From: Leifsonia sp. CL147
GTDB lineage: Bacteria; Actinomycetota; Actinomycetes; Actinomycetales; Microbacteriaceae
Assembly: GCF_900114565.1 (NCBI RefSeq)
Contig: NZ_FOTM01000018.1
Coordinates: forward strand, 1 to 64,000
Reading direction: 5' to 3'
Length of the DNA stretch: 64,000 bases
The notes under the pieces were generated by a model. The model made no database searches. It was given only the letters and a program-made list of their open reading frames with translations, and was not told where the DNA came from. Shown in pieces: positions 1 through 64,000 of this stretch (its first letter is position 1; each line of letters starts with the position of its first letter). The translations under genes were made by a program, and so were the position numbers.

Positions 1-279
1 GAAACTCGTCGCCGCCTTCAAGATCGCGACGTCCTCACGGAGCCGCTTGTTCTCCGCCTTGAGCCGCTTGATCTCGGCGTGCTCGACGCTCGTGACACCG
101 TCGCGGGTGCCATCGTCGATATCGGCTTGCAGCACCCACCGGCGCACGGACTCGTGGCCGACACCGACCTGGCGGGCCACGGCCGCTGACGCGGCCGTGA
201 GCGACGGATACTCCGGCCGGTGCTCCCGCACCAGCCGCACCGCACGCTCACGCAACGCGGGATCGATCTTCTTCGGCAT
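1..279 (-). CDS. IS3-family transposase OrfA, N-terminal part (cut by window edge)
   Basis: Reading leftward from an ATG at 279, the protein begins MPKKIDPALRERAVRLVREH and continues with a helix-turn-helix (residues about 25-50, ending VGHESVRRWVLQADID) and then a leucine-zipper-like stretch (AEIKRLKAENKRLREDVAILKAA). This is the normal arrangement of IS3 OrfA, the DNA-binding half of the transposase that is usually joined to OrfB by a programmed -1 frameshift. A GGAAGG ribosome-binding site lies just upstream. The gene runs off the window start, so OrfB and its DDE catalytic domain cannot be seen. An in-frame ATG at 288 is a less likely start. Confidence 0.85.
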   Translation of the reverse strand, partial: MPKKIDPALRERAVRLVREHRPEYPSLTAASAAVARQVGVGHESVRRWVLQADIDDGTRDGVTSVEHAEIKRLKAENKRLREDVAILKAATSF

Positions 280-332
280 GACATACATCCTTCCAACTCA
301 AAAGGATGCGGCATCAAACCTGGGGCGCTTCA
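1..332 (-). mobile_element. IS3-family insertion sequence, one end (rest outside window)
   Basis: The element end is placed at 332, where the leftward strand reads TGAAGCGCCCCAGGTTTGAT. It starts with the TG dinucleotide usual for IS3 termini and lies about 50 bp upstream of orfA. The RHS reading frame entering from the right changes from RHS-like residues (GRITNVK) to an unrelated tail at this point. The second inverted repeat and the target-site duplication lie outside the window, so the exact boundary is inferred. Confidence 0.7.
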
Positions 333-2409
333 CGTTGGTGATCCGGCCGGAGGGGTCGTAGCTGTAGTGGGTGTGGCCTTGCCAGTAGGTCTTGGTCGAG
401 TCCGATTGCAGGTAGGTGTCGGTGCGGCGGCCCTGGTCATCGGTCGTGTAGTAGAGGTACTGGAAGGACCCGTTGTGCGGGTACTTCGTGCTGGTGAGCG
501 CGTTGGAGGTGTCGTAGCTGTTGGTGGTGGTGCCGAATCCGTCGGTGGTGGTGATCAGGTTCGAGGCCTTGTCGTAGCTGTAGGTTTCGGTGCCGCCGCC
601 GGCGGTGTTCACGGTGGAGATCAGCCGCTCGAGCTGGTCATACGTGTTCGTGATGGTGCCATTGGCATCCACCGACGTCAGAAGCTTCCCGGCATCGTCG
701 TAGGTGTTCACCACCGAGTGGGTGCCATCGGAGAACGTGGTCGAGGTGACCCGGTCGTCCTTGTCGTACCCGTAGGTGGTGGTGTTCCCGCGCCCATCGG
801 TCGCGGTCTTCACCCGGGCGAAGTCGTCGTACCCGATCGTGCGGCCGGCCAGGCTGGTGCCGGTGACCGGGGTGATCCCGGTCAGCTGGTGGCTGGTGTA
901 CCCGTACGAGGTCGTGTTGGTGCCGTTCCCTGGCGCAAGCGCGGTCGCTACGGTTCCGTCGCTGTTGTAGGTCAGTGTCGCGGTTGCGGTGGGGCTGCCC
1001 TGGGCGGTGGTGAGCGGGTTCCCTGGGCCGTTATAGGTGTAGTTCGTGGTTCGGCCGGCATCATCCGTGGTCGTGGAGGGCAGGAACTGCGTCGCCGGGC
1101 TGCTGTTGCCGTAAGCGGCCTGATCCGCGGCACCGCCGGGGGACTGGGTCTTGGTCATCGACTGGCCGCTGTTGGCGCCCCATGTGTTGGTGGTGGTGCC
1201 GGCGGTGGTGCCGGTGCCGGAGGTGAAGGAGGCTGTGTCAAAGTTCGCCGTGTACGTCTTGGCCCGCTGCCGGCTCTGCTCATCGACGGTCTGTGTCACC
1301 CGCTGGCTGGAGTCGATCGTGTAGGTGATGTGCGGGACCGACGAGACCCCGCTCGAGGTGGACGTGTCCGGCTGTGCCACCAACGTCTGAGTGGCAGAGG
1401 TGTACGCGAACCGGGTGGTCGAGGTTCCCGGGGATCCCGAGGTGGTGTTCAATTGATCCACCTCGATCAGCTTCCCCGAGCTGCTGTCGTAGCTGAAGTT
1501 CGTCACCGCGCCCGTCGGGGATGTGATCGAGGTCAGCTTCCCTGACGTGTATCCGAACGTGGTGGTCTTCCCCGTCGCGTCGACGAAGGTTGTCAGGTTG
1601 GAGCTGGAGTCCTTGATGTACTGGATCGTGCGGGTCGAGGACCCGTTGGACTGCGTGATCCCGAACGTCAATGTCGACGAGTTGTAGGACAGGGTGGCGA
1701 GTGGTGCGGTCCCCGCGCCGGCCGGGGATTGCACGGCCAGCGGTGGCGTCGTGTACGGCCCGGTCGTGTTGCTGCACGGCGACAGTGAGTAGCACATGGT
1801 GGTCGCGTTCGCGTTCCGGTCAGCGACCGAGAGAGCGTTGCCGTTCAGATCGAAGGTGACCACCCGGCGGGTGTCGCGCTGGGTCAACGTGTACGTGCTG
1901 GTGCCCTTCACCAGGTCGGCCTTCAACCCGGCCGGTGTGGTGAAAGCGGTCGTTGACCCGGTGACCGGGGTGAACAGCCACGCGGCGCCGTCACCGGCGG
2001 TGTAGACCACCCCGCCGCTCACCGAACTCAACGAGCCGGCACCGCCGAACCCGTACGACCAATTGTTCGCATAGATCGTGCTCGTAGACCCCGTGGTGCC
2101 CGCGAGCGAGTTGAATGTCGCCCCGATCGACACAGAGCCGGAGATCCCCGGCAGGTCCAGGCCCTTGGTGGCCACCATCAGGTTCCCGGTACCCACATCC
2201 ACCGACGCCGACACCCGATCCGTCACCGCAAAGTTCCACCGGGTCGCGTTCGGGCGGGCGCCGGTCTGCCCGGTTGTTGCGGGACCCGGTGGGAGGGCGG
2301 CTTCCGCCGGTGAAACGGTGAGCAATGCCAGCACCACCGCTGCGGTCGCAGCGATCGTCGCCGTCTTGAATACGAGAGAGAAACGGCGGACCGCCGACGG
2401 GTTCTCCAT
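298..2409 (-). CDS. RHS/YD-repeat secreted protein, C-terminus lost to IS3 insertion
   Basis: A 703-residue product starts with a signal peptide (MENPSAVRRFSLVF, then a hydrophobic stretch ending about residue 37 at SPAEA|A). Many YD repeats follow (for example YDDFARVKTATDGRGN, YDDAGKLLTSVDANG, YDQLERLIS, YDPSGRITNV). RHS proteins form a beta-cage shell that normally carries a C-terminal core domain and a variable toxin tip. Here the frame stops eight codons inside the IS3 element, giving the foreign tail PRFDAASF, so the core domain and any tip are missing. The ATG at 2409 was chosen over the longer frame because it begins the signal peptide. The remaining 3' part is probably on the far side of the insertion. 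Confidence 0.85.
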   Translation of the reverse strand: MENPSAVRRFSLVFKTATIAATAAVVLALLTVSPAEAALPPGPATTGQTGARPNATRWNFAVTDRVSASVDVGTGNLMVATKGLDLPGISGSVSIGATFNSLAGTTGSTSTIYANNWSYGFGGAGSLSSVSGGVVYTAGDGAAWLFTPVTGSTTAFTTPAGLKADLVKGTSTYTLTQRDTRRVVTFDLNGNALSVADRNANATTMCYSLSPCSNTTGPYTTPPLAVQSPAGAGTAPLATLSYNSSTLTFGITQSNGSSTRTIQYIKDSSSNLTTFVDATGKTTTFGYTSGKLTSITSPTGAVTNFSYDSSSGKLIEVDQLNTTSGSPGTSTTRFAYTSATQTLVAQPDTSTSSGVSSVPHITYTIDSSQRVTQTVDEQSRQRAKTYTANFDTASFTSGTGTTAGTTTNTWGANSGQSMTKTQSPGGAADQAAYGNSSPATQFLPSTTTDDAGRTTNYTYNGPGNPLTTAQGSPTATATLTYNSDGTVATALAPGNGTNTTSYGYTSHQLTGITPVTGTSLAGRTIGYDDFARVKTATDGRGNTTTYGYDKDDRVTSTTFSDGTHSVVNTYDDAGKLLTSVDANGTITNTYDQLERLISTVNTAGGGTETYSYDKASNLITTTDGFGTTTNSYDTSNALTSTKYPHNGSFQYLYYTTDDQGRRTDTYLQSDSTKTYWQGHTHYSYDPSGRITNVKRPRFDAASF

Positions 2410-2562
2410 GCGAATGACCTCGAAAATACGCGCGCAACAACACACAGAAGGAGAGCGGATTGTCGCAGGTCACACGCCGGCCAGAGGCAATCGGGCACAA
2501 ACACCGGAACCCCGAAAAAGGCTGCACGGTGGACTAAAGGCAACCGGTTGAGGAACCCCCAC

Positions 2563-2577
2563 TTGAGAACATCTCAA
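2563..2577. promoter_or_regulatory. Palindrome upstream of the RHS gene
   Basis: TTGAGA-ACA-TCTCAA is a perfect 6-bp inverted repeat about 155 bp upstream of the RHS start codon. It could be an operator, but no recognisable -35/-10 pair was found beside it. The rest of 2410-2674 contains no gene that I can support. Confidence 0.3.
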
Positions 2578-2627
2578 CCACCCCGCGAGTATGGACCCGC
2601 CCGTCTACCCACCGGAACAGCTCCGCA

Positions 2628-2650
2628 CAAAATCACCCCCAGACTGGGGA
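2628..2650 (-). terminator. Possible rho-independent terminator of the esterase gene
   Basis: On the leftward strand a short GC hairpin (CCCCAG / CTGGGG, 2637-2649) is followed by GTGATTTTG. It lies 25-47 bp downstream of the esterase stop codon. The loop is very small and the T-tract short, so efficiency is uncertain. Confidence 0.4.
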
Positions 2651-2674
2651 AAGTGCCCCCACGGCCGCCTCGCG

Positions 2675-3727
2675 CTAGCGGGACGTGTGCTCCCGCAGGA
2701 AGGCGAGCGTCGCCTGCAGCGCCTGGTGCGCCTCGGTGAAGTGCAGGTGGAACTGGTACTCGTGCGGCAGCGCCGGCTGGTGGTCGGCCGGCCAGAACAG
2801 CTCGGTCACCTCCACTCCCTTGGCTCGCAGTGTCGCCGCCATCGGCACGGACTGCGTCCAGGTGAGTCCGTCGCCGTTTCCTCCCGAGATGTAGGTGGGC
2901 GGGAAGGCGGGGGTGACGTGCTGGATGGTCGACATGGTCGAGCCGACGTAGGTCTGCGACCAGTCCTTGGTGCCGCTGTACGCCCAGAGCGCGGTTTTGA
3001 AGCCCCAGGAGAAGAGCCCGGTGAGGTCGGAGAGGGCGTTCAGGTCGTAGACGCCGCAGTTGAGGACGACGGCGGACAGCTGATCCGGCTGCAGCGCGGG
3101 CGTCATCCCGAGCAGGTGCGCGTACTCGGGGCTCGTCGTCATCACGGCCAGCTGGCTGGCCAGCTGCGAGCCGGCGGAGTCGCCGGCCAGGACGATGCGC
3201 GAGCGGTCGATGCCCAGGGTGTCGGCGTGCGCGTCGAGGAACGCGAGCGCCTCGTTGAGCTGGCGGACCGCGGTCGGGTAGGTCGCCTCCGGTCCGACCG
3301 TGTAGTTGAGGGCGACGGTGGTGAAGCCCTGGGCGGCGAGGATGCGGAGGTACGGGTCCACATCCTGGCTGGCTCCGGAGATCCAGGCTCCGCCGTGGAT
3401 CCAGACGACGGTGGGGAGCGGTCCAGGGGCTGTCGTCGGACGGAACACGTCGAAGGTGGTGTCCGGCGAGCCGGCCGCATACCGCAGCCCGGTCTGCGCG
3501 CTGACCCCGCTCGTGGGGACGTACGGCTGCATCTCGGCAACGGTCTCGGCGGCGCCCTTCGCGAAGACGCTGCGGATCACCAGGGCGGACGGCCAGGGCG
3601 TGGATGCGGCGAAGCTGGCGAGGATGAGCAGGACGAGCAGCACGACGGCGGTGACGGACACCGCGCGACGAGCCCGCCAGGACAGCAGCGGACGCACCGG
3701 CAGTGCGTCGGTGCGGGCACGGGTCAT
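2675..3727 (-). CDS. Alpha/beta-hydrolase (HSL-type esterase) with N-terminal membrane anchor
   Basis: The 350-residue product has one hydrophobic segment near residues 25-45 (VSVTAVVLLVLLILASFAAS), then an alpha/beta-hydrolase domain. The oxyanion-hole motif HGGAW (about residue 115) and the nucleophile elbow GDSAG (about residue 185) are those of the hormone-sensitive-lipase/carboxylesterase group, and a C-terminal DHQ...H region can supply the acid and histidine. It probably hydrolyses small esters at the outer membrane face; the substrate is unknown. The ATG at 3727 is preferred over an in-frame GTG at 3733. It reads in the same direction as purL but there is no sign of a shared function. 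Confidence 0.85.
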   Translation of the reverse strand: MTRARTDALPVRPLLSWRARRAVSVTAVVLLVLLILASFAASTPWPSALVIRSVFAKGAAETVAEMQPYVPTSGVSAQTGLRYAAGSPDTTFDVFRPTTAPGPLPTVVWIHGGAWISGASQDVDPYLRILAAQGFTTVALNYTVGPEATYPTAVRQLNEALAFLDAHADTLGIDRSRIVLAGDSAGSQLASQLAVMTTSPEYAHLLGMTPALQPDQLSAVVLNCGVYDLNALSDLTGLFSWGFKTALWAYSGTKDWSQTYVGSTMSTIQHVTPAFPPTYISGGNGDGLTWTQSVPMAATLRAKGVEVTELFWPADHQPALPHEYQFHLHFTEAHQALQATLAFLREHTSR

Positions 3728-3775
3728 GCCCACACCGTATCGTTCCTGAGCGCTCCCGGCGGGAAGGCGAGCGGG

Positions 3776-6094
3776 TCAGGCGACGGTGGGTCCGAAGTGC
3801 TCGGGGAGGGTGGAGCGGTGGACGCCGCGGAGCTCCTCGACGCCGATGGTGAAGAGGTCCTGCACCTCGAGGACGGGCTGGGACCCGACCTCGGCGTCCG
3901 TCACGCCGATGCGGAGGGCCGGGATGCCGCGGCCGGCGCACAGACCACGGAACTTCACGTCGTCCTCCCGCGGGACGGAGACGATGACCCGCGCGGTCGA
4001 CTCCGAGAACAGGGCGGTCGCCGCATCCACGCCGTCGCGCTCTTCGATCTCGGTCAGCCAGACCCGCGCTCCGACGCCGAAGCGCATGACGCTCTCGGCG
4101 AGGGCCTGGGCCAGCCCACCGTCGGCGAGGTCGTGCGCGGACGAGATCAGCCCTTCGACCGCACCCGCGTGCAGGGTCTCGGCCAGGGACCGCTCCCCGG
4201 CCAGGTCGACCGCCGGAGGGCGCCCGCCGAGGTGACCGTGGATGGTGCCCGCCCACGCCGAGCCGTCGAGCTCCTCGCGGGTGGTGCCGAGCAGGTAGAT
4301 GTTCTCGCCCTCGTCCTGCCAGCCGCTCGGGATGCGCCGGGCGACGTCGTCGATCACGCCGAGCACACCGACCACCGGGGTCGGGAAGATCGGGGTGTCG
4401 CCGGTCTGGTTGTAGAAGGACACGTTGCCGCCGGTGACCGGGATCTCCAGCTCCAGGCAGGCGTCGGAGAGACCCTCGACGGCCTGCGAGAACTGCCACA
4501 TGACCTCGGGGTTCTCCGGGCTGCCGAAGTTCAGGCAGTCGGTGACGGCGACGGGTACGGCGCCGGAGGCGGCGACGTTGCGATACGCCTCGGCGAGCGC
4601 CAGCTTCGCGCCCTGCCTGGGGTCGAGCTGGCAGTAGCGGCCGTTGGCGTCGGTCGCGATGGCGAAGCCGAGGCCCGACTCCTCGTCGACGCGGATCATT
4701 CCGGCGTCGTCGGGGAAGGAGAGCGCGGTGTTGCCGCCGACGAAGTAGTCGTACTGGTCGGTGATCCAGCCCTTGTCCGCGAGGTTGGCGCTGCCGAGCA
4801 GCGCGAGCGTCTGCTCCCGCAGCTCGTCGCCGGAGGCGGGCCGGGGCAGGACGGAGGCGGTGTCGTCCTGGAGGGCGTCGATCCACGTCGGGTAGGCCAC
4901 GGGTCGCTCGTAGACGGGACCGTCGACCGCGACCGTGCGGGGGTCGACGTTGACGATCTCCTCGCCCTTCCAGTTGATGACGAGGCGGCCGGTCCCGGTG
5001 ACCTCGCCGAGGACGCTGGACTCCACATCCCACTTGGCGGTCACGGCGAGGAACGCGTCGAGCAGCTCAGGCTTGACGACCGCCATCATGCGCTCCTGGC
5101 TCTCCGACATGAGGATCTCCTCGGCCGTGAGCGAAGGGTCGCGCAGCAGGACCTTGTCGAGCTCGACGAACATCCCGCCGTCGCCGTTGGAGGCCAGCTC
5201 GCTGGTGGCGCACGAGATGCCGGCGGCGCCCAGATCCTGGATGCCCTCGACCAGCTTGTCGCGGAACAGCTCCAGGCAGCACTCGATGAGCACCTTCTCG
5301 GCGAACGGGTCGCCCACCTGGACGGCCGGGCGCTTGGTCGGGCCGCCCGCGGAGAACGTGTCGGAGGCGAGGATGCTGGCCCCGCCGATCCCGTCGCCGC
5401 CGGTGCGTGCGCCGAACAGCACGACCTTGTTGCCCGCGCCCGAGGCGTTCGCGAGGTGCAGGTCCTCGTGGCGGAGTACGCCGACCGACAGCGCGTTGAC
5501 GAGCGGGTTGCCCTGGTATACCGGGTCGAAGTACGTCTCGCCGCCGATGTTCGGCAGGCCCAGGCAGTTGCCGTAGAACGAGATGCCCGAGACAACGCCG
5601 TGCACGACGCGGGCCGTGTCGGGATGGTCGATGGCGCCGAAGCGCAGCTGGTCCATCACGGCGACGGGACGGGCGCCCATCGAGATGATGTCGCGGACGA
5701 TGCCGCCGACACCGGTCGCGGCGCCCTGGAACGGCTCGATGTAGGAGGGGTGGTTGTGCGACTCCACCTTGAAGGTGACCGCCCAGCCCTCGCCGACATC
5801 CACCACGCCGGCGTTCTCGCCCATGCCGACCATGAGGTTCTTGGTCATCGCGGGGGTGACCTTCTGGCCGAACTGGCGCAGGTAGACCTTCGACGACTTG
5901 TAGGAGCAGTGCTCCGACCACATCACCGAGTACATGGCCAGTTCGCCGCTGGTGGGGCGGCGGCCAAGGATCTCGCGGATGCGCGCGTATTCGTCGTCCT
6001 TGAGCCCGAGCGCGCCGTACGGCTGCTCCCGCTCCGGCGTCTCGATGGCGTTCGCGACAGTGTCGACGACATGCGCGGTGGTGGTGTCGGTCAC
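3776..6094 (-). CDS. purL: Phosphoribosylformylglycinamidine synthase subunit PurL
   Basis: A 772-residue small-type PurL, which converts FGAR, ATP and ammonia to FGAM in step 4 of purine synthesis. The N-terminus has the hallmark [16 protein letters not shown], and typical AIR-synthase-fold motifs follow (VKVE-type [47 protein letters not shown]). It lacks the glutaminase and PurS-like domains of the large enzyme. These are supplied by purQ and purS, which lie about 2 kb upstream in the same direction. The intervening sigma-factor block separates purL from its partner genes, so it probably has its own promoter. Confidence 0.97.
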
Positions 6095-6212
6095 GCGGGC
6101 ACTCCAGGCTTTGCGGGGCTGGCGGGGGAGGAGTCCAGTCTACCGGGCTGCGCGGTGGGTCAGGCCGGGTCGCTCCCGCGGGGGAACGGTCGTGGCCCCG
6201 TAGGACGGCCCA

Positions 6213-7031
6213 TCAGTCGCACAGGTCGACGACGCCGTCGTCGGTCGATGACTGCATGCGGATCACCGTGCGGGCGCCGGATGGTGTCGCAGCGACCTGG
6301 AAGACGAGGTACCGGCCCGACTCCGGCCCGACCGCGTACGTCGTGTAGCCCATGGTTTCGTCGTACTTCGAGTGGGTCTTCTGGATGTCCGGGTACGCGG
6401 AGAGGAGGTCGCTCTCGGGCGAGCCGAGACGGATACCGGCCGCGGTGGACGGGGAGGCCGCAACGACCTGCTCGGACGGATCACGGAGCGAGAAGGCCGC
6501 GTAGGTCAACGTCGGATCCGGTACGGCCGACCCGCGTTTTTCCGCCTCGAGCAGGCTGATGCCGACCACCGTGTCCGCGCCCGTCACGTTCCAGAACCCG
6601 GGCGGGCAATCGACGGTGTCGTCGACCGGAACCAAGCCGGCCGCCGCTGCGACCGCAGAAACTGACTGACCGACGTGGACGCCGGCCACCTGATCGAACC
6701 CGAGAACCCAGGTGCTGGGGTCCGTGGGATCCTCACTGGGCACCGCGACGGTCGGCTCCGGCGTCGGAGTGGGTGTCGGCGTTGGTGTCTCACTGGCGGT
6801 CGGCGTGGCCGTCTCGGTCGGGACGGCGACCGGCTTCGGGTCGAGCAGGCCGGTGCCGAGAGCGTACGCGACCGTGCCGCCGGAGATGCTGACGGCGAGG
6901 AGCACGAGCGTGACGATGAGCGCGGTGCGCTTCCGTCCGCCGGCGCGGCCGGGCGTCGCCGCTGCGTTCGTCACGACCAGGTCGCGGATGGCGGCCTTGC
7001 GGCGCGGGTCGAAGGTGGGCTGGTCGCTCAT
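6213..7031 (-). CDS. Membrane protein coupled to ECF sigma factor (putative anti-sigma or sigma-associated protein)
   Basis: The 272-residue product has a cytoplasmic N-terminus of about 40 residues, one membrane segment (ALIVTLVLLAVSISGGTVAYALG), a Thr/Pro-rich linker ([11 protein letters not shown]) and an extracellular domain. Its ATG overlaps the sigma factor stop codon (ATGA) and is preceded by a strong GGAGGAG site. The overlap and topology fit an anti-sigma factor or sensor partner, but the HxxxCxxC zinc motif of classical anti-sigma domains is absent. The product could also be a secreted-domain protein controlled by the sigma factor. No enzymatic motif was recognised. Confidence 0.7.
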   Translation of the reverse strand: MSDQPTFDPRRKAAIRDLVVTNAAATPGRAGGRKRTALIVTLVLLAVSISGGTVAYALGTGLLDPKPVAVPTETATPTASETPTPTPTPTPEPTVAVPSEDPTDPSTWVLGFDQVAGVHVGQSVSAVAAAAGLVPVDDTVDCPPGFWNVTGADTVVGISLLEAEKRGSAVPDPTLTYAAFSLRDPSEQVVAASPSTAAGIRLGSPESDLLSAYPDIQKTHSKYDETMGYTTYAVGPESGRYLVFQVAATPSGARTVIRMQSSTDDGVVDLCD

Positions 7032-7597
7032 CGCTCTCCTCCGTTCGTCTGGGTCGGCTCCTGTTGCAGGAGTTCGGTGAGGCGCGCCTTCGCGCGGGAG
7101 AGCCGCGACTTGACGGTGCCGGGTGCGACGCCGAGCGCCGCGGCGGCGTCGGCCATGCTCAGCTCTTCGAGCACACAGAGGGTCAGGATGTCCTGGTCGC
7201 GTCGCGGGAGCGAGGCGAGCGCCGTGCGCAGCGCGGCCCGGCGGGAGTCGCGGTCGATCCGGTCGTCCACGACGTCCGCGTGGTCGGGCGCATTCTCGGG
7301 CGGGGGGAGCTGCTGCAGCCCGTCCCGGTAGCGGCGGGAGGCTCGCGCGTAGTTCCGGAACACGAAGTTCGTCGTGACCAGCAGCCACGCCACGACGGAG
7401 TCGTTCACCACGCGCATCGCGTCGCGGCGGCGCCACGCCTCCAGGAAGACGACGGCGGTCACATCCTCGGCGTCGTGCAGCGACGACGTCAGCCGGATCG
7501 CCTGGCGGAACACACGGTCGTGATGCAGGTCGAACAGCTCGCCGAACGCATCGGCGTCACCGCCGCGCACGCGTTCGAGCACGCTCGCCTCATCCAT
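7028..7597 (-). CDS. ECF-type RNA polymerase sigma factor
   Basis: A 189-residue sigma-70 family protein. Region 2 lies at about residues 8-75 (FGELFDLHHDRVFRQAIRLT ... AEDVTAVVFLEAWRR) and region 4 at about 115-175 (ALASLPRRDQDILTLCVLEE ... LGVAPGTVKSRLSRAKARL). There is no region 1 or 3, as in the extracytoplasmic-function group. The ATG at 7597 fits the usual ECF start better than a GTG five codons earlier. It is co-transcribed with the downstream membrane protein (ATGA overlap), which probably controls it. The pair sits between purQ and purL. Confidence 0.9.
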   Translation of the reverse strand: MDEASVLERVRGGDADAFGELFDLHHDRVFRQAIRLTSSLHDAEDVTAVVFLEAWRRRDAMRVVNDSVVAWLLVTTNFVFRNYARASRRYRDGLQQLPPPENAPDHADVVDDRIDRDSRRAALRTALASLPRRDQDILTLCVLEELSMADAAAALGVAPGTVKSRLSRAKARLTELLQQEPTQTNGGER

Positions 7598-7704
7598 CTG
7601 GATTCCCCTCACATCTATGAAGTGTCCAGGAACTCTCTCGCGGTTCCCAATCGGTCGCGCAGAGCGCCGATGCGGGGCTAGCCTGAGCGCCAGGAGGCCA
7701 CGCC

Positions 7705-8076
7705 ATGCACATCCCCCGACCCTCGCAGGAGACCCAGGAGCTGTTCCGGACGCTCGTGCCCGATGCGCCCGGTGTCCAGGTCAAGCCGATGTTCGCGAAC
7801 CTCGGCGCGTTCGTGAACGGCAATATGTTCGCGGGGCTCTTCGGGGACAGCATCGGGGTCCGCCTCCCCGACGAAGCCGTGCGCGCCGAACTGCTCGCGG
7901 TGGAGGGCGCCGGACCCTACGGACCGGCCGAGCGTCCCATGGGTGGTTACGTCTCGCTGCCGGAAGAATGGAAGGACGACCCCGACCGCCTCCGGGAGTG
8001 GATCGGCGTCGCGCTCGAGCAGGTCGGCCGGATGCCTCCGAAGGAGAAGAAGCCGCGCACGGCGGCCCCGAAGTAG
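7705..8076 (+). CDS. TfoX N-terminal-domain protein
   Basis: The 123-residue product resembles the TfoX/Sxy N-terminal domain throughout (VQVKPMFANLGAFVNGNMFA, then GVRLPDEAVRAEL and MGGYVSLPEEW). It is one of the stand-alone, single-domain members common in actinobacteria. TfoX controls competence in gammaproteobacteria, but the role of these short forms is not established. A CAGGAGG ribosome-binding site lies 8 bp before the ATG. The gene is convergent with purQ, and the two stops abut (8076/8077), leaving no room for a terminator. Confidence 0.8.
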   Translation: MHIPRPSQETQELFRTLVPDAPGVQVKPMFANLGAFVNGNMFAGLFGDSIGVRLPDEAVRAELLAVEGAGPYGPAERPMGGYVSLPEEWKDDPDRLREWIGVALEQVGRMPPKEKKPRTAAPK

Positions 8077-8774
<698 letters not shown>

Positions 8775-8775
<1 letters not shown>

Positions 8776-9035
8776 CAAGCGTCGACCTCCGCCGGATAGT
8801 GGATGCCGACCACGTCTTCGATGACGGAGTTGGAGAGGATCTCGCCCGCGATCTCCTCGACCGTCGCGCGCACCGCGTCGTCGATGGGGCCGTCGACGGT
8901 CAGCTCGAAGCGCTTGCCCACGCGGACCCCGGTCACCCGGCCTCGGCCGGTGCGTGCGAGCGCTCCGGCGACGGCCTTCCCCTGAGGGTCGAGCAGCTCA
9001 GCCTTGGGCATCACTTCAACAATGATCGTCGGCAC
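8775..9035 (-). CDS. purS: Phosphoribosylformylglycinamidine synthase subunit PurS
   Basis: The 86-residue PurS ([20 protein letters not shown] ... [17 protein letters not shown]) is the small dimeric linker that holds PurL and PurQ together and channels ammonia. It lies directly upstream of purQ with a one-base stop/start overlap, forming a purS-purQ pair. Confidence 0.96.
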
Positions 9036-9084
9036 GGGGATACTCCGCTCACTCGGGCGTCAGGGTGGGGGTTCGGGGTCGATT

Positions 9085-10032
9085 CTACCGTGTGGTGGCG
9101 GGGACGCGGTCCGAGGTGGCGACGGAGGCCGCGTGGGCGACGGCGCGCGCCTCGAGGTCCCTGCGCAGCCGCTGGAAGAGGGCGGCGGAGGCGGCGCCCG
9201 GCCAGTCCGGGGCGAGTGCGGCGGAGGGGAGGCCGGGGTCCCGGTAGGGGATGACGCGCCACTCGTCGAGAGCGCGCATCCACACGGCGAACGCCTGCGC
9301 GTCGTCGTCGGGTCCGGGTGCGTCGGGCCGGGGCGCGTCGGCGAAGTGGGAGAGGAAGGACTCGTGGGCGGCTCGGATGGCCGGCAGGTCGTACCAGCGG
9401 GCGAGGCCGGTGGCCAGGTCGCCGCGCGGGGAGGCGTCGGCGAAGAGGGCGACAGCCGCCTCGCTCGCGCGGAAGGTGCCTCCCCGACCGCGCTCTGCGG
9501 CCGAGTCGCTCGTGTCTGCGATCGCCGACACAGCCTCGGCCAGCTCGTCCTCGAGAGCCGAGGGCGCGATCCACAGGCCGTCCGCCACGGTCCCGCAGCC
9601 CAGCGCGGCCAGCCGCCGGCGCAGACGGTCGCGGTCGCTGCGGCTGCGCTCCGGGAACGACAGCGACACGAGCACCCAGCGGGACGCCTCCACGCGGTCG
9701 CCGAAGATCCGCCGGTCTCCGCGCTCCAGCATGGGAACGGCGGCCGGATCGAGTGCGTAGCCCGCGGTCCCCTCGCGCGGCTCGCGGCGCAGGACTCCGC
9801 GCGAGCACAGGCGGGCAAGGCTCGACCGGGCCGTCGCCGACGGGACGCCCAGCCCATCCATCAGGCGGACCGCGCCGGCCGCGCTCATCCAGCCGCCGAT
9901 CGGGCGGAGGACGCTGCCCACCACGGTGCGCAGGAGCGCGGTCGCGCTGCCGCTGCCCGCCTCGAGGTCGTCGCGGGCGGCCGACTCCGGGTGCGTCCGC
10001 GCGACCGTCCGGGCTGCCGCGGTATCAGTCAT
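9085..10032 (-). CDS. PaaX-family transcriptional regulator, last gene of the kyn operon
   Basis: The 315-residue product has a PaaX-type winged-helix N-terminus (about residues 30-95: LLRTVVGSVLRPIGGWMSAA ... VPSATARSSLARLCSRGVLRR). The central and C-terminal domains also match the PaaX layout (SRWVLVSLSFPERSRSDRDR; LARWYDLPAIRAAHESFL). PaaX proteins repress aromatic catabolic operons and are released by an acyl-CoA ligand. The start codon overlaps the kynU stop by 8 bp, so this gene is translated with the kynurenine genes and is the likely regulator of that operon. Its ligand, perhaps a kynurenine- or anthranilate-derived CoA ester, is a guess. Confidence 0.85.
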   Translation of the reverse strand: MTDTAAARTVARTHPESAARDDLEAGSGSATALLRTVVGSVLRPIGGWMSAAGAVRLMDGLGVPSATARSSLARLCSRGVLRREPREGTAGYALDPAAVPMLERGDRRIFGDRVEASRWVLVSLSFPERSRSDRDRLRRRLAALGCGTVADGLWIAPSALEDELAEAVSAIADTSDSAAERGRGGTFRASEAAVALFADASPRGDLATGLARWYDLPAIRAAHESFLSHFADAPRPDAPGPDDDAQAFAVWMRALDEWRVIPYRDPGLPSAALAPDWPGAASAALFQRLRRDLEARAVAHAASVATSDRVPATTR

Positions 10033-11299
10033 GCGCGAGCTCGCCGAGCACGTCGCGGACGGCGCCCATCCCGGTGCAGAGCTCCTCGAAGCTGGTGCTG
10101 AGCGGTGAGAGGCCGATCCGCAGGCCGTCGGGATCGCGGTAGTCCGGGATGACGTCGCGCTGCCACAGTACGGAGGTGACGTCCCGCATGGCCGGGTGGC
10201 CGAGGGTGATGTGGCCGCCGCGGCGGTCCGGCTCGCGCGGACTGGCGAGCGTCACGCCGAGGGGAGTGAGCCACGCGTCGGCGAGGGCGACGGCGAACTC
10301 GGTCAGCGCCACCGACTTGGCGCGGACCGCCTCGATCCCGGCCTCCTCGATCATCGCGATCGTGTCGCGCATCGCCAGCATCCCGACGATCGGCGGAGTG
10401 CCGCTGAGGAACCGGCGGAGGTCGTCGGCCGGCACGTACTCGGGTCCCATCAGGAAGACGTCCCGGGCGCCCATCCACCCCTGGATGGGCTGGCTCAGGT
10501 GCTTGACGAGCCGCGCGTTCACGTAGCCGAAGGCCGGCGAGCCGGGTCCGCCGTTCAGGTACTTGTAGGTGCAGCCGACGGCCAGGTCGACATCCGCGGC
10601 ATCCAGGTCGACCGGCACGGAGCCGGCGGAGTGGCACAGGTCCCAGAGCACGAGCGCACCCGCGTCGTGGACGATCCGGGTGATCGCGGGCAGGTCCGCC
10701 AGGAAGCCGGACCGGTACGCGACGTGGCTCAGCACGACGAGTGCCGTCTGCGGACCGACGGCCGCGGCGACCTGCTCGGGCGTCACGCCGGCCTCGGTGT
10801 CCGCCTCGATCCAGACCAGCCGCAGCCCGCGCTCGCGGGCGATGCCGTCGAGGACGTAGCGGTCGGTCGGGAAGTTGCCGGTGTCGAGCACGATCTCGCT
10901 GCGCTCGGGGAGCCCGTCCACTGCAGCGCGTGCGAGCTTGTAGAGGAGGACGGTCGTGGAATCGCCGATGAACGTCTGCCCGGGAGCGGCGCCGAGTGCG
11001 CCGCGGCCCAGCTCGTCGCCGATCGTGAACGGCAGGTCCATCCACTCCTCGTCCCAGCCGCGGATCAGGCGGCCACCCCATCCCTCGAGGAGGAAACGGT
11101 GGATGCGGTCCACGCTCGCGCGCGTCGGCCGGCCGAGCGAGTTCCCGTCGAAGTAGGCGGTGACGGCCGAGCCGTCGTCGTCGATGCCGGCGAAACGCGT
11201 GCGGAAGCGGGCGAGCGGGTCGGACGCGTCGAGGGCGCGCGCGGCGGTGAGCGGGTCGGGCGCGAGAGCGGCGGGAGGGGCGGTGTCGAAGTCGGTCAT
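10025..11299 (-). CDS. kynU: Kynureninase
   Basis: A 424-residue PLP enzyme that cleaves kynurenine to anthranilate and alanine. Family signatures include YFDGNSLGRPTRAS, a GWGGRLIRGWDEEWMDLP segment, the PLP-lysine motif CTYKYLNGGPGSPAF and the C-terminal RGGHITLGHP/GLRIGLSPLSTSFEE. The ATG at 11299 overlaps the stop of the upstream amidohydrolase gene (ATGA). The product pathway is tryptophan, N-formylkynurenine, kynurenine, anthranilate. No 3-hydroxylase is present, so NAD synthesis from this route is not indicated here. Confidence 0.95.
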   Translation of the reverse strand: MTDFDTAPPAALAPDPLTAARALDASDPLARFRTRFAGIDDDGSAVTAYFDGNSLGRPTRASVDRIHRFLLEGWGGRLIRGWDEEWMDLPFTIGDELGRGALGAAPGQTFIGDSTTVLLYKLARAAVDGLPERSEIVLDTGNFPTDRYVLDGIARERGLRLVWIEADTEAGVTPEQVAAAVGPQTALVVLSHVAYRSGFLADLPAITRIVHDAGALVLWDLCHSAGSVPVDLDAADVDLAVGCTYKYLNGGPGSPAFGYVNARLVKHLSQPIQGWMGARDVFLMGPEYVPADDLRRFLSGTPPIVGMLAMRDTIAMIEEAGIEAVRAKSVALTEFAVALADAWLTPLGVTLASPREPDRRGGHITLGHPAMRDVTSVLWQRDVIPDYRDPDGLRIGLSPLSTSFEELCTGMGAVRDVLGELAHD

Positions 11300-12540
11300 G
11301 CGGTGTCCTCGGAGGGGGAGAGGCGGGTTGGCGGGTGCGGGGTGGTTCCGGGGTCGGGGTCGGGGCTGGGGCCAGGGTCGGGGTCGGGGTCGGGGTCGGG
11401 GTGCGGGCTGCGGTCGCGGGCGTCGGCGCCGTCGTCGTTGTCGGCGGCGTCGCCGTCGCCGTCGGCCAGGGCGGTCAGCTGCCGGACGGTGAGGCCGCGA
11501 GCGGTCGCGAGCCAGTCCGGGATGGCGTCCGGGCCTGCGGGCGGCGGCGCGCTGACCCACGCCAGCCGCGGACCGACGGTGGGTGCGTGCTCGTCGTCGG
11601 CCCGGCGGAGGCCGGCGATCGAGCGCAGGACGGCGTCCGGGTGGATGCCCGCGTCGAGCATCCCGCGCAGCTCCCGGGCGTTGACGCCGACGGGGAGCGG
11701 GCCGTTGCCGAGGTCCGTGCCGTAGAGGACGCGGCCGCCTGCCCGGGCGAAGCGCCCGAGGTTGCCGGAGGCGATTCGGTGCTGCTCCGTCGGCGCGCCC
11801 CAGCCGTGGATGTCGAGGGTGCTGACCCAGCTCATCCCGCGACGGACGCTCTCGGCGATGAGGTCGTCGTCGAGCCGCTCGGTGAACGGCGCGTGGGCGA
11901 GCTGATCCGCTCCGGCGCGCACGGCACGGGCCGTCTGGCCGTCGCCCTGGACGTGAACGGTCACCGGGACGCCACGCGCGTGCGATTCGCTCACAATGCT
12001 GTGGAGAACCCGGTCATCCACCGTTTCGCCGGCCTCGGTGTTGAGGGTGACCTTGATGCGAGAGGCTCCCAGCATGATGTTCTCCCGTACGGCCAGGCGC
12101 GCCTCGCGCTCGCCGCCCACTTCCGCCGAGGAGCCCGGCGGCCCCCACCCGGCAGCGACCGGGTAGCCGCCCCGGCACGTGATGAGCGAGCCTGCAATGG
12201 CGACCGAGGGTCGCGTCCGCTCGTCGGCCAGCCAGCCGGCGGCGACAGCGGGCACCCAGCCGAGGTCGATCGCGTGCGTGATGCCGCCGGTGAAGAGTGC
12301 GTGCTGGTCGGTGAGCCCGAGGTGCGTGTGGTGGTCGGTGAGGCGGGGGAAGAGGGTGCCGCCGATTCGGTGGTGGGCCCCGCCGGAGTGGCCGGCGCGT
12401 CCGCTGTGTCCGGTCGCCGGGGGCGGGCCATCGATGGGATGGAGGAGCTCGCCGTCGCTGTAGAAGGTGGTGGGGCCGAGGAAGCGGTGCCCGTTCCAGA
12501 CCGCGTCGACGGTGAAGGAGGTGTCGGCCGGATCGCTCAC
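11296..12540 (-). CDS. Metal-dependent amidohydrolase in the kynurenine operon (candidate N-formylkynurenine formamidase)
   Basis: A 414-residue amidohydrolase-superfamily protein. Metal-site residues expected for the fold are visible: HTH after PRLTDH (His71, His73), Lys163 in RIKVTL, His196 in VTVHVQG, His216 in LAHAPF and Asp276 in YGTDLG. It is locked between kynA and kynU by a GTGA overlap at its start and an ATGA overlap at its stop. In other bacteria the enzyme at this place is KynB or an alpha/beta-hydrolase formamidase, and neither is present. The inference is that this protein does the formyl hydrolysis. It ends in a low-complexity Asp-Pro tail (residues about 370-395) encoded by a 6/12-bp repeat. 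Confidence 0.7.
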
Positions 12541-13397
12541 GCGGGCGATCCGATCTCCGTCCGGACGGCGTAGAGCTCGGGGAAGAAGGTGAGATCGAGC
12601 GCCTTCTGCAGGAAGGCGGCTCCGGTGGATCCGCCTGTGCCCGACTTCATCCCGATGGTGCGCTGCACGGTCTTCAGGTGACGGAAACGCCAGAGCTGGA
12701 AGTTGTCCTCCAGGTCGACGAACTCCTCGCAGGCCTCGTACTCGCGCCAGTGCTCGTTCGCGTTCTCGTAGATCTCGCGGAAGACGGGGACCAGTTCCGG
12801 CGTGAACACGTGCGCCTGCGTGACGTCGCGTTCCAGCAGAGACGTGGGCACGGCGAAGCCCGCGCGGGCCAGGTAGCGCAGGAACTCGTCGTAGACGCTC
12901 GGCGCCTCCAGCAGCTCCGCGAGCAGCGCATGCGCAGCCGGGTCGCTCTCGAACACGCTGAGCATGCGGCGGTTCTTGTTGCCGAGCACGAACTCCACGG
13001 CCCGGTACTGGTACGACTGGAACCCGGAGGAGTTGCCGAGGAAGCCGCGGAACTCGGCGTACTCCGTCGGCGTGAGCGTCGCCAGGACGGACCACTGCTC
13101 CGTCAGGGTGCGCTGGATGTGCTTGACCCGGGCGATCCGCTTGAGGGCCGGGGAGAGGTCGTCGGAACGCAGCAGGTCCCGCGCGGACTCGAGCTCGTGC
13201 AGCACGAGCTTGAGCCAGAGCTCGGTGGTCTGGTGCTGGATGATGAACAGCAGCTCGTCGTGATGCTCGGGGCGGCTCACCGGTCGTTGAGCGCTCAGCA
13301 GCGTGTCCAGATCCAGGTACGAGCCGTACGACATCCGCTCCCGGAAGTCGGTGACGATGTCGGGATCGAACTCGCGGGTGTTGTCGCCAGTGGCCAT
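12537..13397 (-). CDS. kynA: Tryptophan 2,3-dioxygenase
   Basis: A 286-residue haem enzyme that opens the indole ring of L-tryptophan to give N-formylkynurenine, the first step of the pathway. Diagnostic stretches are [35 protein letters not shown] (substrate pocket) and [20 protein letters not shown] (haem-ligand His and substrate loop). It is the first gene of a four-gene operon with overlapping junctions and has a good promoter immediately upstream. Confidence 0.96.
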
Positions 13398-13403
13398 GCT
13401 GCA

Positions 13404-13432
13404 ATTGTGCGCCGGTCGTGGGGAAAGTGCAA
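13404..13432 (-). promoter_or_regulatory. Promoter of the kyn operon
   Basis: On the leftward strand TTGCAC (13427-13432) and CACAAT (13404-13409) are separated by exactly 17 bp. The expected transcription start falls at or within a few bases of the kynA ATG (13397), so the message is probably leaderless or nearly so. No clear palindromic operator was seen around it. Confidence 0.6.
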
Positions 13433-13570
13433 CAGGTCATCGACTCGCGCGCGGCACCCGCAGTCCGCCCTCCGTTCACCCGCGCGTTACCGACAGTTGC
13501 GCGCGCCGTCGCACCCGGCTCCTAGCCTGACGGAACGCCGCTGTCGAAGCGCACGCAGGGGAGGCTCCGC

Positions 13571-13612
13571 ATGGGCAAGCAGGACGATCTCGCCGTGGCC
13601 GGCGCCCGGTGA
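13571..13612 (+). CDS. 13-codon leader ORF coupled to the HpnZ-like gene
   Basis: ATG at 13571, preceded by the strong site AGGGGAGG, opens a 13-codon frame (MGKQDDLAVAGAR) whose TGA overlaps the GTG start of the next gene (GTGA). The downstream GTG lacks its own good ribosome-binding site, so translation probably depends on reading this small frame first. It may be a genuine coupling peptide or the remnant of a deleted upstream gene. There is no homology to support a function. Confidence 0.35.
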   Translation: MGKQDDLAVAGAR

Positions 13613-14772
13613 CGATCAGAGCGGTGACTCCGCGCGTCGTCGAGCCGCCCGCGAGACTGGGGATGGGCGTGAGCGTCTACCCGTCGGCCACAGCGATGGT
13701 GTGGCCGGGCGAAGGGCACGCCCACGAAGCCGTCGCCGTTCCGGGGGTGCGGCTGGCACCGGGGGACGTTCTGGTGGAGGTGGAGCTGGCGACCGTGTGC
13801 GGCTCCGACATCCACACGGTGCTCGGCCATCGGCAGGCGCCCGCGCCGCTGGTTCTCGGCCACGAGCAGGTCGGGCGCGTGATCGCGCTCGGCCGCGGCG
13901 GCGCCAGGACGACGGACGGGCAGCGGGTGTCGCTCGGGGAGCGGGTGGTGTGGTCGGTCGCGGTGCCCTGCGGCCGCTGCGCCCGCTGCCGTCGCGGGCT
14001 CCCGCAGAGGTGCCTCAGCCTCCAGAAGTACGGCCACGAGCGGATGCGGCGCGGCTGGGAGCTGTCGGGCGGCTTCGCGACCCACACGCACATCCTCGAC
14101 GGGACACCGCTGGTCCGCGTCCCCGAGGACATCCCGGCGGAGGTGCTCGCGCCGGCGTCGTGCGGCACCGCGACGGTGGCGGCGGCCCTCGAAGCGGCGG
14201 GTGAGATCGTCCCGCTCGACGGCGCCCTCGTGCTGATCGCCGGAGCCGGGATGCTCGGCCTCACCGCCGCTGCGATGGCCGTCGAGGCGGGCGCCCGGGT
14301 CGTGGTCAGCGACCCCCTTCCCGAGCGGCGGGATGCCGTGCTCGCGTTCGGCGCATCGGGTGTCGCCGACCCCTCTGCCGCCGCCGGCTCGCCGACCGGT
14401 CTCGCCGCCGTCCTCGCCAAGGTGGGCGGCCGCGTGCCTGCGCCGACCGTCGCACTGGAGCTCTCCGGCAACCCAGCAGCGGTCCGGTCGCTGCTCGGCG
14501 CCATCGACGTCGGCGGCGTGCTCGTGCTCGTCGGCTCGGTCTCGCCGGGACCGGAACCCGGCATCGTGCCCGAGCAGCTGGTGCGGCGGCTGCTCACGAT
14601 CCGCGGCGTCCACAACTACGCGCCCCGGCACCTGGAGCAGGCGGTCGCGTTCCTGGTCCAGAACTGGCGGAGCTACCCCTTCGCGGAGCAGGTGGGCGAG
14701 ACTTTCCCTCTGGAGGCGGTGGATCGGGCGCTCGCCGTCACGACCCATCCGCGTGTCGGCGTGCGGCCGTAG
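13609..14772 (+). CDS. Zinc-binding medium-chain dehydrogenase, HpnZ-like
   Basis: The 387-residue MDR-family alcohol dehydrogenase has the catalytic-zinc motif GHEQVGRV (about residue 84), a structural-zinc cysteine cluster (CGRCARCRRGLPQRC) and a Rossmann motif GAGMLGLTAAAMA. The segment VCGSDIHTVLGHR with RGLPQRCLSLQKYGHE resembles the group named for phosphonate-catabolism-associated dehydrogenases (HpnZ, TIGR03366). No phosphonate uptake or C-P cleavage gene is nearby, so the substrate is open. It starts at GTG 13609 inside the stop of a mini-ORF and is followed after 6 bp by a UDG-family gene. Confidence 0.85.
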   Translation: MTIRAVTPRVVEPPARLGMGVSVYPSATAMVWPGEGHAHEAVAVPGVRLAPGDVLVEVELATVCGSDIHTVLGHRQAPAPLVLGHEQVGRVIALGRGGARTTDGQRVSLGERVVWSVAVPCGRCARCRRGLPQRCLSLQKYGHERMRRGWELSGGFATHTHILDGTPLVRVPEDIPAEVLAPASCGTATVAAALEAAGEIVPLDGALVLIAGAGMLGLTAAAMAVEAGARVVVSDPLPERRDAVLAFGASGVADPSAAAGSPTGLAAVLAKVGGRVPAPTVALELSGNPAAVRSLLGAIDVGGVLVLVGSVSPGPEPGIVPEQLVRRLLTIRGVHNYAPRHLEQAVAFLVQNWRSYPFAEQVGETFPLEAVDRALAVTTHPRVGVRP

Positions 14773-14778
14773 CCTGGG

Positions 14779-15387
14779 GTGGTGTTCGACCGCTTCTTCG
14801 AGATGATCCGTGATGTCCCGGTCCCGGACGACGCCGAGCTGCTCTACGGGGACGACGAGCTGGGACGACTCCGGGAGCGCAACTTCCGCCGCTATCTGGC
14901 GGTGCCCCACTCGCCGGTCCTGCTCCTGGGGGAGGCGCCGGGCTGGCGCGGCATGACGGTCACCGGTGTCCCGTTCACGTCTGTGCGAGAGGCGGAGGCC
15001 GGCGTGCTTCCCGGCCTCGAACTGCCGGCGACGCCGCAGGCACCGTGGGAGGCCTCGAGCCGGGTGTTCTGGGAGACGATGAGCGCCTGGCAGGGGCCGC
15101 TGCCGCTGTCGTGGCCGGTGTATCCGCACCATCCCTTCGTGGCCGGCATGCCGCAGAGCAACCGCACGCCGCGGTCCTCCGAGGTGCGCGCGGGCGGCCC
15201 TGTCGCGCTCGAGCTCATCCGGGCACTCGGGGTGGAGACCGTCGTCGCCGTCGGGCGGAAGGCGCAGGGGGCGCTCGCCGAGGCGGGCATCGAGGCGCCG
15301 GCGGTGCGGCATCCCGCGCAGGGCGGAGCCCGGATGTTCGCCGACCAGGTGCTCTCGCTCAACCGGGCCATGCTCGACGCCGGCTGA
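14779..15387 (+). CDS. Uracil-DNA-glycosylase superfamily protein
   Basis: The 202-residue product has the UDG-fold signature LLLGEAPGWRGMTVTGVPF (water-activating loop, about residues 50-68) and a C-terminal HPAQGGARMF loop equivalent to the HPS motif. It belongs to the uncharacterised branch often labelled simply uracil-DNA glycosylase. Removal of uracil or another damaged base is likely but not proven. It starts at GTG 14779, 6 bp after the dehydrogenase stop, so the two are probably co-transcribed. Confidence 0.75.
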   Translation: MVFDRFFEMIRDVPVPDDAELLYGDDELGRLRERNFRRYLAVPHSPVLLLGEAPGWRGMTVTGVPFTSVREAEAGVLPGLELPATPQAPWEASSRVFWETMSAWQGPLPLSWPVYPHHPFVAGMPQSNRTPRSSEVRAGGPVALELIRALGVETVVAVGRKAQGALAEAGIEAPAVRHPAQGGARMFADQVLSLNRAMLDAG

Positions 15388-15452
15388 CGCCTGCTGCCGG
15401 GAGGCGGGAGTCGGGCCCGCGGGCGGCGACAGCCGACCGCTGCTGCCCCGGT

Positions 15453-15974
15453 TCAGTCCAGCGCGATCGCGTCCCGGTGCTGGGCCATCTTGTCCAGATA
15501 TCCCGCGGCATTCTCGGCGATGCTCTGCAGCTCCTCGTCCGTCAGTTCGCGGCGGACCCTCGCCGGGACGCCGGCGACCAGCGAGCGGGGAGGGATGACG
15601 GCGCCCTGGGTGACGACCGCTCCGGCTGCGACCAGCGACCCCGCACCGACGCGCGCGCCGTTCATGACCGTGGCGCTCATCCCGATCAGGACGTCGTCGT
15701 CGATCGTGCAGCCGTGCAGGACGGCGTTGTGGCCGACCGAGACGCGCGCGCCGACCGTGAGAGGGAACGCCGCATCCACGTGCGCCGAGACGTTGTCCTG
15801 GAGGTTGGAGTCGCGGCCGATGACGATGGGTGCGTTGTCCGCGCGGACCACGGCTCCGTACCAGACGCTCGCGCCCGGCTCGAGAGTGACCTCACCCACG
15901 ACCGTGGCGCCCGGCGCGATCCAGGCCGCGTCGGAGATCTGCGGCGTCCGGCCGCCGGAGAGTGCGAAGAGCAT
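15453..15974 (-). CDS. Gamma-carbonic-anhydrase-like hexapeptide-repeat protein
   Basis: A 173-residue left-handed beta-helix protein with repeated hexapeptides (IAPGATVVGEVTLEPGASVW, VGAGSLVAAGAVV). The zinc-site histidines match the gamma-CA layout (NVSAHVD, VGHNAVLHGCTI) and the C-terminus is VAGVPARVRREL. Some relatives are active carbonic anhydrases while others are inactive or bind acyl groups. The ATG at 15974 follows a strong AGGAAGGAG site. It is convergent with the UDG gene. Confidence 0.88.
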   Translation of the reverse strand: MLFALSGGRTPQISDAAWIAPGATVVGEVTLEPGASVWYGAVVRADNAPIVIGRDSNLQDNVSAHVDAAFPLTVGARVSVGHNAVLHGCTIDDDVLIGMSATVMNGARVGAGSLVAAGAVVTQGAVIPPRSLVAGVPARVRRELTDEELQSIAENAAGYLDKMAQHRDAIALD

Positions 15975-16106
15975 CGGGGCTCCTTCCTGTGCTCCCACGC
16001 TACCGGTCGAAAGAATCCCGTCCACGCGTCACGTCGAGGAGATTCGCGCGTCTACGTAAATGACGGGTACCGCCCTCCTTGCGCGAGTGAGGAGTACGCA
16101 AGTCCC

Positions 16107-16122
16107 CGTTCGAGGACGAACG
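16107..16122. promoter_or_regulatory. Inverted repeat upstream of ald
   Basis: CGTTCG-AGGA-CGAACG is a perfect 6-bp inverted repeat 70 bp before the ald start. It could be the site of an AldR/Lrp-type or other regulator. No regulator gene is adjacent, so this is only suggestive. Confidence 0.35.
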
Positions 16123-16191
16123 ACGGATGAAGCCGCGTCATCGTGACCTCGGTCATCCAGCATCACCCGGTGAAACGACGAAGGAGTCGAC

Positions 16192-17277
16192 ATGCACATA
16201 GGCGTGCCCAAAGAAATCAAGAACAACGAGAACCGAGTAGCGATCACCGCACCGGGTGTTCACGAGTTGTCGATGCGAGGACACCACGTCTGTGTCGAGC
16301 GCGGTGCTGGGGTCGGGTCTGGGATCAGCGACGAACTATTCGCTCTGGCTGGCGCCACGCTCGTTGCCGATGCCGCCGAGGTGTGGGCCACAGCGGATGT
16401 CCTCCTCAAAGTCAAGGAACCGATCGCATCCGAGTACGACTATCTGCGTCCCGACCTCACGGTCTTCACTTACCTGCATCTGGCAGCCAACCGCGCCCTG
16501 ACCGGGGCGTTGCTCGAATCCGGCGCTACGGCCATCGCCTATGAAACCGTGCAGACAGCTGATGGAGCCCTGCCGCTTCTGGCGCCGATGAGCGAGATCG
16601 CAGGCCGCCTCGCCGGCTATGTCGGCGCCTCGCAGCTGATGGCTCCAGCCGGAGGAAGCGGAATCCTGATGGGTGGTGTCGCGGGCGCCGGCAAAGCGGA
16701 GGTGGTCGTCATCGGCGGAGGGGTCGCGGGCGAACACGCCGCCGTCAACTGCCTCGGCCTCGGTGCCCGCGTGACGGTGGTCGACATCAACGTGCCGCTC
16801 CTGCGGCGTCTGGAGGCGGCTCATCCTGGGCTCGAGACGGCCCTGAGCACCTCCTACACGATCGCCGAGCTCGTACAGCGGGCCGACCTTGTGGTCGGCG
16901 CGGCACTTATTCCAGGAGCGGCAGCGCCGAAGCTGGTCATCGACGAGATGGTCGCCGACATGCGTCCCGGCAGCGTCCTTGTCGATGTCGCGGTCGACCA
17001 GGGCGGATGCTTCGAGGGAAGCCGGCCCACGACGCATGACGCTCCGACGTTCACGGTGCATGAATCCACGTTCTACTGCGTCGCGAACATGCCGGGCTCT
17101 GTGGCGCGGACGTCGACAGTGGCGCTCACCAACGCGACGATGCCGTACGTACTCGGGATCGCCGACCGCGGCGTCGAGGCGGCGCTCGCCCACGACCCGG
17201 CCCTGAGGCGAGGGCTCAATGTCCGCGATGGCCAGGTGCTGAACGACGGTGTGAAGCAAGCCTTCGCGCTCCTCTGA
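16192..17277 (+). CDS. ald: Alanine dehydrogenase
   Basis: A 361-residue NAD-dependent enzyme that interconverts L-alanine and pyruvate plus ammonium. Signatures are [20 protein letters not shown] (substrate Arg and Lys region), [15 protein letters not shown] (His), the Rossmann motif [12 protein letters not shown] and the conserved tail [21 protein letters not shown] good GAAGGAG site precedes the ATG. The amino-acid permease gene follows after 52 bp, which suggests import and catabolism of alanine or a related amino acid. Confidence 0.96.
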
Positions 17278-17329
17278 CCGCTGCTGGTCGCACAAGCTCA
17301 CGCATCCCAAGAATTCACAGGAGTTTTCG

Positions 17330-18862
17330 ATGGAACAGAACGACGGATCCCGCACCGACTTCGCGGACGAGCAGGCAGGGTACAAACGTGCTCTGAGGCC
17401 CCGGCAGGTGCAGATGATCGCCATCGGCGGCGCCATCGGCACCGGACTGTTCATGGGCGCCGGTGGTCGCCTCGCGAGCGCGGGCCCATCGCTGTTCATC
17501 GTCTACGTGGTCTGCGGAGCGTTCGCCTTCTTGATCCTCCGGGCGCTGGGCGAACTCGTCCTGCACCGGCCCGCGTCCGGCTCGCTGGTCTCCTACGCGC
17601 GCGAGTTCCTCGGCGAGAAAGCCGCCTTCGTCTCGGGGTGGCTGTACTTCCTCAACTGGGCGATGACTGCGATCGCGGACGTGACGGCGATCGCCCTCTA
17701 CGTCCAGTTCTGGAAAGCATTCACGTCGGTTCCCCAATGGGTGCTCGCACTGCTCGCGCTTGTCGTCGTCCTGGCCCTCAACATGGTCTCGGTGAAGCTC
17801 TTCGGAGAGATGGAGTTCTGGTTCGCGCTGATCAAGGTGGCGGCGCTGGTGGGTTTTCTGGTCGTCGGCACCGTGTTCCTTGCGGCGGCCTGGCCCACCA
17901 CCGTCGACGGGAGCGAGGTGGCTACGGGGCTCACCCTGTGGCAGGACAACGGCGGCATTTTCCCGGCCGGCCTCGTGGCGAGCGTGCTCGTGGTCCAGGG
18001 CGTCGTGTTCGCGTACTCGGGGATCGAACTCATCGGAACGGCAGCGGGCGAGGCGACGAACCCGAGCGCTGTCATCCCTCGCGCGGTCAACACTGTGATC
18101 GCCCGTGTCGCGATCTTCTACGTCGGTTCGGTCGTTCTACTTTCTCTCCTTCTTCCCTACTCCGCGTACACGAAAGGGCAAAGCCCATTCGTCACCTTCT
18201 TCTCATCGATCGGGAGTCCTCAGGCCGGGGAGATCGCCGGTTCGGTCATGAATTTCGTCGTGCTCACTGCCGCACTGTCGAGCCTGAACGCCGGGTTGTA
18301 TTCGACCGGTCGGATTCTGCGGTCGCTGTCGATGAGCGGGGCCGCGCCCCGCTTCACCGGGCGGATGAACCGGCACGGGGTGCCGTACGGCGGGATCCTG
18401 CTCACCGCATCCTTCACTCTCATCGGCGTCCTCCTCAACCTCCTCGTGCCGTCGGAGGCGTTCGATATCGTGCTCAATATGGCGGCGATCGGGATCGTGG
18501 CCGGCTGGGGGACGATCATCCTCTGTCAGCGACGCCTCGTCCAGTGGGCGCGTGAAGGCAAGCTGACGCGTCCCGCGTTCCGAATGCCGTACTCGCAGCT
18601 GACCTCCGTCCTGACCCTGTGCTACCTCGCCGGGGTCCTGCTCCTGATCGCCTTCGACTACCCGACAGGTACATGGACTGTCGCCGTCTTCGTTGTCATC
18701 GGAATCCCTGCGCTCATCGGCGGGTGGTTCCTGTGCCGCGGACGCGTGCTCGAGATCGCACGCACGCGAACCAACCACACCGGCGCCGCCCGCGCGATCG
18801 AATCCGGTGCCACTCCGGGCACGACAGCTCGCGACGAAGAGGACCGCGCCTTGGAGAGGTGA
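17330..18862 (+). CDS. Amino-acid permease of the AAT family (AnsP/CycA-like)
   Basis: A 510-residue, 12-segment APC transporter. The N-terminal consensus [20 protein letters not shown] and the motif [19 protein letters not shown] in TM6 place it in the amino-acid/H+ symporter group with L-asparagine permease and the D-Ala/Gly/D-Ser carrier CycA. The short gap to ald makes alanine a reasonable candidate substrate, but this is inferred from position only. A Gly/Asp/Glu-rich hydrophilic tail follows the last membrane segment. Confidence 0.88.
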
Positions 18863-18913
18863 CGTGCCCGCTCTCGGTTGAACTCAACGCTCTCGCCTTC
18901 GTCCCCATCTGGC

Positions 18914-18955
18914 TTGACGGCGAAATAGCCCGTGTCGTATATTCCTTCTGGAATA
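18914..18955 (+). promoter_or_regulatory. Promoter and palindromic operator of the padR-MFS operon
   Basis: TTGACG (18914-18919) and TATATT (18938-18943) form a -35/-10 pair with an 18-bp spacer. The palindrome TATTCC-TTCT-GGAATA (18940-18955) overlaps the -10 box and start point. This is where an autoregulating PadR repressor would block polymerase. The padR ATG follows 20 bp later behind a purine-rich leader. Confidence 0.7.
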
Positions 18956-18975
18956 ACCACGAGAGATCGAGAGAG

Positions 18976-19581
18976 ATGTCCGAACCCCGAACGCTCACCC
19001 CACTCGCCGTCGCTGCGCTCGCGCTGCTCGCCGAGCGTCCTTCGCATCCCTACGAGATGTACCAGACGCTCATGCAGCGCTCCGAGGACCGGCTGGTCAA
19101 GGTGCGTCCGGGGTCGCTCTACCACACGGTGGATCGACTGGAGGCGCACGGCTTCGTCCGCGCCACCGGCACCGAGCGGGAGGGCAATCGGCCGGAGCGG
19201 ACCACTTACGAGATCACCGACAGCGGGACCAGCGCTCTCGGCGAGCGCATCACCGACATCATCGGCACGCCCATCAACGAGTACCCCGAGTTCCCCCTCG
19301 GGCTCGGTGAGGCGCACAACCTGCCGGTCCAGACCGTGATCGCGCTGCTCCGCAAACGCGTCTCGCTCATCCGGGCCGACACCTCGATCCTGGATGACGC
19401 GGTCGCCCACATGACCGAGCGCGGACTCCCCGCGAAATTCTGGCTGGATGTGCGCTACCAGCGAGCTCTCGCCGCGGCCGACGTGGAAATCCTGGAAACC
19501 CTGATCGCAGACCTCGAGGCAGGCGTAGTGTCCTGGTCCGAGGACACGCACGGAGAGAAGACCTCATGGAACGCCAACTGA
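18976..19581 (+). CDS. PadR-family transcriptional regulator
   Basis: The 201-residue product has the PadR winged helix at the N-terminus (TPLAVAALALLAERPSHPYE ... VRPGSLYHTVDRLEAHGFVR) and a C-terminal Vir-type helical domain used for dimerisation. PadR repressors commonly control an adjacent drug pump and dissociate when the drug binds. The last 16 bp overlap the MFS transporter gene, so the regulator and pump are translationally linked. The palindrome over its own -10 box supports autorepression. Confidence 0.92.
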   Translation: MSEPRTLTPLAVAALALLAERPSHPYEMYQTLMQRSEDRLVKVRPGSLYHTVDRLEAHGFVRATGTEREGNRPERTTYEITDSGTSALGERITDIIGTPINEYPEFPLGLGEAHNLPVQTVIALLRKRVSLIRADTSILDDAVAHMTERGLPAKFWLDVRYQRALAAADVEILETLIADLEAGVVSWSEDTHGEKTSWNAN

Positions 19582-21323
19582 AGCCGTGGCCCGCCCTCTG
19601 GGCGCTCGTCATCGGGTTCTTCATGATCCTGATCGACACGACCATCGTGTCCGTCGCCAACCCGTCGATCATGAAGGGACTGAACCTCGGCACCGACTAC
19701 AACGCCGTCATCTGGGTCACGAGTGCCTACCTGCTCGCCTACGCCGTCCCGCTGCTCATCACCGGACGCCTGGGAGACCGGTTCGGCCCGAAGAACCTGT
19801 ACCTCGTCGGCCTCGTGATCTTCACGCTCGCCTCGGCCTGGTGCGGCTTCGCGGGCCAGATCGGCTTCCTGGTCGCCGCGCGCGTCGTGCAGGGCCTCGG
19901 CGCCTCGCTGATGACGCCGCAGACGATGGCCGTCATCACCCGTATCTTCCCGCCGGACCGGCGCGGCGCGGCGATGGGCCTGTGGGGTGCCGTGGCGGGC
20001 GTCGCCACACTGATCGGCCCGCTGCTCGGCGGCGTGCTCGTCGACAGCCTGGGCTGGGAGTGGATCTTCTTCATCAACGTCCCCGTCGGCATCGTGGCAT
20101 TCATCCTCGCCGTGCGCCTCGTACCCAAGCTGCCGACGCACACCCACAGCTTCGACATCCTGGGTGTGGTCCTGTCGGCGATCGGCATGTTCCTGCTGGT
20201 GTTCGGCCTGCAGGAGGGCGGCACCTACGACTGGGGCGTCATCTGGGGCCCGATCTCGGTGTGGGGCCTCATCATCGCCGGCCTCGTCGTGCTCGCCGCC
20301 TTCGTCGTCTGGCAGGCGCGGAACAAGAAGGAGCCCCTGCTGCCGCTCCCGCTGTTCCGGGATCGCAACTTCTCGCTGTCCAACGGCGCGATCACCACGG
20401 TGGGATTCGCGGTCACCTGCATGGCACTGCCGCTCGTCTTCTACTTCCAGACGGTGCGCGGCCTGACCCCCACGGAGTCAGCCCTGATGCTCGCGCCGAT
20501 GGCGGTCTTCTCGGGTGTGCTGGCGCCCTTCGTCGGCAAGCTGATCGACAGGGTCAACCCGCGGAACATCGCGACGCCCGCGCTGCTGCTGTTCGCGTTC
20601 TCGCTGTTCCTGTACTCGCGGATGCTGACTCCGGACGTGAACATCTTCCTGCTGCTCATCCCGAGCGGCATCCTCGGCATCGCCATGTCGGGCGTCTGGG
20701 GGCCGATCTCCACGACGACGACCCGGAACCTGCCGATGAACCAGGCGGGCGCGGGCTCCGGGGTGTTCAACACGACGCGCCAGGTCGGCGCGGTGCTGGG
20801 CAGCGCATCCATCGCCGCCCTCATCTCGGGCCGCCTCGCCGTCGACCTCCCGAAGCTGCCGGGTGGCGCGACTCCCTCGGGCGCGAGCACAGGGACCGAG
20901 CTGCCGCAGTTCCTGCACGCCGGCTTCACGCAGGCGATGTCCGAGGCGCTCCTGCTGCCCGCCGCTGTTGCGCTCCTCGGCGCACTGGTGGTGGTGTGGT
21001 GGGAGCGGCCGAAGCCGCGCGCTTGGGCCGCCCCCGCCGGCGTCGGTGCGCCTGCGGCGGTCGGTGCGCCTGCGGCGGCTGGTGCGCCTGCGGCGGTCGG
21101 TGCGCCTGCGGCGGCCGGTGCGCCTGCGGCGGTCGACGCCCCCGCCGGCGTTTCCACCGCCGTCCCCGACGCAACGGCGACCACGCACGGCTCGCACGCC
21201 GCGCCCGTCCCCGTGGATGCCGTTCCGCACCGCTCGCACGCAGTGGACGCAGCGCCGTCGACGGAGGTCCGCCCCGGAGACGAGCCGCGGCACGGCGCGC
21301 ACGCCGCTCCCATCGCCGACTGA
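19566..21323 (+). CDS. MFS multidrug efflux transporter, DHA2 (EmrB/QacA) family
   Basis: A 585-residue, 14-segment proton-driven exporter. The first helix motif IDTTIVSVANPSIM, the motif-A loop GRLGDRFGPKN and the TM5 motif C-like GPLLGGVLVDSLGWEWIF identify the DHA2 group. After the last membrane segment (about residue 480) the protein carries a 100-residue tail. The tail contains five near-identical GAPAA(V/A) hexapeptides and a His/Ala-rich end, which is not normal for the family. The transporter is controlled by the overlapping padR gene. Its drug substrate cannot be predicted. Confidence 0.93.
   Translation: MERQLKPWPALWALVIGFFMILIDTTIVSVANPSIMKGLNLGTDYNAVIWVTSAYLLAYAVPLLITGRLGDRFGPKNLYLVGLVIFTLASAWCGFAGQIGFLVAARVVQGLGASLMTPQTMAVITRIFPPDRRGAAMGLWGAVAGVATLIGPLLGGVLVDSLGWEWIFFINVPVGIVAFILAVRLVPKLPTHTHSFDILGVVLSAIGMFLLVFGLQEGGTYDWGVIWGPISVWGLIIAGLVVLAAFVVWQARNKKEPLLPLPLFRDRNFSLSNGAITTVGFAVTCMALPLVFYFQTVRGLTPTESALMLAPMAVFSGVLAPFVGKLIDRVNPRNIATPALLLFAFSLFLYSRMLTPDVNIFLLLIPSGILGIAMSGVWGPISTTTTRNLPMNQAGAGSGVFNTTRQVGAVLGSASIAALISGRLAVDLPKLPGGATPSGASTGTELPQFLHAGFTQAMSEALLLPAAVALLGALVVVWWERPKPRAWAAPAGVGAPAAVGAPAAAGAPAAVGAPAAAGAPAAVDAPAGVSTAVPDATATTHGSHAAPVPVDAVPHRSHAVDAAPSTEVRPGDEPRHGAHAAPIAD
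21045..21134 (+). repeat. 18-bp tandem repeat inside the MFS gene (five copies)
   Basis: The unit GGTGCGCCTGCGGCGGTC begins at 21045, 21063, 21081, 21099 and 21117 with one or two base changes. It is in frame and encodes GAPAAV/GAPAAA repeats in the cytoplasmic tail. Copy number is likely to vary by slippage. Confidence 0.9.
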
Positions 21324-21345
21324 CGCCCCGTCGGCTCCCACCCAT

Positions 21346-21413
21346 CACCGAGTCCGCAGAGATTGCACGCGACACGCCGCGCGCGCCGTCAGTCTCTGCG
21401 GACTCGACGGTGG
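21346..21413. repeat. Family A hairpin element, copy 1
   Basis: Inverted arms GAGTCCGCAGAGA (21350-21362) and TCTCTGCGGACTC (21393-21405) are exact complements, with further partial pairing on both sides. It fills the 96-bp gap between the convergent MFS and VOC genes. The centre shares GCACGCGACACGCCG with copy 2. Confidence 0.85.
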
Positions 21414-21419
21414 GGGCCC

Positions 21420-21788
21420 TCAGGGTGTGGGGCGGGTGAAGAGGTTGACGAGGTTGCCGTCGGGATCGCGGAAGAGCGTCGAGCGGTTGCCCCACGGCAT
21501 CGTCGTCGGCGGAAGCACCACGTCCTCCGGCTGGAGACGCGAGAACTCCGCATCCACGTCATCCACCTGGAACTCGACGATGACCGAGTCGTTCGACGCG
21601 GGACGCGGAGCAGCCTCGCCCAGCATGGCCACGGTCTCCACGGCACCGATCGCCAAGGTCCCTCCGCCCACCTCGAACTGTGCGAACACCGGCGCGGGTC
21701 GCACAGCGGGGACGCCGGTCAGCTCCTCGTAGAAGCGAGCGAGACGATCGACGTCTGCGGTGACGATGCGGATGGATGCGAACTGCAT
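21420..21788 (-). CDS. VOC-family (glyoxalase/bleomycin-resistance fold) protein
   Basis: A 122-residue single-domain vicinal-oxygen-chelate protein (IRIVTADVDRLARFYEELTG ... GNRSTLFRDPDGNLVNLFTRP). The fold hosts metal-dependent lyases, dioxygenases and drug-binding proteins, and the substrate here is unknown. The ATG at 21788 is preceded by CCAGGAGG, a near-perfect ribosome-binding site. The gene ends directly against a family A hairpin. Confidence 0.85.
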   Translation of the reverse strand: MQFASIRIVTADVDRLARFYEELTGVPAVRPAPVFAQFEVGGGTLAIGAVETVAMLGEAAPRPASNDSVIVEFQVDDVDAEFSRLQPEDVVLPPTTMPWGNRSTLFRDPDGNLVNLFTRPTP

Positions 21789-21871
21789 GGTGCCTCCTGG
21801 AGCGGCGGTGGACGGATGTCCGATCACCCTGCCAGCGACCTCTGACACTGCAGCGGTCCGCACCGGCGAGG

Positions 21872-22750
21872 TCAGGCGACGACGCGCACCGCGTTCGCCC
21901 AGGGGTCCTCGAAGGCCAACGTGCGCCCGTCGTCCTGCGTCTGCACGCCGAAATGCCGCATCCTCTCGCCCAATGCGCCGAGGTCGTCGGCCGAGGGCAC
22001 CCGGATCTCGACCTGACCGAGGCCGAGCGCAAGCCGCCGACGGCCGGCGCCTCGGCTGTTCCACGTGTTCATCGCCATGTGGTGGTGGTATCCGCCGGCA
22101 CTCACGAACAGCGCAGAACCGCCGAGCGCGGCCGTCGCTGCGAAGCCGAGGCGATCCACATAGAACGCGCGCGCCGTCTCCACGTCGCCCACCGACAGGT
22201 GCACATGGCCGACGGCTGCATCGCCGAATACCGGGAGCTCGTCGGTCCCGGGCTCGGCGAGGGCGGCACCGCGCTCGGTCAGGTGCTCGGAGAGGAAGGC
22301 GTTGGGGTCGAGGAACAGTGTCGCCATCTCGACCTGCCCGTGGGTCCAGCTCCAGAGGCTGCGGTCGCGATCCCAGTACAGCTCCACGCCGTTGCCCTCG
22401 GGATCGGTGAAGTAGAAGGCCGTGCTGACGAGGTGGTCCGCACTTCCGGTGAACGTGCCGGGCGCACGGCGAGCGACGGAGTACACGGCGGCGGCCAGCG
22501 CCTCCTGCGTGTCGAAGAGGATCGCCGTGTGGAACAGCCCCGCCTCGCCCGGACCCGCGTGCTTCAGCTCCGGCGCGTACTCCAGCACGACCGCCGGCGT
22601 TGTGCCGCGCCCGAGGATGACCCGGCCGCCCTCGGCCGCGAGCACCCGCAAGGTGACGGCGTCGCGGTAGTACGCCGTCATCCGGTCGAGATCGGCGACG
22701 CGCAGAGTGACCGCGCCCATGGTGGAGTCTGCGGGGAGGAGTTCGGGCAC
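21872..22750 (-). CDS. Two-domain VOC protein, CatE-like (catechol-2,3-dioxygenase family)
   Basis: The 292-residue product has two VOC modules. The first (about residues 11-125: GAVTLRVADLDRMTAYYRDA ... FYFTDPEGNGVELYWDRDR) is followed by a second (about 165-290: VGHVHLSVGDVETARAFYVD ... LAFEDPWANAVRVVA). Metal-ligand His and Glu positions fit extradiol-dioxygenase-type members such as Bacillus CatE. An SAGGYHHHMAMNTWNS stretch is typical of that group. The start is the GTG at 22750, with an ATG at residue 11 as the alternative. It is transcribed towards the smaller VOC gene. Confidence 0.82.
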   Translation of the reverse strand: MPELLPADSTMGAVTLRVADLDRMTAYYRDAVTLRVLAAEGGRVILGRGTTPAVVLEYAPELKHAGPGEAGLFHTAILFDTQEALAAAVYSVARRAPGTFTGSADHLVSTAFYFTDPEGNGVELYWDRDRSLWSWTHGQVEMATLFLDPNAFLSEHLTERGAALAEPGTDELPVFGDAAVGHVHLSVGDVETARAFYVDRLGFAATAALGGSALFVSAGGYHHHMAMNTWNSRGAGRRRLALGLGQVEIRVPSADDLGALGERMRHFGVQTQDDGRTLAFEDPWANAVRVVA

Positions 22751-22830
22751 ACCAGCATCAACCGCCGCGGCGTCGCCGTTATTTCACCGGTGAGGTCTGG
22801 ATCGGCCGCCGGCCGGCCTTACTCGCGGAC

Positions 22831-23733
22831 TCACTCCCCGGTGAGGCGCTCCAGCAGCTCGCGGTACCGGGCAGCCGTCCGAGCAACGATGTCCGCCGGC
22901 AGCTCGGGCGGCGTGCCCGCCCTGTCCCAGTTCGCGGCCAGCCAGTCGCGCACGATCTGCTTGTCGAAGCTGGCCATCCGCTCCTCGGGGGTCTCGCCCG
23001 CCGCGTACGCGGCGGCGTCCCAGTACCGGCTCGAGTCGCTGGTCAGCACCTCGTCGGCGAGCGTGATCTCGCCCGTGACCCGGTCGGCGCCGAACTCGAA
23101 CTTCGTGTCGGCGATGATGACCCCGCGAGCCTCGGCGATGGAGGCGCCGCGCCGGTAGACGTGCAGCGACAGCCGCCGCAGCTCCTCCGCCACGTCGGGG
23201 CCGACCAGCTCGATGGTGCGCTCGAAGCTGATGTTCTCGTCGTGCCGGCCGAGTGGAGCCTTCCAGGCAGGGGTGTAGATCGGCTCCGGCAGCCGGTCGC
23301 CGTTGCGCAGGCCCGACGGCAGCGGGATGCCGCAGACGCTCTGCGACTCCCGGTACTCCGCCCATCCACTGCCGGTCAGGTAGCCGCGCACGACGCATTC
23401 GATGGGGAACATGTCGAGCGGCTTCACCAGCATGGACCGGCCGGAGACCTCCTCCGGGATCCGCTCCACGACACGATCGCCGACGAGGGCGTGGTCCGGG
23501 ATGAGGTGGTTCGGCACATCGTCCAGCCGGTCGAACCACCACAGGCTCAGGGTCGTGAGCAGTTCGCCCTTCCCCGGGATGCCGGGCTCGAGCACGTGAT
23601 CGAAGGCGCTCACGCGGTCGCTGGCGACGACGAGCACGCTGTCCGTGTCGGCAAGACCGCTCGCGCCGGCCGGGACGAAGAGGTCCCGCACCTTCCCCGA
23701 ATACACGTGGACCCATCCCGGAAGTTCGCTCAC
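22831..23733 (-). CDS. purC: SAICAR synthase (PurC)
   Basis: A 300-residue phosphoribosylaminoimidazole-succinocarboxamide synthase, which adds aspartate to CAIR using ATP. The N-terminal ATP loop YSGKVRDLFVPA, the signature MFPIECVVRGYLTGSGWAEY and the ADTKFEFG motif are all present. The start is GTG at 23733, since the long upstream extension of the frame is Arg/Ser-rich noise. It reads in the same direction as purD (upstream) and purS-purQ-purL (downstream). Confidence 0.96.
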   Translation of the reverse strand: MSELPGWVHVYSGKVRDLFVPAGASGLADTDSVLVVASDRVSAFDHVLEPGIPGKGELLTTLSLWWFDRLDDVPNHLIPDHALVGDRVVERIPEEVSGRSMLVKPLDMFPIECVVRGYLTGSGWAEYRESQSVCGIPLPSGLRNGDRLPEPIYTPAWKAPLGRHDENISFERTIELVGPDVAEELRRLSLHVYRRGASIAEARGVIIADTKFEFGADRVTGEITLADEVLTSDSSRYWDAAAYAAGETPEERMASFDKQIVRDWLAANWDRAGTPPELPADIVARTAARYRELLERLTGE

Positions 23734-23764
23734 CCGTCCATCGTAGGGGGAGGCGTGCCGGCGG

Positions 23765-24118
23765 CTACGCGAGCAGTCGTGTCTTGGCCGCCGTGAACTC
23801 GGCCTCGGTGAGCACCCCCTGGGCGTGCAGGGTGGCGAGCTGCTGGAGCTGGGAGGTGAGGTCGTTCCCCGGGGATGCTGCGGGTGGCGCAGGAGCCGCC
23901 GCCTGCTGTGCCTGTTGCTGTGCCGCCGCCTGTTGCGCGGCCGCCGCTTGCTCCGCCTGTTGCTGCGCGGCCGCCTGTTGCTGCGCGTCCGCCTGCGCAT
24001 GCTCGTTCTGGCGGCGCTGCACGTTCCCGGACACCGCGGTCGCTGTGCCGGCGACGACCGCTGTGCCCGCGGCCATGCCGATCAGCCCGGGTCGTCCGCC
24101 TCGCCGGAACGGTGACAT
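23765..24118 (-). CDS. SHOCT-domain membrane protein with Gln/Ala-rich coil
   Basis: The 117-residue product has a short hydrophobic N-terminal segment (LIGMAAGTAVVAGTATAV), then a long Gln/Ala-rich helical stretch (residues about 35-80). It ends in a SHOCT motif (LTSQLQQLATLHAQGVLTEA, then EFTAAKTRLL). SHOCT modules are short oligomerisation or interaction motifs at protein C-termini. The gene starts 11 bp after the DUF6325 gene, so the two form a small operon. Function is unknown. Confidence 0.82.
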   Translation of the reverse strand: MSPFRRGGRPGLIGMAAGTAVVAGTATAVSGNVQRRQNEHAQADAQQQAAAQQQAEQAAAAQQAAAQQQAQQAAAPAPPAASPGNDLTSQLQQLATLHAQGVLTEAEFTAAKTRLLA

Positions 24119-24129
24119 GATCGTCCTCC

Positions 24130-24576
24130 TCAACTCTCGTCGGTGTCGAGCTCGTAGTACGCGTCCGCCACCACCGCGTTCACGACAGGAGCCGGGATGC
24201 GCTCGCTCAGCAGCACCATGCCGCCCGCCTCGAAGAAGCGGCTCGACAACTGTCTCGCCCAGACATGTTCGAGGACGAGGATGGCCCCGGCCGAGCCGGG
24301 ATCCAGGAACTCGGCGATCTGCTTCGCATCCTCCTCGGCGGCGAGACCCGAGGCCTCGACCGGAAGGTCGGCGAAGCCGAGGTCGTCGCCCAGCTCTGCC
24401 GGCTCGACGATCTCGACGCGCCCATCGTCGTGGCGCCGGACGATCACTAAGTCGAGCAGCCGGATCGTCCCCGTATCCAGCAGCTCGGCGATCGCCCGGA
24501 CCACGCCCTCCGACGGTCGGTCGCCGTCGAACCGGGCGAACAGGAACTCTGCCGGACCGTACTCGAACTCGGCCAT
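24130..24576 (-). CDS. DUF6325-family protein
   Basis: A 148-residue acidic soluble protein (MAEFEYGPAEFLFARFDGDR ... TIRLLDLVIVRR ... DLGFADLPVEASGLAAEEDA). Actinobacterial homologues with this layout are grouped as DUF6325 and usually lie next to SHOCT-domain genes, as here. The ATG at 24576 follows GGAAGGGG; the longer frame is not favoured. The role is unknown, and a stress or envelope function is only a guess from neighbourhood patterns. Confidence 0.75.
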   Translation of the reverse strand: MAEFEYGPAEFLFARFDGDRPSEGVVRAIAELLDTGTIRLLDLVIVRRHDDGRVEIVEPAELGDDLGFADLPVEASGLAAEEDAKQIAEFLDPGSAGAILVLEHVWARQLSSRFFEAGGMVLLSERIPAPVVNAVVADAYYELDTDES

Positions 24577-24759
24577 CACTGCCCCTTCCCGGCGGTCGCA
24601 TCCGATCGTCACGGGCACCATACTGCGCGGGTCGCCATCGGCGATATGCAGTAGCTCCAGACGGACGCGCCAGCGTGGATGTTCACGGTCACATTCCTAG
24701 AATGGAGGGTCGGCCGGCGCGGAGCGCCGCCGGGCGAGGACGGATCGAGGAGGACCGCG

Positions 24760-26004
24760 ATGGCTGAGATGAACTGGGCAGGCAATTACGAGTATCGAGC
24801 GGGGCGCATCGCGCGGCCGGAAACGGTCGAGGAGCTGCGCGAACTGGTCGTCGGTGCTCCGGCGGTCCGGGCGCTGGGCAGCAGGCACTCGTTCAACGAC
24901 CTGGCGGACACGCCGGGGCTGCTCGTCAGCACCGCGGGACTGCCCGGCACCGTCCGGATCGACGAGGCGTCGCGCACGGTCACGGTCGGAGGAGGCGTCC
25001 GCTACGGAGACCTCGCCCGCGAACTGCAGGAGGCGGGATGGGCGCTGCACAACCTCGCCTCACTCCCGCACATCTCGGTCGCCGGTGCGATCGCCACGGC
25101 CACCCACGGCTCGGGTGACCGCAATGGCAACCTGGCCACGGCGGTCGCCGGGTTGCGCATCCTGAACGGTTCCGGCGAGCTCGTGGACCTGCGCCGCGGC
25201 GACGAGGGGTTCGACGGCGCCGTCGTCGGACTCGGCGCGCTCGGCGTGGTGACCGAGGTGACCCTCGAGATCCGTCCGACGTTCGACGCGCGTCAGCGCT
25301 TGTTCGGCGGAGTGCCATGGGATGCGGTGCTCGGCCGGCTCGACGAGCTCACATCCGCCGCGTACAGCGTGAGCCTCTTCACGACCTGGGACGAGCCGTC
25401 GGTGTCCCTCGCCTGGCTCAAAGAGCTCGACGGAGCGGAATCCGCGATCGAGGACGACTTCTTCGGTGCGCCGGCTCTGACCGAGGCGCGGCACATGATC
25501 CCCACGATGGATGTGCGGAACACCACGGAACAGCTGGGTGTGGCCGGCCCGTGGAGTGAGCGGCTCGCGCACTTCCGGTTCGAGTTCACACCCTCCAACG
25601 GCGAGGAGATCCAGTCCGAGTACCTGGTGCCGAGGTCACGGGCCGTGGAGGCGATCGAGGCGGTCCGTGCGCTCGCGCCGCTGGTCGCGCCCCTGCTGCA
25701 GATCACCGAGATCCGCACGGTCGCCGCCGACGACCTCTGGCTGTCGAGCTCGTACGGGACCGACGTCGTCGGCCTCCACTTCACCTGGGTGCGCGACCAG
25801 GCCGGCGTGGAGGCGGTGCTCCCGCAGGTCGAGGCCGCGCTCCTCCCGCTCGGCGCGCGCCCGCACTGGGGCAAGCTGTACCTCGATCGCGAGGGCGTCG
25901 TCCCCTCGCTCTATCCGCGCCTCGCCGACTTCGCCGCTCTCGCCGCGCGCTTCGACCCCGACGGCCGGTTCCGCAACCCCTTCCTCGCCCGGCTCCTCCC
26001 CTAA
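24760..26004 (+). CDS. FAD-dependent alditol/sugar-lactone oxidase (AldO-like)
   Basis: A 414-residue vanillyl-alcohol-oxidase-fold protein. The FAD domain shows GSRHSFNDLADTPG, whose His is the covalent FAD site in alditol oxidase, then LASLPHISVAGAIATATHGSG. The C-terminal D-arabinono-lactone-oxidase domain ends RPHWGKLYLDREGV ... FDPDGRFRNPFL. Such enzymes oxidise xylitol or sorbitol to aldoses and release hydrogen peroxide. It starts at ATG 24760 behind CGAGGAGG. It is convergent with purD across a family A hairpin. Confidence 0.9.
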   Translation: MAEMNWAGNYEYRAGRIARPETVEELRELVVGAPAVRALGSRHSFNDLADTPGLLVSTAGLPGTVRIDEASRTVTVGGGVRYGDLARELQEAGWALHNLASLPHISVAGAIATATHGSGDRNGNLATAVAGLRILNGSGELVDLRRGDEGFDGAVVGLGALGVVTEVTLEIRPTFDARQRLFGGVPWDAVLGRLDELTSAAYSVSLFTTWDEPSVSLAWLKELDGAESAIEDDFFGAPALTEARHMIPTMDVRNTTEQLGVAGPWSERLAHFRFEFTPSNGEEIQSEYLVPRSRAVEAIEAVRALAPLVAPLLQITEIRTVAADDLWLSSSYGTDVVGLHFTWVRDQAGVEAVLPQVEAALLPLGARPHWGKLYLDREGVVPSLYPRLADFAALAARFDPDGRFRNPFLARLLP

Positions 26005-26014
26005 GAACTTTCGT

Positions 26015-26088
26015 CCCTCCATCGAGTACACGAAGACTGCACGCGACACGCCGCTGAAGCGTGCAGTCTTCGTGTACTCGATGGAGGG
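26015..26088. repeat. Family A hairpin element, copy 2 (29-bp perfect arms)
   Basis: Positions 26015-26043 and 26060-26088 are exact inverted repeats of 29 bp around a 16-base centre. The arm core is GAGTACACGAAGACTGCACG. It occupies nearly all of the space between the convergent oxidase and purD genes. There is no T-tract, so it is not a standard rho-independent terminator. Confidence 0.95.
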
Positions 26089-26093
26089 GAGGG

Positions 26094-27350
26094 CTAGGAG
26101 ACCCGGGCGGCGATGTCGGTGCGGTAGTGGGCGCCCTCGAGGTGGATGTGTGCGAGGGCTTCGTAGGCGCGTGAGCGCGCCTCGGCGAAGCCGGTGCCGC
26201 GAGCGACCACGGAGAGGACGCGTCCGCCGGTCGCCAGGAGGGCGCCCGTCGCATCGTCGCGCGCGGTCGCGGCGTGCGCTATGGTCACCTCCGGTACGGC
26301 GGCGGCCTCCTCGAGGCCCGTGATCGCCCGGCCCGTCTGCGGAGCCTCGGGATAGCCCTCGCTCGCCAGGACGACGGTCACCGCGGTGTCCAGTGCGAAC
26401 TCGGGACGCGGCAGCCGCCCGAGCCCGCCCGTCGATGCTGCGAACAGCAGCGTGGACAGGGGCGTGACGAGCCGGGGGAGCACGACCTGCGTCTCCGGGT
26501 CGCCGAATCGGGCGTTGAACTCGATCACGCGGATGCCCCGCTCGGTCAGGATCAGTCCGCAGTAGAGCAGCCCGATGAACGGCGTCTGCTCGCGGGCCAT
26601 CGTGCGCACCGTCGGGAGGGCGATCGTCTCGATGACCTCGTCCACGAAACCGTCCGGCAGCCACGGCAGCGGCGAGTAGGCGCCCATCCCGCCGGTGTTC
26701 GGTCCCGCATCCCCGTCGAGGAGCCGCTTGTAGTCCTGCGCCGGCGACAACGGGAGCACGTCGTGGCCGTCGCTGAAGAGGAACAGCGACACCTCCTGGC
26801 CGTCGAGGAACTCCTCGACGAGCACCCCGCCGTGACGCAGCCAGTGCGTGGCGTGCTCGACCGCCGCGTCGCGGTCCTCGGTCACCAGTACGCCTTTGCC
26901 TGCCGCGAGACCATCCGCCTTCACGACGTACGGCGCTCCGAAGTCGTCCAGCGCCTCCTCCGCCTCGGCGAGCGTCTCGGCGCGGACGGCCCGCCCGGTC
27001 GGGACGCCGGCCGCATCCATGATGCGCTTCGCGAAGGCTTTCGATCCCTCGAGCTGGGCGGCGGCCTTGCCCGGCCCGAACACCGGGATGCCGCGTGTCC
27101 GCAGAGGATCGGCGACGCCGGCGACGAGCGGCGCTTCCGGTCCGATCACGACCAGCTCGATGCCGTTCTCGATCGCGTACTCGGTGACGGCGACACCGTC
27201 GAGCGGATCGAGGGTCGCATCCACCCGCACCTCCTGGGCGATGCCGGCGTTGCCGGGGGCGGCGACGATGTCGTGGCCGGCCTCCTCGGCGAGCAGCGCG
27301 GTGATGATGGCGTGCTCACGGGCACCGGAACCGAGGACGAGAATCTTCAC
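26094..27350 (-). CDS. purD: Phosphoribosylamine-glycine ligase (PurD)
   Basis: A 418-residue ATP-grasp enzyme that joins phosphoribosylamine and glycine in step 2 of purine synthesis. It begins MKILVLGSGAREHAIITALL and has the ATP-grasp loop APYVVKADGLAAGKGVLV, the signature RFGDPETQVVLPRL and the metal-binding VIEFNARFGD. It is the first of the leftward purine genes (purD-purC-purS-purQ-purL). Confidence 0.97.
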   Translation of the reverse strand: MKILVLGSGAREHAIITALLAEEAGHDIVAAPGNAGIAQEVRVDATLDPLDGVAVTEYAIENGIELVVIGPEAPLVAGVADPLRTRGIPVFGPGKAAAQLEGSKAFAKRIMDAAGVPTGRAVRAETLAEAEEALDDFGAPYVVKADGLAAGKGVLVTEDRDAAVEHATHWLRHGGVLVEEFLDGQEVSLFLFSDGHDVLPLSPAQDYKRLLDGDAGPNTGGMGAYSPLPWLPDGFVDEVIETIALPTVRTMAREQTPFIGLLYCGLILTERGIRVIEFNARFGDPETQVVLPRLVTPLSTLLFAASTGGLGRLPRPEFALDTAVTVVLASEGYPEAPQTGRAITGLEEAAAVPEVTIAHAATARDDATGALLATGGRVLSVVARGTGFAEARSRAYEALAHIHLEGAHYRTDIAARVS

Positions 27351-27428
27351 GCCACCATGCTAGAGGGAGGGGATGCGCGGCTCCGGCCGCAGGGCGCCTC
27401 CGGCCGGCCCGGTGGCAGGATGGGACGC

Positions 27429-27785
27429 ATGGCCAGAGCGAAGATCCCGGACGAGGTCGGCGGTCCGGCGACGCGGGCGGCGGTGGCGGGAGGAGCCGAC
27501 CGGGAGACTACGGCGACGGCGGTTCGGTACCTGCTGCAACTGCTCGCGGAGCGGGCGCCCGGCAACACCGTCGAGGTGCGCGTGCCGCCGTTCGGCGCCG
27601 TGCAGTGCATCCCCGGACCGCGGCACACCCGAGGGACGCCGCCGAACGTCATCGAGACCGACGCCGCCACGTGGCTGTCGCTGGCCTCCGGCGGAACGAC
27701 CTGGGAGGAGGGCGTCGCCTCGGGCAGAATCCACGCCTCCGGCCAGCGGGCCTCTCTGGAGGGACTCGTCCCGTTGCGCTACTGA
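27429..27785 (+). CDS. Sterol-carrier-family (SCP2-like) protein
   Basis: A 118-residue product (MARAKIPDEVGGPATRAAVA ... NTVEVRVPPFGAVQCIPGPRHTRGTPPN ... ETDAATWLSLASGGTTWEEG) with the SCP2-type C-terminal fold found as a stand-alone protein beside purD/purF in actinobacteria. These proteins may bind lipids, but the function is not established. ATG 27429 was chosen; ATG 27420 is in frame. The stop codon lies inside the first unit of a 14-bp tandem repeat. Confidence 0.75.
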   Translation: MARAKIPDEVGGPATRAAVAGGADRETTATAVRYLLQLLAERAPGNTVEVRVPPFGAVQCIPGPRHTRGTPPNVIETDAATWLSLASGGTTWEEGVASGRIHASGQRASLEGLVPLRY

Positions 27786-27861
27786 GTCTGGGCTACCGAG
27801 TCTGCGCTACTGGGCCTGCGCTACCGGGTCTGCGCTACCGAGTCTGTGCTACCGGGTCGCG
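27778..27861 (+). repeat. 14-bp tandem repeat, six copies, spanning a stop codon
   Basis: Units of the form GCTACCGAGTCTGC start at 27778, 27792, 27806, 27820, 27834 and 27848. The first unit holds the last codon and the TGA of the preceding gene. The unit length is not a multiple of three. Confidence 0.92.
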
Positions 27862-27865
27862 GCGC

Positions 27866-27997
27866 TCACGGCTGCACGCCGAAGAGCACGGCCACCACAG
27901 CGGCCGTCACCATCAGTGACCCGAACGCTGCCGCCCCGGCTGCGACGAGGATGACCGACGTTCGGGATGCGCGGCTCGCGCCGAGAGGAGGGCTCAT
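27866..27997 (-). CDS. Small single-span membrane protein (43 residues)
   Basis: A leftward frame from ATG 27997 to TGA 27866 encodes MSPPLGASRASRTSVILVAA followed by GAAAFGSLMVTAAVVAVLFG and the tail VQP. The short polar N-terminus and one 25-residue hydrophobic stretch fit a small membrane protein. A GAAGAGG purine run is close to the start codon. It is too short for homology arguments here, but its position in an otherwise empty gap and its clean topology support it. Confidence 0.5.
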   Translation of the reverse strand: MSPPLGASRASRTSVILVAAGAAAFGSLMVTAAVVAVLFGVQP

Positions 27998-28072
27998 ACC
28001 TCTTCAGACGACGTCGATCGGCGTGCATGACGCCCGACGCCCGCTCAGTTTCGATCTGGGAGAATGGGACGC

Positions 28073-28576
28073 ATGACCGACACCCCCGAGCAGCCGTCCT
28101 CCGACGAGGAGCAGGCAGCCGCGGAGCCGGCGCCCGAGGAGCCGGCAGCCGCGGAGCCGGCAGCCGCGGAGCCGGCGCCCGAGCAGGCGTCCGAGGAGAT
28201 CGTCACCTCCGCACAGGTGCGGGTGCGGCGCTCGCCGCGGTACTTCCGGTTCATGATCGCCGGCGCCGTGCTGTTCGCCATCGTCGCGCTCATCCTCACC
28301 TACTCCTTCCCGGAGAACCCGACCTACGACCGGGGAAGCGTCTTCGGCTTCCTGCTCGCGATCTGCGCGACCATCGGCGTCGCCCTCGGCGCCGTGGTGG
28401 CGCTGGTGCTCGACCGCGCGACCGCCCGTCGAGCGCGCACCGTCCAGGCGGATAGAATCGACGTGCGCGTCCCCGAGCCCGGTTCGCCGCCTGCGCGGCG
28501 AGAGGGTTCGCAGCCGGAGCCCGGCGACCAGAGCAGTCAGAGCACTTCGAACAACCCGGGCAGCACCGAGAGCTGA
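28073..28576 (+). CDS. Conserved two-span membrane protein with acidic repeat N-terminus
   Basis: The 167-residue product has an Ala/Glu/Pro-rich N-terminus (residues 1-40, built from EPAAAEPAAAEPAPE repeats). Two membrane helices follow (FMIAGAVLFAIVALILTYSF and FGFLLAICATIGVALGAVVA), then an Arg-rich and Ser/Gln-rich tail. Proteins of this shape precede purF in many Actinobacteria and have no assigned role. It starts at ATG 28073, 30 bp before the purF start region, and may be co-transcribed with purF. Confidence 0.7.
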   Translation: MTDTPEQPSSDEEQAAAEPAPEEPAAAEPAAAEPAPEQASEEIVTSAQVRVRRSPRYFRFMIAGAVLFAIVALILTYSFPENPTYDRGSVFGFLLAICATIGVALGAVVALVLDRATARRARTVQADRIDVRVPEPGSPPARREGSQPEPGDQSSQSTSNNPGSTES

Positions 28577-28605
28577 ACATCCCGACATCCTGAAAGGGGT
28601 CCGCT

Positions 28606-30177
28606 GTGGCCGCAGGCGACGGTCTTCTCAGTCACGATCTGCTTCCCGGAGAGAAGGGGCCGCAGGACGCCTGCGGAGTCTTCGGCGTCTGGGCCCCCGG
28701 CGAGGAGGTCGCCAAGCTCAGCTACTTCGGTCTGTACGCGCTGCAGCACCGCGGGCAGGAGTCGGCCGGCATCGCGACCAGCGACGGCGACAAGATCCTC
28801 ATCTACAAAGACATGGGGCTCGTCTCCCAGGTCTTCAACGAGAACGCCCTGAACTCGCTGCCCGGCCACATCGCGGTCGGGCACACGCGCTACTCGACGA
28901 CCGGCGCATCCAGCTGGCAGAACGCGCAGCCCACCCTCGGCTCCACGGCGAGCGGCACCGTCGCCCTCGGCCACAACGGCAATCTGACGAACACGGCCGA
29001 GCTGATGCAGCTCGTCCACGAGCGCTACCCCGAGCACGACGGCGAGCTCTCCCGCGGGAACACGACCGACACCGCGGTCGTGACCGCGCTGCTCCGCGGC
29101 GACCTCGACCACACCCTCGAGGCGACGGCACTGGAGGTGCTCCCGCGACTGCGCGGAGCGTTCTGCCTGGTCTTCATGGACGAGCACACCCTGTACGCCG
29201 CGCGCGACCCGCAGGGCGTCCGTCCGCTCGTGCTCGGCCGCCTGGAGCGCGGCTGGGTGGTCGCCTCCGAGACGGCGGCCCTGGACATCGTGGGCGCGAG
29301 CTTCGTACGCGAGGTCGAGCCGGGCGAGCTCATCGCCATCGACGAGAACGGCCTGCGCAGCCAGCGCTTCGCGGAGGAGAAGCGCGCCGGTTGCGTCTTC
29401 GAGTACGTGTACCTGGCGCGTCCGGACACGACGATCGCCGGTCGCGGCGTCTACGAGGCGCGCGTCGAGATGGGACGCCGGCTGGCGCGCGAGCACGAGG
29501 TGGATGCCGACCTCGTCATCCCGACGCCCGAGTCCGGGACACCCGCCGCCATCGGGTACGCCCAGGCGTCCGGCATCCCGTTCGGGCAGGGCCTGGTGAA
29601 GAACTCCTACGTGGGCCGGACGTTCATCCAGCCGTCGCAGACCATCCGCCAGCGGGGCATCAAGCTGAAGCTCAATCCGCTGAAGGAGGTCATCAAGGGC
29701 AAGCGCCTGATCGTCGTGGACGACTCGATCGTCCGAGGGAACACGCAGCGCGCCCTGGTGTCCATGCTGCGAGAGGCCGGCGCCGCCGAGGTGCACGTGC
29801 GCATCTCCAGCCCGCCGATCACCTGGCCGTGCTTCTACGGCATCGACTTCGCCTCCCGCGCCGAACTCATCGCGACCGGGCTGGGGGTCGAGGAGGTGCG
29901 CCAGTCCATCGGTGCCGACAGCCTCGGCTACCTCTCCGAGGACGGCATGATCGCCGCCACGGAGCAGCCGCGCGAGCGCCTCTGCACGGCGTGCTTCACG
30001 GGCGTCTACCCGATCGAGCTGCCGGACGCGCACCACCTGGGCAAGAACCTGCTGGAGCGGCCGGACCTCGCCGCCACGGACGACGGCTCCGGCCCCACCT
30101 CCGACGGGTGCGAGCCCGGCCCGGACTCCGAGTTCGAGCCGCTCCTCTCCTACGGGGACCCCGCCCGACAGGAGTGA
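28606..30177 (+). CDS. purF: Amidophosphoribosyltransferase (PurF)
   Basis: A 523-residue enzyme for the first committed step of purine synthesis (PRPP plus glutamine to phosphoribosylamine). The N-terminal glutaminase nucleophile follows a short propeptide in GPQDACGVFGV. The glutaminase domain has the usual LQHRGQESAGIAT and VGHTRYSTTG, and the PRPP-binding loop is RLIVVDDSIVRGNTQR. The cysteines of the Fe-S type enzyme are plausible (CVFEYVYLA; RLCTACFTG). GTG 28606 follows GAAAGGGG. purM starts 22 bp downstream. Confidence 0.97.
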   Translation: MAAGDGLLSHDLLPGEKGPQDACGVFGVWAPGEEVAKLSYFGLYALQHRGQESAGIATSDGDKILIYKDMGLVSQVFNENALNSLPGHIAVGHTRYSTTGASSWQNAQPTLGSTASGTVALGHNGNLTNTAELMQLVHERYPEHDGELSRGNTTDTAVVTALLRGDLDHTLEATALEVLPRLRGAFCLVFMDEHTLYAARDPQGVRPLVLGRLERGWVVASETAALDIVGASFVREVEPGELIAIDENGLRSQRFAEEKRAGCVFEYVYLARPDTTIAGRGVYEARVEMGRRLAREHEVDADLVIPTPESGTPAAIGYAQASGIPFGQGLVKNSYVGRTFIQPSQTIRQRGIKLKLNPLKEVIKGKRLIVVDDSIVRGNTQRALVSMLREAGAAEVHVRISSPPITWPCFYGIDFASRAELIATGLGVEEVRQSIGADSLGYLSEDGMIAATEQPRERLCTACFTGVYPIELPDAHHLGKNLLERPDLAATDDGSGPTSDGCEPGPDSEFEPLLSYGDPARQE

Positions 30178-30199
30178 CCGGCCCCGATACGATGGACCG

Positions 30200-31318
30200 G
30201 TGACCGACTCCAGCGCCTCCTCGTCCGCCTCCTACGCCGCAGCCGGCGTCGACACCGCGGCCGGCGACCGGGCCGTCGAACTCATGAAGGCGGCCGTCGG
30301 GCGCACGCACGGTCCTGAGGTGCTGGGCGGCGTGGGCGGCTTCGCCGGCCTGTTCGACGTATCGGTCCTGAAGGACTTCCGCCATCCGCTGCTCGCGACC
30401 TCCACCGACGGCGTCGGCACCAAGGTCGCCATCGCGCAGGCGCTCGACAAGCACGACACGATCGGTCAGGACCTGGTCGGGATGGTCGTCGACGACATCG
30501 TCGTGGTGGGCGCCCGGCCGCTGTTCATGACCGACTACATCGCGTGCGGCCGGGTCGTCCCCGAGCGCATCGCCGCGATCGTCGAGGGAATCGCCCGGGC
30601 CTGCGCCCAGACCGGCACGGCGCTCGTCGGCGGCGAGACGGCGGAGCATCCCGGCCTCCTCGGTCCCGACGACTACGACGTCGCCGGCGCTGCGGTCGGA
30701 GCGGTCGAAGCGGATGCGGTGCTCGGCGCCGACCGCGTCCGCGACGGGGATGTGGTGCTCGCCCTCGCGTCCTCCGGCCTGCACTCCAACGGCTTCTCGC
30801 TGGTGCGCCACATCCTCGCGGCGCGCGGCGTGGGATTCACCGACCACTCGGCCGAGTTCGGCGGCGTGGTCGGGGAGGCGCTGCTCGAGCCGACCCGGCT
30901 CTACACGGCACCGCTGCTGCGCGTGCTCCAGGATGCCTCCCTCGGCGGCGCCATCCACTCGCTCAGCCATGTCACGGGTGGCGGGATCGCCGCGAACCTC
31001 GCCCGCGTCCTCCCCGTCGGGTCCTGGGTGGAGGTCGAGCGCTCGACCTGGACGCCGACGCCGGTGTTCCGCATCCTGAGCGACCTCGCCGGAAGCTCAC
31101 TGGAGTCGGCGGAAGGCACCTGGAACCTCGGCATCGGGATGTTCGCGGTCGTGTCGCCCGAGGCGGCGGACGCGGTGGCCGCCGCGATCACGGCCGACGG
31201 CATCCCGACCTGGCGCGCCGGGACCGTCTCGACGGCGCCCCGCGACCTGACCGGCTTCGAGCAGGGCGCGAAGGGCGTCGACGGAGGCGCCGTCCGTCTC
31301 ACCGGCGCCTACGCCTGA
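30200..31318 (+). CDS. purM: Phosphoribosylformylglycinamidine cyclo-ligase (PurM)
   Basis: A 372-residue AIR synthase (FGAM plus ATP to AIR). Motifs are ATSTDGVGTKVAIAQ, VGMVVDDIVVVGARPLFMTDYIA, GGETAEHPGLL and HVTGGGIAANLARVLP. The GTG at 30200 lies about 8 bp after TACGAT (30187-30192), so in addition to read-through from purF a leaderless transcript is possible. The gene ends just before a family A hairpin. Confidence 0.97.
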   Translation: MTDSSASSSASYAAAGVDTAAGDRAVELMKAAVGRTHGPEVLGGVGGFAGLFDVSVLKDFRHPLLATSTDGVGTKVAIAQALDKHDTIGQDLVGMVVDDIVVVGARPLFMTDYIACGRVVPERIAAIVEGIARACAQTGTALVGGETAEHPGLLGPDDYDVAGAAVGAVEADAVLGADRVRDGDVVLALASSGLHSNGFSLVRHILAARGVGFTDHSAEFGGVVGEALLEPTRLYTAPLLRVLQDASLGGAIHSLSHVTGGGIAANLARVLPVGSWVEVERSTWTPTPVFRILSDLAGSSLESAEGTWNLGIGMFAVVSPEAADAVAAAITADGIPTWRAGTVSTAPRDLTGFEQGAKGVDGGAVRLTGAYA

Positions 31319-31338
31319 CCCGCACCTCCCCCTCCCCT

Positions 31339-31422
31339 CACGCCCCACCGTCGAGTCCGCACAGATTGCACGCGCAGCGCCGCTGCGACGTGCAATCTGT
31401 GCGGACTCGACGGTGGGGCGTG
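31339..31422. repeat. Family A hairpin element, copy 3 (34-bp perfect arms)
   Basis: Positions 31339-31372 and 31389-31422 are exact inverted repeats of 34 bp, with core GAGTCCGCACAGATTGCACG. The 16-base centre is itself the palindrome CGCAGCG-C-CGCTGCG plus one A, so the whole 84 bp is almost one palindrome. This copy lies between two rightward genes (purM and an ABC ATPase). Confidence 0.95.
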
Positions 31423-31491
31423 ACAAATGTCATGGACGGATGCTGACAGGCGCACTGGGGCGCGGTGCGGGGTTCGGGCACGCTGAGAGGC

Positions 31492-32418
31492 GTGAATGAA
31501 CCCGCCATCCGCCTCACCGGCCTGCGCAAGAGCTTCGGCGCGCTCACGGCCGTCGACGGCGTCGACCTCAGCATCCGCCCGGGCGAAGTCGTCGCCCTTC
31601 TCGGCCCGAACGGAGCCGGCAAATCGACCACCATCGACCTGGCGCTGGGCCTCGCCCGGCCGACGGCAGGAAGCGCAGAGCTCTTCGGCGCAGCGCCACG
31701 CGTCGCGATCCGTGAGGGCCGGGTGGGGGCGATGCTGCAGGGCGGCGCGCTGCTCCCGACACTCACCGTCGCGGAGTCCGTCGCCCTCGTCGCCGCAGCC
31801 CACCGCAACCCGCTGACCGTGACGGAGGCGCTCGAGCGCGCCCGCTGCACCGAGATCGCGCGGCAGCGGGTCTCCAAGCTCTCCGGCGGCCAGCTGCAGC
31901 GCGCCCGGTTCGCGGTGGCCGTCGTCTCCGACCCCGACCTCCTCTTCCTCGACGAGCCCACCGCCGCGATGGATGTGGAGGCGCGGCGCACCTTCTGGCG
32001 CTCCATGCGCGAGTTCACGGAGGCGGGCCGCACCGTCGTCTTCGCCACCCACTACCTGGACGAGGCGGACGAGCACGCGGACCGCATCGTCATGATGGCG
32101 CGGGGCCGAATCGTCGCCGACGGGACGCCCGCCGAGGTGAAGGCCGTCGTCTCCGGCCGCCGCATCCGCGCCACCGCCCGGTTCGCGGCGACCCCCGAGA
32201 GCCAGGCCGCTCTCGCCGCCCTTCCGGGCGTCCGCACGGCCGACCGGCGCGGAGACCGGGTGACGCTCGTGAGCGACGACTCCGACGCCACGCTGCGCGC
32301 CCTCCTCGCCGAGCACGACATCCACGACCTCCACGACATCGAAGTGACAGTGCACACCATGGACGAGGCGTTCCTCGCCCTCACCGAGACACGCGCCACC
32401 GAAGGAGCCCTCTCATGA
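31492..32418 (+). CDS. ABC-2-type transporter ATP-binding protein
   Basis: A 308-residue ATPase with Walker A GPNGAGKST, signature LSGGQLQRARFA, Walker B LLFLDEPTAAMD and switch ATHYLDEADE, followed by the C-terminal domain common in DrrA/CcmA-like exporters. The GTG at 31492 was chosen. The stop overlaps the permease start (ATGA). With the two-component system just downstream it forms a set resembling antibiotic- or envelope-stress-responsive exporters such as LiaRS- or DesRK-linked pumps. Confidence 0.92.
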   Translation: MNEPAIRLTGLRKSFGALTAVDGVDLSIRPGEVVALLGPNGAGKSTTIDLALGLARPTAGSAELFGAAPRVAIREGRVGAMLQGGALLPTLTVAESVALVAAAHRNPLTVTEALERARCTEIARQRVSKLSGGQLQRARFAVAVVSDPDLLFLDEPTAAMDVEARRTFWRSMREFTEAGRTVVFATHYLDEADEHADRIVMMARGRIVADGTPAEVKAVVSGRRIRATARFAATPESQAALAALPGVRTADRRGDRVTLVSDDSDATLRALLAEHDIHDLHDIEVTVHTMDEAFLALTETRATEGALS

Positions 32419-33158
32419 CCATCGCATACCTGGGGCGCGATTCCCTCCGTCAGCTGAAGAACGCCCGCGCCATCGTGTTCACCGTCGCCGTGCCCCTGAT
32501 CATGCTGATCGCCTTCGGCGGCAGTTACGGAGGCTCCGGTCAAGTGGATGCGTCCACGCACCTTCCGTGGGTCGTGGTCACCACCATCCAGGTGGCGGCT
32601 TACGGCGGGATGATGGCGGCGCTGTCGCAGGCGTTCCAGATCGTGACCGAGCGCTCGATCGGCTGGAACCGTCAGCTGCGCATCACGCCGCTCAGCGGCA
32701 CGGGCTACCTCGTCTCGAAGGTCGTGGCCGCCCTCGCGCTGGCCCTGTTCAGCATCCTCCTCATCATCGTCGCCTCGCTCGTGCTGTTCCATCCCGACCT
32801 CGCGGCGGGGAGCTGGGTGCTCGCGGGTCTCGCCGTCTGGTGCGGCGTGGTCCCGTTCGCGCTGCTCGGCATCGTGATCGGGCAGTTCGCGAAGCCGGAG
32901 TTCGCACAGCCGCTGTTCATGGTCGTGTTCATGGGAATGGCCATCCTCGGCGGTCTGTGGATCCCGCTGCAGATCTTCCCCGCCTGGGTCGCCGACGTCG
33001 CCAAGGCGGTGCCGTCCTACTGGCTCAACCGGGTGGGCCAGCTCGGCGCCCTGCAGAGCGGTGACGCGCTGACGCCGGCGATCGTCCTCGCCCTGTGGAC
33101 GCTCGCGCTGGCGGCTCTCGTCGTCTGGCGCTACCGCCGCGACGCGGCCCGGGGCTGA
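32415..33158 (+). CDS. ABC-2-type transporter permease
   Basis: A 247-residue, six-span membrane protein (AIVFTVAVPLIMLIAFGG; YGGMMAALSQAFQIVTERSI; FSILLIIVASLVLF; MVVFMGMAILGGLWIPLQIF). It has the conserved ABC-2 layout with one reentrant-like motif near SYWLNRVGQL. It is translationally coupled to its ATPase. The exported substrate is unknown. Confidence 0.9.
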   Translation: MTIAYLGRDSLRQLKNARAIVFTVAVPLIMLIAFGGSYGGSGQVDASTHLPWVVVTTIQVAAYGGMMAALSQAFQIVTERSIGWNRQLRITPLSGTGYLVSKVVAALALALFSILLIIVASLVLFHPDLAAGSWVLAGLAVWCGVVPFALLGIVIGQFAKPEFAQPLFMVVFMGMAILGGLWIPLQIFPAWVADVAKAVPSYWLNRVGQLGALQSGDALTPAIVLALWTLALAALVVWRYRRDAARG

Positions 33159-33200
33159 TGCTCGGCGCCGCGCCGGGATGCGCTGACCTAAGGTAGCAAC

Positions 33201-34373
33201 GTGTTCTCGAACGAGCTGGCGGGCGTCCGCCCGATCGGATGGCGCGAACGGCTCACCCACCCGTCGGCCTTCCGCTGGTACCCGGGTGCGGCGATCGGGC
33301 TGCTCTATCAGATCTCCGTGCTGGTGGCGGTGTGGTCGTCGCCCTGGTCCCTCCTCCATCGCCTGCTCGCCACCGCGCTGCTCGCCGCGATCTACGTCGG
33401 GTTCCTCGTCCTGGCGCCGGTGCTCTGGTGGGCGGACGAGCGGGCCCGCCTGCTCGGCCTCGCCGGCTACTTCCTCCTGACGCTTCCGCTCTTCCCCCTC
33501 CTCGGACCGGTCGCCTCCTGGACCTGGGTGTATGTCGCCTGCGTCGCCGGGATGGTGGTGTCGCGCACATCACTGACCTTCGCGATCATCGGGCTCCTGG
33601 CCCTGATCCAGCTCGTCGTCTTCGCGGTGGCCGGCACGTTCGCGGACAGCTGGTACATCGCCCTCGTGACCCTCTCCATGGGCGTCATGATGGCCGCCTT
33701 CGCCCGGCAGATCGACGCCTTGAGGCGGCTGAGGAACGCGCAGGGGGAGATCGCGCGGCTGGCCGTCGTGGAGGAGCGCGCCCGGTTCTCGCGGGACATG
33801 CACGACGTGCTGGGCCACTCGCTCACCGTGGTCACTGTGAAGTCCGAGCTCGCGCGGCGACTGGTCCCCACGGATCCCGCCCGGGCAGCGGAGGAGATCG
33901 CGGACATCGAGCGACTGAGCCGGTCCGCGCTCGCCGACCTGCGCGCGGCGGTGGCCGGATACCGCGAGATGAGTCTCTCGACCGAGCTCGCGGCTGCACA
34001 GGCGAGCCTGGCGGCGGCGGACATCCAGGCGCATCTCCCCCGCAACGGGGAGGACGTGGAGCCGGACCTGCGGGAGCTGTTCGGCTGGGTGCTGCGCGAG
34101 GGCGTCACCAATGTGATCCGGCACTCCCGCTCCCGCAACTGCTGGGTGACGGTCGGGCCGGACCGCCTCGAGATCGAGGACGACGGCCGCGGACCGCTCG
34201 CGGGCACGGAGGCGGCGCCGGCTCCCGCGGGCGCGGCGTCGTCGCGCGCGGTGCGGACCGCCGGCTCGGGGCTCGCCGGCCTCACGGCCCGGGCGGCCCA
34301 GGCGGGCGCACAGCTCGCCGTCGTCCCCGGCCCCCGGGGTGGGACGCTGCTCAGCGTGCGGAGGACGGCGTGA
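33201..34373 (+). CDS. Sensor histidine kinase (DesK/HisKA_3 type)
   Basis: The 390-residue product has five to six N-terminal membrane helices (residues about 28-170), the HisKA_3 phosphorylation motif EERARFSRDMHDVLGHSLTV (His about residue 200) and a HATPase domain (LREGVTNVIRHS, LEIEDDGRG, GSGLAGLTARA). TAAGGT about 10 bp before GTG 33201 looks like a -10 box for a leaderless message. The stop overlaps the response-regulator start (GTGA). It probably senses membrane state or a drug and controls the adjacent ABC exporter. Confidence 0.93.
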   Translation: MFSNELAGVRPIGWRERLTHPSAFRWYPGAAIGLLYQISVLVAVWSSPWSLLHRLLATALLAAIYVGFLVLAPVLWWADERARLLGLAGYFLLTLPLFPLLGPVASWTWVYVACVAGMVVSRTSLTFAIIGLLALIQLVVFAVAGTFADSWYIALVTLSMGVMMAAFARQIDALRRLRNAQGEIARLAVVEERARFSRDMHDVLGHSLTVVTVKSELARRLVPTDPARAAEEIADIERLSRSALADLRAAVAGYREMSLSTELAAAQASLAAADIQAHLPRNGEDVEPDLRELFGWVLREGVTNVIRHSRSRNCWVTVGPDRLEIEDDGRGPLAGTEAAPAPAGAASSRAVRTAGSGLAGLTARAAQAGAQLAVVPGPRGGTLLSVRRTA

Positions 34374-34984
34374 GCGCGCCGATCCGCCTCCTGCTCGCCG
34401 ACGATCAGGCGCTGGTCCGCGGTGCCGTGGCGGCTCTGCTCGACCTCGAGCCGGACCTCGAGGTCGTGGCCCAGGTGGGGCGCGGCGACGAGGTGGTCGC
34501 GGCTGCGCGGGCCGAGGCGGTGGATGTGGCGCTGCTGGATGTGGAGATGCCGGGCCTCGACGGCATCCAGGCGGCGGCGGCCCTCCGTCTGGCGCTGCCG
34601 ACGTGCCGGTCCCTGATCGTGACCACCTTCGGGCGACCCGGTTACCTGCGGCGTGCGATGGAGGCAGGTGCGTCCGGCTTCGTCGTCAAGGACACCCCGT
34701 CGGGCCAGCTAGCCGATGCGGTGCGCCGGGTCGCGTCCGGCTTGCGGGTGGTGGACCCGGCGCTGGCGGCGGAGTCGCTCGCCTCCGGAGCGTCACCGCT
34801 CACCGTGCGCGAAGCGGAGGTGCTGGAGGTCGCGGGCGACGGTGGGACGATCTCGGACATCGCGCGCCGGCTGCACCTCAGTGAGGGGACGGTCCGCAAC
34901 CACCTCTCCAGCGCGATCGGGAAGACCGGCGCCCGCAACCGGTCGGAGGCGGTGTCCATCGCGACGAGGCAGGGCTGGCTGTGA
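34370..34984 (+). CDS. LuxR-family response regulator (NarL/DesR type)
   Basis: A 204-residue regulator with an N-terminal receiver (IRLLLADDQALVRGAVAALL; phospho-Asp in ALLDVEMPGLDG; Lys in FVVKDTPSG) and a C-terminal LuxR helix-turn-helix (LTVREAEVLEVAGDGG ... RRLHLSEGTVRNHLSSAIGK). The GTG start overlaps the kinase stop. It is the partner of the upstream kinase. Confidence 0.94.
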   Translation: MSAPIRLLLADDQALVRGAVAALLDLEPDLEVVAQVGRGDEVVAAARAEAVDVALLDVEMPGLDGIQAAAALRLALPTCRSLIVTTFGRPGYLRRAMEAGASGFVVKDTPSGQLADAVRRVASGLRVVDPALAAESLASGASPLTVREAEVLEVAGDGGTISDIARRLHLSEGTVRNHLSSAIGKTGARNRSEAVSIATRQGWL

Positions 34985-35034
34985 CGGTACCCTGCCGGTG
35001 AGGTCGCGCTACCCGCCGGTATGCGCTGGCGACG

Positions 35035-35253
35035 TCAGGCGCGCTTCGGCGTCCCGGTCTCCTCGTCCTCGTCCTCGTATTCGTACGTGCTGGCACCCTT
35101 GGGCTCGTAGTCGGCCCACTTGGCGTACTCGTCGTCGCTGTGGGAATGTCCGGTCAGCTCCCGCTCCAGTGCGTCGTAGTTCACCTCTGGGCTGAACGAC
35201 TTCAACTCGCGAGCGATCTTGGTGTGCTTCGCCTTTTGACGGCCGCGCCCCAT
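35035..35253 (-). CDS. DUF3073-domain protein
   Basis: A 72-residue protein beginning MGRGRQKAKHTKIARELKSF and continuing SPEVNYDALERELTGHSHSD. The basic N-terminus followed by an acidic, Tyr/Glu-rich C-terminus is the DUF3073 pattern, which is restricted to Actinobacteria. Its function is unknown; the basic start could bind nucleic acid. A strong AAAAGGGGG site precedes the ATG. Confidence 0.9.
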   Translation of the reverse strand: MGRGRQKAKHTKIARELKSFSPEVNYDALERELTGHSHSDDEYAKWADYEPKGASTYEYEDEDEETGTPKRA

Positions 35254-35394
35254 GCGTGACCCCCTTTTGGTCCCAGCCCGGGCGAGAGGCTCCCCGGGGA
35301 TCGAATAGAAACAGTGAAAACTACGATGGAGTTTAGCATGCGAGCCTCGTGGGACCCCGAGTTCGCGCACAGCGAGAAGTGATGGGATGAGCGC

Positions 35395-36468
35395 GTGAGC
35401 ACGACCAGGACCGAGACCCAGGTGGTGGTCATCGGCGCGGGTCAGGCAGGTCTCGCCGTGGCCTACTACCTGCGTCGTTTCCAGCTCACGCCCGGGGTCG
35501 ATTTCGTCGTGTACGACCGCGGTCCCCGGACGGGTGGCGCCTGGCAGCACCGCTGGGATGCGCTGAAGCTCGGCAGTGCCCATCACGTCAATGACCTGCC
35601 CGGCATGGGCGAGCTCGGGCTGAGCTTCGAGACCGCCGACCGGTCGCTTCCGGCGCGTGACATCGTCGCCGGCTACTACCGCCGGTACGAGGAGCACTTC
35701 GGTCTCGAGGTGCAGCGTCCGGTCGCCGTGCGGAGCGTCTACGACCGCGGTGCGGACCTCATCGTGGAGCACAGCGCCGGCGAGACCGCCACCCGCCTCG
35801 TCGTGAACGCCTCGGGCACGTGGGGCGCCCCGTTCATCCCGTACTACCCGGGCATGAACGACTTCGCCGGCCGTCATGTCCACACCTCCGGATACGTCGC
35901 CGCGCAGGACTTCGCGGGGCAGTCGGTCGTCGTCGTGGGCGGGGGCACCAGCGCGATCGGGTTCCTGCTCGAACTGGAGGGCGTCGCGGAGTCGCTCACC
36001 TGGGCGACACGGCGCCCGGTCGACTTCCGCGACGAATCGGAGCTGACCATCGAAGGCGGCGTGGCGGCCGTGACCATGCAGGATGCCGCGGCGCGTGCCG
36101 GCGAGGCGCTCCCGTCCATCGTCAGCGGAACGGGCGTCCCGCGCACTCGCCGTATCGCCGCCGGCATCGAGCGTGGTGTGCTGACGGAGCGGCCGATGTT
36201 CGCGCAAATCGAGGAGCACGGCGTCCGCTGGCCGGACGGCTCGTTCAGCCGTGCCGACGCGATCGTCTGGGCGACCGGCTTCCGCCCGGAGCTGCGGCAC
36301 TTGTCGCCCCTCCGGCTGCGCGAGAAGACCGGCGGCCTCACGGTGGCCTCCGGCGCATCCTGGCAGGACTCGCGCATATTCCTCGCCGGGTATGGGCCGC
36401 AGGCGTCGACCATCGGAGCCAACCGGGCCGGGCGGATCATCGCCCGCCAGATCATGGCGCAGCTGTAG
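35395..36468 (+). CDS. FAD/NAD(P)-binding flavoprotein (flavin monooxygenase-like)
   Basis: The 357-residue product has two dinucleotide-binding motifs, VIGAGQAGLAVAYYLRR near the N-terminus (FAD) and VVVGGGTSAIGFLLELE near residue 185 (NADPH). It also has the ATGFRP motif near the C-terminus. It resembles the short YwrO/CzcO-like flavin-dependent oxidoreductases rather than full-length Baeyer-Villiger enzymes. The start is the GTG at 35395. There is no operon partner, so the substrate is unknown. Confidence 0.85.
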   Translation: MSTTRTETQVVVIGAGQAGLAVAYYLRRFQLTPGVDFVVYDRGPRTGGAWQHRWDALKLGSAHHVNDLPGMGELGLSFETADRSLPARDIVAGYYRRYEEHFGLEVQRPVAVRSVYDRGADLIVEHSAGETATRLVVNASGTWGAPFIPYYPGMNDFAGRHVHTSGYVAAQDFAGQSVVVVGGGTSAIGFLLELEGVAESLTWATRRPVDFRDESELTIEGGVAAVTMQDAAARAGEALPSIVSGTGVPRTRRIAAGIERGVLTERPMFAQIEEHGVRWPDGSFSRADAIVWATGFRPELRHLSPLRLREKTGGLTVASGASWQDSRIFLAGYGPQASTIGANRAGRIIARQIMAQL

Positions 36469-36516
36469 CGACGAGCGGGCACGGAGCGCGTTCGAGCTTC
36501 GGTGGGCCGCGGGGAC

Positions 36517-36699
36517 CGTCGGATCGGTGCGGCCGTCGGATCGGTGCCGCCGTCGGATCAGTCCCGCCGTCGGATCGGTGCGGCCGTCGGATCAGGCCGG
36601 CCGTCGGATCGGTGGGGCCGTCGGATCAGGCGCTCACGTCGGATCAGGCGGTCACGTCGGATCAGGCGCTCACGTCGGATCAGGCGGTCACGTCGCGTG
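36517..36699 (+). repeat. 17/18-bp tandem repeat spanning a stop codon (ten copies plus a partial)
   Basis: CGTCGGATC starts at 36517, 36534, 36551, 36568, 36585, 36602, 36619, 36637, 36655 and 36673, with a degenerate eleventh at 36691. The first six spacings are 17 bp and the last four 18 bp. The array fills the gap between two convergent genes, and its last full unit contains the stop codon (36680-36682) of the debranching-type enzyme. Confidence 0.93.
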
Positions 36700-38680
36700 C
36701 CTCGCCCGCGAAGCGGAGTCCCCGGATGCGCATCGTGCCGGCCGACGGCTCCGGATCGACGGCGAAGCGGTCGGCCGGCGCGTCGGCCTGCAATCCGAGC
36801 CGGGCGCTGAGCACGGCCACGGCGGCGGCTGCAGACCACGCCTGCGGTCGGCAGGCCGCCGGGTACGGAACAGGCGCGCTGGTCTCCTCGGCGCTGTCGC
36901 CGGCGTGCAGTTCGGGCATCCGGTAGCCGAAGCCCTCCGCCGCGGCGAGCAATCCCTCCGTCAGCCGCTCGGCTTCGCCCCGGAACCCCTCCCGCGCCAG
37001 CCCACCGATCACGATCGCGGTGTCATGCGCCCAGACACTCCCGCCGTGGTAGCTGAGCGGCCAGTAGCCGGCGGAGTCCTGGGACATGGTCCGCAGCCCG
37101 TAACCCGAAGCCAGCTCCGGTGAGACCAGCCGCCGGGCGACCAGGGCGGACTGCTCGGGCTCGAGGATGCCCGTCCCGAGCAGATGCCCGATATTGCTCG
37201 TCACTGTGTCCACCTTCCGCTTCGCGGCGTCGAGCGCGACAGCCGGGTACGCGCCCGCGGGGTCGTCGATCCAGAAGGATGCGGCGAAGCGCTCCTTGAG
37301 GTCGGCGGCCCAGGCGCGCCAGTCCTCCGCGCCCGGGCGGCCGAACGCCTCGAGCAGCTCGGCTCCGCCGACGGCCGCCTCGTGCGCGTATCCCTGTACC
37401 TCGCAGAGTGCGATCGGGCCGAGGGCGAGAGTGCCGTCGCGCCACTGGATCGAGTCGCCGGAATCCTTCCAGCCCTGGTTCGCCAGGCCGTGCCCCGTCG
37501 TGTCGATGTACTCGAGGAAGCCGTCGCCATCGCTGTCGCCGTGGTCGCGCATCCACGCGAGGGCCGCCTCGAGGTGGGGGAGCAGTACTTCGACCTCCTC
37601 GGCGGGCATGCCCCAGCGCCAGGCGTCGTGGAGCAGGCACACCCAGAGAGCGGTCGCGTCCACGGTGCCGTAATAGAGAGGTGGAAGGATCACATCCTCG
37701 CCGGGGATGCTCAGCGTGCCCGGCCGCAGTTCGTGCATGATCTTGCCCGGCTGCTCGGCCGACTCCGGCACCTCGCGGACGCCCTGGTAGGCGGCGAGCA
37801 CCCGGAGAGTGGATGCGGCGAGCTCGTGACCGAGTGGCAGCAGCATCCGCGCGGCCCACAGGGAGTCGCGGCCGAAGAGGGTGAAGAACCACGGGGCGCC
37901 TGCGGCGAGGAAGACATCGTCGGGATGCTCGACGGTCGTCATGCGCAGCGCCTGCAGGTCGGCGATCGCGCGGCCGAGCCAGGCGGCGAGACGGGAGTCG
38001 CCGGTCGCGGCGCGGAAGGCACCCCAGTGGTCCGACGGCGCTGCGCCCGCCACGACCGCGGTCGGATCCTCGACGTCGATGCGCCATTCCAGCACGACCT
38101 CGCTCCGGGCCGCGAGGTCTGCCTCCCAGCGCAGGGTGAGGCGGTCGCCGGAGACGGTGACGTCGCTGCCTTCGGCGACGATGCGGGCGGAGACGGGACC
38201 GCTGCGCAGGTGCGCCGATCCCGGGTCCGCTCCGAGGGCCACCATGATGGGATGCTCGCTCCCCCTCCGTCCCGCCTTGATCTGCTGCATCGGCGAGAAG
38301 TCGGCTCCCACCTCCAGCTGAACGGTGGTGCGGAGCCGGTGGCCGAGCGCATTCCTGAGCACGATCCGCTCGCCGAGCGAACCCGCTCGAACGGTGCGCG
38401 AGCGATCGAGGCGGACGCGGGGATCGGCCGTCTCGTCGTCGAGCCCGCGCACGACGGCCGTGAACACGGCCGTCGCAGCATCGGGACCGGCGGTGGAGAT
38501 GTGCTCCGGTTCGGATCCACCGATTGTCAGCAGCAGCCGATCCAGCACGCGCAGGTCCGAATGGTAGAAGCCGTGGATCCCGCGCCCGTCGATGCGTCCG
38601 TCCGGGGCGGACCACGCCTGTGACGGAGCCGTCACCACCACGGTGCTGTCGTGAAGGAGCGGCTGGTGGAGCTGGGTCAT
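36680..38680 (-). CDS. Amylo-alpha-1,6-glucosidase / glycogen-debranching-type glycoside hydrolase
   Basis: The 666-residue product has an N-terminal beta-sandwich (HGFYHSDLRVLDRLLLTIGG ... LRNALGHRLRTTVQLEVGAD, the GDE_N_bis pattern). A six-hairpin catalytic domain follows (PWFFTLFGRDSLWAARMLLP, YYGTVDATALWVCLLHDAWR, NQGWKDSGDSIQWRDG, RVDT-like KRKVDTVTSNIGHLL). No signal peptide is present, so it acts inside the cell. It is the last gene behind a sugar ABC importer, which suggests hydrolysis of imported alpha-glucan or similar oligosaccharides. Its C-terminal codons and stop are part of a tandem repeat array. Confidence 0.88.
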   Translation of the reverse strand: MTQLHQPLLHDSTVVVTAPSQAWSAPDGRIDGRGIHGFYHSDLRVLDRLLLTIGGSEPEHISTAGPDAATAVFTAVVRGLDDETADPRVRLDRSRTVRAGSLGERIVLRNALGHRLRTTVQLEVGADFSPMQQIKAGRRGSEHPIMVALGADPGSAHLRSGPVSARIVAEGSDVTVSGDRLTLRWEADLAARSEVVLEWRIDVEDPTAVVAGAAPSDHWGAFRAATGDSRLAAWLGRAIADLQALRMTTVEHPDDVFLAAGAPWFFTLFGRDSLWAARMLLPLGHELAASTLRVLAAYQGVREVPESAEQPGKIMHELRPGTLSIPGEDVILPPLYYGTVDATALWVCLLHDAWRWGMPAEEVEVLLPHLEAALAWMRDHGDSDGDGFLEYIDTTGHGLANQGWKDSGDSIQWRDGTLALGPIALCEVQGYAHEAAVGGAELLEAFGRPGAEDWRAWAADLKERFAASFWIDDPAGAYPAVALDAAKRKVDTVTSNIGHLLGTGILEPEQSALVARRLVSPELASGYGLRTMSQDSAGYWPLSYHGGSVWAHDTAIVIGGLAREGFRGEAERLTEGLLAAAEGFGYRMPELHAGDSAEETSAPVPYPAACRPQAWSAAAAVAVLSARLGLQADAPADRFAVDPEPSAGTMRIRGLRFAGEARDVTA

Positions 38681-38760
38681 CGTCAGAGTCGTGCCTTCGT
38701 GTTCGTCTGGTCCCGGAGAGGAAGTTCCCGGGTACTGATCGTCGGCGGTGCCGGAGGGAG

Positions 38761-39669
38761 TCACTCCTTCACCGCCCCTTCGCTGGAGTTCATGATCCGT
38801 CGCTGGAACACGAAGAACAGCACAGCGACGGGGATCGTCATGATCGCGGCCGCTGCGAGCTTGATCGGATACTGGCTGCCCTGGCTGAGCTGGCCGCTGG
38901 CGAGACCCGCCACGCCCTTCGTGAGTGTCGTCAGGGACGGGCTCTGCGTCGAGACGATGAAATGGGCGAGCTCGTTCCACGATCCCTGGAACGACAGGAT
39001 GACGATCGTGATGAGCGCAGGTCGTGCCATCGGCAGAACGATCGACCAGAAAACGCGGAAGGTCCCGGCTCCGTCGATCCGCGCCTGTTCCTCCACGCTC
39101 GCCGGTACCGACTCGAAGAAGTTCTTCATGATGAAGACGCCTGCCGCGTCTGTCAGCAGGGGCAGGATCATGCCGGTGTACGAGTCGTACATGCCCAGCT
39201 GGTTGATGACGAGGAACTTCGGGATCAGCAGCACGACCATCGGTACCGACATCACCGCGACGAGTGCGGCGAAGACGACGCTTCTGCCGCGGAAGTGCAG
39301 CCGGGCCAAGGCGTAGCCGGCGAGCGAGTCGAAGAAGACCCTTCCGAGGGTGACGACGACGGTGACGACGGCCGAGTTCGCGAACCAGACCGGGAAGTCG
39401 GAGGAGAGGAACAGCTTGGCGTAGGCGGCGGTGGTGAAGGTCTGCGGGATGAGCGCGACCGGGTTCGCCGTCGCCTCGGCATCCGTCTTGAACGAGGTGG
39501 AGACCTGGATGAGGAACGGCAGGATGTACACCACCGCCAGTACCACGAGGATGACGTAGGTGATGAGGGTGGCGGCGCTGAACGGCTTCCCGCGGGACCG
39601 ACGCCGGGCCGAGACGGGCCCGCCCGCGGAGGCCTCGACCCGGTCGGGAGTCACGGTGGTGGATGTCAT
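38761..39669 (-). CDS. Carbohydrate ABC transporter permease, MalG-type
   Basis: A 302-residue, six-span permease (ATLITYVILVVLAVVYILPF at the N-terminus) with the CUT1 EAA loop EEQARIDGAGTFRVFWSIVL that contacts the ATPase. It overlaps the upstream MalF-type permease gene by the ATGA junction. No ATPase gene lies in the operon, so the complex probably borrows a shared MsiK-like ATPase encoded elsewhere. Confidence 0.94.
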   Translation of the reverse strand: MTSTTVTPDRVEASAGGPVSARRRSRGKPFSAATLITYVILVVLAVVYILPFLIQVSTSFKTDAEATANPVALIPQTFTTAAYAKLFLSSDFPVWFANSAVVTVVVTLGRVFFDSLAGYALARLHFRGRSVVFAALVAVMSVPMVVLLIPKFLVINQLGMYDSYTGMILPLLTDAAGVFIMKNFFESVPASVEEQARIDGAGTFRVFWSIVLPMARPALITIVILSFQGSWNELAHFIVSTQSPSLTTLTKGVAGLASGQLSQGSQYPIKLAAAAIMTIPVAVLFFVFQRRIMNSSEGAVKE

Positions 39670-40823
39670 CGGAGCGCTCCTTCGCGATCGGACTCGCCGG
39701 ACGCGGCCGCGACGCCGCCCGGCGCGCCGGCAGCCACGGTGGCGGCCGTGAGCGCCGGCTGGTAGAGCCGCATCCTGCGCTTGGAGACCTTCCTCTCGCG
39801 CAGCACCCAGCGCTGGAAGATGGTGAACACGACGATGATGACGAACAGGATGAAGGCGATCGCAGCTCCCTGACCCCATTGCTGGTTGACGAAGGAGGTC
39901 TGATAAGAGAGGTAGGCGGGCGTCAGTGTCGTCTTGCCCGGCGCGCCACGCGTGCCGGTGTAGATCTGGTCGAAGACCTGCCAGCAGCCGATCAGTCCCA
40001 GCGTGAGCACGGTGAACAGGGTGGGCCGGAGCTGGGGCAGGGTGACCCTCCAGAATCGTTGCCAGCCGTTGGCCCCATCCACCATCGCCGCCTCGGTGAC
40101 ATCGCCGCCGAGGTTCTGCAGGGCGGCGAGGAACAGGAGCATGAACGTCCCGCTGGTGGTGAACACGGCCATGATGATGTACGCGGTCATCGCGACCGAC
40201 GGCCCGCCCAGCCAGTCCCACCAGGACACGCCGAGGGCCGTGTTCTGGGTCAACGCTGCTGGTCCCCGCGTCACACCGAAGGCCTGGACGAGGCCGTGGA
40301 AGATGCCGGTCGGGTCGTTGAACCAGTTGGGCCCGTGGATACCGACCCACGACAACATCGTGTTGACCGCCCCGCTGGTGCTGAACAGGAACAACCAGAG
40401 CACCGTGATGGCCACAGAGCTCGTCACGGACGGGAAGTAGAAGGCGGTGCGGAAGAAGTCGCGCCCGCGGAGGATCGCCCGGTTCACGAGAACTGCGAGC
40501 CCCAGCGAGACGGCGGTCTGAATCGGCACCACCAGGATGACGTACCAGGCGTTGTTCTTGAGTGACATCCCGAAGTCCTGCTCGGCGAGCCCGCCGCCCG
40601 AGAGCAGCGTCGTGTAGTTGCTGAAGCCCACGAAGTGCACTCCGGACGAGAAGGGGCTGCCGCGGCCGCCCCAGTCGGAGAAGCTGACCCAGAGCGCCAT
40701 CAGGACGGGGACGACAAGGAAGACGCCGAGCAGCAGGATGACCGGGGCGGTGAACAACCACCCCGAGGCGGCCTCGCCGCTCCGGATACCGGTGCGACGA
40801 GACCGACTCGTGGTTGCGGACAT
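39666..40823 (-). CDS. Carbohydrate ABC transporter permease, MalF-type
   Basis: A 385-residue permease. It has a first helix WLFTAPVILLLGVFLVVPVL followed by a periplasmic-type loop, a core of five helices, and the EAA loop TEAAMVDGANGWQRFWRVTL. The C-terminal 30 residues are Ala/Gly-rich and unusual for the family. The gene lies 13 bp after the binding-protein gene and is coupled to the MalG-type gene downstream. Confidence 0.94.
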   Translation of the reverse strand: MSATTSRSRRTGIRSGEAASGWLFTAPVILLLGVFLVVPVLMALWVSFSDWGGRGSPFSSGVHFVGFSNYTTLLSGGGLAEQDFGMSLKNNAWYVILVVPIQTAVSLGLAVLVNRAILRGRDFFRTAFYFPSVTSSVAITVLWLFLFSTSGAVNTMLSWVGIHGPNWFNDPTGIFHGLVQAFGVTRGPAALTQNTALGVSWWDWLGGPSVAMTAYIIMAVFTTSGTFMLLFLAALQNLGGDVTEAAMVDGANGWQRFWRVTLPQLRPTLFTVLTLGLIGCWQVFDQIYTGTRGAPGKTTLTPAYLSYQTSFVNQQWGQGAAIAFILFVIIVVFTIFQRWVLRERKVSKRRMRLYQPALTAATVAAGAPGGVAAASGESDREGALR

Positions 40824-40836
40824 GACGGTTGCGTCC

Positions 40837-42087
40837 CTACTTCAGCAGTGCTTCGAGGTTCTTCTGCGTGGCGTCGAGGATCGCCTTCGGATCGCCGGTG
40901 GCGAGCGATTCGAGCTTGCTGTTGAAGTCGGTGACGACGTCGGCTGCGCCCTTCGCAGTCGGAACGCCCTTGGCGTAGTCGGCGGCGCTCAGGAAGGGCA
41001 CCAGGTCCGGGTTGGCCGACTTCCAGGCGGAAGCGGCCGATTTGATGGACGGCATGGGCCCGAACGCCTTCGAGAACGCCAGCTGGTCCTCCTTGCTGGT
41101 CAGCTTCTCGACCAGCTTCAGAGCGGCGGCCTGGTTCGGACTGTCGGCGGCGATGCCCCAGCAGTTGGTGAACTGGAGGGTGCCCTGGCCGGCCGGGCCT
41201 TTGGGCAGTTCAGCGATCGTGTAGTGGATGCCCGGGAAGTCCGACTTGAGCGCCCCGGTGATCCAGTTGCCCTCGATCGTCATAGCGGCAAGGCCCTTGC
41301 CGAACGCTTCGCCACCCCAGCCGGCGCCGAGGTCCTTTGCGTACTTCAGCTCTCCGCCGTCGAGCAGCTTCTTCACGAAGTCGAGAGCCTTCACGTTGGC
41401 GTCGCTGTCCGCTGTCGCCTTCGTGCTGTCATCGTTCATGAGGTTGCCGCCCGCCTGCGCCATGAAGGAGCCGACCCGGGCGTACTCGCCGGAGATCCCG
41501 AGGCCGACCCGGTTGCCGCTGGTGAGCTTCTTGGCGACGGACTCGAGCTGATCCCAGGTGGTCGGGATGTCAGCATCGGTCAGGCCTGCAGCCTTCCACA
41601 TGTCGGTGTTGATGATGAGCTGGAGGGTGGAGAAGTCTTTGGGGGCGCAGTAGAACGTGCCGCCGTACGTGAACGACTTCACCAGGCTCGGATAGAAGTC
41701 GCTCTTGTTGGCCAGCTGGTCGCCGTAGGCGAGCAGGGATCCGTTGGAGGCGTAGCCGGCCAGGGCGTCGGTCGACAGGTAGAACACATCGGCGGGCTTC
41801 TTGGATGCGAAGCCCTGCGACAGCTGCTGGTTCAGGTCGCTCGCCGCGACGACGCTCGCCGCGGTGCCCGAGCTCGAGGACCAGGCCGACACCGCTGACT
41901 TCACGGCGGCGGTCTCCGCGTCGCCGGACGAGCCGATCATCACGGTCAGCGGCTTATCGGACGAGGTGAGCTTGCCGGTCGATTCACCGCTGCTGCCGCT
42001 GAAGCCGGAGCCGCAGGCGGTCAGGACGAGCCCTGCCGCGGCGGCGACAGCGCCGGCTGCGAGCCAGCGGTGTGTGATTCTGCGCAT
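40837..42087 (-). CDS. Sugar ABC transporter substrate-binding lipoprotein
   Basis: The 416-residue product has a lipoprotein signal peptide (MRRITHRWLAAGAVAAAAGL, lipobox LTAC|G) followed by an extracellular-solute-binding family 1 domain (LTVMIGSSGDAETAAVKSAV ... GGTFYCAPKDFSTLQLIINTDMW ... AAMTIEGNWI). It is the first gene of the importer operon and the expected main target of LacI control from the two operators just upstream. Ligand type (oligosaccharide, perhaps an alpha-glucoside) is inferred from the debranching-type enzyme in the same operon. Confidence 0.94.
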   Translation of the reverse strand: MRRITHRWLAAGAVAAAAGLVLTACGSGFSGSSGESTGKLTSSDKPLTVMIGSSGDAETAAVKSAVSAWSSSSGTAASVVAASDLNQQLSQGFASKKPADVFYLSTDALAGYASNGSLLAYGDQLANKSDFYPSLVKSFTYGGTFYCAPKDFSTLQLIINTDMWKAAGLTDADIPTTWDQLESVAKKLTSGNRVGLGISGEYARVGSFMAQAGGNLMNDDSTKATADSDANVKALDFVKKLLDGGELKYAKDLGAGWGGEAFGKGLAAMTIEGNWITGALKSDFPGIHYTIAELPKGPAGQGTLQFTNCWGIAADSPNQAAALKLVEKLTSKEDQLAFSKAFGPMPSIKSAASAWKSANPDLVPFLSAADYAKGVPTAKGAADVVTDFNSKLESLATGDPKAILDATQKNLEALLK

Positions 42088-42190
42088 TCGTGTTTCTCCT
42101 TCGCTGTCGAGTGTGCCCCGACGATGGGGCGCACTCGGGAACGGTGCTGAAAGTTGTGGACAACTGGGTCGGGCACTTTCCTGGGGAGTG

Positions 42191-42240
42191 TTTGATCGAT
42201 CAAATCTGCAACTGCTATGGTGGGTTTGAACGATCAAACC
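42191..42240. promoter_or_regulatory. Two LacI-type operators between the importer operon and its regulator
   Basis: The first operator is TTTGATCGATCAAA (42191-42204), a perfect palindrome. The second is GGTTTGA-ACGA-TCAAACC (42223-42240), also perfect in its arms. Their centres are 34 bp apart, about three helical turns. Both match the shape of LacI/GalR-family sites, and they lie in the divergent space between the binding-protein gene and the lacI gene, so one dimer pair could control both directions. Confidence 0.85.
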
Positions 42241-42359
42241 AGGAATGGTTGACACATTAGCCATGCGGTTCCCGGGGTGTCAAGCGGGCAGTATGGTCAT
42301 ATCCGACGCGGCGAATCCGCGCGCCGAGGCCACGGGCGAGCGTCGAGGAGGGAGCCGCG

Positions 42360-43406
42360 ATGGGAGCACAACCCACCGTCAGCGACGTCGCCGGCGTCGC
42401 GGGAGTCTCCCGCCAGACGGTCTCCAACGTGCTCAACGCACCCGAACTCGTCCGCCCGGAGACCCGGGAGCGCGTACAGGAGGCCATCCGCTCGCTCGGC
42501 TACCGGCCGCACGCCTCGGCCCGCCGCCTGCGGACGCAGAAGAGCTCGACGATCGGCATCCGCCTCGACCCGATCACGCAGGACGGCATCTCGGGCAGCA
42601 TCCTCGACCGCTTCCTGCACGCCCTCACCGAGCGCGCCGACCGCCAAGGCCTGCGCGTGCTCCTCTTCACCGCGGCCGGTCCCGAGGACGAGATCGAGCA
42701 GTTCCGGCGGCTGTCGGATGCTGCCGATGTCGATGCCTTCGTGCTGACCTCGACCTTCAACGGCGACCCCCGCACCGAGTGGCTGATCGAGCACGGCCTG
42801 CCGTTCGTGACCTTCGGCCGGCCGTGGGGCATCGACGATATGACGGACCCCGAGCATCTCTGGGTGGATGTCGACGGCCGCTCCGGCCTCCGCGACGCCA
42901 CCGACCACCTGCTCTCGCTCGGGGCGCGACGCATCGGCTTCGTGGGCTGGCCGCTCGGTTCGGGAACGGGAGACGACCGCCGCGCCGGCTGGCTGGAGGC
43001 GATGCGCGGCGGCAGCGGACTCTCTCCCGCTCAACTCCGCCTGCTCCAGGTGGAGACCGAGGACGTCGTCCCGTTCGGAGCCGACGCGGTCCGTCGGCTC
43101 GAAGCCCAGGCGGGGCCGGTGGATGGCGTCGTGTGCGTGTCCGACTCGCTGGCCATCGGGGTCCTGACCGTCACCGGGGGCCGCATCCCGGTGGTGGGAT
43201 ACGACGACACGCCCATGGCTGCCTCGCTCGGCTTCTCCAGCGTGGCCCAGTCGCTCGATGAGGTCGCCGCCGGCGTGCTCGAGCTGCTGACCGGCGCCCA
43301 CGGCGGCCGGGTGGACGCAGAGAGCGACATGTCCGACCCGCGTCATCGCCTGGTCGCCCCGCGCCTTGTCGTCCGCGACGGCCCGCCGCTCATCGGCCCC
43401 CGCTGA
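42360..43406 (+). CDS. LacI-family transcriptional regulator of the sugar importer
   Basis: The 348-residue product has an N-terminal LacI helix-turn-helix and hinge (TVSDVAGVAGVSRQTVSNVL, then RSLGYRPHASARRLRT) and a periplasmic-binding-protein-like effector domain (SSTIGIRLDP ... DAFVLTSTFNGDP ... PVVGYDDTPMAASLGFSSV). It is divergent from the importer operon, and two matching operators lie in between. The likely inducer is the imported sugar or a product of the debranching-type enzyme. Confidence 0.94.
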   Translation: MGAQPTVSDVAGVAGVSRQTVSNVLNAPELVRPETRERVQEAIRSLGYRPHASARRLRTQKSSTIGIRLDPITQDGISGSILDRFLHALTERADRQGLRVLLFTAAGPEDEIEQFRRLSDAADVDAFVLTSTFNGDPRTEWLIEHGLPFVTFGRPWGIDDMTDPEHLWVDVDGRSGLRDATDHLLSLGARRIGFVGWPLGSGTGDDRRAGWLEAMRGGSGLSPAQLRLLQVETEDVVPFGADAVRRLEAQAGPVDGVVCVSDSLAIGVLTVTGGRIPVVGYDDTPMAASLGFSSVAQSLDEVAAGVLELLTGAHGGRVDAESDMSDPRHRLVAPRLVVRDGPPLIGPR

Positions 43407-43440
43407 TCTCGCCCCCGGCCCTGGCCGCCGATTCTCGTCC

Positions 43441-43617
43441 ACATTCGTCACGAATGTCGGCTTCAGCGCTGAGTTAGTGCACATTCGTCACAAATGTCGG
43501 CTTCAGCGCTGGGATGGCGCACATTCGTCACGAATGTCGGCTTCAGCGCTGGGATGGCGCACATTCGTCACGAATGTCGGCTTCAGCGCTGGGATGGCGC
43601 ACATTCGTCACGAATGT
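43441..43617. repeat. Family B palindrome array 1 (five copies, 40-bp period)
   Basis: The 17-bp palindrome ACATTCGT-C-ACGAATGT starts at 43441, 43481, 43521, 43561 and 43601, exactly 40 bp apart. The 23-bp spacers are near-identical (CGGCTTCAGCGCTGGGATGG, then CGC). Copy 2 has one mismatch. The array lies between the lacI gene and vanH; a further 50 bp of C/G-rich imperfect repeat follows it. Confidence 0.95.
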
Positions 43618-43674
43618 CGGCGCTCCCGCGCTTCCGCGCTCCCGTGCTCCCGCGCTGCCGCGCGCCCGCGTCGC

Positions 43675-43705
43675 CGTATCGCCGGCGTATCGAAAAGCGG
43701 ATACG
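43675..43705 (+). promoter_or_regulatory. Candidate VanR-binding sites and vanH promoter
   Basis: CGTATCG occurs twice (43675-43681 and 43686-43692), 11 bp apart, followed by the inverted half-site CGGATACG (43698-43705). A closely similar pair lies before vanR. Direct repeats one helical turn apart suit an OmpR/PhoB-type regulator such as VanR. GATACG near 43700 could serve as the -10 box, leaving a leader of roughly 30 bases before the vanH GTG. Confidence 0.6.
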
Positions 43706-43738
43706 CGGCGGCAACAGCCGACTCTCTTGACTGGGATC

Positions 43739-44743
43739 GTGGTCACCAGCGCACCTGCCTCGACGAACTCCCCGGACGTTCCGGGTCCCGCAGCGCCGGT
43801 CGGCATCTCGATCTTCGGATGCGCTCCCGATGAAGCGGAGCTGTTCCGTCGGCTGTCCGGCCGTCTCGGCATGGTCCCGGCGATCACCGCGTCGCCGCTG
43901 TCCGCATCCACCGTGGACCTCGTGGCCGGCAACCGGTGCGTCAGCGTCGGCCACGAGAACCCGATCGACGGCGCCACCCTCCGTCGACTGAGGGACGTCG
44001 GCGTCGCCTACCTGTCGACACGAAGCACCGGGGTCGACCACATCGACGCGGAGTCCGCCGCGAGCGTCGGCATCGCGGTGGAGGGAGTCGCGTACTCGCC
44101 GGACAGCGTCGCCGACCACGCGCTGCTGCTGATGCTCGCCGCTCTGCGGAACGCGCGCTCCACCATCCTCCGGGCCGAGTCCCACGATTTCCGGCTGAAC
44201 GACCAGCGCGGCCGCGAACTGCGCGACCTCACGGTCGGCGTCGTCGGGACGGGTCGCATCGGGCGCGCGGTCATCCAGCGCCTGCGGGGCTTCGGCTGCC
44301 GGATCCTGCCCCTCGACGGCAACGCCGACCCCGCCGAGTTGGACGATCTCCTCGAGCGCTCCGACCTCGTCACTCTCCATGCGCCCCTCACCGCGAGCAC
44401 GCGCCATCTCCTCGACGCCGGACGTCTCGGCCGGATGAGGCCCGGCGCGATCCTCGTCAACACCGCGCGCGGAGGGCTGGTCGACACCGAGGCGCTGCTC
44501 GCCGCGCTGGAGGGCGGCCGGCTCGGTGGCGCGGCGCTGGATGTGGTCGAAGGGGAGGCGGGCATCTTCTATTCCGACCGCCGGCGCCGGCCGATCGAGG
44601 ACGAGGTCTTCCTCCGCCTGCAGCGCCTGCCGAACGTGCTCATCACCCCGCACACCGCGTACTACACCGAGCACGCCCTGCTCGACATCGTCCGGAACAC
44701 CCTGCTCAACACTCTCGAATTCGAAGGACACCCGCATGCCTAA
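43739..44743 (+). CDS. vanH: D-lactate dehydrogenase VanH
   Basis: A 334-residue D-2-hydroxyacid dehydrogenase that reduces pyruvate to D-lactate for the altered cell-wall precursor. VanH-specific stretches are clear: GISIFGCAPDEAELF, YLSTRSTGVDHID, GVAYSPDSVADHALLLM, the NAD motif VGVVGTGRIGRAVIQRLRGF and the C-terminal NVLITPHTAYYTEHALLD with the catalytic His. The GTG at 43739 was selected; it adds about 20 residues before the conserved start. The stop overlaps vanA by 8 bp. Confidence 0.93.
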   Translation: MVTSAPASTNSPDVPGPAAPVGISIFGCAPDEAELFRRLSGRLGMVPAITASPLSASTVDLVAGNRCVSVGHENPIDGATLRRLRDVGVAYLSTRSTGVDHIDAESAASVGIAVEGVAYSPDSVADHALLLMLAALRNARSTILRAESHDFRLNDQRGRELRDLTVGVVGTGRIGRAVIQRLRGFGCRILPLDGNADPAELDDLLERSDLVTLHAPLTASTRHLLDAGRLGRMRPGAILVNTARGGLVDTEALLAALEGGRLGGAALDVVEGEAGIFYSDRRRRPIEDEVFLRLQRLPNVLITPHTAYYTEHALLDIVRNTLLNTLEFEGHPHA

Positions 44744-45773
44744 ACTCACCGTCGCCGTTCTGTTCGGTGGACTGTCCGAGGAGCACGACGTCTCGGTCAA
44801 ATCGGCGCAGGAGGTCGCGCGCAACCTGAACCTCGCAAAGTACGAGCCGCTCTATGTCGGGATCACGAAGGCGGGCGAGTGGATGCTCTGCCCGGCTCCC
44901 GGCCCCGATTGGCGGGAGGGCGACTGCCGCCCGGTCACGCTTTCGCCCGACCGGAGCATCCACGGCCTGCTGCTGGAGGAGGACGGTCGCCGGAAGACCA
45001 TCCGCCTCGACGTCGTGATCCCCGTCCTCCACGGCAGGCTCGGCGAGGACGGCGCCGTCCAAGGCCTGCTGGAGCTCTCGGGCATCCCGTACGTCGGTTG
45101 CGACCTGCAGAGCGCCTCGCTCGCGATGGACAAGTCGCTCACGTACCTCGTGGTCGGCGACGCCGGCATCCCCACTCCCGCGTTCCGCACGGTCACTGGT
45201 CACGACCGCATCGATCCCTCCCGGCTCGCCTTCCCGGTGTTCGTGAAGCCGGCTCGCTCGGGGTCGTCCTTCGGCGTGACCCGCGTGGAGCGGGCCGAAG
45301 ACCTCGCCGTGGCCATCGACGAAGCCCGCCAGTTCGACGGAAAGGTGCTGATCGAGGAGGCGGTCGTCGCCAGCGAGGTGGGATGCGCGGTACTGGAGAG
45401 CGACACCGAGCTGATCGTCGGCGAGGTGGACCAGATCCGGCTGTCCCACGGCTTCTTCCGCATCCATCAGGAGGAGCGGCCGGGGGCCGGTTCCGAGAAC
45501 TCGAGCATCGTCGTGCCCGCGGAGCTGCCGGAGGAGACGCGGGTCCGTGTCCAGCAGACAGCGCGTGTCATCTACCGGGCGCTCGGATGTCGCGGCCTCG
45601 CGCGGGTCGACCTGTTCGTGAAGGCCGACGGGGAGATCGTCCTCAACGAGGTGAACACCTTTCCCGGCCTCACCTCGTACAGCCGTTACCCGCGGATGAT
45701 GGCCGCCGCGGGGATCTCTCTCGCCGAGGTCGTGGACCGCCTGATCGCGTTCGCGCTGGGAGGCCGCAGATGA
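44736..45773 (+). CDS. vanA: D-alanine-D-lactate ligase VanA
   Basis: A 345-residue ATP-grasp ligase that makes D-Ala-D-Lac, the depsipeptide that lowers glycopeptide binding. Diagnostic features are VLFGGLSEEHDVSVKSAQEV, FVKPARSGSSFGV, and the omega-loop GFFRIHQEERPGAGSEN, whose His is characteristic of D-Lac-forming ligases (Ddl enzymes carry Tyr there). RVDLFVKADGEIVLNEVNTF follows. It lies between vanH (8-bp overlap) and vanX (ATGA overlap). Confidence 0.95.
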   Translation: MPKLTVAVLFGGLSEEHDVSVKSAQEVARNLNLAKYEPLYVGITKAGEWMLCPAPGPDWREGDCRPVTLSPDRSIHGLLLEEDGRRKTIRLDVVIPVLHGRLGEDGAVQGLLELSGIPYVGCDLQSASLAMDKSLTYLVVGDAGIPTPAFRTVTGHDRIDPSRLAFPVFVKPARSGSSFGVTRVERAEDLAVAIDEARQFDGKVLIEEAVVASEVGCAVLESDTELIVGEVDQIRLSHGFFRIHQEERPGAGSENSSIVVPAELPEETRVRVQQTARVIYRALGCRGLARVDLFVKADGEIVLNEVNTFPGLTSYSRYPRMMAAAGISLAEVVDRLIAFALGGRR

Positions 45774-46375
45774 TCGACGAGTTCGTGTACCTGGACGAAC
45801 GCCTGCCCGGTGTGCGCTGGGACGCCAAGTACGCCACCTGGGACAACTTCGTCGGCAGACCGGTCGACGGGTACCTCGCCAACCGCATCGTCGGCACCCG
45901 GGCGCTGTGCGGGGCACTGGAAGCCGCGCGAGACGAGGCGGCCTCCCACGGGTTCGGGCTGCTGCTCTGGGACGGCTATCGCCCGCAGCGGGCCGTGGAC
46001 TGCTTCCTGCGCTGGTCGAGCGAGCCGGAGGACGGGCGCACGAAGGGACGGCACTATCCGAACATCGACCGCGCACAAATGTTCGACCTCGGCTATGTGG
46101 CCGCGAAGTCCGGCCACAGCCGCGGCAGCACGATCGACCTCACGCTGTACCACCTGGCGACAGGGCAGCTTGCCAGCATGGGCGGCGACCACGATCTGAT
46201 GGATTCGGTCTCGCATCACGGTGCCGCGGTCGCCGAGGCGGAGGCGCGCAACCGCCAGCGCCTCCGATCGATCATGGAGGCGAGCGGCTTCCATCCATAC
46301 CCGGAGGAGTGGTGGCACTACACCTTGCGGGACGAACCGCATCCGGACACCTACTTCGATTTCCCGATCACCTGA
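45770..46375 (+). CDS. vanX: D-alanyl-D-alanine dipeptidase VanX
   Basis: A 201-residue zinc dipeptidase that destroys D-Ala-D-Ala so that only the resistant precursor is used. The start GVRWDAKYATWDNFVGRPVD, the zinc/catalytic motif SGHSRGSTIDLTLY (His, Asp) and EWWHYTLRDEP (Glu, His) are complete. The ATG overlaps the vanA stop. It is the last gene of the vanHAX unit and converges on vanS. Confidence 0.95.
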   Translation: MIDEFVYLDERLPGVRWDAKYATWDNFVGRPVDGYLANRIVGTRALCGALEAARDEAASHGFGLLLWDGYRPQRAVDCFLRWSSEPEDGRTKGRHYPNIDRAQMFDLGYVAAKSGHSRGSTIDLTLYHLATGQLASMGGDHDLMDSVSHHGAAVAEAEARNRQRLRSIMEASGFHPYPEEWWHYTLRDEPHPDTYFDFPIT

Positions 46376-46409
46376 CGCACCTGTCTCCTGCGATCGGCAG
46401 CCGGCACCT

Positions 46410-46453
46410 CTGATTCCTTCAGGAGGCGCGCCTGATTCCTTCAGGAGGCGCGC
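46410..46453. repeat. 22-bp tandem duplication spanning the vanS stop codon
   Basis: The 22-bp sequence beginning CTGATTCCTTCAGGAGGCGC occurs at 46410-46431 and again at 46432-46453. The second copy contains the vanS stop (46441-46443) and its last codons. Each copy holds a small inverted repeat CTGA/TCAG. Confidence 0.9.
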
Positions 46454-47541
46454 GGGAGTCTCACGGCAGCGCTGAGACCGCCCCCGGGCCGGGAGGTCAG
46501 CGTGAGGGAACCGCTGTGCGCCTGCGCGATGCTCTTCACGATCGCGAGCCCCAGGCCGACTCCGGCATGGTCGCTCCGGATGCGCTGGCTGCCGCGCTGG
46601 AAGGGCTCGGTGAGTGTCGCCAGCAGCCGGGGGTCCACCAGGTCCCCGGTGTTCTCGACGGTGAGCACGGCCAGGCCGCCCTCGGCCGCGGTGCTCACCT
46701 CGACCCTCCCGTCGGGACGATTGTGGATGATCGCGTTGTGCACGAGGTTGGTCGTGAGCTGCAGCAGGAGGGGATGCGACCCGACAGCGAGGGACAGCTC
46801 GCCCGCCGACCGGATGCTGACGTGGTGCTTCTCGGCGAGCGGCATCATCGTCTCGACGGCTTCCTCGGCGAGGAGGGACAGATCCACGACGTCCCGTTCG
46901 AACGTGCCCTGCTCCACTCGGCTCAGCAGCAGGAGTGCCTGCGTCAGCTCGATCGCTCGTCTGTTGACGACCGTGAGACGTTCGAGCAGATCCGCCGTAT
47001 CGCTGTCCGGATCCGATCGCGCCACATCCAGGAGGGTCTGAGTGATCGCCAGCGGGGTGCGCAGCTCGTGGGATGCGTTGGCGGCGAAGCGGCGCTGCTC
47101 GGCGTCGTGCGCCTCCAGCTGGGCGAGCATGGCGTCGAAACTGTCGGCGAGTTCGCGGAACTCGTCGCTCCGGCCCTCCAGCCGGATCCGGTGGGAGAGG
47201 GCTCCGCCGGCCACGCTGCGGGTGGCGCCGGCGATCTTCGCCAGCGGCGCGAGCATCCGGCCGGCCAGGATCCACCCGCCGAACACCCCGATCACCAGCA
47301 GTGCCATCATCGCCCACTCCGCCGCCGGTGCGAAGGCGCGCACGAGGTCATCGCGGCCGGGGAAGAACGGACCCGGCCGGCCGTGGAGCGCTCCCTCGGG
47401 CAGCTCGAGGGCATTGGCCGGCACGTAGCGCAAGAGGAAGAGCCAGACGACGAGCAGGAGCAGAGAGCCGGCCACGAGCAGAAAGGCCGCGTAGCTGATG
47501 GTCAGCTTGAGGCGGACGCTGAGTCCCGGGCGCCTATCCAC
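46441..47541 (-). CDS. vanS: Glycopeptide-sensing histidine kinase VanS
   Basis: The 366-residue kinase has two membrane helices (residues about 12-36 and 75-98) separated by a short extracytoplasmic loop of about 38 residues, then a HAMP domain, HisKA (RRFAANASHELRTPLAITQT; His about residue 162) and HATPase (LVHNAIIHNRPDG, GVGLGLAIVKSIAQAH). The N-terminus RRPGLSVRLKLTISYAAFLL and the short sensor loop resemble actinomycete VanS. The GTG start overlaps the vanR stop by 8 bp. It faces vanX, so the two van transcripts converge. Confidence 0.9.
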   Translation of the reverse strand: MDRRPGLSVRLKLTISYAAFLLVAGSLLLLVVWLFLLRYVPANALELPEGALHGRPGPFFPGRDDLVRAFAPAAEWAMMALLVIGVFGGWILAGRMLAPLAKIAGATRSVAGGALSHRIRLEGRSDEFRELADSFDAMLAQLEAHDAEQRRFAANASHELRTPLAITQTLLDVARSDPDSDTADLLERLTVVNRRAIELTQALLLLSRVEQGTFERDVVDLSLLAEEAVETMMPLAEKHHVSIRSAGELSLAVGSHPLLLQLTTNLVHNAIIHNRPDGRVEVSTAAEGGLAVLTVENTGDLVDPRLLATLTEPFQRGSQRIRSDHAGVGLGLAIVKSIAQAHSGSLTLTSRPGGGLSAAVRLPRAS

Positions 47542-48253
47542 GGCCGCCTCCGTCGGGCGCGGCCGCGGCGGGATGCTCGGCCGGGGCCGCCGGCCCCGCC
47601 TCGACGCGGTAGCCGACGCCGGGAACGGTCGCGATCAGCCACGGCTCGCCCAGCCGCTTCCGCAGCCCCGAGACGGTGATGCGCACGGCGTTGGTGAACG
47701 GGTCGGCGTTCTCGTCCCAGGCGCGCTCGAGCAGTTCCTCGGCGCTGATGACCCCGCCCTCGGCCGCGACGAGCACCTCCAGCACCGCGAACTGCTTGCG
47801 GGTGAGGGCCACATAGCGGCCATCGCGGAACACCTCGCGACGAAACGGATCCAGCCGCAGACCGGCCAGCTCGCGCACGGGCGGACGGTGATACTCACGC
47901 CGCCGGTGCAGCGCACGCAGCCGGAGCACCAACTCCCTCAGCTCGAACGGCTTGGTGAGGTAGTCGTCCGCGCCGAGTTCGAAGCCGGTCGCCTTGTCGT
48001 CGAGCCGGTCGGCAGCGGTCAGCATGATGATGGGCATGCCGGAGCCGGAGGAGACGATGTCCCGCGCGATCTCGTCGCCGGAGGGACCGGGGATGTCCCG
48101 GTCGAGGACGGCGATGTCGTACCGGTTGATGCTCAGCAACTCCAGGGCGGTATCGCCGTCGCCGGCGATATCGGAGGCGATCGCATCCAGGCGCAGGCCG
48201 TCGCGGATCGCCTCTGCCAGGTACGGCTCGTCCTCGACGATCAACACACGCAT
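47534..48253 (-). CDS. vanR: OmpR-family response regulator VanR
   Basis: The 239-residue product has a receiver (MRVLIVEDEPYLAEAIRDGL; phospho-Asp in IAVLDRDIPGPSGDE; Lys in DDYLTKPFELRELV) and a winged-helix DNA-binding domain (YVALTRKQFAVLEVLVAAEG ... NAVRITVSGLRKRLGEPWLI). It is close in sequence pattern to Streptomyces VanR. It starts at ATG 48253 behind GAGGAGC and is translated just ahead of vanS. The predicted target sites lie before vanH and before vanR itself. Confidence 0.93.
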   Translation of the reverse strand: MRVLIVEDEPYLAEAIRDGLRLDAIASDIAGDGDTALELLSINRYDIAVLDRDIPGPSGDEIARDIVSSGSGMPIIMLTAADRLDDKATGFELGADDYLTKPFELRELVLRLRALHRRREYHRPPVRELAGLRLDPFRREVFRDGRYVALTRKQFAVLEVLVAAEGGVISAEELLERAWDENADPFTNAVRITVSGLRKRLGEPWLIATVPGVGYRVEAGPAAPAEHPAAAAPDGGGRG

Positions 48254-48276
48254 GCTCTCAATGCTCCTCGGCGCAC

Positions 48277-48294
48277 CATATCGTCGGCGTATCC
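48277..48294 (-). promoter_or_regulatory. Candidate VanR-binding site before vanR
   Basis: CATATCG (48277-48283) and CGTATCC (48288-48294) are 11 bp apart and match the direct repeat before vanH in sequence and spacing, followed in both by CGAAA. This supports autoregulation of vanRS. Confidence 0.55.
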
Positions 48295-48391
48295 GAAATC
48301 GCCAGGGCCTTCGCCGCTCGGTCAGGGTTCCCCCTGACCGGACCCTGGAACTTCGTTCCGGCGACCCGAAACGGCTTGCATCGACGCCAAA

Positions 48392-48434
48392 CGCGATATA
48401 ACGTGAGTTCGTCAACAGTCGCGATATAACGCGA
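48392..48434 (+). promoter_or_regulatory. Paired operators before the DUF4097-PadR operon
   Basis: CGCGATATAACGTGA (48392-48406) and CGCGATATAACGCGA (48420-48434) are near-identical direct repeats 28 bp apart. The second also contains the inverted arms TCGCG/CGCGA. They sit 50-90 bp before the DUF4097 start and include AT-rich TATAA stretches that could act as -10 boxes. They are good candidates for PadR binding sites. Confidence 0.6.
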
Positions 48435-48482
48435 ATCACCGACGGCCCCGGCACGGGCCGGACGAGCAAGGAGCAGGAACCA

Positions 48483-49385
48483 ATGGCACAGGAGAAGTGG
48501 CTGATTCAGCCGGGCGAGAGCCGGACGATCGACATCGAGGTCGTCCGTGCCCTGAAGGTCGGCTTCATCGGCGGACAGATCGATATCGTCGGGCACGACG
48601 AGCCGGGCGCGCGCATCGAGGTGCACTCGGTGAGCGGACGTGAGCTCAAGATCCTCATCGACGAGGACCGGCTCGAGATCGACCACCCGCAACTGCGGTG
48701 GGACAACTTCATCGAGGTGTTCAAGTCGATGCGGTCCAACGCCCGCGCGGACGTGAGCGTGCTGGTGCCGCGCGATGTCGCACTCAAGTTCGGCGTCATC
48801 TCGGCGACGGCTCTCATCTCCGGACTGCGGACGGATGCGCGACTGAGCACCGTCAACGGCGATGTGGTCGTCGACGGGCTCGGCGGCGACATCGAGCTCA
48901 ACTCGGTGAGCGGCGAGCTGTCCGTCCGCGATCACACCGGGCGGATCTCCGCCCACACCGTCTCGGGCGACGTGACCGCCACCGGAGCGATCCGCCGGTT
49001 CTCGGCCGACGGCGTCTCCGGCGACATCATGCTCGACGTGACGGGAACGCCCGACGAGATCGCCGTGAACACGGTGTCCGGCGACACGACCATCCGCATC
49101 CCGGAGGCCCTCGGCGCCCGTTACCGGGTCAACACGGTCTCCGGACGGGTGCAGCTGGACAACCTGACCGTTGTCGGCGGGATGGGGAAGGGATACACCG
49201 GGACCTCCGGAGTCCTCGACGGCACCTGGGTGGAGATCAACGTCAACTCCGTGTCGGGCGACGCGGCCGTGCTGCGGAGCGCGGCGACGGCTCAGGGCGC
49301 GGGCCAGCAGGCGGCGACGGCTCAGGGCGCGGGCCAGCAGGCGGCGACGGCTCAGGGCGCGGGCCAGCAGGAGGCGACGGCGTGA
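48483..49385 (+). CDS. DUF4097-family beta-strand repeat protein
   Basis: A 300-residue protein made of repeated short beta-strands with the recurring motif (N)TVSGD/NSVSGE (for example ELNSVSGELSVRDHTGRISA, HTVSGDVTATGAI, NTVSGDTTIRIPEA). These are the solenoid turns of DUF4097 adhesin-like proteins. No signal peptide is seen. The C-terminus carries three exact 10-residue repeats ATAQGAGQQA. It is coupled by GTGA to a PadR regulator, a pairing common in actinobacteria and often linked to envelope stress, although the role is not established. Confidence 0.88.
   Translation: MAQEKWLIQPGESRTIDIEVVRALKVGFIGGQIDIVGHDEPGARIEVHSVSGRELKILIDEDRLEIDHPQLRWDNFIEVFKSMRSNARADVSVLVPRDVALKFGVISATALISGLRTDARLSTVNGDVVVDGLGGDIELNSVSGELSVRDHTGRISAHTVSGDVTATGAIRRFSADGVSGDIMLDVTGTPDEIAVNTVSGDTTIRIPEALGARYRVNTVSGRVQLDNLTVVGGMGKGYTGTSGVLDGTWVEINVNSVSGDAAVLRSAATAQGAGQQAATAQGAGQQAATAQGAGQQEATA
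49281..49380 (+). repeat. 30-bp in-frame tandem repeat at the 3' end of the DUF4097 gene
   Basis: A 30-bp unit beginning GCGGCGACGGCTCAGGGCGC repeats at 49281, 49311 and 49341, with ten bases of a fourth, right up to the stop/start overlap with padR. Confidence 0.92.
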
Positions 49386-50035
49386 CTCCCGTGTTCGCGC
49401 ACGGCAGCCTCCGCCTCTATCTGCTGAGCCTCCTGGACGAGGCTCCGCGGCACGGCTACGAGCTGATCCAGGCCCTGACCGAGCGCTTCGGCGGCACGTA
49501 CAGCCCGAGCGCCGGCACCATCTATCCCCGGCTGGCCAAGCTGGAGGAGGAGGGCCTGGTCACCAAGGCGACGGAGGGCCGGAAGACCGTCTACGCCATC
49601 ACGGATGCCGGGCGGGCGGAGCTGGAGGCCCGCCGTCCCGAGCTGGACGCGATCGAGGAGGAGGTCACCGACTCGGTGCGTCGCCTCGCCGACGAAGTCC
49701 GGGCCGGGGTGAACGACGCGATGCGCTCGCTCCGCGCCGAACTGGCGTCCGCCGCGCGGCAGGCCAAGCGCAATGCCGACCGCGTCGACCCCCGCCAGGA
49801 GGCGCGCGACGCGGGCCGGGATGCGGGCCGGGACGCGGGCCGGGATGCGCGGGCCGCCGGCAACGCTGCGGCTCGTGAGGCGGAGGCCGCCCTCACCGAG
49901 TTCCGGCAGCAGCTCCGGACCGACCTTCGCCGCCAGGCGGCTCGTGGCGCACTCCCGGCCGACGTCGTCCCCCTTCTCACGGGCGAACTGGATCGCGTGC
50001 GGCGGGTGGTCGCGGAGGCGCTGGCACGTCGCTAG
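49382..50035 (+). CDS. PadR-family regulator with long Arg/Ala/Asp-rich extension
   Basis: A 217-residue protein with a PadR winged helix (residues about 5-80: GSLRLYLLSLLDEAPRHGYE ... SAGTIYPRLAKLEEEGLVTK). A long charged helical region follows, including an (AGRD)n repeat (EARDAGRDAGRDAGRDARAA). The start GTG overlaps the DUF4097 stop codon. The direct repeats before DUF4097 are its likely target, giving an autoregulated two-gene operon. Confidence 0.9.
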   Translation: MTPVFAHGSLRLYLLSLLDEAPRHGYELIQALTERFGGTYSPSAGTIYPRLAKLEEEGLVTKATEGRKTVYAITDAGRAELEARRPELDAIEEEVTDSVRRLADEVRAGVNDAMRSLRAELASAARQAKRNADRVDPRQEARDAGRDAGRDAGRDARAAGNAAAREAEAALTEFRQQLRTDLRRQAARGALPADVVPLLTGELDRVRRVVAEALARR

Positions 50036-50208
50036 CCGGCATCCACCGGCCGACCCTGAGCCGGGAAAGAGTCAGGAGATGCTCATCCAGCTCCCAGTGA
50101 CACCGTTGCCGGTCGCTCAGCCGCGGGAATCCGCGGCGGAGCGGTCCGGGGCGGAGCAGACCCCAGTGTTTGCAGAGGAGCGGGGTTCGGTCGCCGCGAC
50201 GCGCCGAC

Positions 50209-50236
50209 TTGACAGTGCATTGCCAGCGAGTATGCT
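50209..50236 (+). promoter_or_regulatory. Promoter of the KimA-like gene
   Basis: A perfect TTGACA (50209-50214) and TATGCT (50231-50236) are separated by 16 bp. The predicted transcription start is within about 2 bases of the GTG at 50245, so the transcript should be leaderless. This leaves no room for a riboswitch in the mRNA leader. Confidence 0.8.
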
Positions 50237-50244
50237 CGCACCTC

Positions 50245-52458
50245 GTGACAACTGAGGGGCGATCCCCGAAGCGCTGGTTGATCGGCGACCCGCTTCCGAG
50301 TGAAAAACTCGAAGGGCAGCTGCTTCCGAAGCACCTCGCCCTACCCATTTTCGCGTCGGACGCCCTGTCGAGCGTCGCCTACGCTCCGCAGGAACTCCTG
50401 ATGATCCTGCTGCTCGGCGGTCTGGCCTTCTTGACCTTCGCTCCGTGGGTTGCAGCCGCGGTCGTCGTGCTCCTCATCACGGTCGTGCTGAGCTACCGGC
50501 AACTGGTCAAGGCGTATCCGTCGGGTGGCGGCGACTACGAGGTCGCGCACAAGAACCTGGGTGAGAAGGCCGGGCTCGTCGTCGCCTCGGCCCTGCTCGT
50601 GGATTACGTGCTGACCGTCGCGGTCTCGGTCGCGTCCGGCGTGGACAACGTCATCTCGGCGCTGCCGTTCCTCGCGCCCTGGCGCGTCGGCCTCGCCATC
50701 GCCTGTGTGATCGTCCTCGCCGGGGTCAACCTGCGGGGCGTGCGCGAGTCGTCCAAAGCCTTCGCCCTCCCGACCTACATCTTCATCGGCAGCATCGCCC
50801 TGATGGTCGTGACCGCGCTCGTCCGCACCGTGTTCGGGAGCGCCCCGGTCGCCGAGTCGGCCGGCTATCAGGTCCACGCCACCTCGCTGACACAGGCGGC
50901 GGTCGTGCTCCTGCTGCTCCGTGCCTTCTCGAGTGGATGCTCGGCTCTGACGGGTGTGGAGGCTGTTGCCAACGGCGTTCCCGCCTTCCGCACGCCCAAG
51001 ATCCGCAACGCGCGCGTGACGCTCGGCCTCATGGGAGGCATCGCGATCACCCTCTTCGCGGGCCTCACCGCGACGGCGCTGATCAGCGGGGTGCATTACG
51101 CCGAGAACCCGTGCGACCTGCAGGGATGGGCGCAGTGCGCCACCGAGCCTCAGCGCAGCCTGATCGCGCAGATCGCCGCCGCGACCTTCGGCAACAACAC
51201 GATCTTCTTCTTCCTGGTGCAGGCCGCGACCGCCGTCGTCCTGCTGCTGGCGGCGAACACGGCGTTCAACGGGTTCCCGCTGCTCGGATCGGTGCTCGCC
51301 CGCGACTCGTACGCGCCCAAGGCGCTCAACACGCGCGGCGATCGCCTCGTCTACTCGAACGGGATGATCGTGCTGGCGCTGGCCGCCACCGTCCTGCTCG
51401 TCGTCTACCAGGCGAACCTGACCCAGCTGATCCAGCTGTACATCATCGGCGTCTTCGTGTCGTTCACGCTCGGGCAGTCGGGCATGGTGCGGCACTGGAT
51501 CGCGCTGCTGCGCACCGGCGGCCAGACCGGCCGGGAGCGGAGCGCCATCGTCCGCTCGCTCTGCATCAATGCGTTCGGGGCATGCCTCACCGCTGTGGTC
51601 CTCATCGTGGTGACGATCACCAAGTTCACGCACGGCGCGTACCTGGTGTTCATCTTCATGCCGATCCTGTGGTTCCTGATGCTCGGGGTGAACCGGTACT
51701 ACCGGGACGTCGAGAAAGAGGTCGAAGTCGACCCGGTCACCACCTTCGGAAGCGTCGGAGACCACGCGATCGTCCTCATCGGCAAGATGCAGAAGCCCGC
51801 GCTGAAGGCGCTCGACTACGCGATCGCCGCGCGCCACGACTCCATCGAGGCGGTCCACGTCTCCATCGACGAGGAGGCGACGCAGAAGCTGCAGCGGCAA
51901 TGGATCGAGCAGAACATCCACGTGCCCCTCACGATCATCGAGTCGCCCTACCGCGACTTCGGCATCCCGCTGGTCAAATACCTCAAGCACCGGCGCGAGG
52001 AGCACGGCTCCGAAGTCGTCACCGTGTACCTGCCGCAGTACATCGTCGGGCACTGGTGGGAGGCGATCCTCCACAACCACCGTGCGCGGCGGATCAGCAG
52101 GCAGCTGATGCTGTGCCACGGCGTGACGGTGGCCCTCGTGCCGTGGCTGCTGGACTCGTCGTCCCTGATCTATGGGCGCCGCTCCCGGCCGCTGCCGGGC
52201 CAGGACCGTCGCGGCGAGCCCGTGCGTCCCGTCGCACGCCGTCCGCTGGTGCCGGCGTCGCGCGCGCACACGCGCATCCACATCCACGAGGTCCCGCTGA
52301 ACGGCGGCGCGCCGCAGGAGAGCGTGGAGTCGATCGCGGCGACGATCCCGGAGCCGGTGGAGCAGGGCCCGGCGCAGCCGGCGCCTGGCGCCGCGGCGGC
52401 CGCCGCTGGCGCCGCGCCCGCCCCGCAGAAGAAGGTCCCGGCGCGAGCGAAGCGCTGA
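50245..52458 (+). CDS. APC-superfamily transporter, KimA-like (probable potassium importer)
   Basis: A 737-residue protein with about 12 membrane helices (residues about 30-480). A large cytoplasmic domain follows (about 490-650: GDHAIVLIGKMQKPALKALD ... YRDFGIPLVKYLKHRREEHG ... QYIVGHWWEAILHNHRA). This combination matches KimA, the high-affinity K+/H+ symporter controlled by c-di-AMP in Bacillus. The N-terminus KRWLIGDPLPSEKLEGQLLPKHLALPIFASDALSSVAYAP is typical. The GTG at 50245 fits the leaderless promoter. An Ala/Pro-rich tail ends the protein. Transport of an amino acid cannot be excluded. Confidence 0.85.
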   Translation: MTTEGRSPKRWLIGDPLPSEKLEGQLLPKHLALPIFASDALSSVAYAPQELLMILLLGGLAFLTFAPWVAAAVVVLLITVVLSYRQLVKAYPSGGGDYEVAHKNLGEKAGLVVASALLVDYVLTVAVSVASGVDNVISALPFLAPWRVGLAIACVIVLAGVNLRGVRESSKAFALPTYIFIGSIALMVVTALVRTVFGSAPVAESAGYQVHATSLTQAAVVLLLLRAFSSGCSALTGVEAVANGVPAFRTPKIRNARVTLGLMGGIAITLFAGLTATALISGVHYAENPCDLQGWAQCATEPQRSLIAQIAAATFGNNTIFFFLVQAATAVVLLLAANTAFNGFPLLGSVLARDSYAPKALNTRGDRLVYSNGMIVLALAATVLLVVYQANLTQLIQLYIIGVFVSFTLGQSGMVRHWIALLRTGGQTGRERSAIVRSLCINAFGACLTAVVLIVVTITKFTHGAYLVFIFMPILWFLMLGVNRYYRDVEKEVEVDPVTTFGSVGDHAIVLIGKMQKPALKALDYAIAARHDSIEAVHVSIDEEATQKLQRQWIEQNIHVPLTIIESPYRDFGIPLVKYLKHRREEHGSEVVTVYLPQYIVGHWWEAILHNHRARRISRQLMLCHGVTVALVPWLLDSSSLIYGRRSRPLPGQDRRGEPVRPVARRPLVPASRAHTRIHIHEVPLNGGAPQESVESIAATIPEPVEQGPAQPAPGAAAAAAGAAPAPQKKVPARAKR

Positions 52459-52467
52459 CCTGCCTGC

Positions 52468-52683
52468 ACATTCGTGACGAATGTCGCGTTCTCGGGCCGG
52501 GGAGTGCACATTCGTGACGAATGTCGCGTTCTCGCGCCGCGGAGTGCACATTCGTGACGAATGTCGCGTGCAACGCCGCGGAGTGCACATTCGTCACGAA
52601 TGTTGAGGTGCAACGCCGCAGCCTGCGCATTCGTGACGAATGTCGGGTTCTCGCGCCGCGGAGTGCACATTCGTGACGAATCT
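52468..52683. repeat. Family B palindrome array 2 (six copies, 40-bp period)
   Basis: The palindrome ACATTCGT-S-ACGAATGT starts at 52468, 52508, 52548, 52587, 52627 and 52667, spaced 40, 40, 39, 40 and 40 bp. The last two copies have one mismatch each at an end. The 23-bp spacers (CGCGTTCTCGCGCCGCGGAG, then TGC) differ from those of array 1, while the core and period are the same. Confidence 0.95.
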
Positions 52684-52708
52684 CCGACCCGACCCTGCGC
52701 GCTGCCGC

Positions 52709-52739
52709 TTGACCTTGACGTAACGTCAACTCCTAGCGT
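52709..52739 (+). promoter_or_regulatory. MerR-type promoter with operator in a 19-bp spacer
   Basis: TTGACC (52709-52714) and TAGCGT (52734-52739) are separated by 19 bp, longer than normal. The perfect palindrome TTGACGT-A-ACGTCAA (52715-52729) fills the spacer. This is the standard architecture of promoters that MerR-family proteins untwist, and indicates autoregulation of the tipA-like gene. Confidence 0.85.
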
Positions 52740-52769
52740 GGATGATGCACCGCACGGAAGGAGGATGAC

Positions 52770-53531
52770 ATGGACTGGTCCATCCAGGACATCGCACGGA
52801 TCGCCGGTACCACCAGCCGCACGCTGCGCCACTACGACGCGATCGGGCTGCTGAAGCCCAGCCGCGTCGGCGGCAACGGCTACCGGTACTACGACCGCGA
52901 CTCGCTCGTGCGGCTGCAGCGCATCCTGCTGCTCAGGGAGCTCGGTCTCGGCCTCGATGCCGTCGGCCGCGTGCTCGACGACCGGATGGATGCGGTGCCC
53001 GCCCTGCGCGACCACCTCGAGTGGCTCCGCGCGGAGCGGAAACGGCTGGCGCGGCAGATCGCGTCGGTCGAGTCGACGATCCACGCGGTGGAGGAAGGAG
53101 AAGAGATCGTGGCCGAGCAGATGTTCGACGGATTCGATCACACGCAGTACAAGGACGAGGTCGAGGAGCGCTGGGGGAAGGAGGCCTACGCGGCCTCCGA
53201 TCGCTGGTGGCGCAGCAAGAGCCCGGAGGAGCGTGCCGAGTGGCAGTCCCGCCAGGAGCGGCTGGCCGCCGACTGGCAGGCCGCCGCGGCGAGCGGCGTC
53301 TCACCCGACTCGGAGGAGGCCCAGGAGCTGGCGGGCCGTCACGCCGAGTGGCTGGCGGGCATCCCGGGGACCCCGGGCTACGGCACCGGCGCTCCCGCTG
53401 CCGCGTACCTCACGGGACTCGGCGACATGTACGTCGCCGACGACCGCTTCGCGGCCAACTACGGCGGAACCACCGGGGCCACCTTCGTCCGGGACGCCCT
53501 CCGCCACTACGCCGCGACGCACCTCGCCTAA
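52770..53531 (+). CDS. MerR-family regulator with TipAS drug-binding domain
   Basis: The 253-residue product has an N-terminal MerR domain (WSIQDIARIAGTTSRTLRHY ... GYRYYDRDSLVRLQRILLLR), a coiled coil (about residues 75-115) and a C-terminal TipAS domain (FDGFDHTQYKDEVEERWGKE ... YVADDRFAANYGGTTGATFV). TipA proteins bind thiopeptide and other antibiotics covalently and activate transcription. It is preceded by a 19-bp-spaced promoter with a perfect operator. No efflux gene is adjacent in the same direction. Confidence 0.94.
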   Translation: MDWSIQDIARIAGTTSRTLRHYDAIGLLKPSRVGGNGYRYYDRDSLVRLQRILLLRELGLGLDAVGRVLDDRMDAVPALRDHLEWLRAERKRLARQIASVESTIHAVEEGEEIVAEQMFDGFDHTQYKDEVEERWGKEAYAASDRWWRSKSPEERAEWQSRQERLAADWQAAAASGVSPDSEEAQELAGRHAEWLAGIPGTPGYGTGAPAAAYLTGLGDMYVADDRFAANYGGTTGATFVRDALRHYAATHLA

Positions 53532-53544
53532 CCCGCCCCGCCCA

Positions 53545-53621
53545 GCCCCACCATCGAGTACGCAGAGACTTGCGCTTTTGGTCGCCAAAACGTGCAGTCT
53601 CTGCGTACTCGATGGTGGGGC
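53545..53621. repeat. Family A hairpin element, copy 4 (26-bp perfect arms)
   Basis: Positions 53545-53570 and 53596-53621 are exact 26-bp inverted repeats (core GAGTACGCAGAGACT). A second inner hairpin CTTTTGG-TCG-CCAAAAC follows. It lies between the convergent tipA-like and yczE-like genes. Confidence 0.95.
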
Positions 53622-53663
53622 GCGAGAGGCGCGAGGCGGGGGGCGCGGGGGGCGGGGCGCGGG

Positions 53664-54554
53664 TTAGGGGTGACGCGGGCGGCGCGCGAGGCGGTCGTCC
53701 AGCCAGTGGGCGGCCACGAGGCGGGACGGACGGGCCGGCGCGGCAGGGTTCGGAGCGGGAGCGGCGCGGTCGGGCTGCGGGGCGCGGACGAAGGGGGAGT
53801 CGGCGCGGGCGTCGCGAGCCCGGGCGGCCCGGTCGGACTCGAGCAGGATGCCGTCGCGCACGTCGAAACGGACGGCATCCCGCTCGTCCTCGAGGCCGGC
53901 CGACTGCTCGGCCGTTCCCTCGAGCTCGCGCTCCAGCGCCGCCGCAGGCGTGGCAGCGTCCTGCGGCAGGCGGATCGCGAAGAACGGGAGGGTGATGCTG
54001 CACAGCGGCCCGACCAGCAGCGCGAACGCGAGCGTCCCGACGCCGACGTTCCCGCCCAGGACCCACCCGATGATCAGGGCGGTCACCTCGATGGCGGTTC
54101 GCACCATCCAGATCGGCCGGCCGGTGCGGGCGTGCAGACCCGTCATCAGGCCGTCGCGCGGCCCCGGCCCCATCCGCGGACCGATGTAGAGGCCGGTCGC
54201 GACGGCGAGCAGGGCGAGCCCGCCCGCGAAGAACAGCACCTGCGCCCACAGCTCGGTCTGCTGCGGCAGCAGGTCGAGACCCAGCTGTGCGCTGGGGCCG
54301 ATCAGCAGCACGTTCAGGATGGTGCCGAGCCCGGGCCGCTGACGCAGCGGGATCCAGAACGCGAGCACCACGAGCCCGACGAGGTTGGTGACCCATCCGA
54401 ACGCGATGCCGGTCTTGAACGACAGACCCTGGGACAGCACGTCCCACGGTGACAGCCCGATGCCGGCTCGCACCATCAGCGCGATGGCGATCCCGTAGAG
54501 GAACAGGCCGATGAGCAGCTGGATGAGGCGGCGGGTGAGGAGGCGGGCGGTCAT
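53664..54554 (-). CDS. yczE: YczE-type membrane protein
   Basis: A 296-residue integral membrane protein with five or six helices (LIQLLIGLFLYGIAIALMVRA and GIGLSPWDVLSQGLSFKTGI, then GWVTNLVGLVVLAFWIPLRQ ... GPRMGPGPRDGLMTGL). This is the YczE/YitT-like pattern. The C-terminal 90 residues are charged and rich in Asp, Arg and Ala, longer than the family norm. It is divergent from a MocR-type regulator, as in the known YczR/YczE pairs. The transported substrate is unknown. Confidence 0.87.
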   Translation of the reverse strand: MTARLLTRRLIQLLIGLFLYGIAIALMVRAGIGLSPWDVLSQGLSFKTGIAFGWVTNLVGLVVLAFWIPLRQRPGLGTILNVLLIGPSAQLGLDLLPQQTELWAQVLFFAGGLALLAVATGLYIGPRMGPGPRDGLMTGLHARTGRPIWMVRTAIEVTALIIGWVLGGNVGVGTLAFALLVGPLCSITLPFFAIRLPQDAATPAAALERELEGTAEQSAGLEDERDAVRFDVRDGILLESDRAARARDARADSPFVRAPQPDRAAPAPNPAAPARPSRLVAAHWLDDRLARRPRHP

Positions 54555-54561
54555 GGACATA

Positions 54562-54579
54562 TCCAATCGCTGGATTGGA
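54562..54579. promoter_or_regulatory. Candidate YczR operator between yczE and yczR
   Basis: TCCAAT-CGCTGG-ATTGGA is a perfect 6-bp inverted repeat in the 62-bp divergent gap. A further CCAAT follows at about 54593. ATTGG-type direct and inverted repeats suit a MocR/GntR regulator controlling both genes. Confidence 0.6.
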
Positions 54580-54616
54580 CTGGCGGCAAGAAGCCAATTC
54601 GCCTAAAGTGGCCTGC

Positions 54617-56095
54617 ATGACGGATGCGCAACTCACCGCCCGCTCCCTGGAGCTGCTCCTCGGCACCTGGCGGACCGGTGGTGCGGGCTACCAGGCGCTC
54701 GCCGACCGCATCCGGCTGCTCGTGCTCGACGGCCGCATCCCGATCGGCACACGCCTCCCGGCGGAGCGGGACCTGGCCGGCCGCCTGGAGCTCAGCAGGA
54801 CGACGGTCGCCTCCGCCTACCGTCAGCTGCGCGAGGGCGGGTTCATCGACAGCGTCCGCGGCTCCGGCAGCATCGCGCGACTTCCCGGAAAGGCCCTCAC
54901 CCTCCCGACGGCCGGGGGAGAGGGGATGCTCGACTTCACCAAGGCGTCCCTCCCGGCAGCGTCCCCCCTCGCGGCGGCGGCCCGAGCGGCGGCCGACGAG
55001 CTTCCGCGCTTCCTCTCCAAGCCCGGTTACGACCCCGTCGGGCTGCCGCACCTGCGGGAGGCGATCGCCGCGCGCTACACGCTCCGCGGCCTGCCGACCA
55101 CGCCCGACCAGATCCTCGTCACGGTCGGCGCGCAGCAGGCGATCGCCCTGATCGCGCGCACGTTCCTCAGCCGGGGCGACCGCGTCGCGATCGAGGTGCC
55201 GACGTATGTGCACGCCATCGAGGCGATCCGTCTCGCGGGCGCACGGCTCGTGCCCCTCACGGTAACGGTGCCCGAAGAGGGTCCGCACCGGATCGGCGAC
55301 GAGCCGGACGGATGGGATGCCGAGGCCATCGAGCAGACGTTCCGCCGCGCCAATCCGGCGCTCGCGTACCTCATCCCGGACTTCCACAATCCGACGGGCG
55401 CCTCGATGTCGCCGCAGACGCGCGAGCGCGTGCTCGCGGCTGCCGCCGCCCACGGTGCCATCGTCGTCGCGGACGAGACCACCGCGGAGCTCGACATCGA
55501 CCGGCCGGGCGAGTACCTGCCGATGCCGCGCTACGCCGATGCGGCGTCGGCAGGGGCTCCCGTCATCCTGATCGGCTCGGCGAGCAAGCTGCTCTGGGGT
55601 GGGCTGAGGATCGGATGGATCCGCGCCGCGCGCTCGCACATCCAGCGCCTCATCGCCGCCAAACCCGCCACCGATCTGGGCACCCCTGTGCTCGAGCAGC
55701 TCGTCGTCGCGCAGCTGGTGCCGCAGCTCGACGCGATCAAGGAGGAACGGCGCGAGCAGTTGCGACAGGGCCGCGAGTCCGTCCACCGGCTCGTGGGCGA
55801 GTGGTTCCCGGAGTGGTCCGTGCCGGTCGCGCACGGCGGTCTCACCGCGTGGGTGGGCCTCGGCGCGCCGGTCAGCTCCGCCCTGGCCCTCGCCGCTCGC
55901 AGCCACGGACTGCTGATCGCTGCCGGACCCCGGTTCGGGATCGACGGCGCCTTCGAGCGGTTCGTGCGCATCCCGATCACGTATTCGGCCGAGGAGTACG
56001 AGCGCGCCTTCACCGCTCTCTCGGGTGCCTGGGCGGTCGCCGCGAGCGAGCCGGCGCCCTACTTCGATGCGGGGTCGCTGCCGAGCGTCGTCTGA
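54617..56095 (+). CDS. yczR: MocR-type PLP-dependent regulator, YczR-like
   Basis: The 492-residue product combines a GntR winged helix (about residues 20-90: GYQALADRIRLLVLDGRIPI ... RDLAGRLELSRTTVASAYRQ) with an aminotransferase-fold domain. The aminotransferase core shows LIPDFHNPTGASM and the PLP-lysine motif SASKLLWGGLRIGW. MocR proteins sense PLP or amino-acid adducts. The divergent yczE gene makes YczR the best subgroup assignment. TAAAGT ahead of ATG 54617 could be a -10 box for a leaderless start. Confidence 0.9.
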   Translation: MTDAQLTARSLELLLGTWRTGGAGYQALADRIRLLVLDGRIPIGTRLPAERDLAGRLELSRTTVASAYRQLREGGFIDSVRGSGSIARLPGKALTLPTAGGEGMLDFTKASLPAASPLAAAARAAADELPRFLSKPGYDPVGLPHLREAIAARYTLRGLPTTPDQILVTVGAQQAIALIARTFLSRGDRVAIEVPTYVHAIEAIRLAGARLVPLTVTVPEEGPHRIGDEPDGWDAEAIEQTFRRANPALAYLIPDFHNPTGASMSPQTRERVLAAAAAHGAIVVADETTAELDIDRPGEYLPMPRYADAASAGAPVILIGSASKLLWGGLRIGWIRAARSHIQRLIAAKPATDLGTPVLEQLVVAQLVPQLDAIKEERREQLRQGRESVHRLVGEWFPEWSVPVAHGGLTAWVGLGAPVSSALALAARSHGLLIAAGPRFGIDGAFERFVRIPITYSAEEYERAFTALSGAWAVAASEPAPYFDAGSLPSVV

Positions 56096-56287
56096 GTGGA
56101 TGCGGTGCGCGCCTCATCCGGCAGCCCATCCGGCGGCTCGGCCGGCGGCTCGGCCTGCGGCGCGGCCGGCGGCTCGGCCGCGATGTCGTACCCCGGCATG
56201 AAGCCAGCGCTCATCGTCGGCTGGCATACTTCCGTTGCGCCACCGTCGAAGTGGCGCCCTGAATCCTGAGTTCCTGGGGGAACACCC

Positions 56288-59200
56288 GTGCATCTCCTCG
56301 CCGTCCTGAGCATGAAGAACCGCGCGCTGATCGCGCTCATCACGATCGTCGCCGCCGTCTTCGGCGGCCTCGCGCTGAGCAACCTCAAGCAGGAGCTCAT
56401 CCCGTCGATCTCCTTCCCCCAGCTCGTGGTGCTCACCAGCTATCCCGGCGCGTCGCCGGAGGTCGTCAACCACGATGTCAGCACCCCCGTGGAGGCGGCG
56501 ATCCAGGGCGTCCCGGACCTCGACAGCACCAGCGCCGTCAGCAGTACCAACCAGTCGATCATCACCGCGAAGTTCACCTACGGGACCGACCTGGCCACGG
56601 CCGAGCAGAAGATCGATCAGGCGATCAATCGGATCTCCTCCACCCTGCCGGCCGGCGTGCAGCCGCAGGTGCTCTCGGGCAGCATCGACGACCTCCCGGT
56701 CATCCAGCTCGCGGTCACCGGCGGCGGCGATCAGCGAGCGCTCGGGAATGACATCACGAAACTCGTCCTTCCCGACATCAAGGACCTCAACGGTGTCAAC
56801 GACGCCAAGCTGATCGGTGAGGTCGGTCGTCGCATCACGATCACGCCGGACCCCGCGAAGCTCGCCGCGGCCGGGATGTCGTCCTCGGCCATCAAGGACG
56901 CCCTCCAGCAGAACGGCGTGCTCATCCCGGGCGGCGACATCACCGAGAGCGGCAGCACCCTGTCCATCCAGTCGGGGACTCAGCTGTCGTCGGTGGGGGA
57001 CATCGCCGCGCTTCCGCTCATCCGCTCGGCGGGCGCCGGTGCGGGTGAGGGTGCGGGTGCGGGTGCGGGCGCGGACGCGGGTGCGGGTGCGGGCGCGGGT
57101 GGCAGCGCCGCGAACGGTGGCGCTGCCGGCCGCGGTCAGACTGCGGCTGCGCCCGCCGCCACCCCTCCCACTCCCCGCACCATCGGCGACGTGGCCACCG
57201 TCGCCGAGACGGACGACCCGATCACCTCCCTCTCCCGGGTCGACGGCAAGCCCGCCCTCACGATCGCGGTCACCAAACTCCCCTCTGCGAACACGGTCGA
57301 GGTCTCGCACGCCGTCAACGCCCTCATCCCGGATCTGGAGAAGAAGCTCGGCGGCGACGCGACGGTCACCGTGGTCTTCGATCAGGCGCCGTTCATCTCG
57401 CAGTCGATCGACTCGCTCACCGAAGAGGGCATGCTCGGTCTCGCGATGGCGGTCGTCGTCATCCTGGTCTTCCTGCTGTCGATCCGCTCCACGATCGTGA
57501 CGGCCATCTCCATCCCGACCAGCGTCCTCATCACCTTCGTGGTGATGTGGGGGACCGGGTACACGCTCAACATCATCACGCTGGGTGCGCTCACGATCGC
57601 CATCGGTCGCGTGGTGGACGACTCCATCGTGGTGATCGAGAACATCAAACGGCAGCTCGTTCCCGGGGCCGACCGCGGCGTGACCATCGTGCGTGCCGTG
57701 CGGGAGGTCGCCGGCGCGATCACCGCATCCACCATCACCACCGTCGCCGTCTTCCTGCCGCTCGCGTTCGTGGGGGATACGACGGGCGAGCTGTTCCGCC
57801 CGTTCGCGCTGACCGTGACCATCGCGCTGCTGTCGTCGCTGCTCGTCGCCCTGACGATCGTGCCCGTTCTGGCCTACTGGTTCCTGCGTGCGCCGAAGCC
57901 GCGCACGAACGAGAACGAGGGCGTGGAGGCTGCGCACCTCTCCATCGAGGAGGCCACCGCCTCCGGCGTGGACGAGCTCGAGCATCCCTCGCGCCTTCAG
58001 GCGGGCTACCTGCCGATCATCCGGTGGACCGTGAAGCACTCGTGGGTGACCATCATCGCTGCGGTGATCGTGCTCGGTCTCACCTTCGCGGTCTCCCCGG
58101 CGGTGAAGACCAACTTCCTCGGATCGAGCGGTCAGAACTCGCTCACCGTCACCCAGACGCTCGCTCCCGGCGCGAGCCTGCAGGCCAAGGACGACGCGGC
58201 GCGGGTCGTGGAGCAGAAAGTGCGCGACACGAAGGGCGTCAAGACGGTCCAGGTCTCGATCGGCTCCAGCGGCTCCTCCCTGCGGGATGCGTTCACGGGC
58301 GGAAGCGGCGGGACCACCTTCTCGATCACGACGGACCCGGACGCCGACCAGGCGAAGCTGCAGAGCACCATCCAGGACGAGCTCGCGGCGATCACGGGAC
58401 AGGGCACGATCACCCTGTCCGCCTCCAGTGGGTTCGGCCCCTCCAGCAACATCCAGGTCGACATCACGGCGAGCAACGACGCGGACCTGCAGAAGGCCAC
58501 GGATGCCGTGGTCGGGCAGCTGAAGGACAAGGCGTCCCTCACGCAGGTCGCCGACAACTTGAGCGCCTCCCTCCCGTACGTCGCCGTCAGTGTCGACCGC
58601 GCGAAGGCGGCGGCGGCCGGACTCAGCGAGGTGGCCGTGGGCAGCATCGTGTCGCAGGCGATGCAGCCGACGCAGGAGGGCACCGTCGCGATCGACAACA
58701 CGACGCTGAAGATCTACCTGCAGACGGCGAACCCGCCGACGACCGTAGCGGGCCTGGCACAGCTGCCGATCCCGACCGCTGCGGGCGTCGTCCCGCTCGA
58801 CACGCTGGCGAGCGTGGAGCAGGTCGACGGGCCGTCGTCCGTCACGACGCAGCGGGGCGTGCGCACCGCGAGTGTGACCGCGACGCCGGCGACCGACAAC
58901 CTGAGCACGGCGAACGCGGACGTGTCCGCCGGGCTGAAGGCGGCGAAGCTCCCCGTCGGTGCGAGCGCGAAGATCGGCGGGGTCTCCTCCAGCCAGTCGG
59001 ACGCGTTCAGCCAGCTCGGCCTCGCGCTGCTGGCGGCCATCCTCATCGTGTACATCGTCATGGTGGCGACGTTCCGGTCGCTCCGCCAGCCGCTGCTGCT
59101 GCTGGTCTCGGTGCCGTTCGCGGCGACCGGGGCGATCCTGCTGCAGCTCGCATCCGGCATCCCGCTCGGAGTGGCCTCCCTCATCGGACTGCTGATGCTC

Positions 59201-59797
59201 GTCGGCATCGTCGTGACCAACGCGATCGTGCTCATCGACCTCGTGAACCAGTACCGCAGGCGCGGGCTCAGCGTCGCGGATGCGGTGGCGCACGGCGCCT
59301 CCCGGCGTGTGCGTCCCATCCTGATGACGGCGCTGGCCACCATCGCGGCGCTGACGCCCATGGCGATCGGTGTGACCGGTCATGGTGGTTTCATCTCCCA
59401 GCCCCTCGCCATCGTCGTGATCGGCGGACTCATCTCCTCGACCGTGCTGACGCTCATCGTGCTGCCGACGCTGTACAACCTCGTGGAGGGGCGGCGCGAG
59501 CGCCGCGCAGCACGCAAGGCGGCGAAGGCCGCTTCCCGTGCCGGGCGGGCGGCGGACGGGGGTGCCGGGCCTTCCGGCGGCGGCCCGCGTGGCGGAGGTG
59601 GGGGCCCGGAGCGGCCGTCCGGCGGGGCCGGCGGGGCCGGGCGGGCCGGCGGGGCCGGCGAGGCCGAGGGCTCCGGCGGGGCCGGCGGGGCCGGCGGGGC
59701 AGGGGACTCCGGCGGCTCCGGAAACGGGACGCGCCGCTCGCCGGACGCCCCGGAGCCGCCCGTGTTCACGCAGCCGGTCGGTGGCACGCAGATCTGA
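56288..59797 (+). CDS. RND-family efflux transporter (AcrB/HAE1-like, SwrC type)
   Basis: A 1169-residue proton-driven pump with 12 membrane helices and two large extracytoplasmic loops. It has the family hallmarks GALTIAIGRVVDDSIVVIEN (TM4 Asp pair), FPQLVVLTSYPGASPEVVNH near the N-terminus and LMLVGIVVTNAIVLIDLVNQ in TM10. Such HAE1-type pumps occur singly in Gram-positive bacteria (for example SwrC of Bacillus). Two low-complexity inserts are unusual: a (GAGA)n run at about residues 249-275 in the first loop, and a Gly-rich tail of about 85 residues. Start GTG 56288 follows CTGGGGG. Confidence 0.92.
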   Translation: MHLLAVLSMKNRALIALITIVAAVFGGLALSNLKQELIPSISFPQLVVLTSYPGASPEVVNHDVSTPVEAAIQGVPDLDSTSAVSSTNQSIITAKFTYGTDLATAEQKIDQAINRISSTLPAGVQPQVLSGSIDDLPVIQLAVTGGGDQRALGNDITKLVLPDIKDLNGVNDAKLIGEVGRRITITPDPAKLAAAGMSSSAIKDALQQNGVLIPGGDITESGSTLSIQSGTQLSSVGDIAALPLIRSAGAGAGEGAGAGAGADAGAGAGAGGSAANGGAAGRGQTAAAPAATPPTPRTIGDVATVAETDDPITSLSRVDGKPALTIAVTKLPSANTVEVSHAVNALIPDLEKKLGGDATVTVVFDQAPFISQSIDSLTEEGMLGLAMAVVVILVFLLSIRSTIVTAISIPTSVLITFVVMWGTGYTLNIITLGALTIAIGRVVDDSIVVIENIKRQLVPGADRGVTIVRAVREVAGAITASTITTVAVFLPLAFVGDTTGELFRPFALTVTIALLSSLLVALTIVPVLAYWFLRAPKPRTNENEGVEAAHLSIEEATASGVDELEHPSRLQAGYLPIIRWTVKHSWVTIIAAVIVLGLTFAVSPAVKTNFLGSSGQNSLTVTQTLAPGASLQAKDDAARVVEQKVRDTKGVKTVQVSIGSSGSSLRDAFTGGSGGTTFSITTDPDADQAKLQSTIQDELAAITGQGTITLSASSGFGPSSNIQVDITASNDADLQKATDAVVGQLKDKASLTQVADNLSASLPYVAVSVDRAKAAAAGLSEVAVGSIVSQAMQPTQEGTVAIDNTTLKIYLQTANPPTTVAGLAQLPIPTAAGVVPLDTLASVEQVDGPSSVTTQRGVRTASVTATPATDNLSTANADVSAGLKAAKLPVGASAKIGGVSSSQSDAFSQLGLALLAAILIVYIVMVATFRSLRQPLLLLVSVPFAATGAILLQLASGIPLGVASLIGLLMLVGIVVTNAIVLIDLVNQYRRRGLSVADAVAHGASRRVRPILMTALATIAALTPMAIGVTGHGGFISQPLAIVVIGGLISSTVLTLIVLPTLYNLVEGRRERRAARKAAKAASRAGRAADGGAGPSGGGPRGGGGGPERPSGGAGGAGRAGGAGEAEGSGGAGGAGGAGDSGGSGNGTRRSPDAPEPPVFTQPVGGTQI

Positions 59798-59872
59798 GCC
59801 GGTCCGGGATCCCAGACGGCTCGTCGTGTGGCCGAGCCCGCGCGGCCTCCGCGGCTCGCTAGGGTCGCGGGT

Positions 59873-60769
59873 ATGAGCGCACAGGTCCTCTCCGCCGATC
59901 CGCTGTGGCCCCGGGCAGGAGGCTGGCCCGCGCTGGGCCGGGACGGCGCCGATCTGACGTTGATCGGCATCCCGACGCATGAGACATCGCTGTCGCCGAC
60001 GGGCGCCCGCGCCACCCCGGCTGCGGTCCGGGATGCGCTGCGGCGGTACTCGACGCACGCCGCGGGACTCGACGTGGAGGGCCTGCGCTTCGCGGACGCG
60101 GGCGACGTCGCATCGCCCGACGGACCGGAAGGCCGCGAACGGGCGCGTGCGGCGATGGCCGCCGCGGTCTCCGCATCCCGGCTGACCGTGGCCGTCGGCG
60201 GCGATAACTCGCTGACCGTGCCGGCGGCGCTCGGCGCAGCAGGGGATGCGTTGCGGACGGCCGGGCTGATCACCCTCGACGCGCATCACGACCTGAGGGA
60301 CGGAACGTCGAACGGATCGCCCGTCCGTGAACTGCTGGAGGCGGGGCTCGACGGGAGACGGATCGTCCAGATCGGGATCGCCGACTTCGCGAACTCGGCC
60401 GCCTACAGCCGCCGAGCGGCCGAGCGCGGCATCACCGTCATCCCGCGCGACGCACTGCACGTCCGGCCGCTGGACGACGTGATGGCGGAGGCCCTGGAGA
60501 TCGCGGGCGCGGCGGGCGGTCCCATCCATGTCGACCTGGACGTCGACGTGTGCGACCGATCGGTCGCGCCCGGCTGCCCGGCCTCCGTTCCCGGCGGCCT
60601 CGCCGCGTGGGAACTACGCCGACTGGCCCGCCTGGCCGCCGCATCCCCGCGCGTGCGCTCCGTCGACATCGCCGAGGTCGACGCGACCGCCGACACCCCC
60701 GATCAGCGTACGGTCCGCCTCGCCGCCCTCCTCGTCCTCGAGTCCGCCGCGGGCCTCGCCTCCCGCTGA
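59873..60769 (+). CDS. hutG: Formimidoylglutamase (HutG), arginase family
   Basis: A 298-residue Mn-dependent ureohydrolase that releases formamide and glutamate from formimidoylglutamate in the last step of histidine breakdown. Metal motifs are GGDNSL, LDAHHDLRDG and VDLDVDVCD. The context with hutI, hutU and hutH decides between HutG and agmatinase. TAGGGT about 8 bp before the ATG suggests a leaderless promoter. It converges with hutI across a family A hairpin. Confidence 0.88.
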   Translation: MSAQVLSADPLWPRAGGWPALGRDGADLTLIGIPTHETSLSPTGARATPAAVRDALRRYSTHAAGLDVEGLRFADAGDVASPDGPEGRERARAAMAAAVSASRLTVAVGGDNSLTVPAALGAAGDALRTAGLITLDAHHDLRDGTSNGSPVRELLEAGLDGRRIVQIGIADFANSAAYSRRAAERGITVIPRDALHVRPLDDVMAEALEIAGAAGGPIHVDLDVDVCDRSVAPGCPASVPGGLAAWELRRLARLAAASPRVRSVDIAEVDATADTPDQRTVRLAALLVLESAAGLASR

Positions 60770-60794
60770 CCCCGCCCCGCCCCCGCGCCCCACC

Positions 60795-60870
60795 CCCCAC
60801 CATCGAGTACACGAAGACTGCACGCAAAACGCGGTTTAGCCGTGCAATCTTTGCGGACTCGATGGTGGGG
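60795..60870. repeat. Family A hairpin element, copy 5 (hybrid arms)
   Basis: Arms 60795-60824 and 60841-60870 pair along 30 bp with about five mismatches. The left arm carries the ACACGAAGACTGCACG version seen in copy 2. The right arm carries the CCGCAAAGATTGCACG version seen in copies 1 and 3. The element lies between convergent hutG and hutI. Confidence 0.9.
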
Positions 60871-60895
60871 CGCGGGGCGGGGGCGGGGTGCGGCG

Positions 60896-62059
60896 TCAGG
60901 CGGAGGCGCGGAGGGTGCGCGCGACGAGGGGGACGCCGGGGCGGTACGCGAGGTGGATGTGGCTGGGCGCGGCGAGCACGGCGAGGTCGGCCCGTGCGCC
61001 GGGCCGGAGGTGCCCGACGTCGTCGCGGCGCAGGGCGGCCGCTCCGCCGAGGGTCGCGGCTCGCAGCGCCTCGCCCGGCGTCAGTCCCATGTCCCGCACC
61101 GCCAGCGCGATGCAGAACGGCATCGACGAGGTGAACGACGACCCGGGGTTGCAGTCGCTCGCCAGCGCGATCGCGGCCCCCGCATCCAGCAGTCGCCGGC
61201 CGGAGGGGTAGGGATGCCGCGTCGAGAACTCCACGCCGGGCAGCAACGTCGCAACGGTCCGGGATGCCGCCAAGAGCTCCACGTCGTCGTCGCTCAGGTA
61301 GGTGCAATGGTCGACGCTCGCAGCATCCAGTTCCACGGCGAGGGCCACGCCGTCCCCGGGACCGAGCTGTGCAGCATGCAGCCGCACACCCAAACCCCGG
61401 GCAGCGCCAGCGGCGAGGATGCGCCGCGACTGCTCCACGGTGAAAGCGCCGCTCTCGCAGAACGCGTCGATCCACCGGGCGTGCGGCGCGCACGCCTCGA
61501 GCATCGGGCCCATGACCAGCTCGACGTACGCCTCCGGATCCTCCACGTACTCCGCGGGGACCACATGCGCGCCGAGGAATGTGGTCTCGCCGGTCACCTC
61601 GCGAGCGAGGCGGAGCAGCCGCTCCTCGTCGGCGATGCTCAGGCCGTAGCCGCTCTTGACCTCGAACGTCGTCGTGCCCTGGGCGTGGAGTTCGGCGACC
61701 AGGCGAGCCAGCCGACGCCGCAGTTCCTGGTCCGTGGCGGTCCGCGTCGCTGCGACCGTCGACCGTATGCCGCCTGCCGCATACGGCCGTCCGGCCATCC
61801 GCGCCTCGAACTCGCCGGCCCGGTCGCCACCGAACACGAGGTGGGTGTGCGAGTCGACGAATCCGGGGATGACGGCGGCGCCGGCCACCTCGATGACCTC
61901 GTCCGCGTCGGAGAGCGGGGCGGCGGATGCGGACCCCGTCCAGACGACCCGTCCCTCCACCGAGAGCACTGCGGCGTCGTGCACGATGCCGAGCGGCCCG
62001 GGATGAGCGGGATCGAAAGTGACGAGCTCGCCGATCCCGGTGACCAGCGTCGCGGTCAT
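60896..62059 (-). CDS. hutI: Imidazolonepropionase (HutI)
   Basis: A 387-residue amidohydrolase that opens imidazolonepropionate to formimidoylglutamate. The metal motif [20 protein letters not shown], the signature [10 protein letters not shown], the [24 protein letters not shown] segment and the Asp motif [16 protein letters not shown] are all present. The ATG at 62059 overlaps the hutU stop (ATGA). Confidence 0.96.
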
Positions 62060-63726
62060 CGGCGTGCGGCTGCCTGCTCGCGCATCGGGATGCGCAACCC
62101 GCGCTCCTGCGCGACCTCGGCCGCCCGCTCGTAGCCGGCATCCACGTGGCGCATCACGCCCGTCCCCGGGTCGTTGACCAGAACGCGCTCGATCTTCTCG
62201 GCGGCCAGGGCCGTTCCGTCCGCGACGACGACCTGACCCGCGTGGATGCTGCGCCCGATCCCGACGCCGCCGCCATGGTGAAGCGACACCCAGGTCGCGC
62301 CGGATGCGGTGTTCAGGAGCGCGTTGAGCAGCGGCCAGTCCGCGATCGCATCCGAGCCGTCGGCCATCGACTCCGTCTCGCGGTAGGGCGAGGCGACCGA
62401 TCCCGAGTCGAGGTGATCGCGGCCGATCACGATGGGCGCGGAGAGCTCGCCCGAGGCGACCATCTCGTTGAAGCGCACGCCCGCGAGGTGCCGCTCCTTG
62501 TATCCCAGCCAGCAGATCCGCGCGGGAAGCCCCTCGAAGTGCACCTTCTCGCCGGCCTGCGTGATCCACCGGCGCAGGTGCTCGTCCTCGGGGAAGAGCT
62601 CGAGCACCGCACGGTCGGTCGCTGCGATGTCGGCGGGATCACCGGACAGTGCGACCCAGCGGAAGGGCCCCTTGCCTTCCGCGAAGAGCGGGCGGATGTA
62701 GGCGGGGACGAATCCGGGGAAGTCGAAGGCGCGGTCGTAGCCGCCGAGCTGCGCCTCCGTGCGGATGGAGTTGCCGTAGTCGAACACCTCGGCCCCCGCG
62801 TCCTGGAAGCCGACCATGGCCTCCACCTGCGCGGCCATGGAGCGGCGGGCGTCGTCGGTGAAGCGCTCCGGGTCGGCGGCGGCGCGCTCGCGCCACTCGG
62901 CGACCGCGTAACCCACCGGGAGGTAGCTGAGCGGGTCGTGGGCGCTGGTCTGGTCGGTCACGATGTCGATCGGGACGCCGCGGCGCAGGAGCTCGGGAAA
63001 GACCTCCGCCGCGTTGCCGACCACGCCGACGGAGAGCGCGCGGCGCTGTTCCTTCGCGGCCAGCGCCCGGTCGACGGCGTCATCGAGGTCGTGCGCGAGG
63101 ACGTCGAGGTAGCCGTGGTCGAGCCGGCGCTGCAGCCGGCCGGCGTCCACATCCACGATGAGGACCGCGCCGCCGTTGAGGGTGACGGCGAGCGGCTGCG
63201 CTCCGCCCATCCCGCCGCAGCCTCCGGTGAGGGTCAGGGTGCCGGCGAGCGAGCCGCCGAACCGTTTGCGGGCGACAGCGCCGAACGTCTCGTACGTCCC
63301 CTGCAGGATGCCCTGCGAGCCGATGTAGATCCAGGAGCCGGCGGTCATCTGGCCGTACATCGTGAGGCCCAGGGCCTCCAGCCGCCGGAACTCGGGCCAC
63401 GTCGCCCAGTCGCCGACGAGGTTGGAGTTGGCGATGAGCACCCGGGGCGCCCACTCGTGCGTGCGGAACACGCCGACGGGCTTGCCGGACTGCACCAGCA
63501 GCGTCTCGTCCGCCTCCAAATCGCGGAGCGTCGCCACGATCGCGTCGTAGGCCTCCCAGCTGCGGGCCGCGCGTCCCGTCCCTCCGTAGACGACGAGGTC
63601 GTCGGGCCGCTCGGCGACCTCGGGGTCGAGGTTGTTCATGAGCATCCGCAGCGGCGCCTCGGTCTGCCAGCTCTTCGCGCTGAGTTCCGTGCCGCGTGCC
63701 GCGCGAACGGGTCGTGCTCCGTCCAT
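62056..63726 (-). CDS. hutU: Urocanate hydratase (HutU)
   Basis: A 556-residue NAD-dependent enzyme that hydrates urocanate. Conserved blocks include [76 protein letters not shown] and [20 protein letters not shown]. It is translated before hutI. It lies 98 bp from the partial hutH, with a hairpin in the gap. Confidence 0.97.
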
Positions 63727-63744
63727 GGTTCTCGTTCCTTTCGT

Positions 63745-63818
63745 ACCCCCGTCGAGTACACGAAGACTTGCGTTTTTCGGGGGCTTTTCGTGCAGTCTTT
63801 GCGGACTCGATGGTGGGG
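63745..63818. repeat. Family A hairpin element, copy 6 (hybrid arms)
   Basis: The left arm (63745-63771) has the ACACGAAGACTTGCG version and the right arm (63788-63818) the CCGCAAAGACTGCACG version. The centre is AT/GC-biased (TTTTTCGGGGGCTTTT). It sits between hutU and hutH, both leftward. Confidence 0.88.
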
Positions 63819-63824
63819 GCAGGG

Positions 63825-64000
63825 TCAGGGGAGGTTCGCGGCGGCGCGGAGGGCGCCGGAGCGGACGAGGGCGTAGGTCGCCTCGATCTCGGGGGAGAGG
63901 TGGCGGTCGGGTCCGGGACCCGGGACGGAGGCGCGCAGGGCCGCGATGACGGCGCCTGTCGCGGGGCCGGGCTGCAGCGGTGCGCGGAGGTCGGCGCCGC
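63825..64000 (-). CDS. hutH: Histidine ammonia-lyase (HutH), C-terminal fragment cut by window edge
   Basis: The visible 57 C-terminal residues read [20 protein letters not shown] followed by [20 protein letters not shown] and [17 protein letters not shown]. This is the usual end of HutH, the enzyme that converts histidine to urocanate. The MIO-forming Ala-Ser-Gly and the rest lie beyond the window. Its place directly upstream of hutU supports the call. Confidence 0.85.

Follow-up and report, generated by a model that had tools for sequence, protein, structure and literature searches.

Large hairpins at gene ends

What are the six large, nearly perfect hairpins that stand at gene ends in a 64-kb stretch of DNA (the window) from Leifsonia sp. 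CL147, and what placed them there? All six were found where the initial annotation had put them. Copies 2 (26014..26089), 3 (31338..31423) and 4 (53545..53621) have perfect arms of 30, 35 and 26 bp, the earlier figures being 29, 34 and 26 bp. The arms of the others contain mismatches: they are imperfect in copy 1 (21340..21415) and mismatched in copy 6 (63744..63818), and copy 5 (60795..60870) combines two differing arm haplotypes, with imperfect palindromy reaching out to 60754-60911. Independent gene calling confirmed that none of the hairpins is intragenic and that four separate convergent genes, namely copy 1 (19566-21323 on the plus strand and 21420-21788 on the minus strand), copy 2 (24760-26004, plus; 26094-27350, minus), copy 4 (52770-53531, plus; 53664-54560, minus) and copy 5 (59873-60769, plus; 60896-62059, minus). 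The remaining two have tandem neighbours: copy 3 lies 3' of 30200-31318 and 5' of 31492-32418, both on the plus strand, and copy 6 lies among minus-strand genes, directly past the end of 63825-63998. A search at the gathering score returned no Rfam family in the window, and no tRNA genes were found there.

The hairpins belong to a palindrome of about 78 bp in the genus Leifsonia, designated family A. Further copies, whose absence would speak against a dispersed family, are plentiful in the genome and its relatives; 80 were counted in about 11% of the genome, in stretches chosen around known copies, after one of 81 pattern matches (intragenic, with nine mismatches, at L137) was excluded. A strict two-arm pattern matched three times in the window and never in 100 shuffles. 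When up to three mismatches were allowed, the 21-nt arm was found genome-wide 91 times in forward and 97 times in reverse orientation, against 11 and 14 in the reversed control. Since both kinds of match exceed the shuffled or reversed controls, the hairpins are not products of chance. The arm pattern occurred in no stretch of the viral contigs.

The earlier claim that base changes in one arm are compensated in the other stood in part: pairing is kept more often than in shuffled arms, but not always. At five variable positions, 273 of 400 cells are the same in both arms, whereas shuffling the right arms gives 194 ± 13 (0 of 2000 shuffles as high), and only 23 of the 80 elements have an identical haplotype on both arms; among 22 sequences, pairing cells make up 92.2%, against 89.5% after shuffling. 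Because the excess is only partial, compensation between the arms was not accepted as proof that an RNA is under selection. Beyond the core, palindromy continues in a locus-specific manner for a mean of 1.59 bp, compared with 0.88 bp after shuffling (largest of 300 shuffles, 1.24), an excess owing to 11 of the 80 elements.

Counted relative to gene ends, the copies strongly favour 3' ends and junctions of convergent genes (44 lie between convergent genes, 30 between tandem and 3 between divergent ones, 2 were called inside genes and 1 is at an edge). This bias is what would be expected if the palindromes were only selected terminators or 3'-end stabilisers, kept homogeneous by gene conversion and borrowed by the nuclease described below as operator and terminator. 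We consider this explanation quite improbable. As the initial annotation had observed, T-tracts are absent, with no TTTT run within 30 nt past either arm on either strand of the six elements; moreover, arm sequence is conserved beyond pairing, 7 of the 21 arm positions being invariant across the 80 copies.

A nuclease gene bracketed by the palindrome

Family A also brackets a gene outside the window (G000:C28:269410-270294), with one good and one degenerate copy; no nuclease gene was found in the 64-kb window or in loci L060-L075. The product of 295 aa comprises an AbiEi-like N-terminus and a nuclease domain of the Vsr/MTES_1575 type. Residues E194, D228, E239, H245 and D255 are invariant in 36 of 36 nucleases, look like an active site and resemble the EDxHD pattern. 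The Pfam model MTES_1575 matches 34 of the 36 at E 0.01, although the protein of this genome falls under Pfam's cut-off; PADLOC AbiEi models match at most 21 of 36, reflecting N-terminal similarity, and PDB profile matches are weak (3hrl, E 0.023; 3r3p, E 0.26; VapB26, 0.42). The nuclease fold is likely to be Vsr-like. Homologues occur in 102 of 150 Microbacteriaceae genomes, and the family has no specific name in the profile libraries scanned.

Pairs of like-armed palindromes flank 24 of 42 Leifsonia nuclease loci, compared with none of 587 control genes, all from Leifsonia. Such pairs also flank 15 of 27 nuclease loci from 22 other genera of Microbacteriaceae and, in the same order but outside that family, 7 of 18 loci. 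The 18 Leifsonia loci failing the pair test include the proC locus of this genome, where the 3' copy is degenerate, and that of genome G010, where the 5' palindrome alone was seen. Conversely, 41 of 56 gene-end hairpins from eleven genomic regions, with two intragenic hairpins left out, match a palindrome bracketing a nuclease, against 5 of 56 after shuffling. The window itself contains a palindrome of another family, with ACATTCGTGACGAATGT arms (52548..52603), which matches the one adjoining a paralogous nuclease gene of this genome (G000:C15:202289-203041). At the level of sequence, the association between nucleases and palindromes is well shown, and each nuclease tends to come with a palindrome family of its own. 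The initial annotation's guess of an unknown structure-binding protein thus pointed in the right direction, in that the palindromes bracket genes for Vsr-like nucleases; binding itself we infer.

Exchange of nucleases and palindromes between genomes

Across genomes, the more alike two nucleases are, the more alike are their palindrome arms (r 0.48, with 0.13 the highest value in 2000 permutations), a correlation due in part to shared ancestry. Comparison of G010 with G022 and G020 showed that the flanks are 91-94% identical and the nucleases only 52-54%, with family A palindromes in the former and family B in the latter two. Identity breaks sharply at the borders of the bracket, the cassette at the proC locus having been replaced in place. 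Judged from these alignments, nuclease and palindrome were exchanged together between species, and palindrome type tends to go with the nuclease rather than with the species. Abundance may follow this rule in part. Of the 28 genomes, five are rich in family B, and a B-bracketed nuclease is present in three of these; in G010 and G024, which are also among the five, no B bracket was seen at the nuclease loci inspected, 4 of 4 and 4 of 5. Family A is abundant in G022, G020, G024 and G016, genomes in which the nuclease at the proC locus is of a type other than A, and in G003 a nuclease match is accompanied by a single hairpin in 80 kb.

The same gene junctions were also compared between relatives, using family labels that represent rough patterns (one C-type hairpin of G019 and one D-like hairpin of G014 were relabelled by eye from A). 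The junction of copy 2 is occupied in relatives by palindromes of other families, and three junctions have family B in G020 and family A in G022, which amounts to swaps in place. Among 130 junctions of these two sister genomes, neither family A nor family B showed a clean gain, and no duplicated target was observed, a target-site duplication at an empty site being what a MITE of a DDE transposon would be expected to leave. There are junctions at which a palindrome stays while its family changes, which would suit selected terminators or stabilisers; empty junctions also occur, and the families are confined to particular genomes and nucleases, both of which argue against that explanation. The junction of copy 1 is missing from the table of compared junctions, and that of copy 3 is unsuited to comparison because its flanking genes, wherever both were found in relatives, are separated by at least 1.4 kb more. 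Between G020 and G022, one more junction has family A opposite an unlabelled type, and five have a one-sided unlabelled hairpin, some of these being threshold effects on sequences that are almost the same.

Replacement in place invites another explanation, in which palindrome, nuclease and palindrome together constitute a free-standing cassette of the homing type rather than a product of transposition. The enzyme would cut alleles or palindromes that lack its own sequence, repair would copy the cassette or the palindrome alone, and solo palindromes would be repair products or remnants of lost cassettes. EDxHD homing endonucleases, as described in PMC3943268, resemble the present system in the probable Vsr-like fold, the invariant E/D/E/H/D residues and in-place replacement, here seen with sharp borders at the proC locus and likewise at dispersed palindromes. 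One of them, I-Bth0305I, is reported there to be a dimer that binds a target of nearly 60 bp, to which a long palindrome is a further likeness. However, the genome has about 80 solo copies and one family-A cassette, the surroundings of the dispersed sites are C-rich and G-rich but have no long homology in common, and the match to 3r3p is weak. Dispersed palindromes, an AbiEi-like N-terminus and the lack of any visible intron or intein also set the present system apart. On balance, homing appears unlikely.

Comparison with REP systems and a possible mechanism

The initial annotation had proposed a REP/BIME-like mobile family and a search for a RAYT. A REP-like dispersed palindrome family is indeed present, but not a strict REP/BIME, because neither this genome nor any of the 28 Leifsonia genomes yielded a Y1 transposase. 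PF01797 (Y1_Tnp) matched none of them, compared with 5 of 14 control genomes. If a RAYT or some other Y1 enzyme moved classical REP/BIME elements here, the same habit would result, extragenic 3'-end palindromes with a gene between two copies, but this test contradicts that explanation and makes it very improbable. In REP/RAYT systems (TnpA-REP), according to Nunvar et al. 2010 (PMC2817692), two REPs flank the driver gene, with which they appear to coevolve. The likeness lies in the many extragenic palindromes, mainly at 3' ends, in a candidate driver between two copies, in the apparent coevolution of the two and perhaps, in part, in an abundance tied to the driver. The candidate driver differs, being a Vsr-like PD-(D/E)XK protein that also has an AbiEi-like part; no Y1/HUH protein was found. 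The GTAG/CGTC-tagged REPs, according to PMC3733652, likewise lie downstream of coding regions, mostly in gaps between convergent or unidirectional ORFs, and differ in core, size and candidate driver; the text of that source, as far as it was searched, mentions neither Actinobacteria nor Leifsonia nor Clavibacter. According to PMC7319586, promoters contain inverted repeats to which AbiEi proteins bind, a feature that would also suit the palindromes as operators borrowed by the nuclease. The protein described here resembles these antitoxins in its N-terminal part, which is fused to a nuclease domain, unlike in AbiEi itself.

We therefore regard it as probable that the six hairpins are dispersed copies of the palindrome that also brackets the nuclease gene, in a system like REP-RAYT with a non-homologous enzyme. 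The data suggest that an enzyme newly linked to such repeats operates a REP-like system, and we infer that the nuclease spreads the palindromes. The AbiEi-like part would bind the palindrome arms, and the Vsr-like part would nick or cut the palindrome or another gene-end hairpin; repair would then copy the cognate palindrome into the cut place, sometimes overwriting one of another family. Past stop codons the copies would do no harm and so persist; they may act there as 3' ends or bidirectional terminators.

To our knowledge, RAYTs are the only known driver of REP-type repeats (PMC2817692). Among the listed titles and abstract openings from a search of the open-access literature, there was no other REP driver and no tie between palindromic repeats and a Vsr-like nuclease. 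More tentatively, and with somewhat less than even confidence, one could propose that a REP-like system evolved a second time, independently, in Microbacteriaceae and part of the order, in which AbiEi-Vsr fusion nucleases, lying between palindromes, each spread a private palindrome dialect to gene ends and overwrite those of rivals in place. If so, gene-end palindromes would have arisen more than once by different chemistry, a nuclease of restriction fold having acquired REP habits; an abundant actinobacterial protein family without a specific name would gain a role, and many natural enzyme-palindrome pairs would be at hand for deciphering the recognition code. The long-standing question of why related species differ in the palindromes at the same gene ends also becomes testable.

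The palindromes described here are longer than those of REP-RAYT systems (about 60-78 bp) and have a loop of about 16 nt. The loop motif CGACACGCCG was present in 18 of 54 bracket loops from Leifsonia, compared with 1 of 33 from other genera.

Distribution and Sequence of the Family-A Palindrome

The six family-A hairpins of the window share the core GCCCCACCRT-CGAGTMCRCRNAGAYTGCACG-N15/16, followed by its reverse complement, and form palindromes of about 78 bp. Searching a public genome collection with a strict two-arm pattern yielded 16 stretches, all of them from two Leifsonia genomes. The initial annotation had regarded these hairpins as a dispersed family, and a covariance model built on 22 copies revealed further members: it gave at least 150 matches in the same genome (G000; G-numbers denote Leifsonia genomes), with most elements matched on both strands, and 80 copies were counted in 10.9% of this genome, in stretches picked around listed copies. 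Matches were obtained in 25 of 28 Leifsonia genomes (from 0 to at least 150 per genome) and in 12 of 249 sampled Microbacteriaceae genomes, of which the eight non-Leifsonia ones were weak (E 3e-8 to 2e-4).

Across the 80 copies, seven of 21 arm positions are invariant, and variation occurs mostly at positions 6, 8, 10, 11, and 15. A CGACACGCCG-like loop motif is present in 42 of them, compared with a shuffled mean of 3.6. Among palindromes bracketing nuclease genes (see below), the motif was found in 18 of 54 loops in Leifsonia versus 1 of 33 in other genera and is therefore not a universal mark. In 11 of the 80 copies, including that at 60766-60899 of the window, the palindrome continues past the shared core for 4-12 perfect base pairs of locus-specific sequence. 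Arrays spaced at about 93-130 bp comprise four copies at L145:9635-10002 and three at L133:2119-2436, two other loci of this genome.

Position Relative to Genes

Genes were called with a purpose-made codon-usage model. The preference for convergent gene ends noted for the window holds in these stretches of the genome, with 44 of the 80 copies at convergent, 30 at tandem, and three at divergent junctions, two called within a gene, and one at a locus edge. In eleven Leifsonia regions, the window and ten others of 80 kb each, the same analysis identified 58 strong hairpins of whatever sequence. Convergent junctions (95 in total) held 36 of them, tandem junctions (305) 17, and divergent junctions (143) one; two lay at edges and two within genes.

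The flanks of the 80 copies are C-rich on the left and G-rich on the right for at least 40 nt each, so that each convergent mRNA would carry a C-rich stretch ahead of the hairpin, which may be relevant to Rho. One 211-nt convergent junction of the window (36469-36679) is filled by a short direct-repeat array of the GCCGTCGGATCRG type. At junction (15,16) in G010, G019, G020, G022, and G024, there is a terminator-like hairpin of the GGAGGTCGCAGCC type with flanking A- and T-runs, the sequence of which is stable across species, unlike that of the palindromes.

Replacement of Palindromes at the Same Junction

At the junctions of the second, fourth, and fifth window copies, a palindrome is also present in many of the ten relatives compared, frequently of a different family, such as family B with the arm CAGCTCCTGAGTTYTTCG. 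The copy 2 junction carries A in G000, G009, G010, and G022, B in G020, G024, and G016, D in G012, a D-like palindrome in G014, and none in G019 and G026. At the copy 4 junction, A is found in G000, G009, and G010, B in G020, G024, G016, and G022, D in G014, and none in G019 and G012, while G026 is not comparable. The copy 5 junction has A in seven genomes and B in G020; none was called in G019, G012, and G014. Comparison of the sisters G020 and G022 (130 common junctions, median protein identity 97.5%) revealed three convergent junctions with B in G020 and A in G022, four with matching A or B, and 13 with a matching unlabelled kind; none of the 130 showed a clean gain of either family.

Palindrome Brackets around Nuclease Genes

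Outside the window, at the proC locus, the genome encodes a protein with an AbiEi-like N-terminus and a Vsr/MTES_1575-type nuclease domain. Its gene (L129:7408-8295, with a low codon score) is flanked by family-A copies at 7365-7421 and 8352-8409, one good and one degenerate (5 mismatches). The protein matched MTES_1575, a domain termed a Vsr REase in PMC3710099, with an E of 0.012, under Pfam's cut-off. Among 36 homologues, 34 matched MTES_1575, 14 DUF559, and two AbiEi_4 at E 0.01, and 21 matched a PADLOC AbiEi model; their invariant residues include S191, E194, R198, D228, E239, Y240, G242, H245, R246, D255, and R258. Within Leifsonia, homologues were detected in 27 of 28 genomes; the corresponding figures are 102 of 150 genomes (62 of 85 genera) for Microbacteriaceae and 162 of 198 sampled genomes for the order, Microbacteriaceae among them.

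A gene was considered bracketed if a hairpin upstream and another at the stop codon had alike arms (similarity of at least 12). This applied to 24 of 42 Leifsonia nuclease loci (30 from the homologue search plus 12 paralogues selected from G000, G010, G022, and G024), versus 0 of 587 control genes of at least 600 nt from the eleven regions; the G000 gene at the proC locus does not qualify owing to its degenerate 3' copy. With control genes from Leifsonia only, brackets were also found at 15 of 27 loci in 27 genomes of 22 other Microbacteriaceae genera and, at the order level, at 13 of 30 loci, namely 6 of 12 in Microbacteriaceae (the G000 locus included once more) and 7 of 18 in other families. 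In many cases, the 3' palindrome and the stop codon overlap.

The proC-locus palindrome is A in G000, G009, and G010 (5' side only in the latter), B in G016, G020, and G022, C in G006 and G013, D in G014, and others elsewhere; no bracket was found there in several Leifsonia genomes, e.g., G005, G018, G001, and G002. Paralogues outside this locus have different palindromes.

Joint Exchange and Mostly Private Pairing

At the proC locus, the flanking DNA of G010 is 91-94% identical to that of G022 and G020 and the nucleases only 52-54%, with A beside the G010 gene and B around the other two; between G010 and G000, which both have A, the values are 85-88% and 78%. In the G010-G022 alignment, identity is 0.94 up to the 5' palindrome, where it drops to 0.40, and it recovers to 0.94 about 110 nt past the stop codon. 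G024 and G016 share 95% identity upstream and 61% in the nuclease, the G016 contig ending downstream. Over 53 loci, nuclease identity correlates with arm similarity (r 0.48; maximum of 2000 permutations 0.13), which is partly due to common ancestry.

For 41 of the 56 intergenic hairpins of the eleven regions, a matching palindrome lies next to a nuclease gene in Leifsonia, and for 27 it does so in the same genome; the reference set comprised 54 bracket palindromes from 33 loci, fewer than all paralogues, and shuffled arms gave 5 of 56 (best of five shuffles each). Those without a match include a terminator-like type and the E family. Family B arms (forward/reverse) number 28/25 in G010, 68/69 in G016, 64/61 in G020, 44/45 in G022, and 38/36 in G024, and 0 or 1 in the remaining 23 genomes. 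However, A is abundant in G022, G020, G024, and G016 although their proC locus has no nuclease of the A type, and B is abundant in G010 and G024, yet no B-bracketed nuclease was seen among the loci examined (4/4 and 4/5); earlier presence of the cognate nuclease would explain such abundance. In G027, where no nuclease was matched at E 1e-8, 80 kb contain a single hairpin of ordinary appearance, as expected if nucleases spread palindromes, yet G003, which has a match, also has only one in 80 kb.

Proposed Mechanism and Comparison with REP Systems

At the sequence level, these comparisons demonstrate an association of nucleases with palindromes, mostly private pairing, joint exchange, dispersal at gene ends, and in-place swaps. 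The AbiEi-like part would recognise the palindrome arms, a role assigned to it since AbiEi proteins bind inverted repeats, according to PMC7319586; the Vsr-like part would cut, and repair would then copy the palindrome. The dimer site of I-Bth0305I, reported as nearly 60 bp in PMC3943268, agrees with the palindrome size. As in the REP-RAYT systems described by Nunvar et al. (PMC2817692), the candidate driver changes fast, lies between two palindromes, and apparently coevolves with them. However, the RAYT (Y1 protein) suggested by the initial annotation was not found in this genome or in 28 Leifsonia genomes. Since this defining protein was not found, the palindrome-nuclease system is placed outside REP-RAYT, and with a driver that would not be homologous to RAYT, it would count as new in kind; if kind were defined by habit alone, it would be a variant of REP systems. 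No description of it was found in the searched open-access literature.

The best explanation, which we consider probable, is a REP-RAYT-like dispersal of palindromes by an unrelated bracketed nuclease. More tentatively, one could hypothesise an independently evolved REP-like system, in which AbiEi-Vsr nucleases each spread a private palindrome to gene ends, overwriting those of rivals. Both assessments are tempered by the additional genomes with a mismatch between family and nuclease and by the loop motif not being universal.

A perfect TGTGGATAA/TTATCCACA box, which we take to be DnaA-box-like, is located within 350 nt upstream of the gene at 24 of 69 nuclease loci (L204-L280) versus 0 of 587 control genes. 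It has the same orientation in 23 of the 24, occurs at only 3 of 27 loci in other genera, and could instead be a promoter element.
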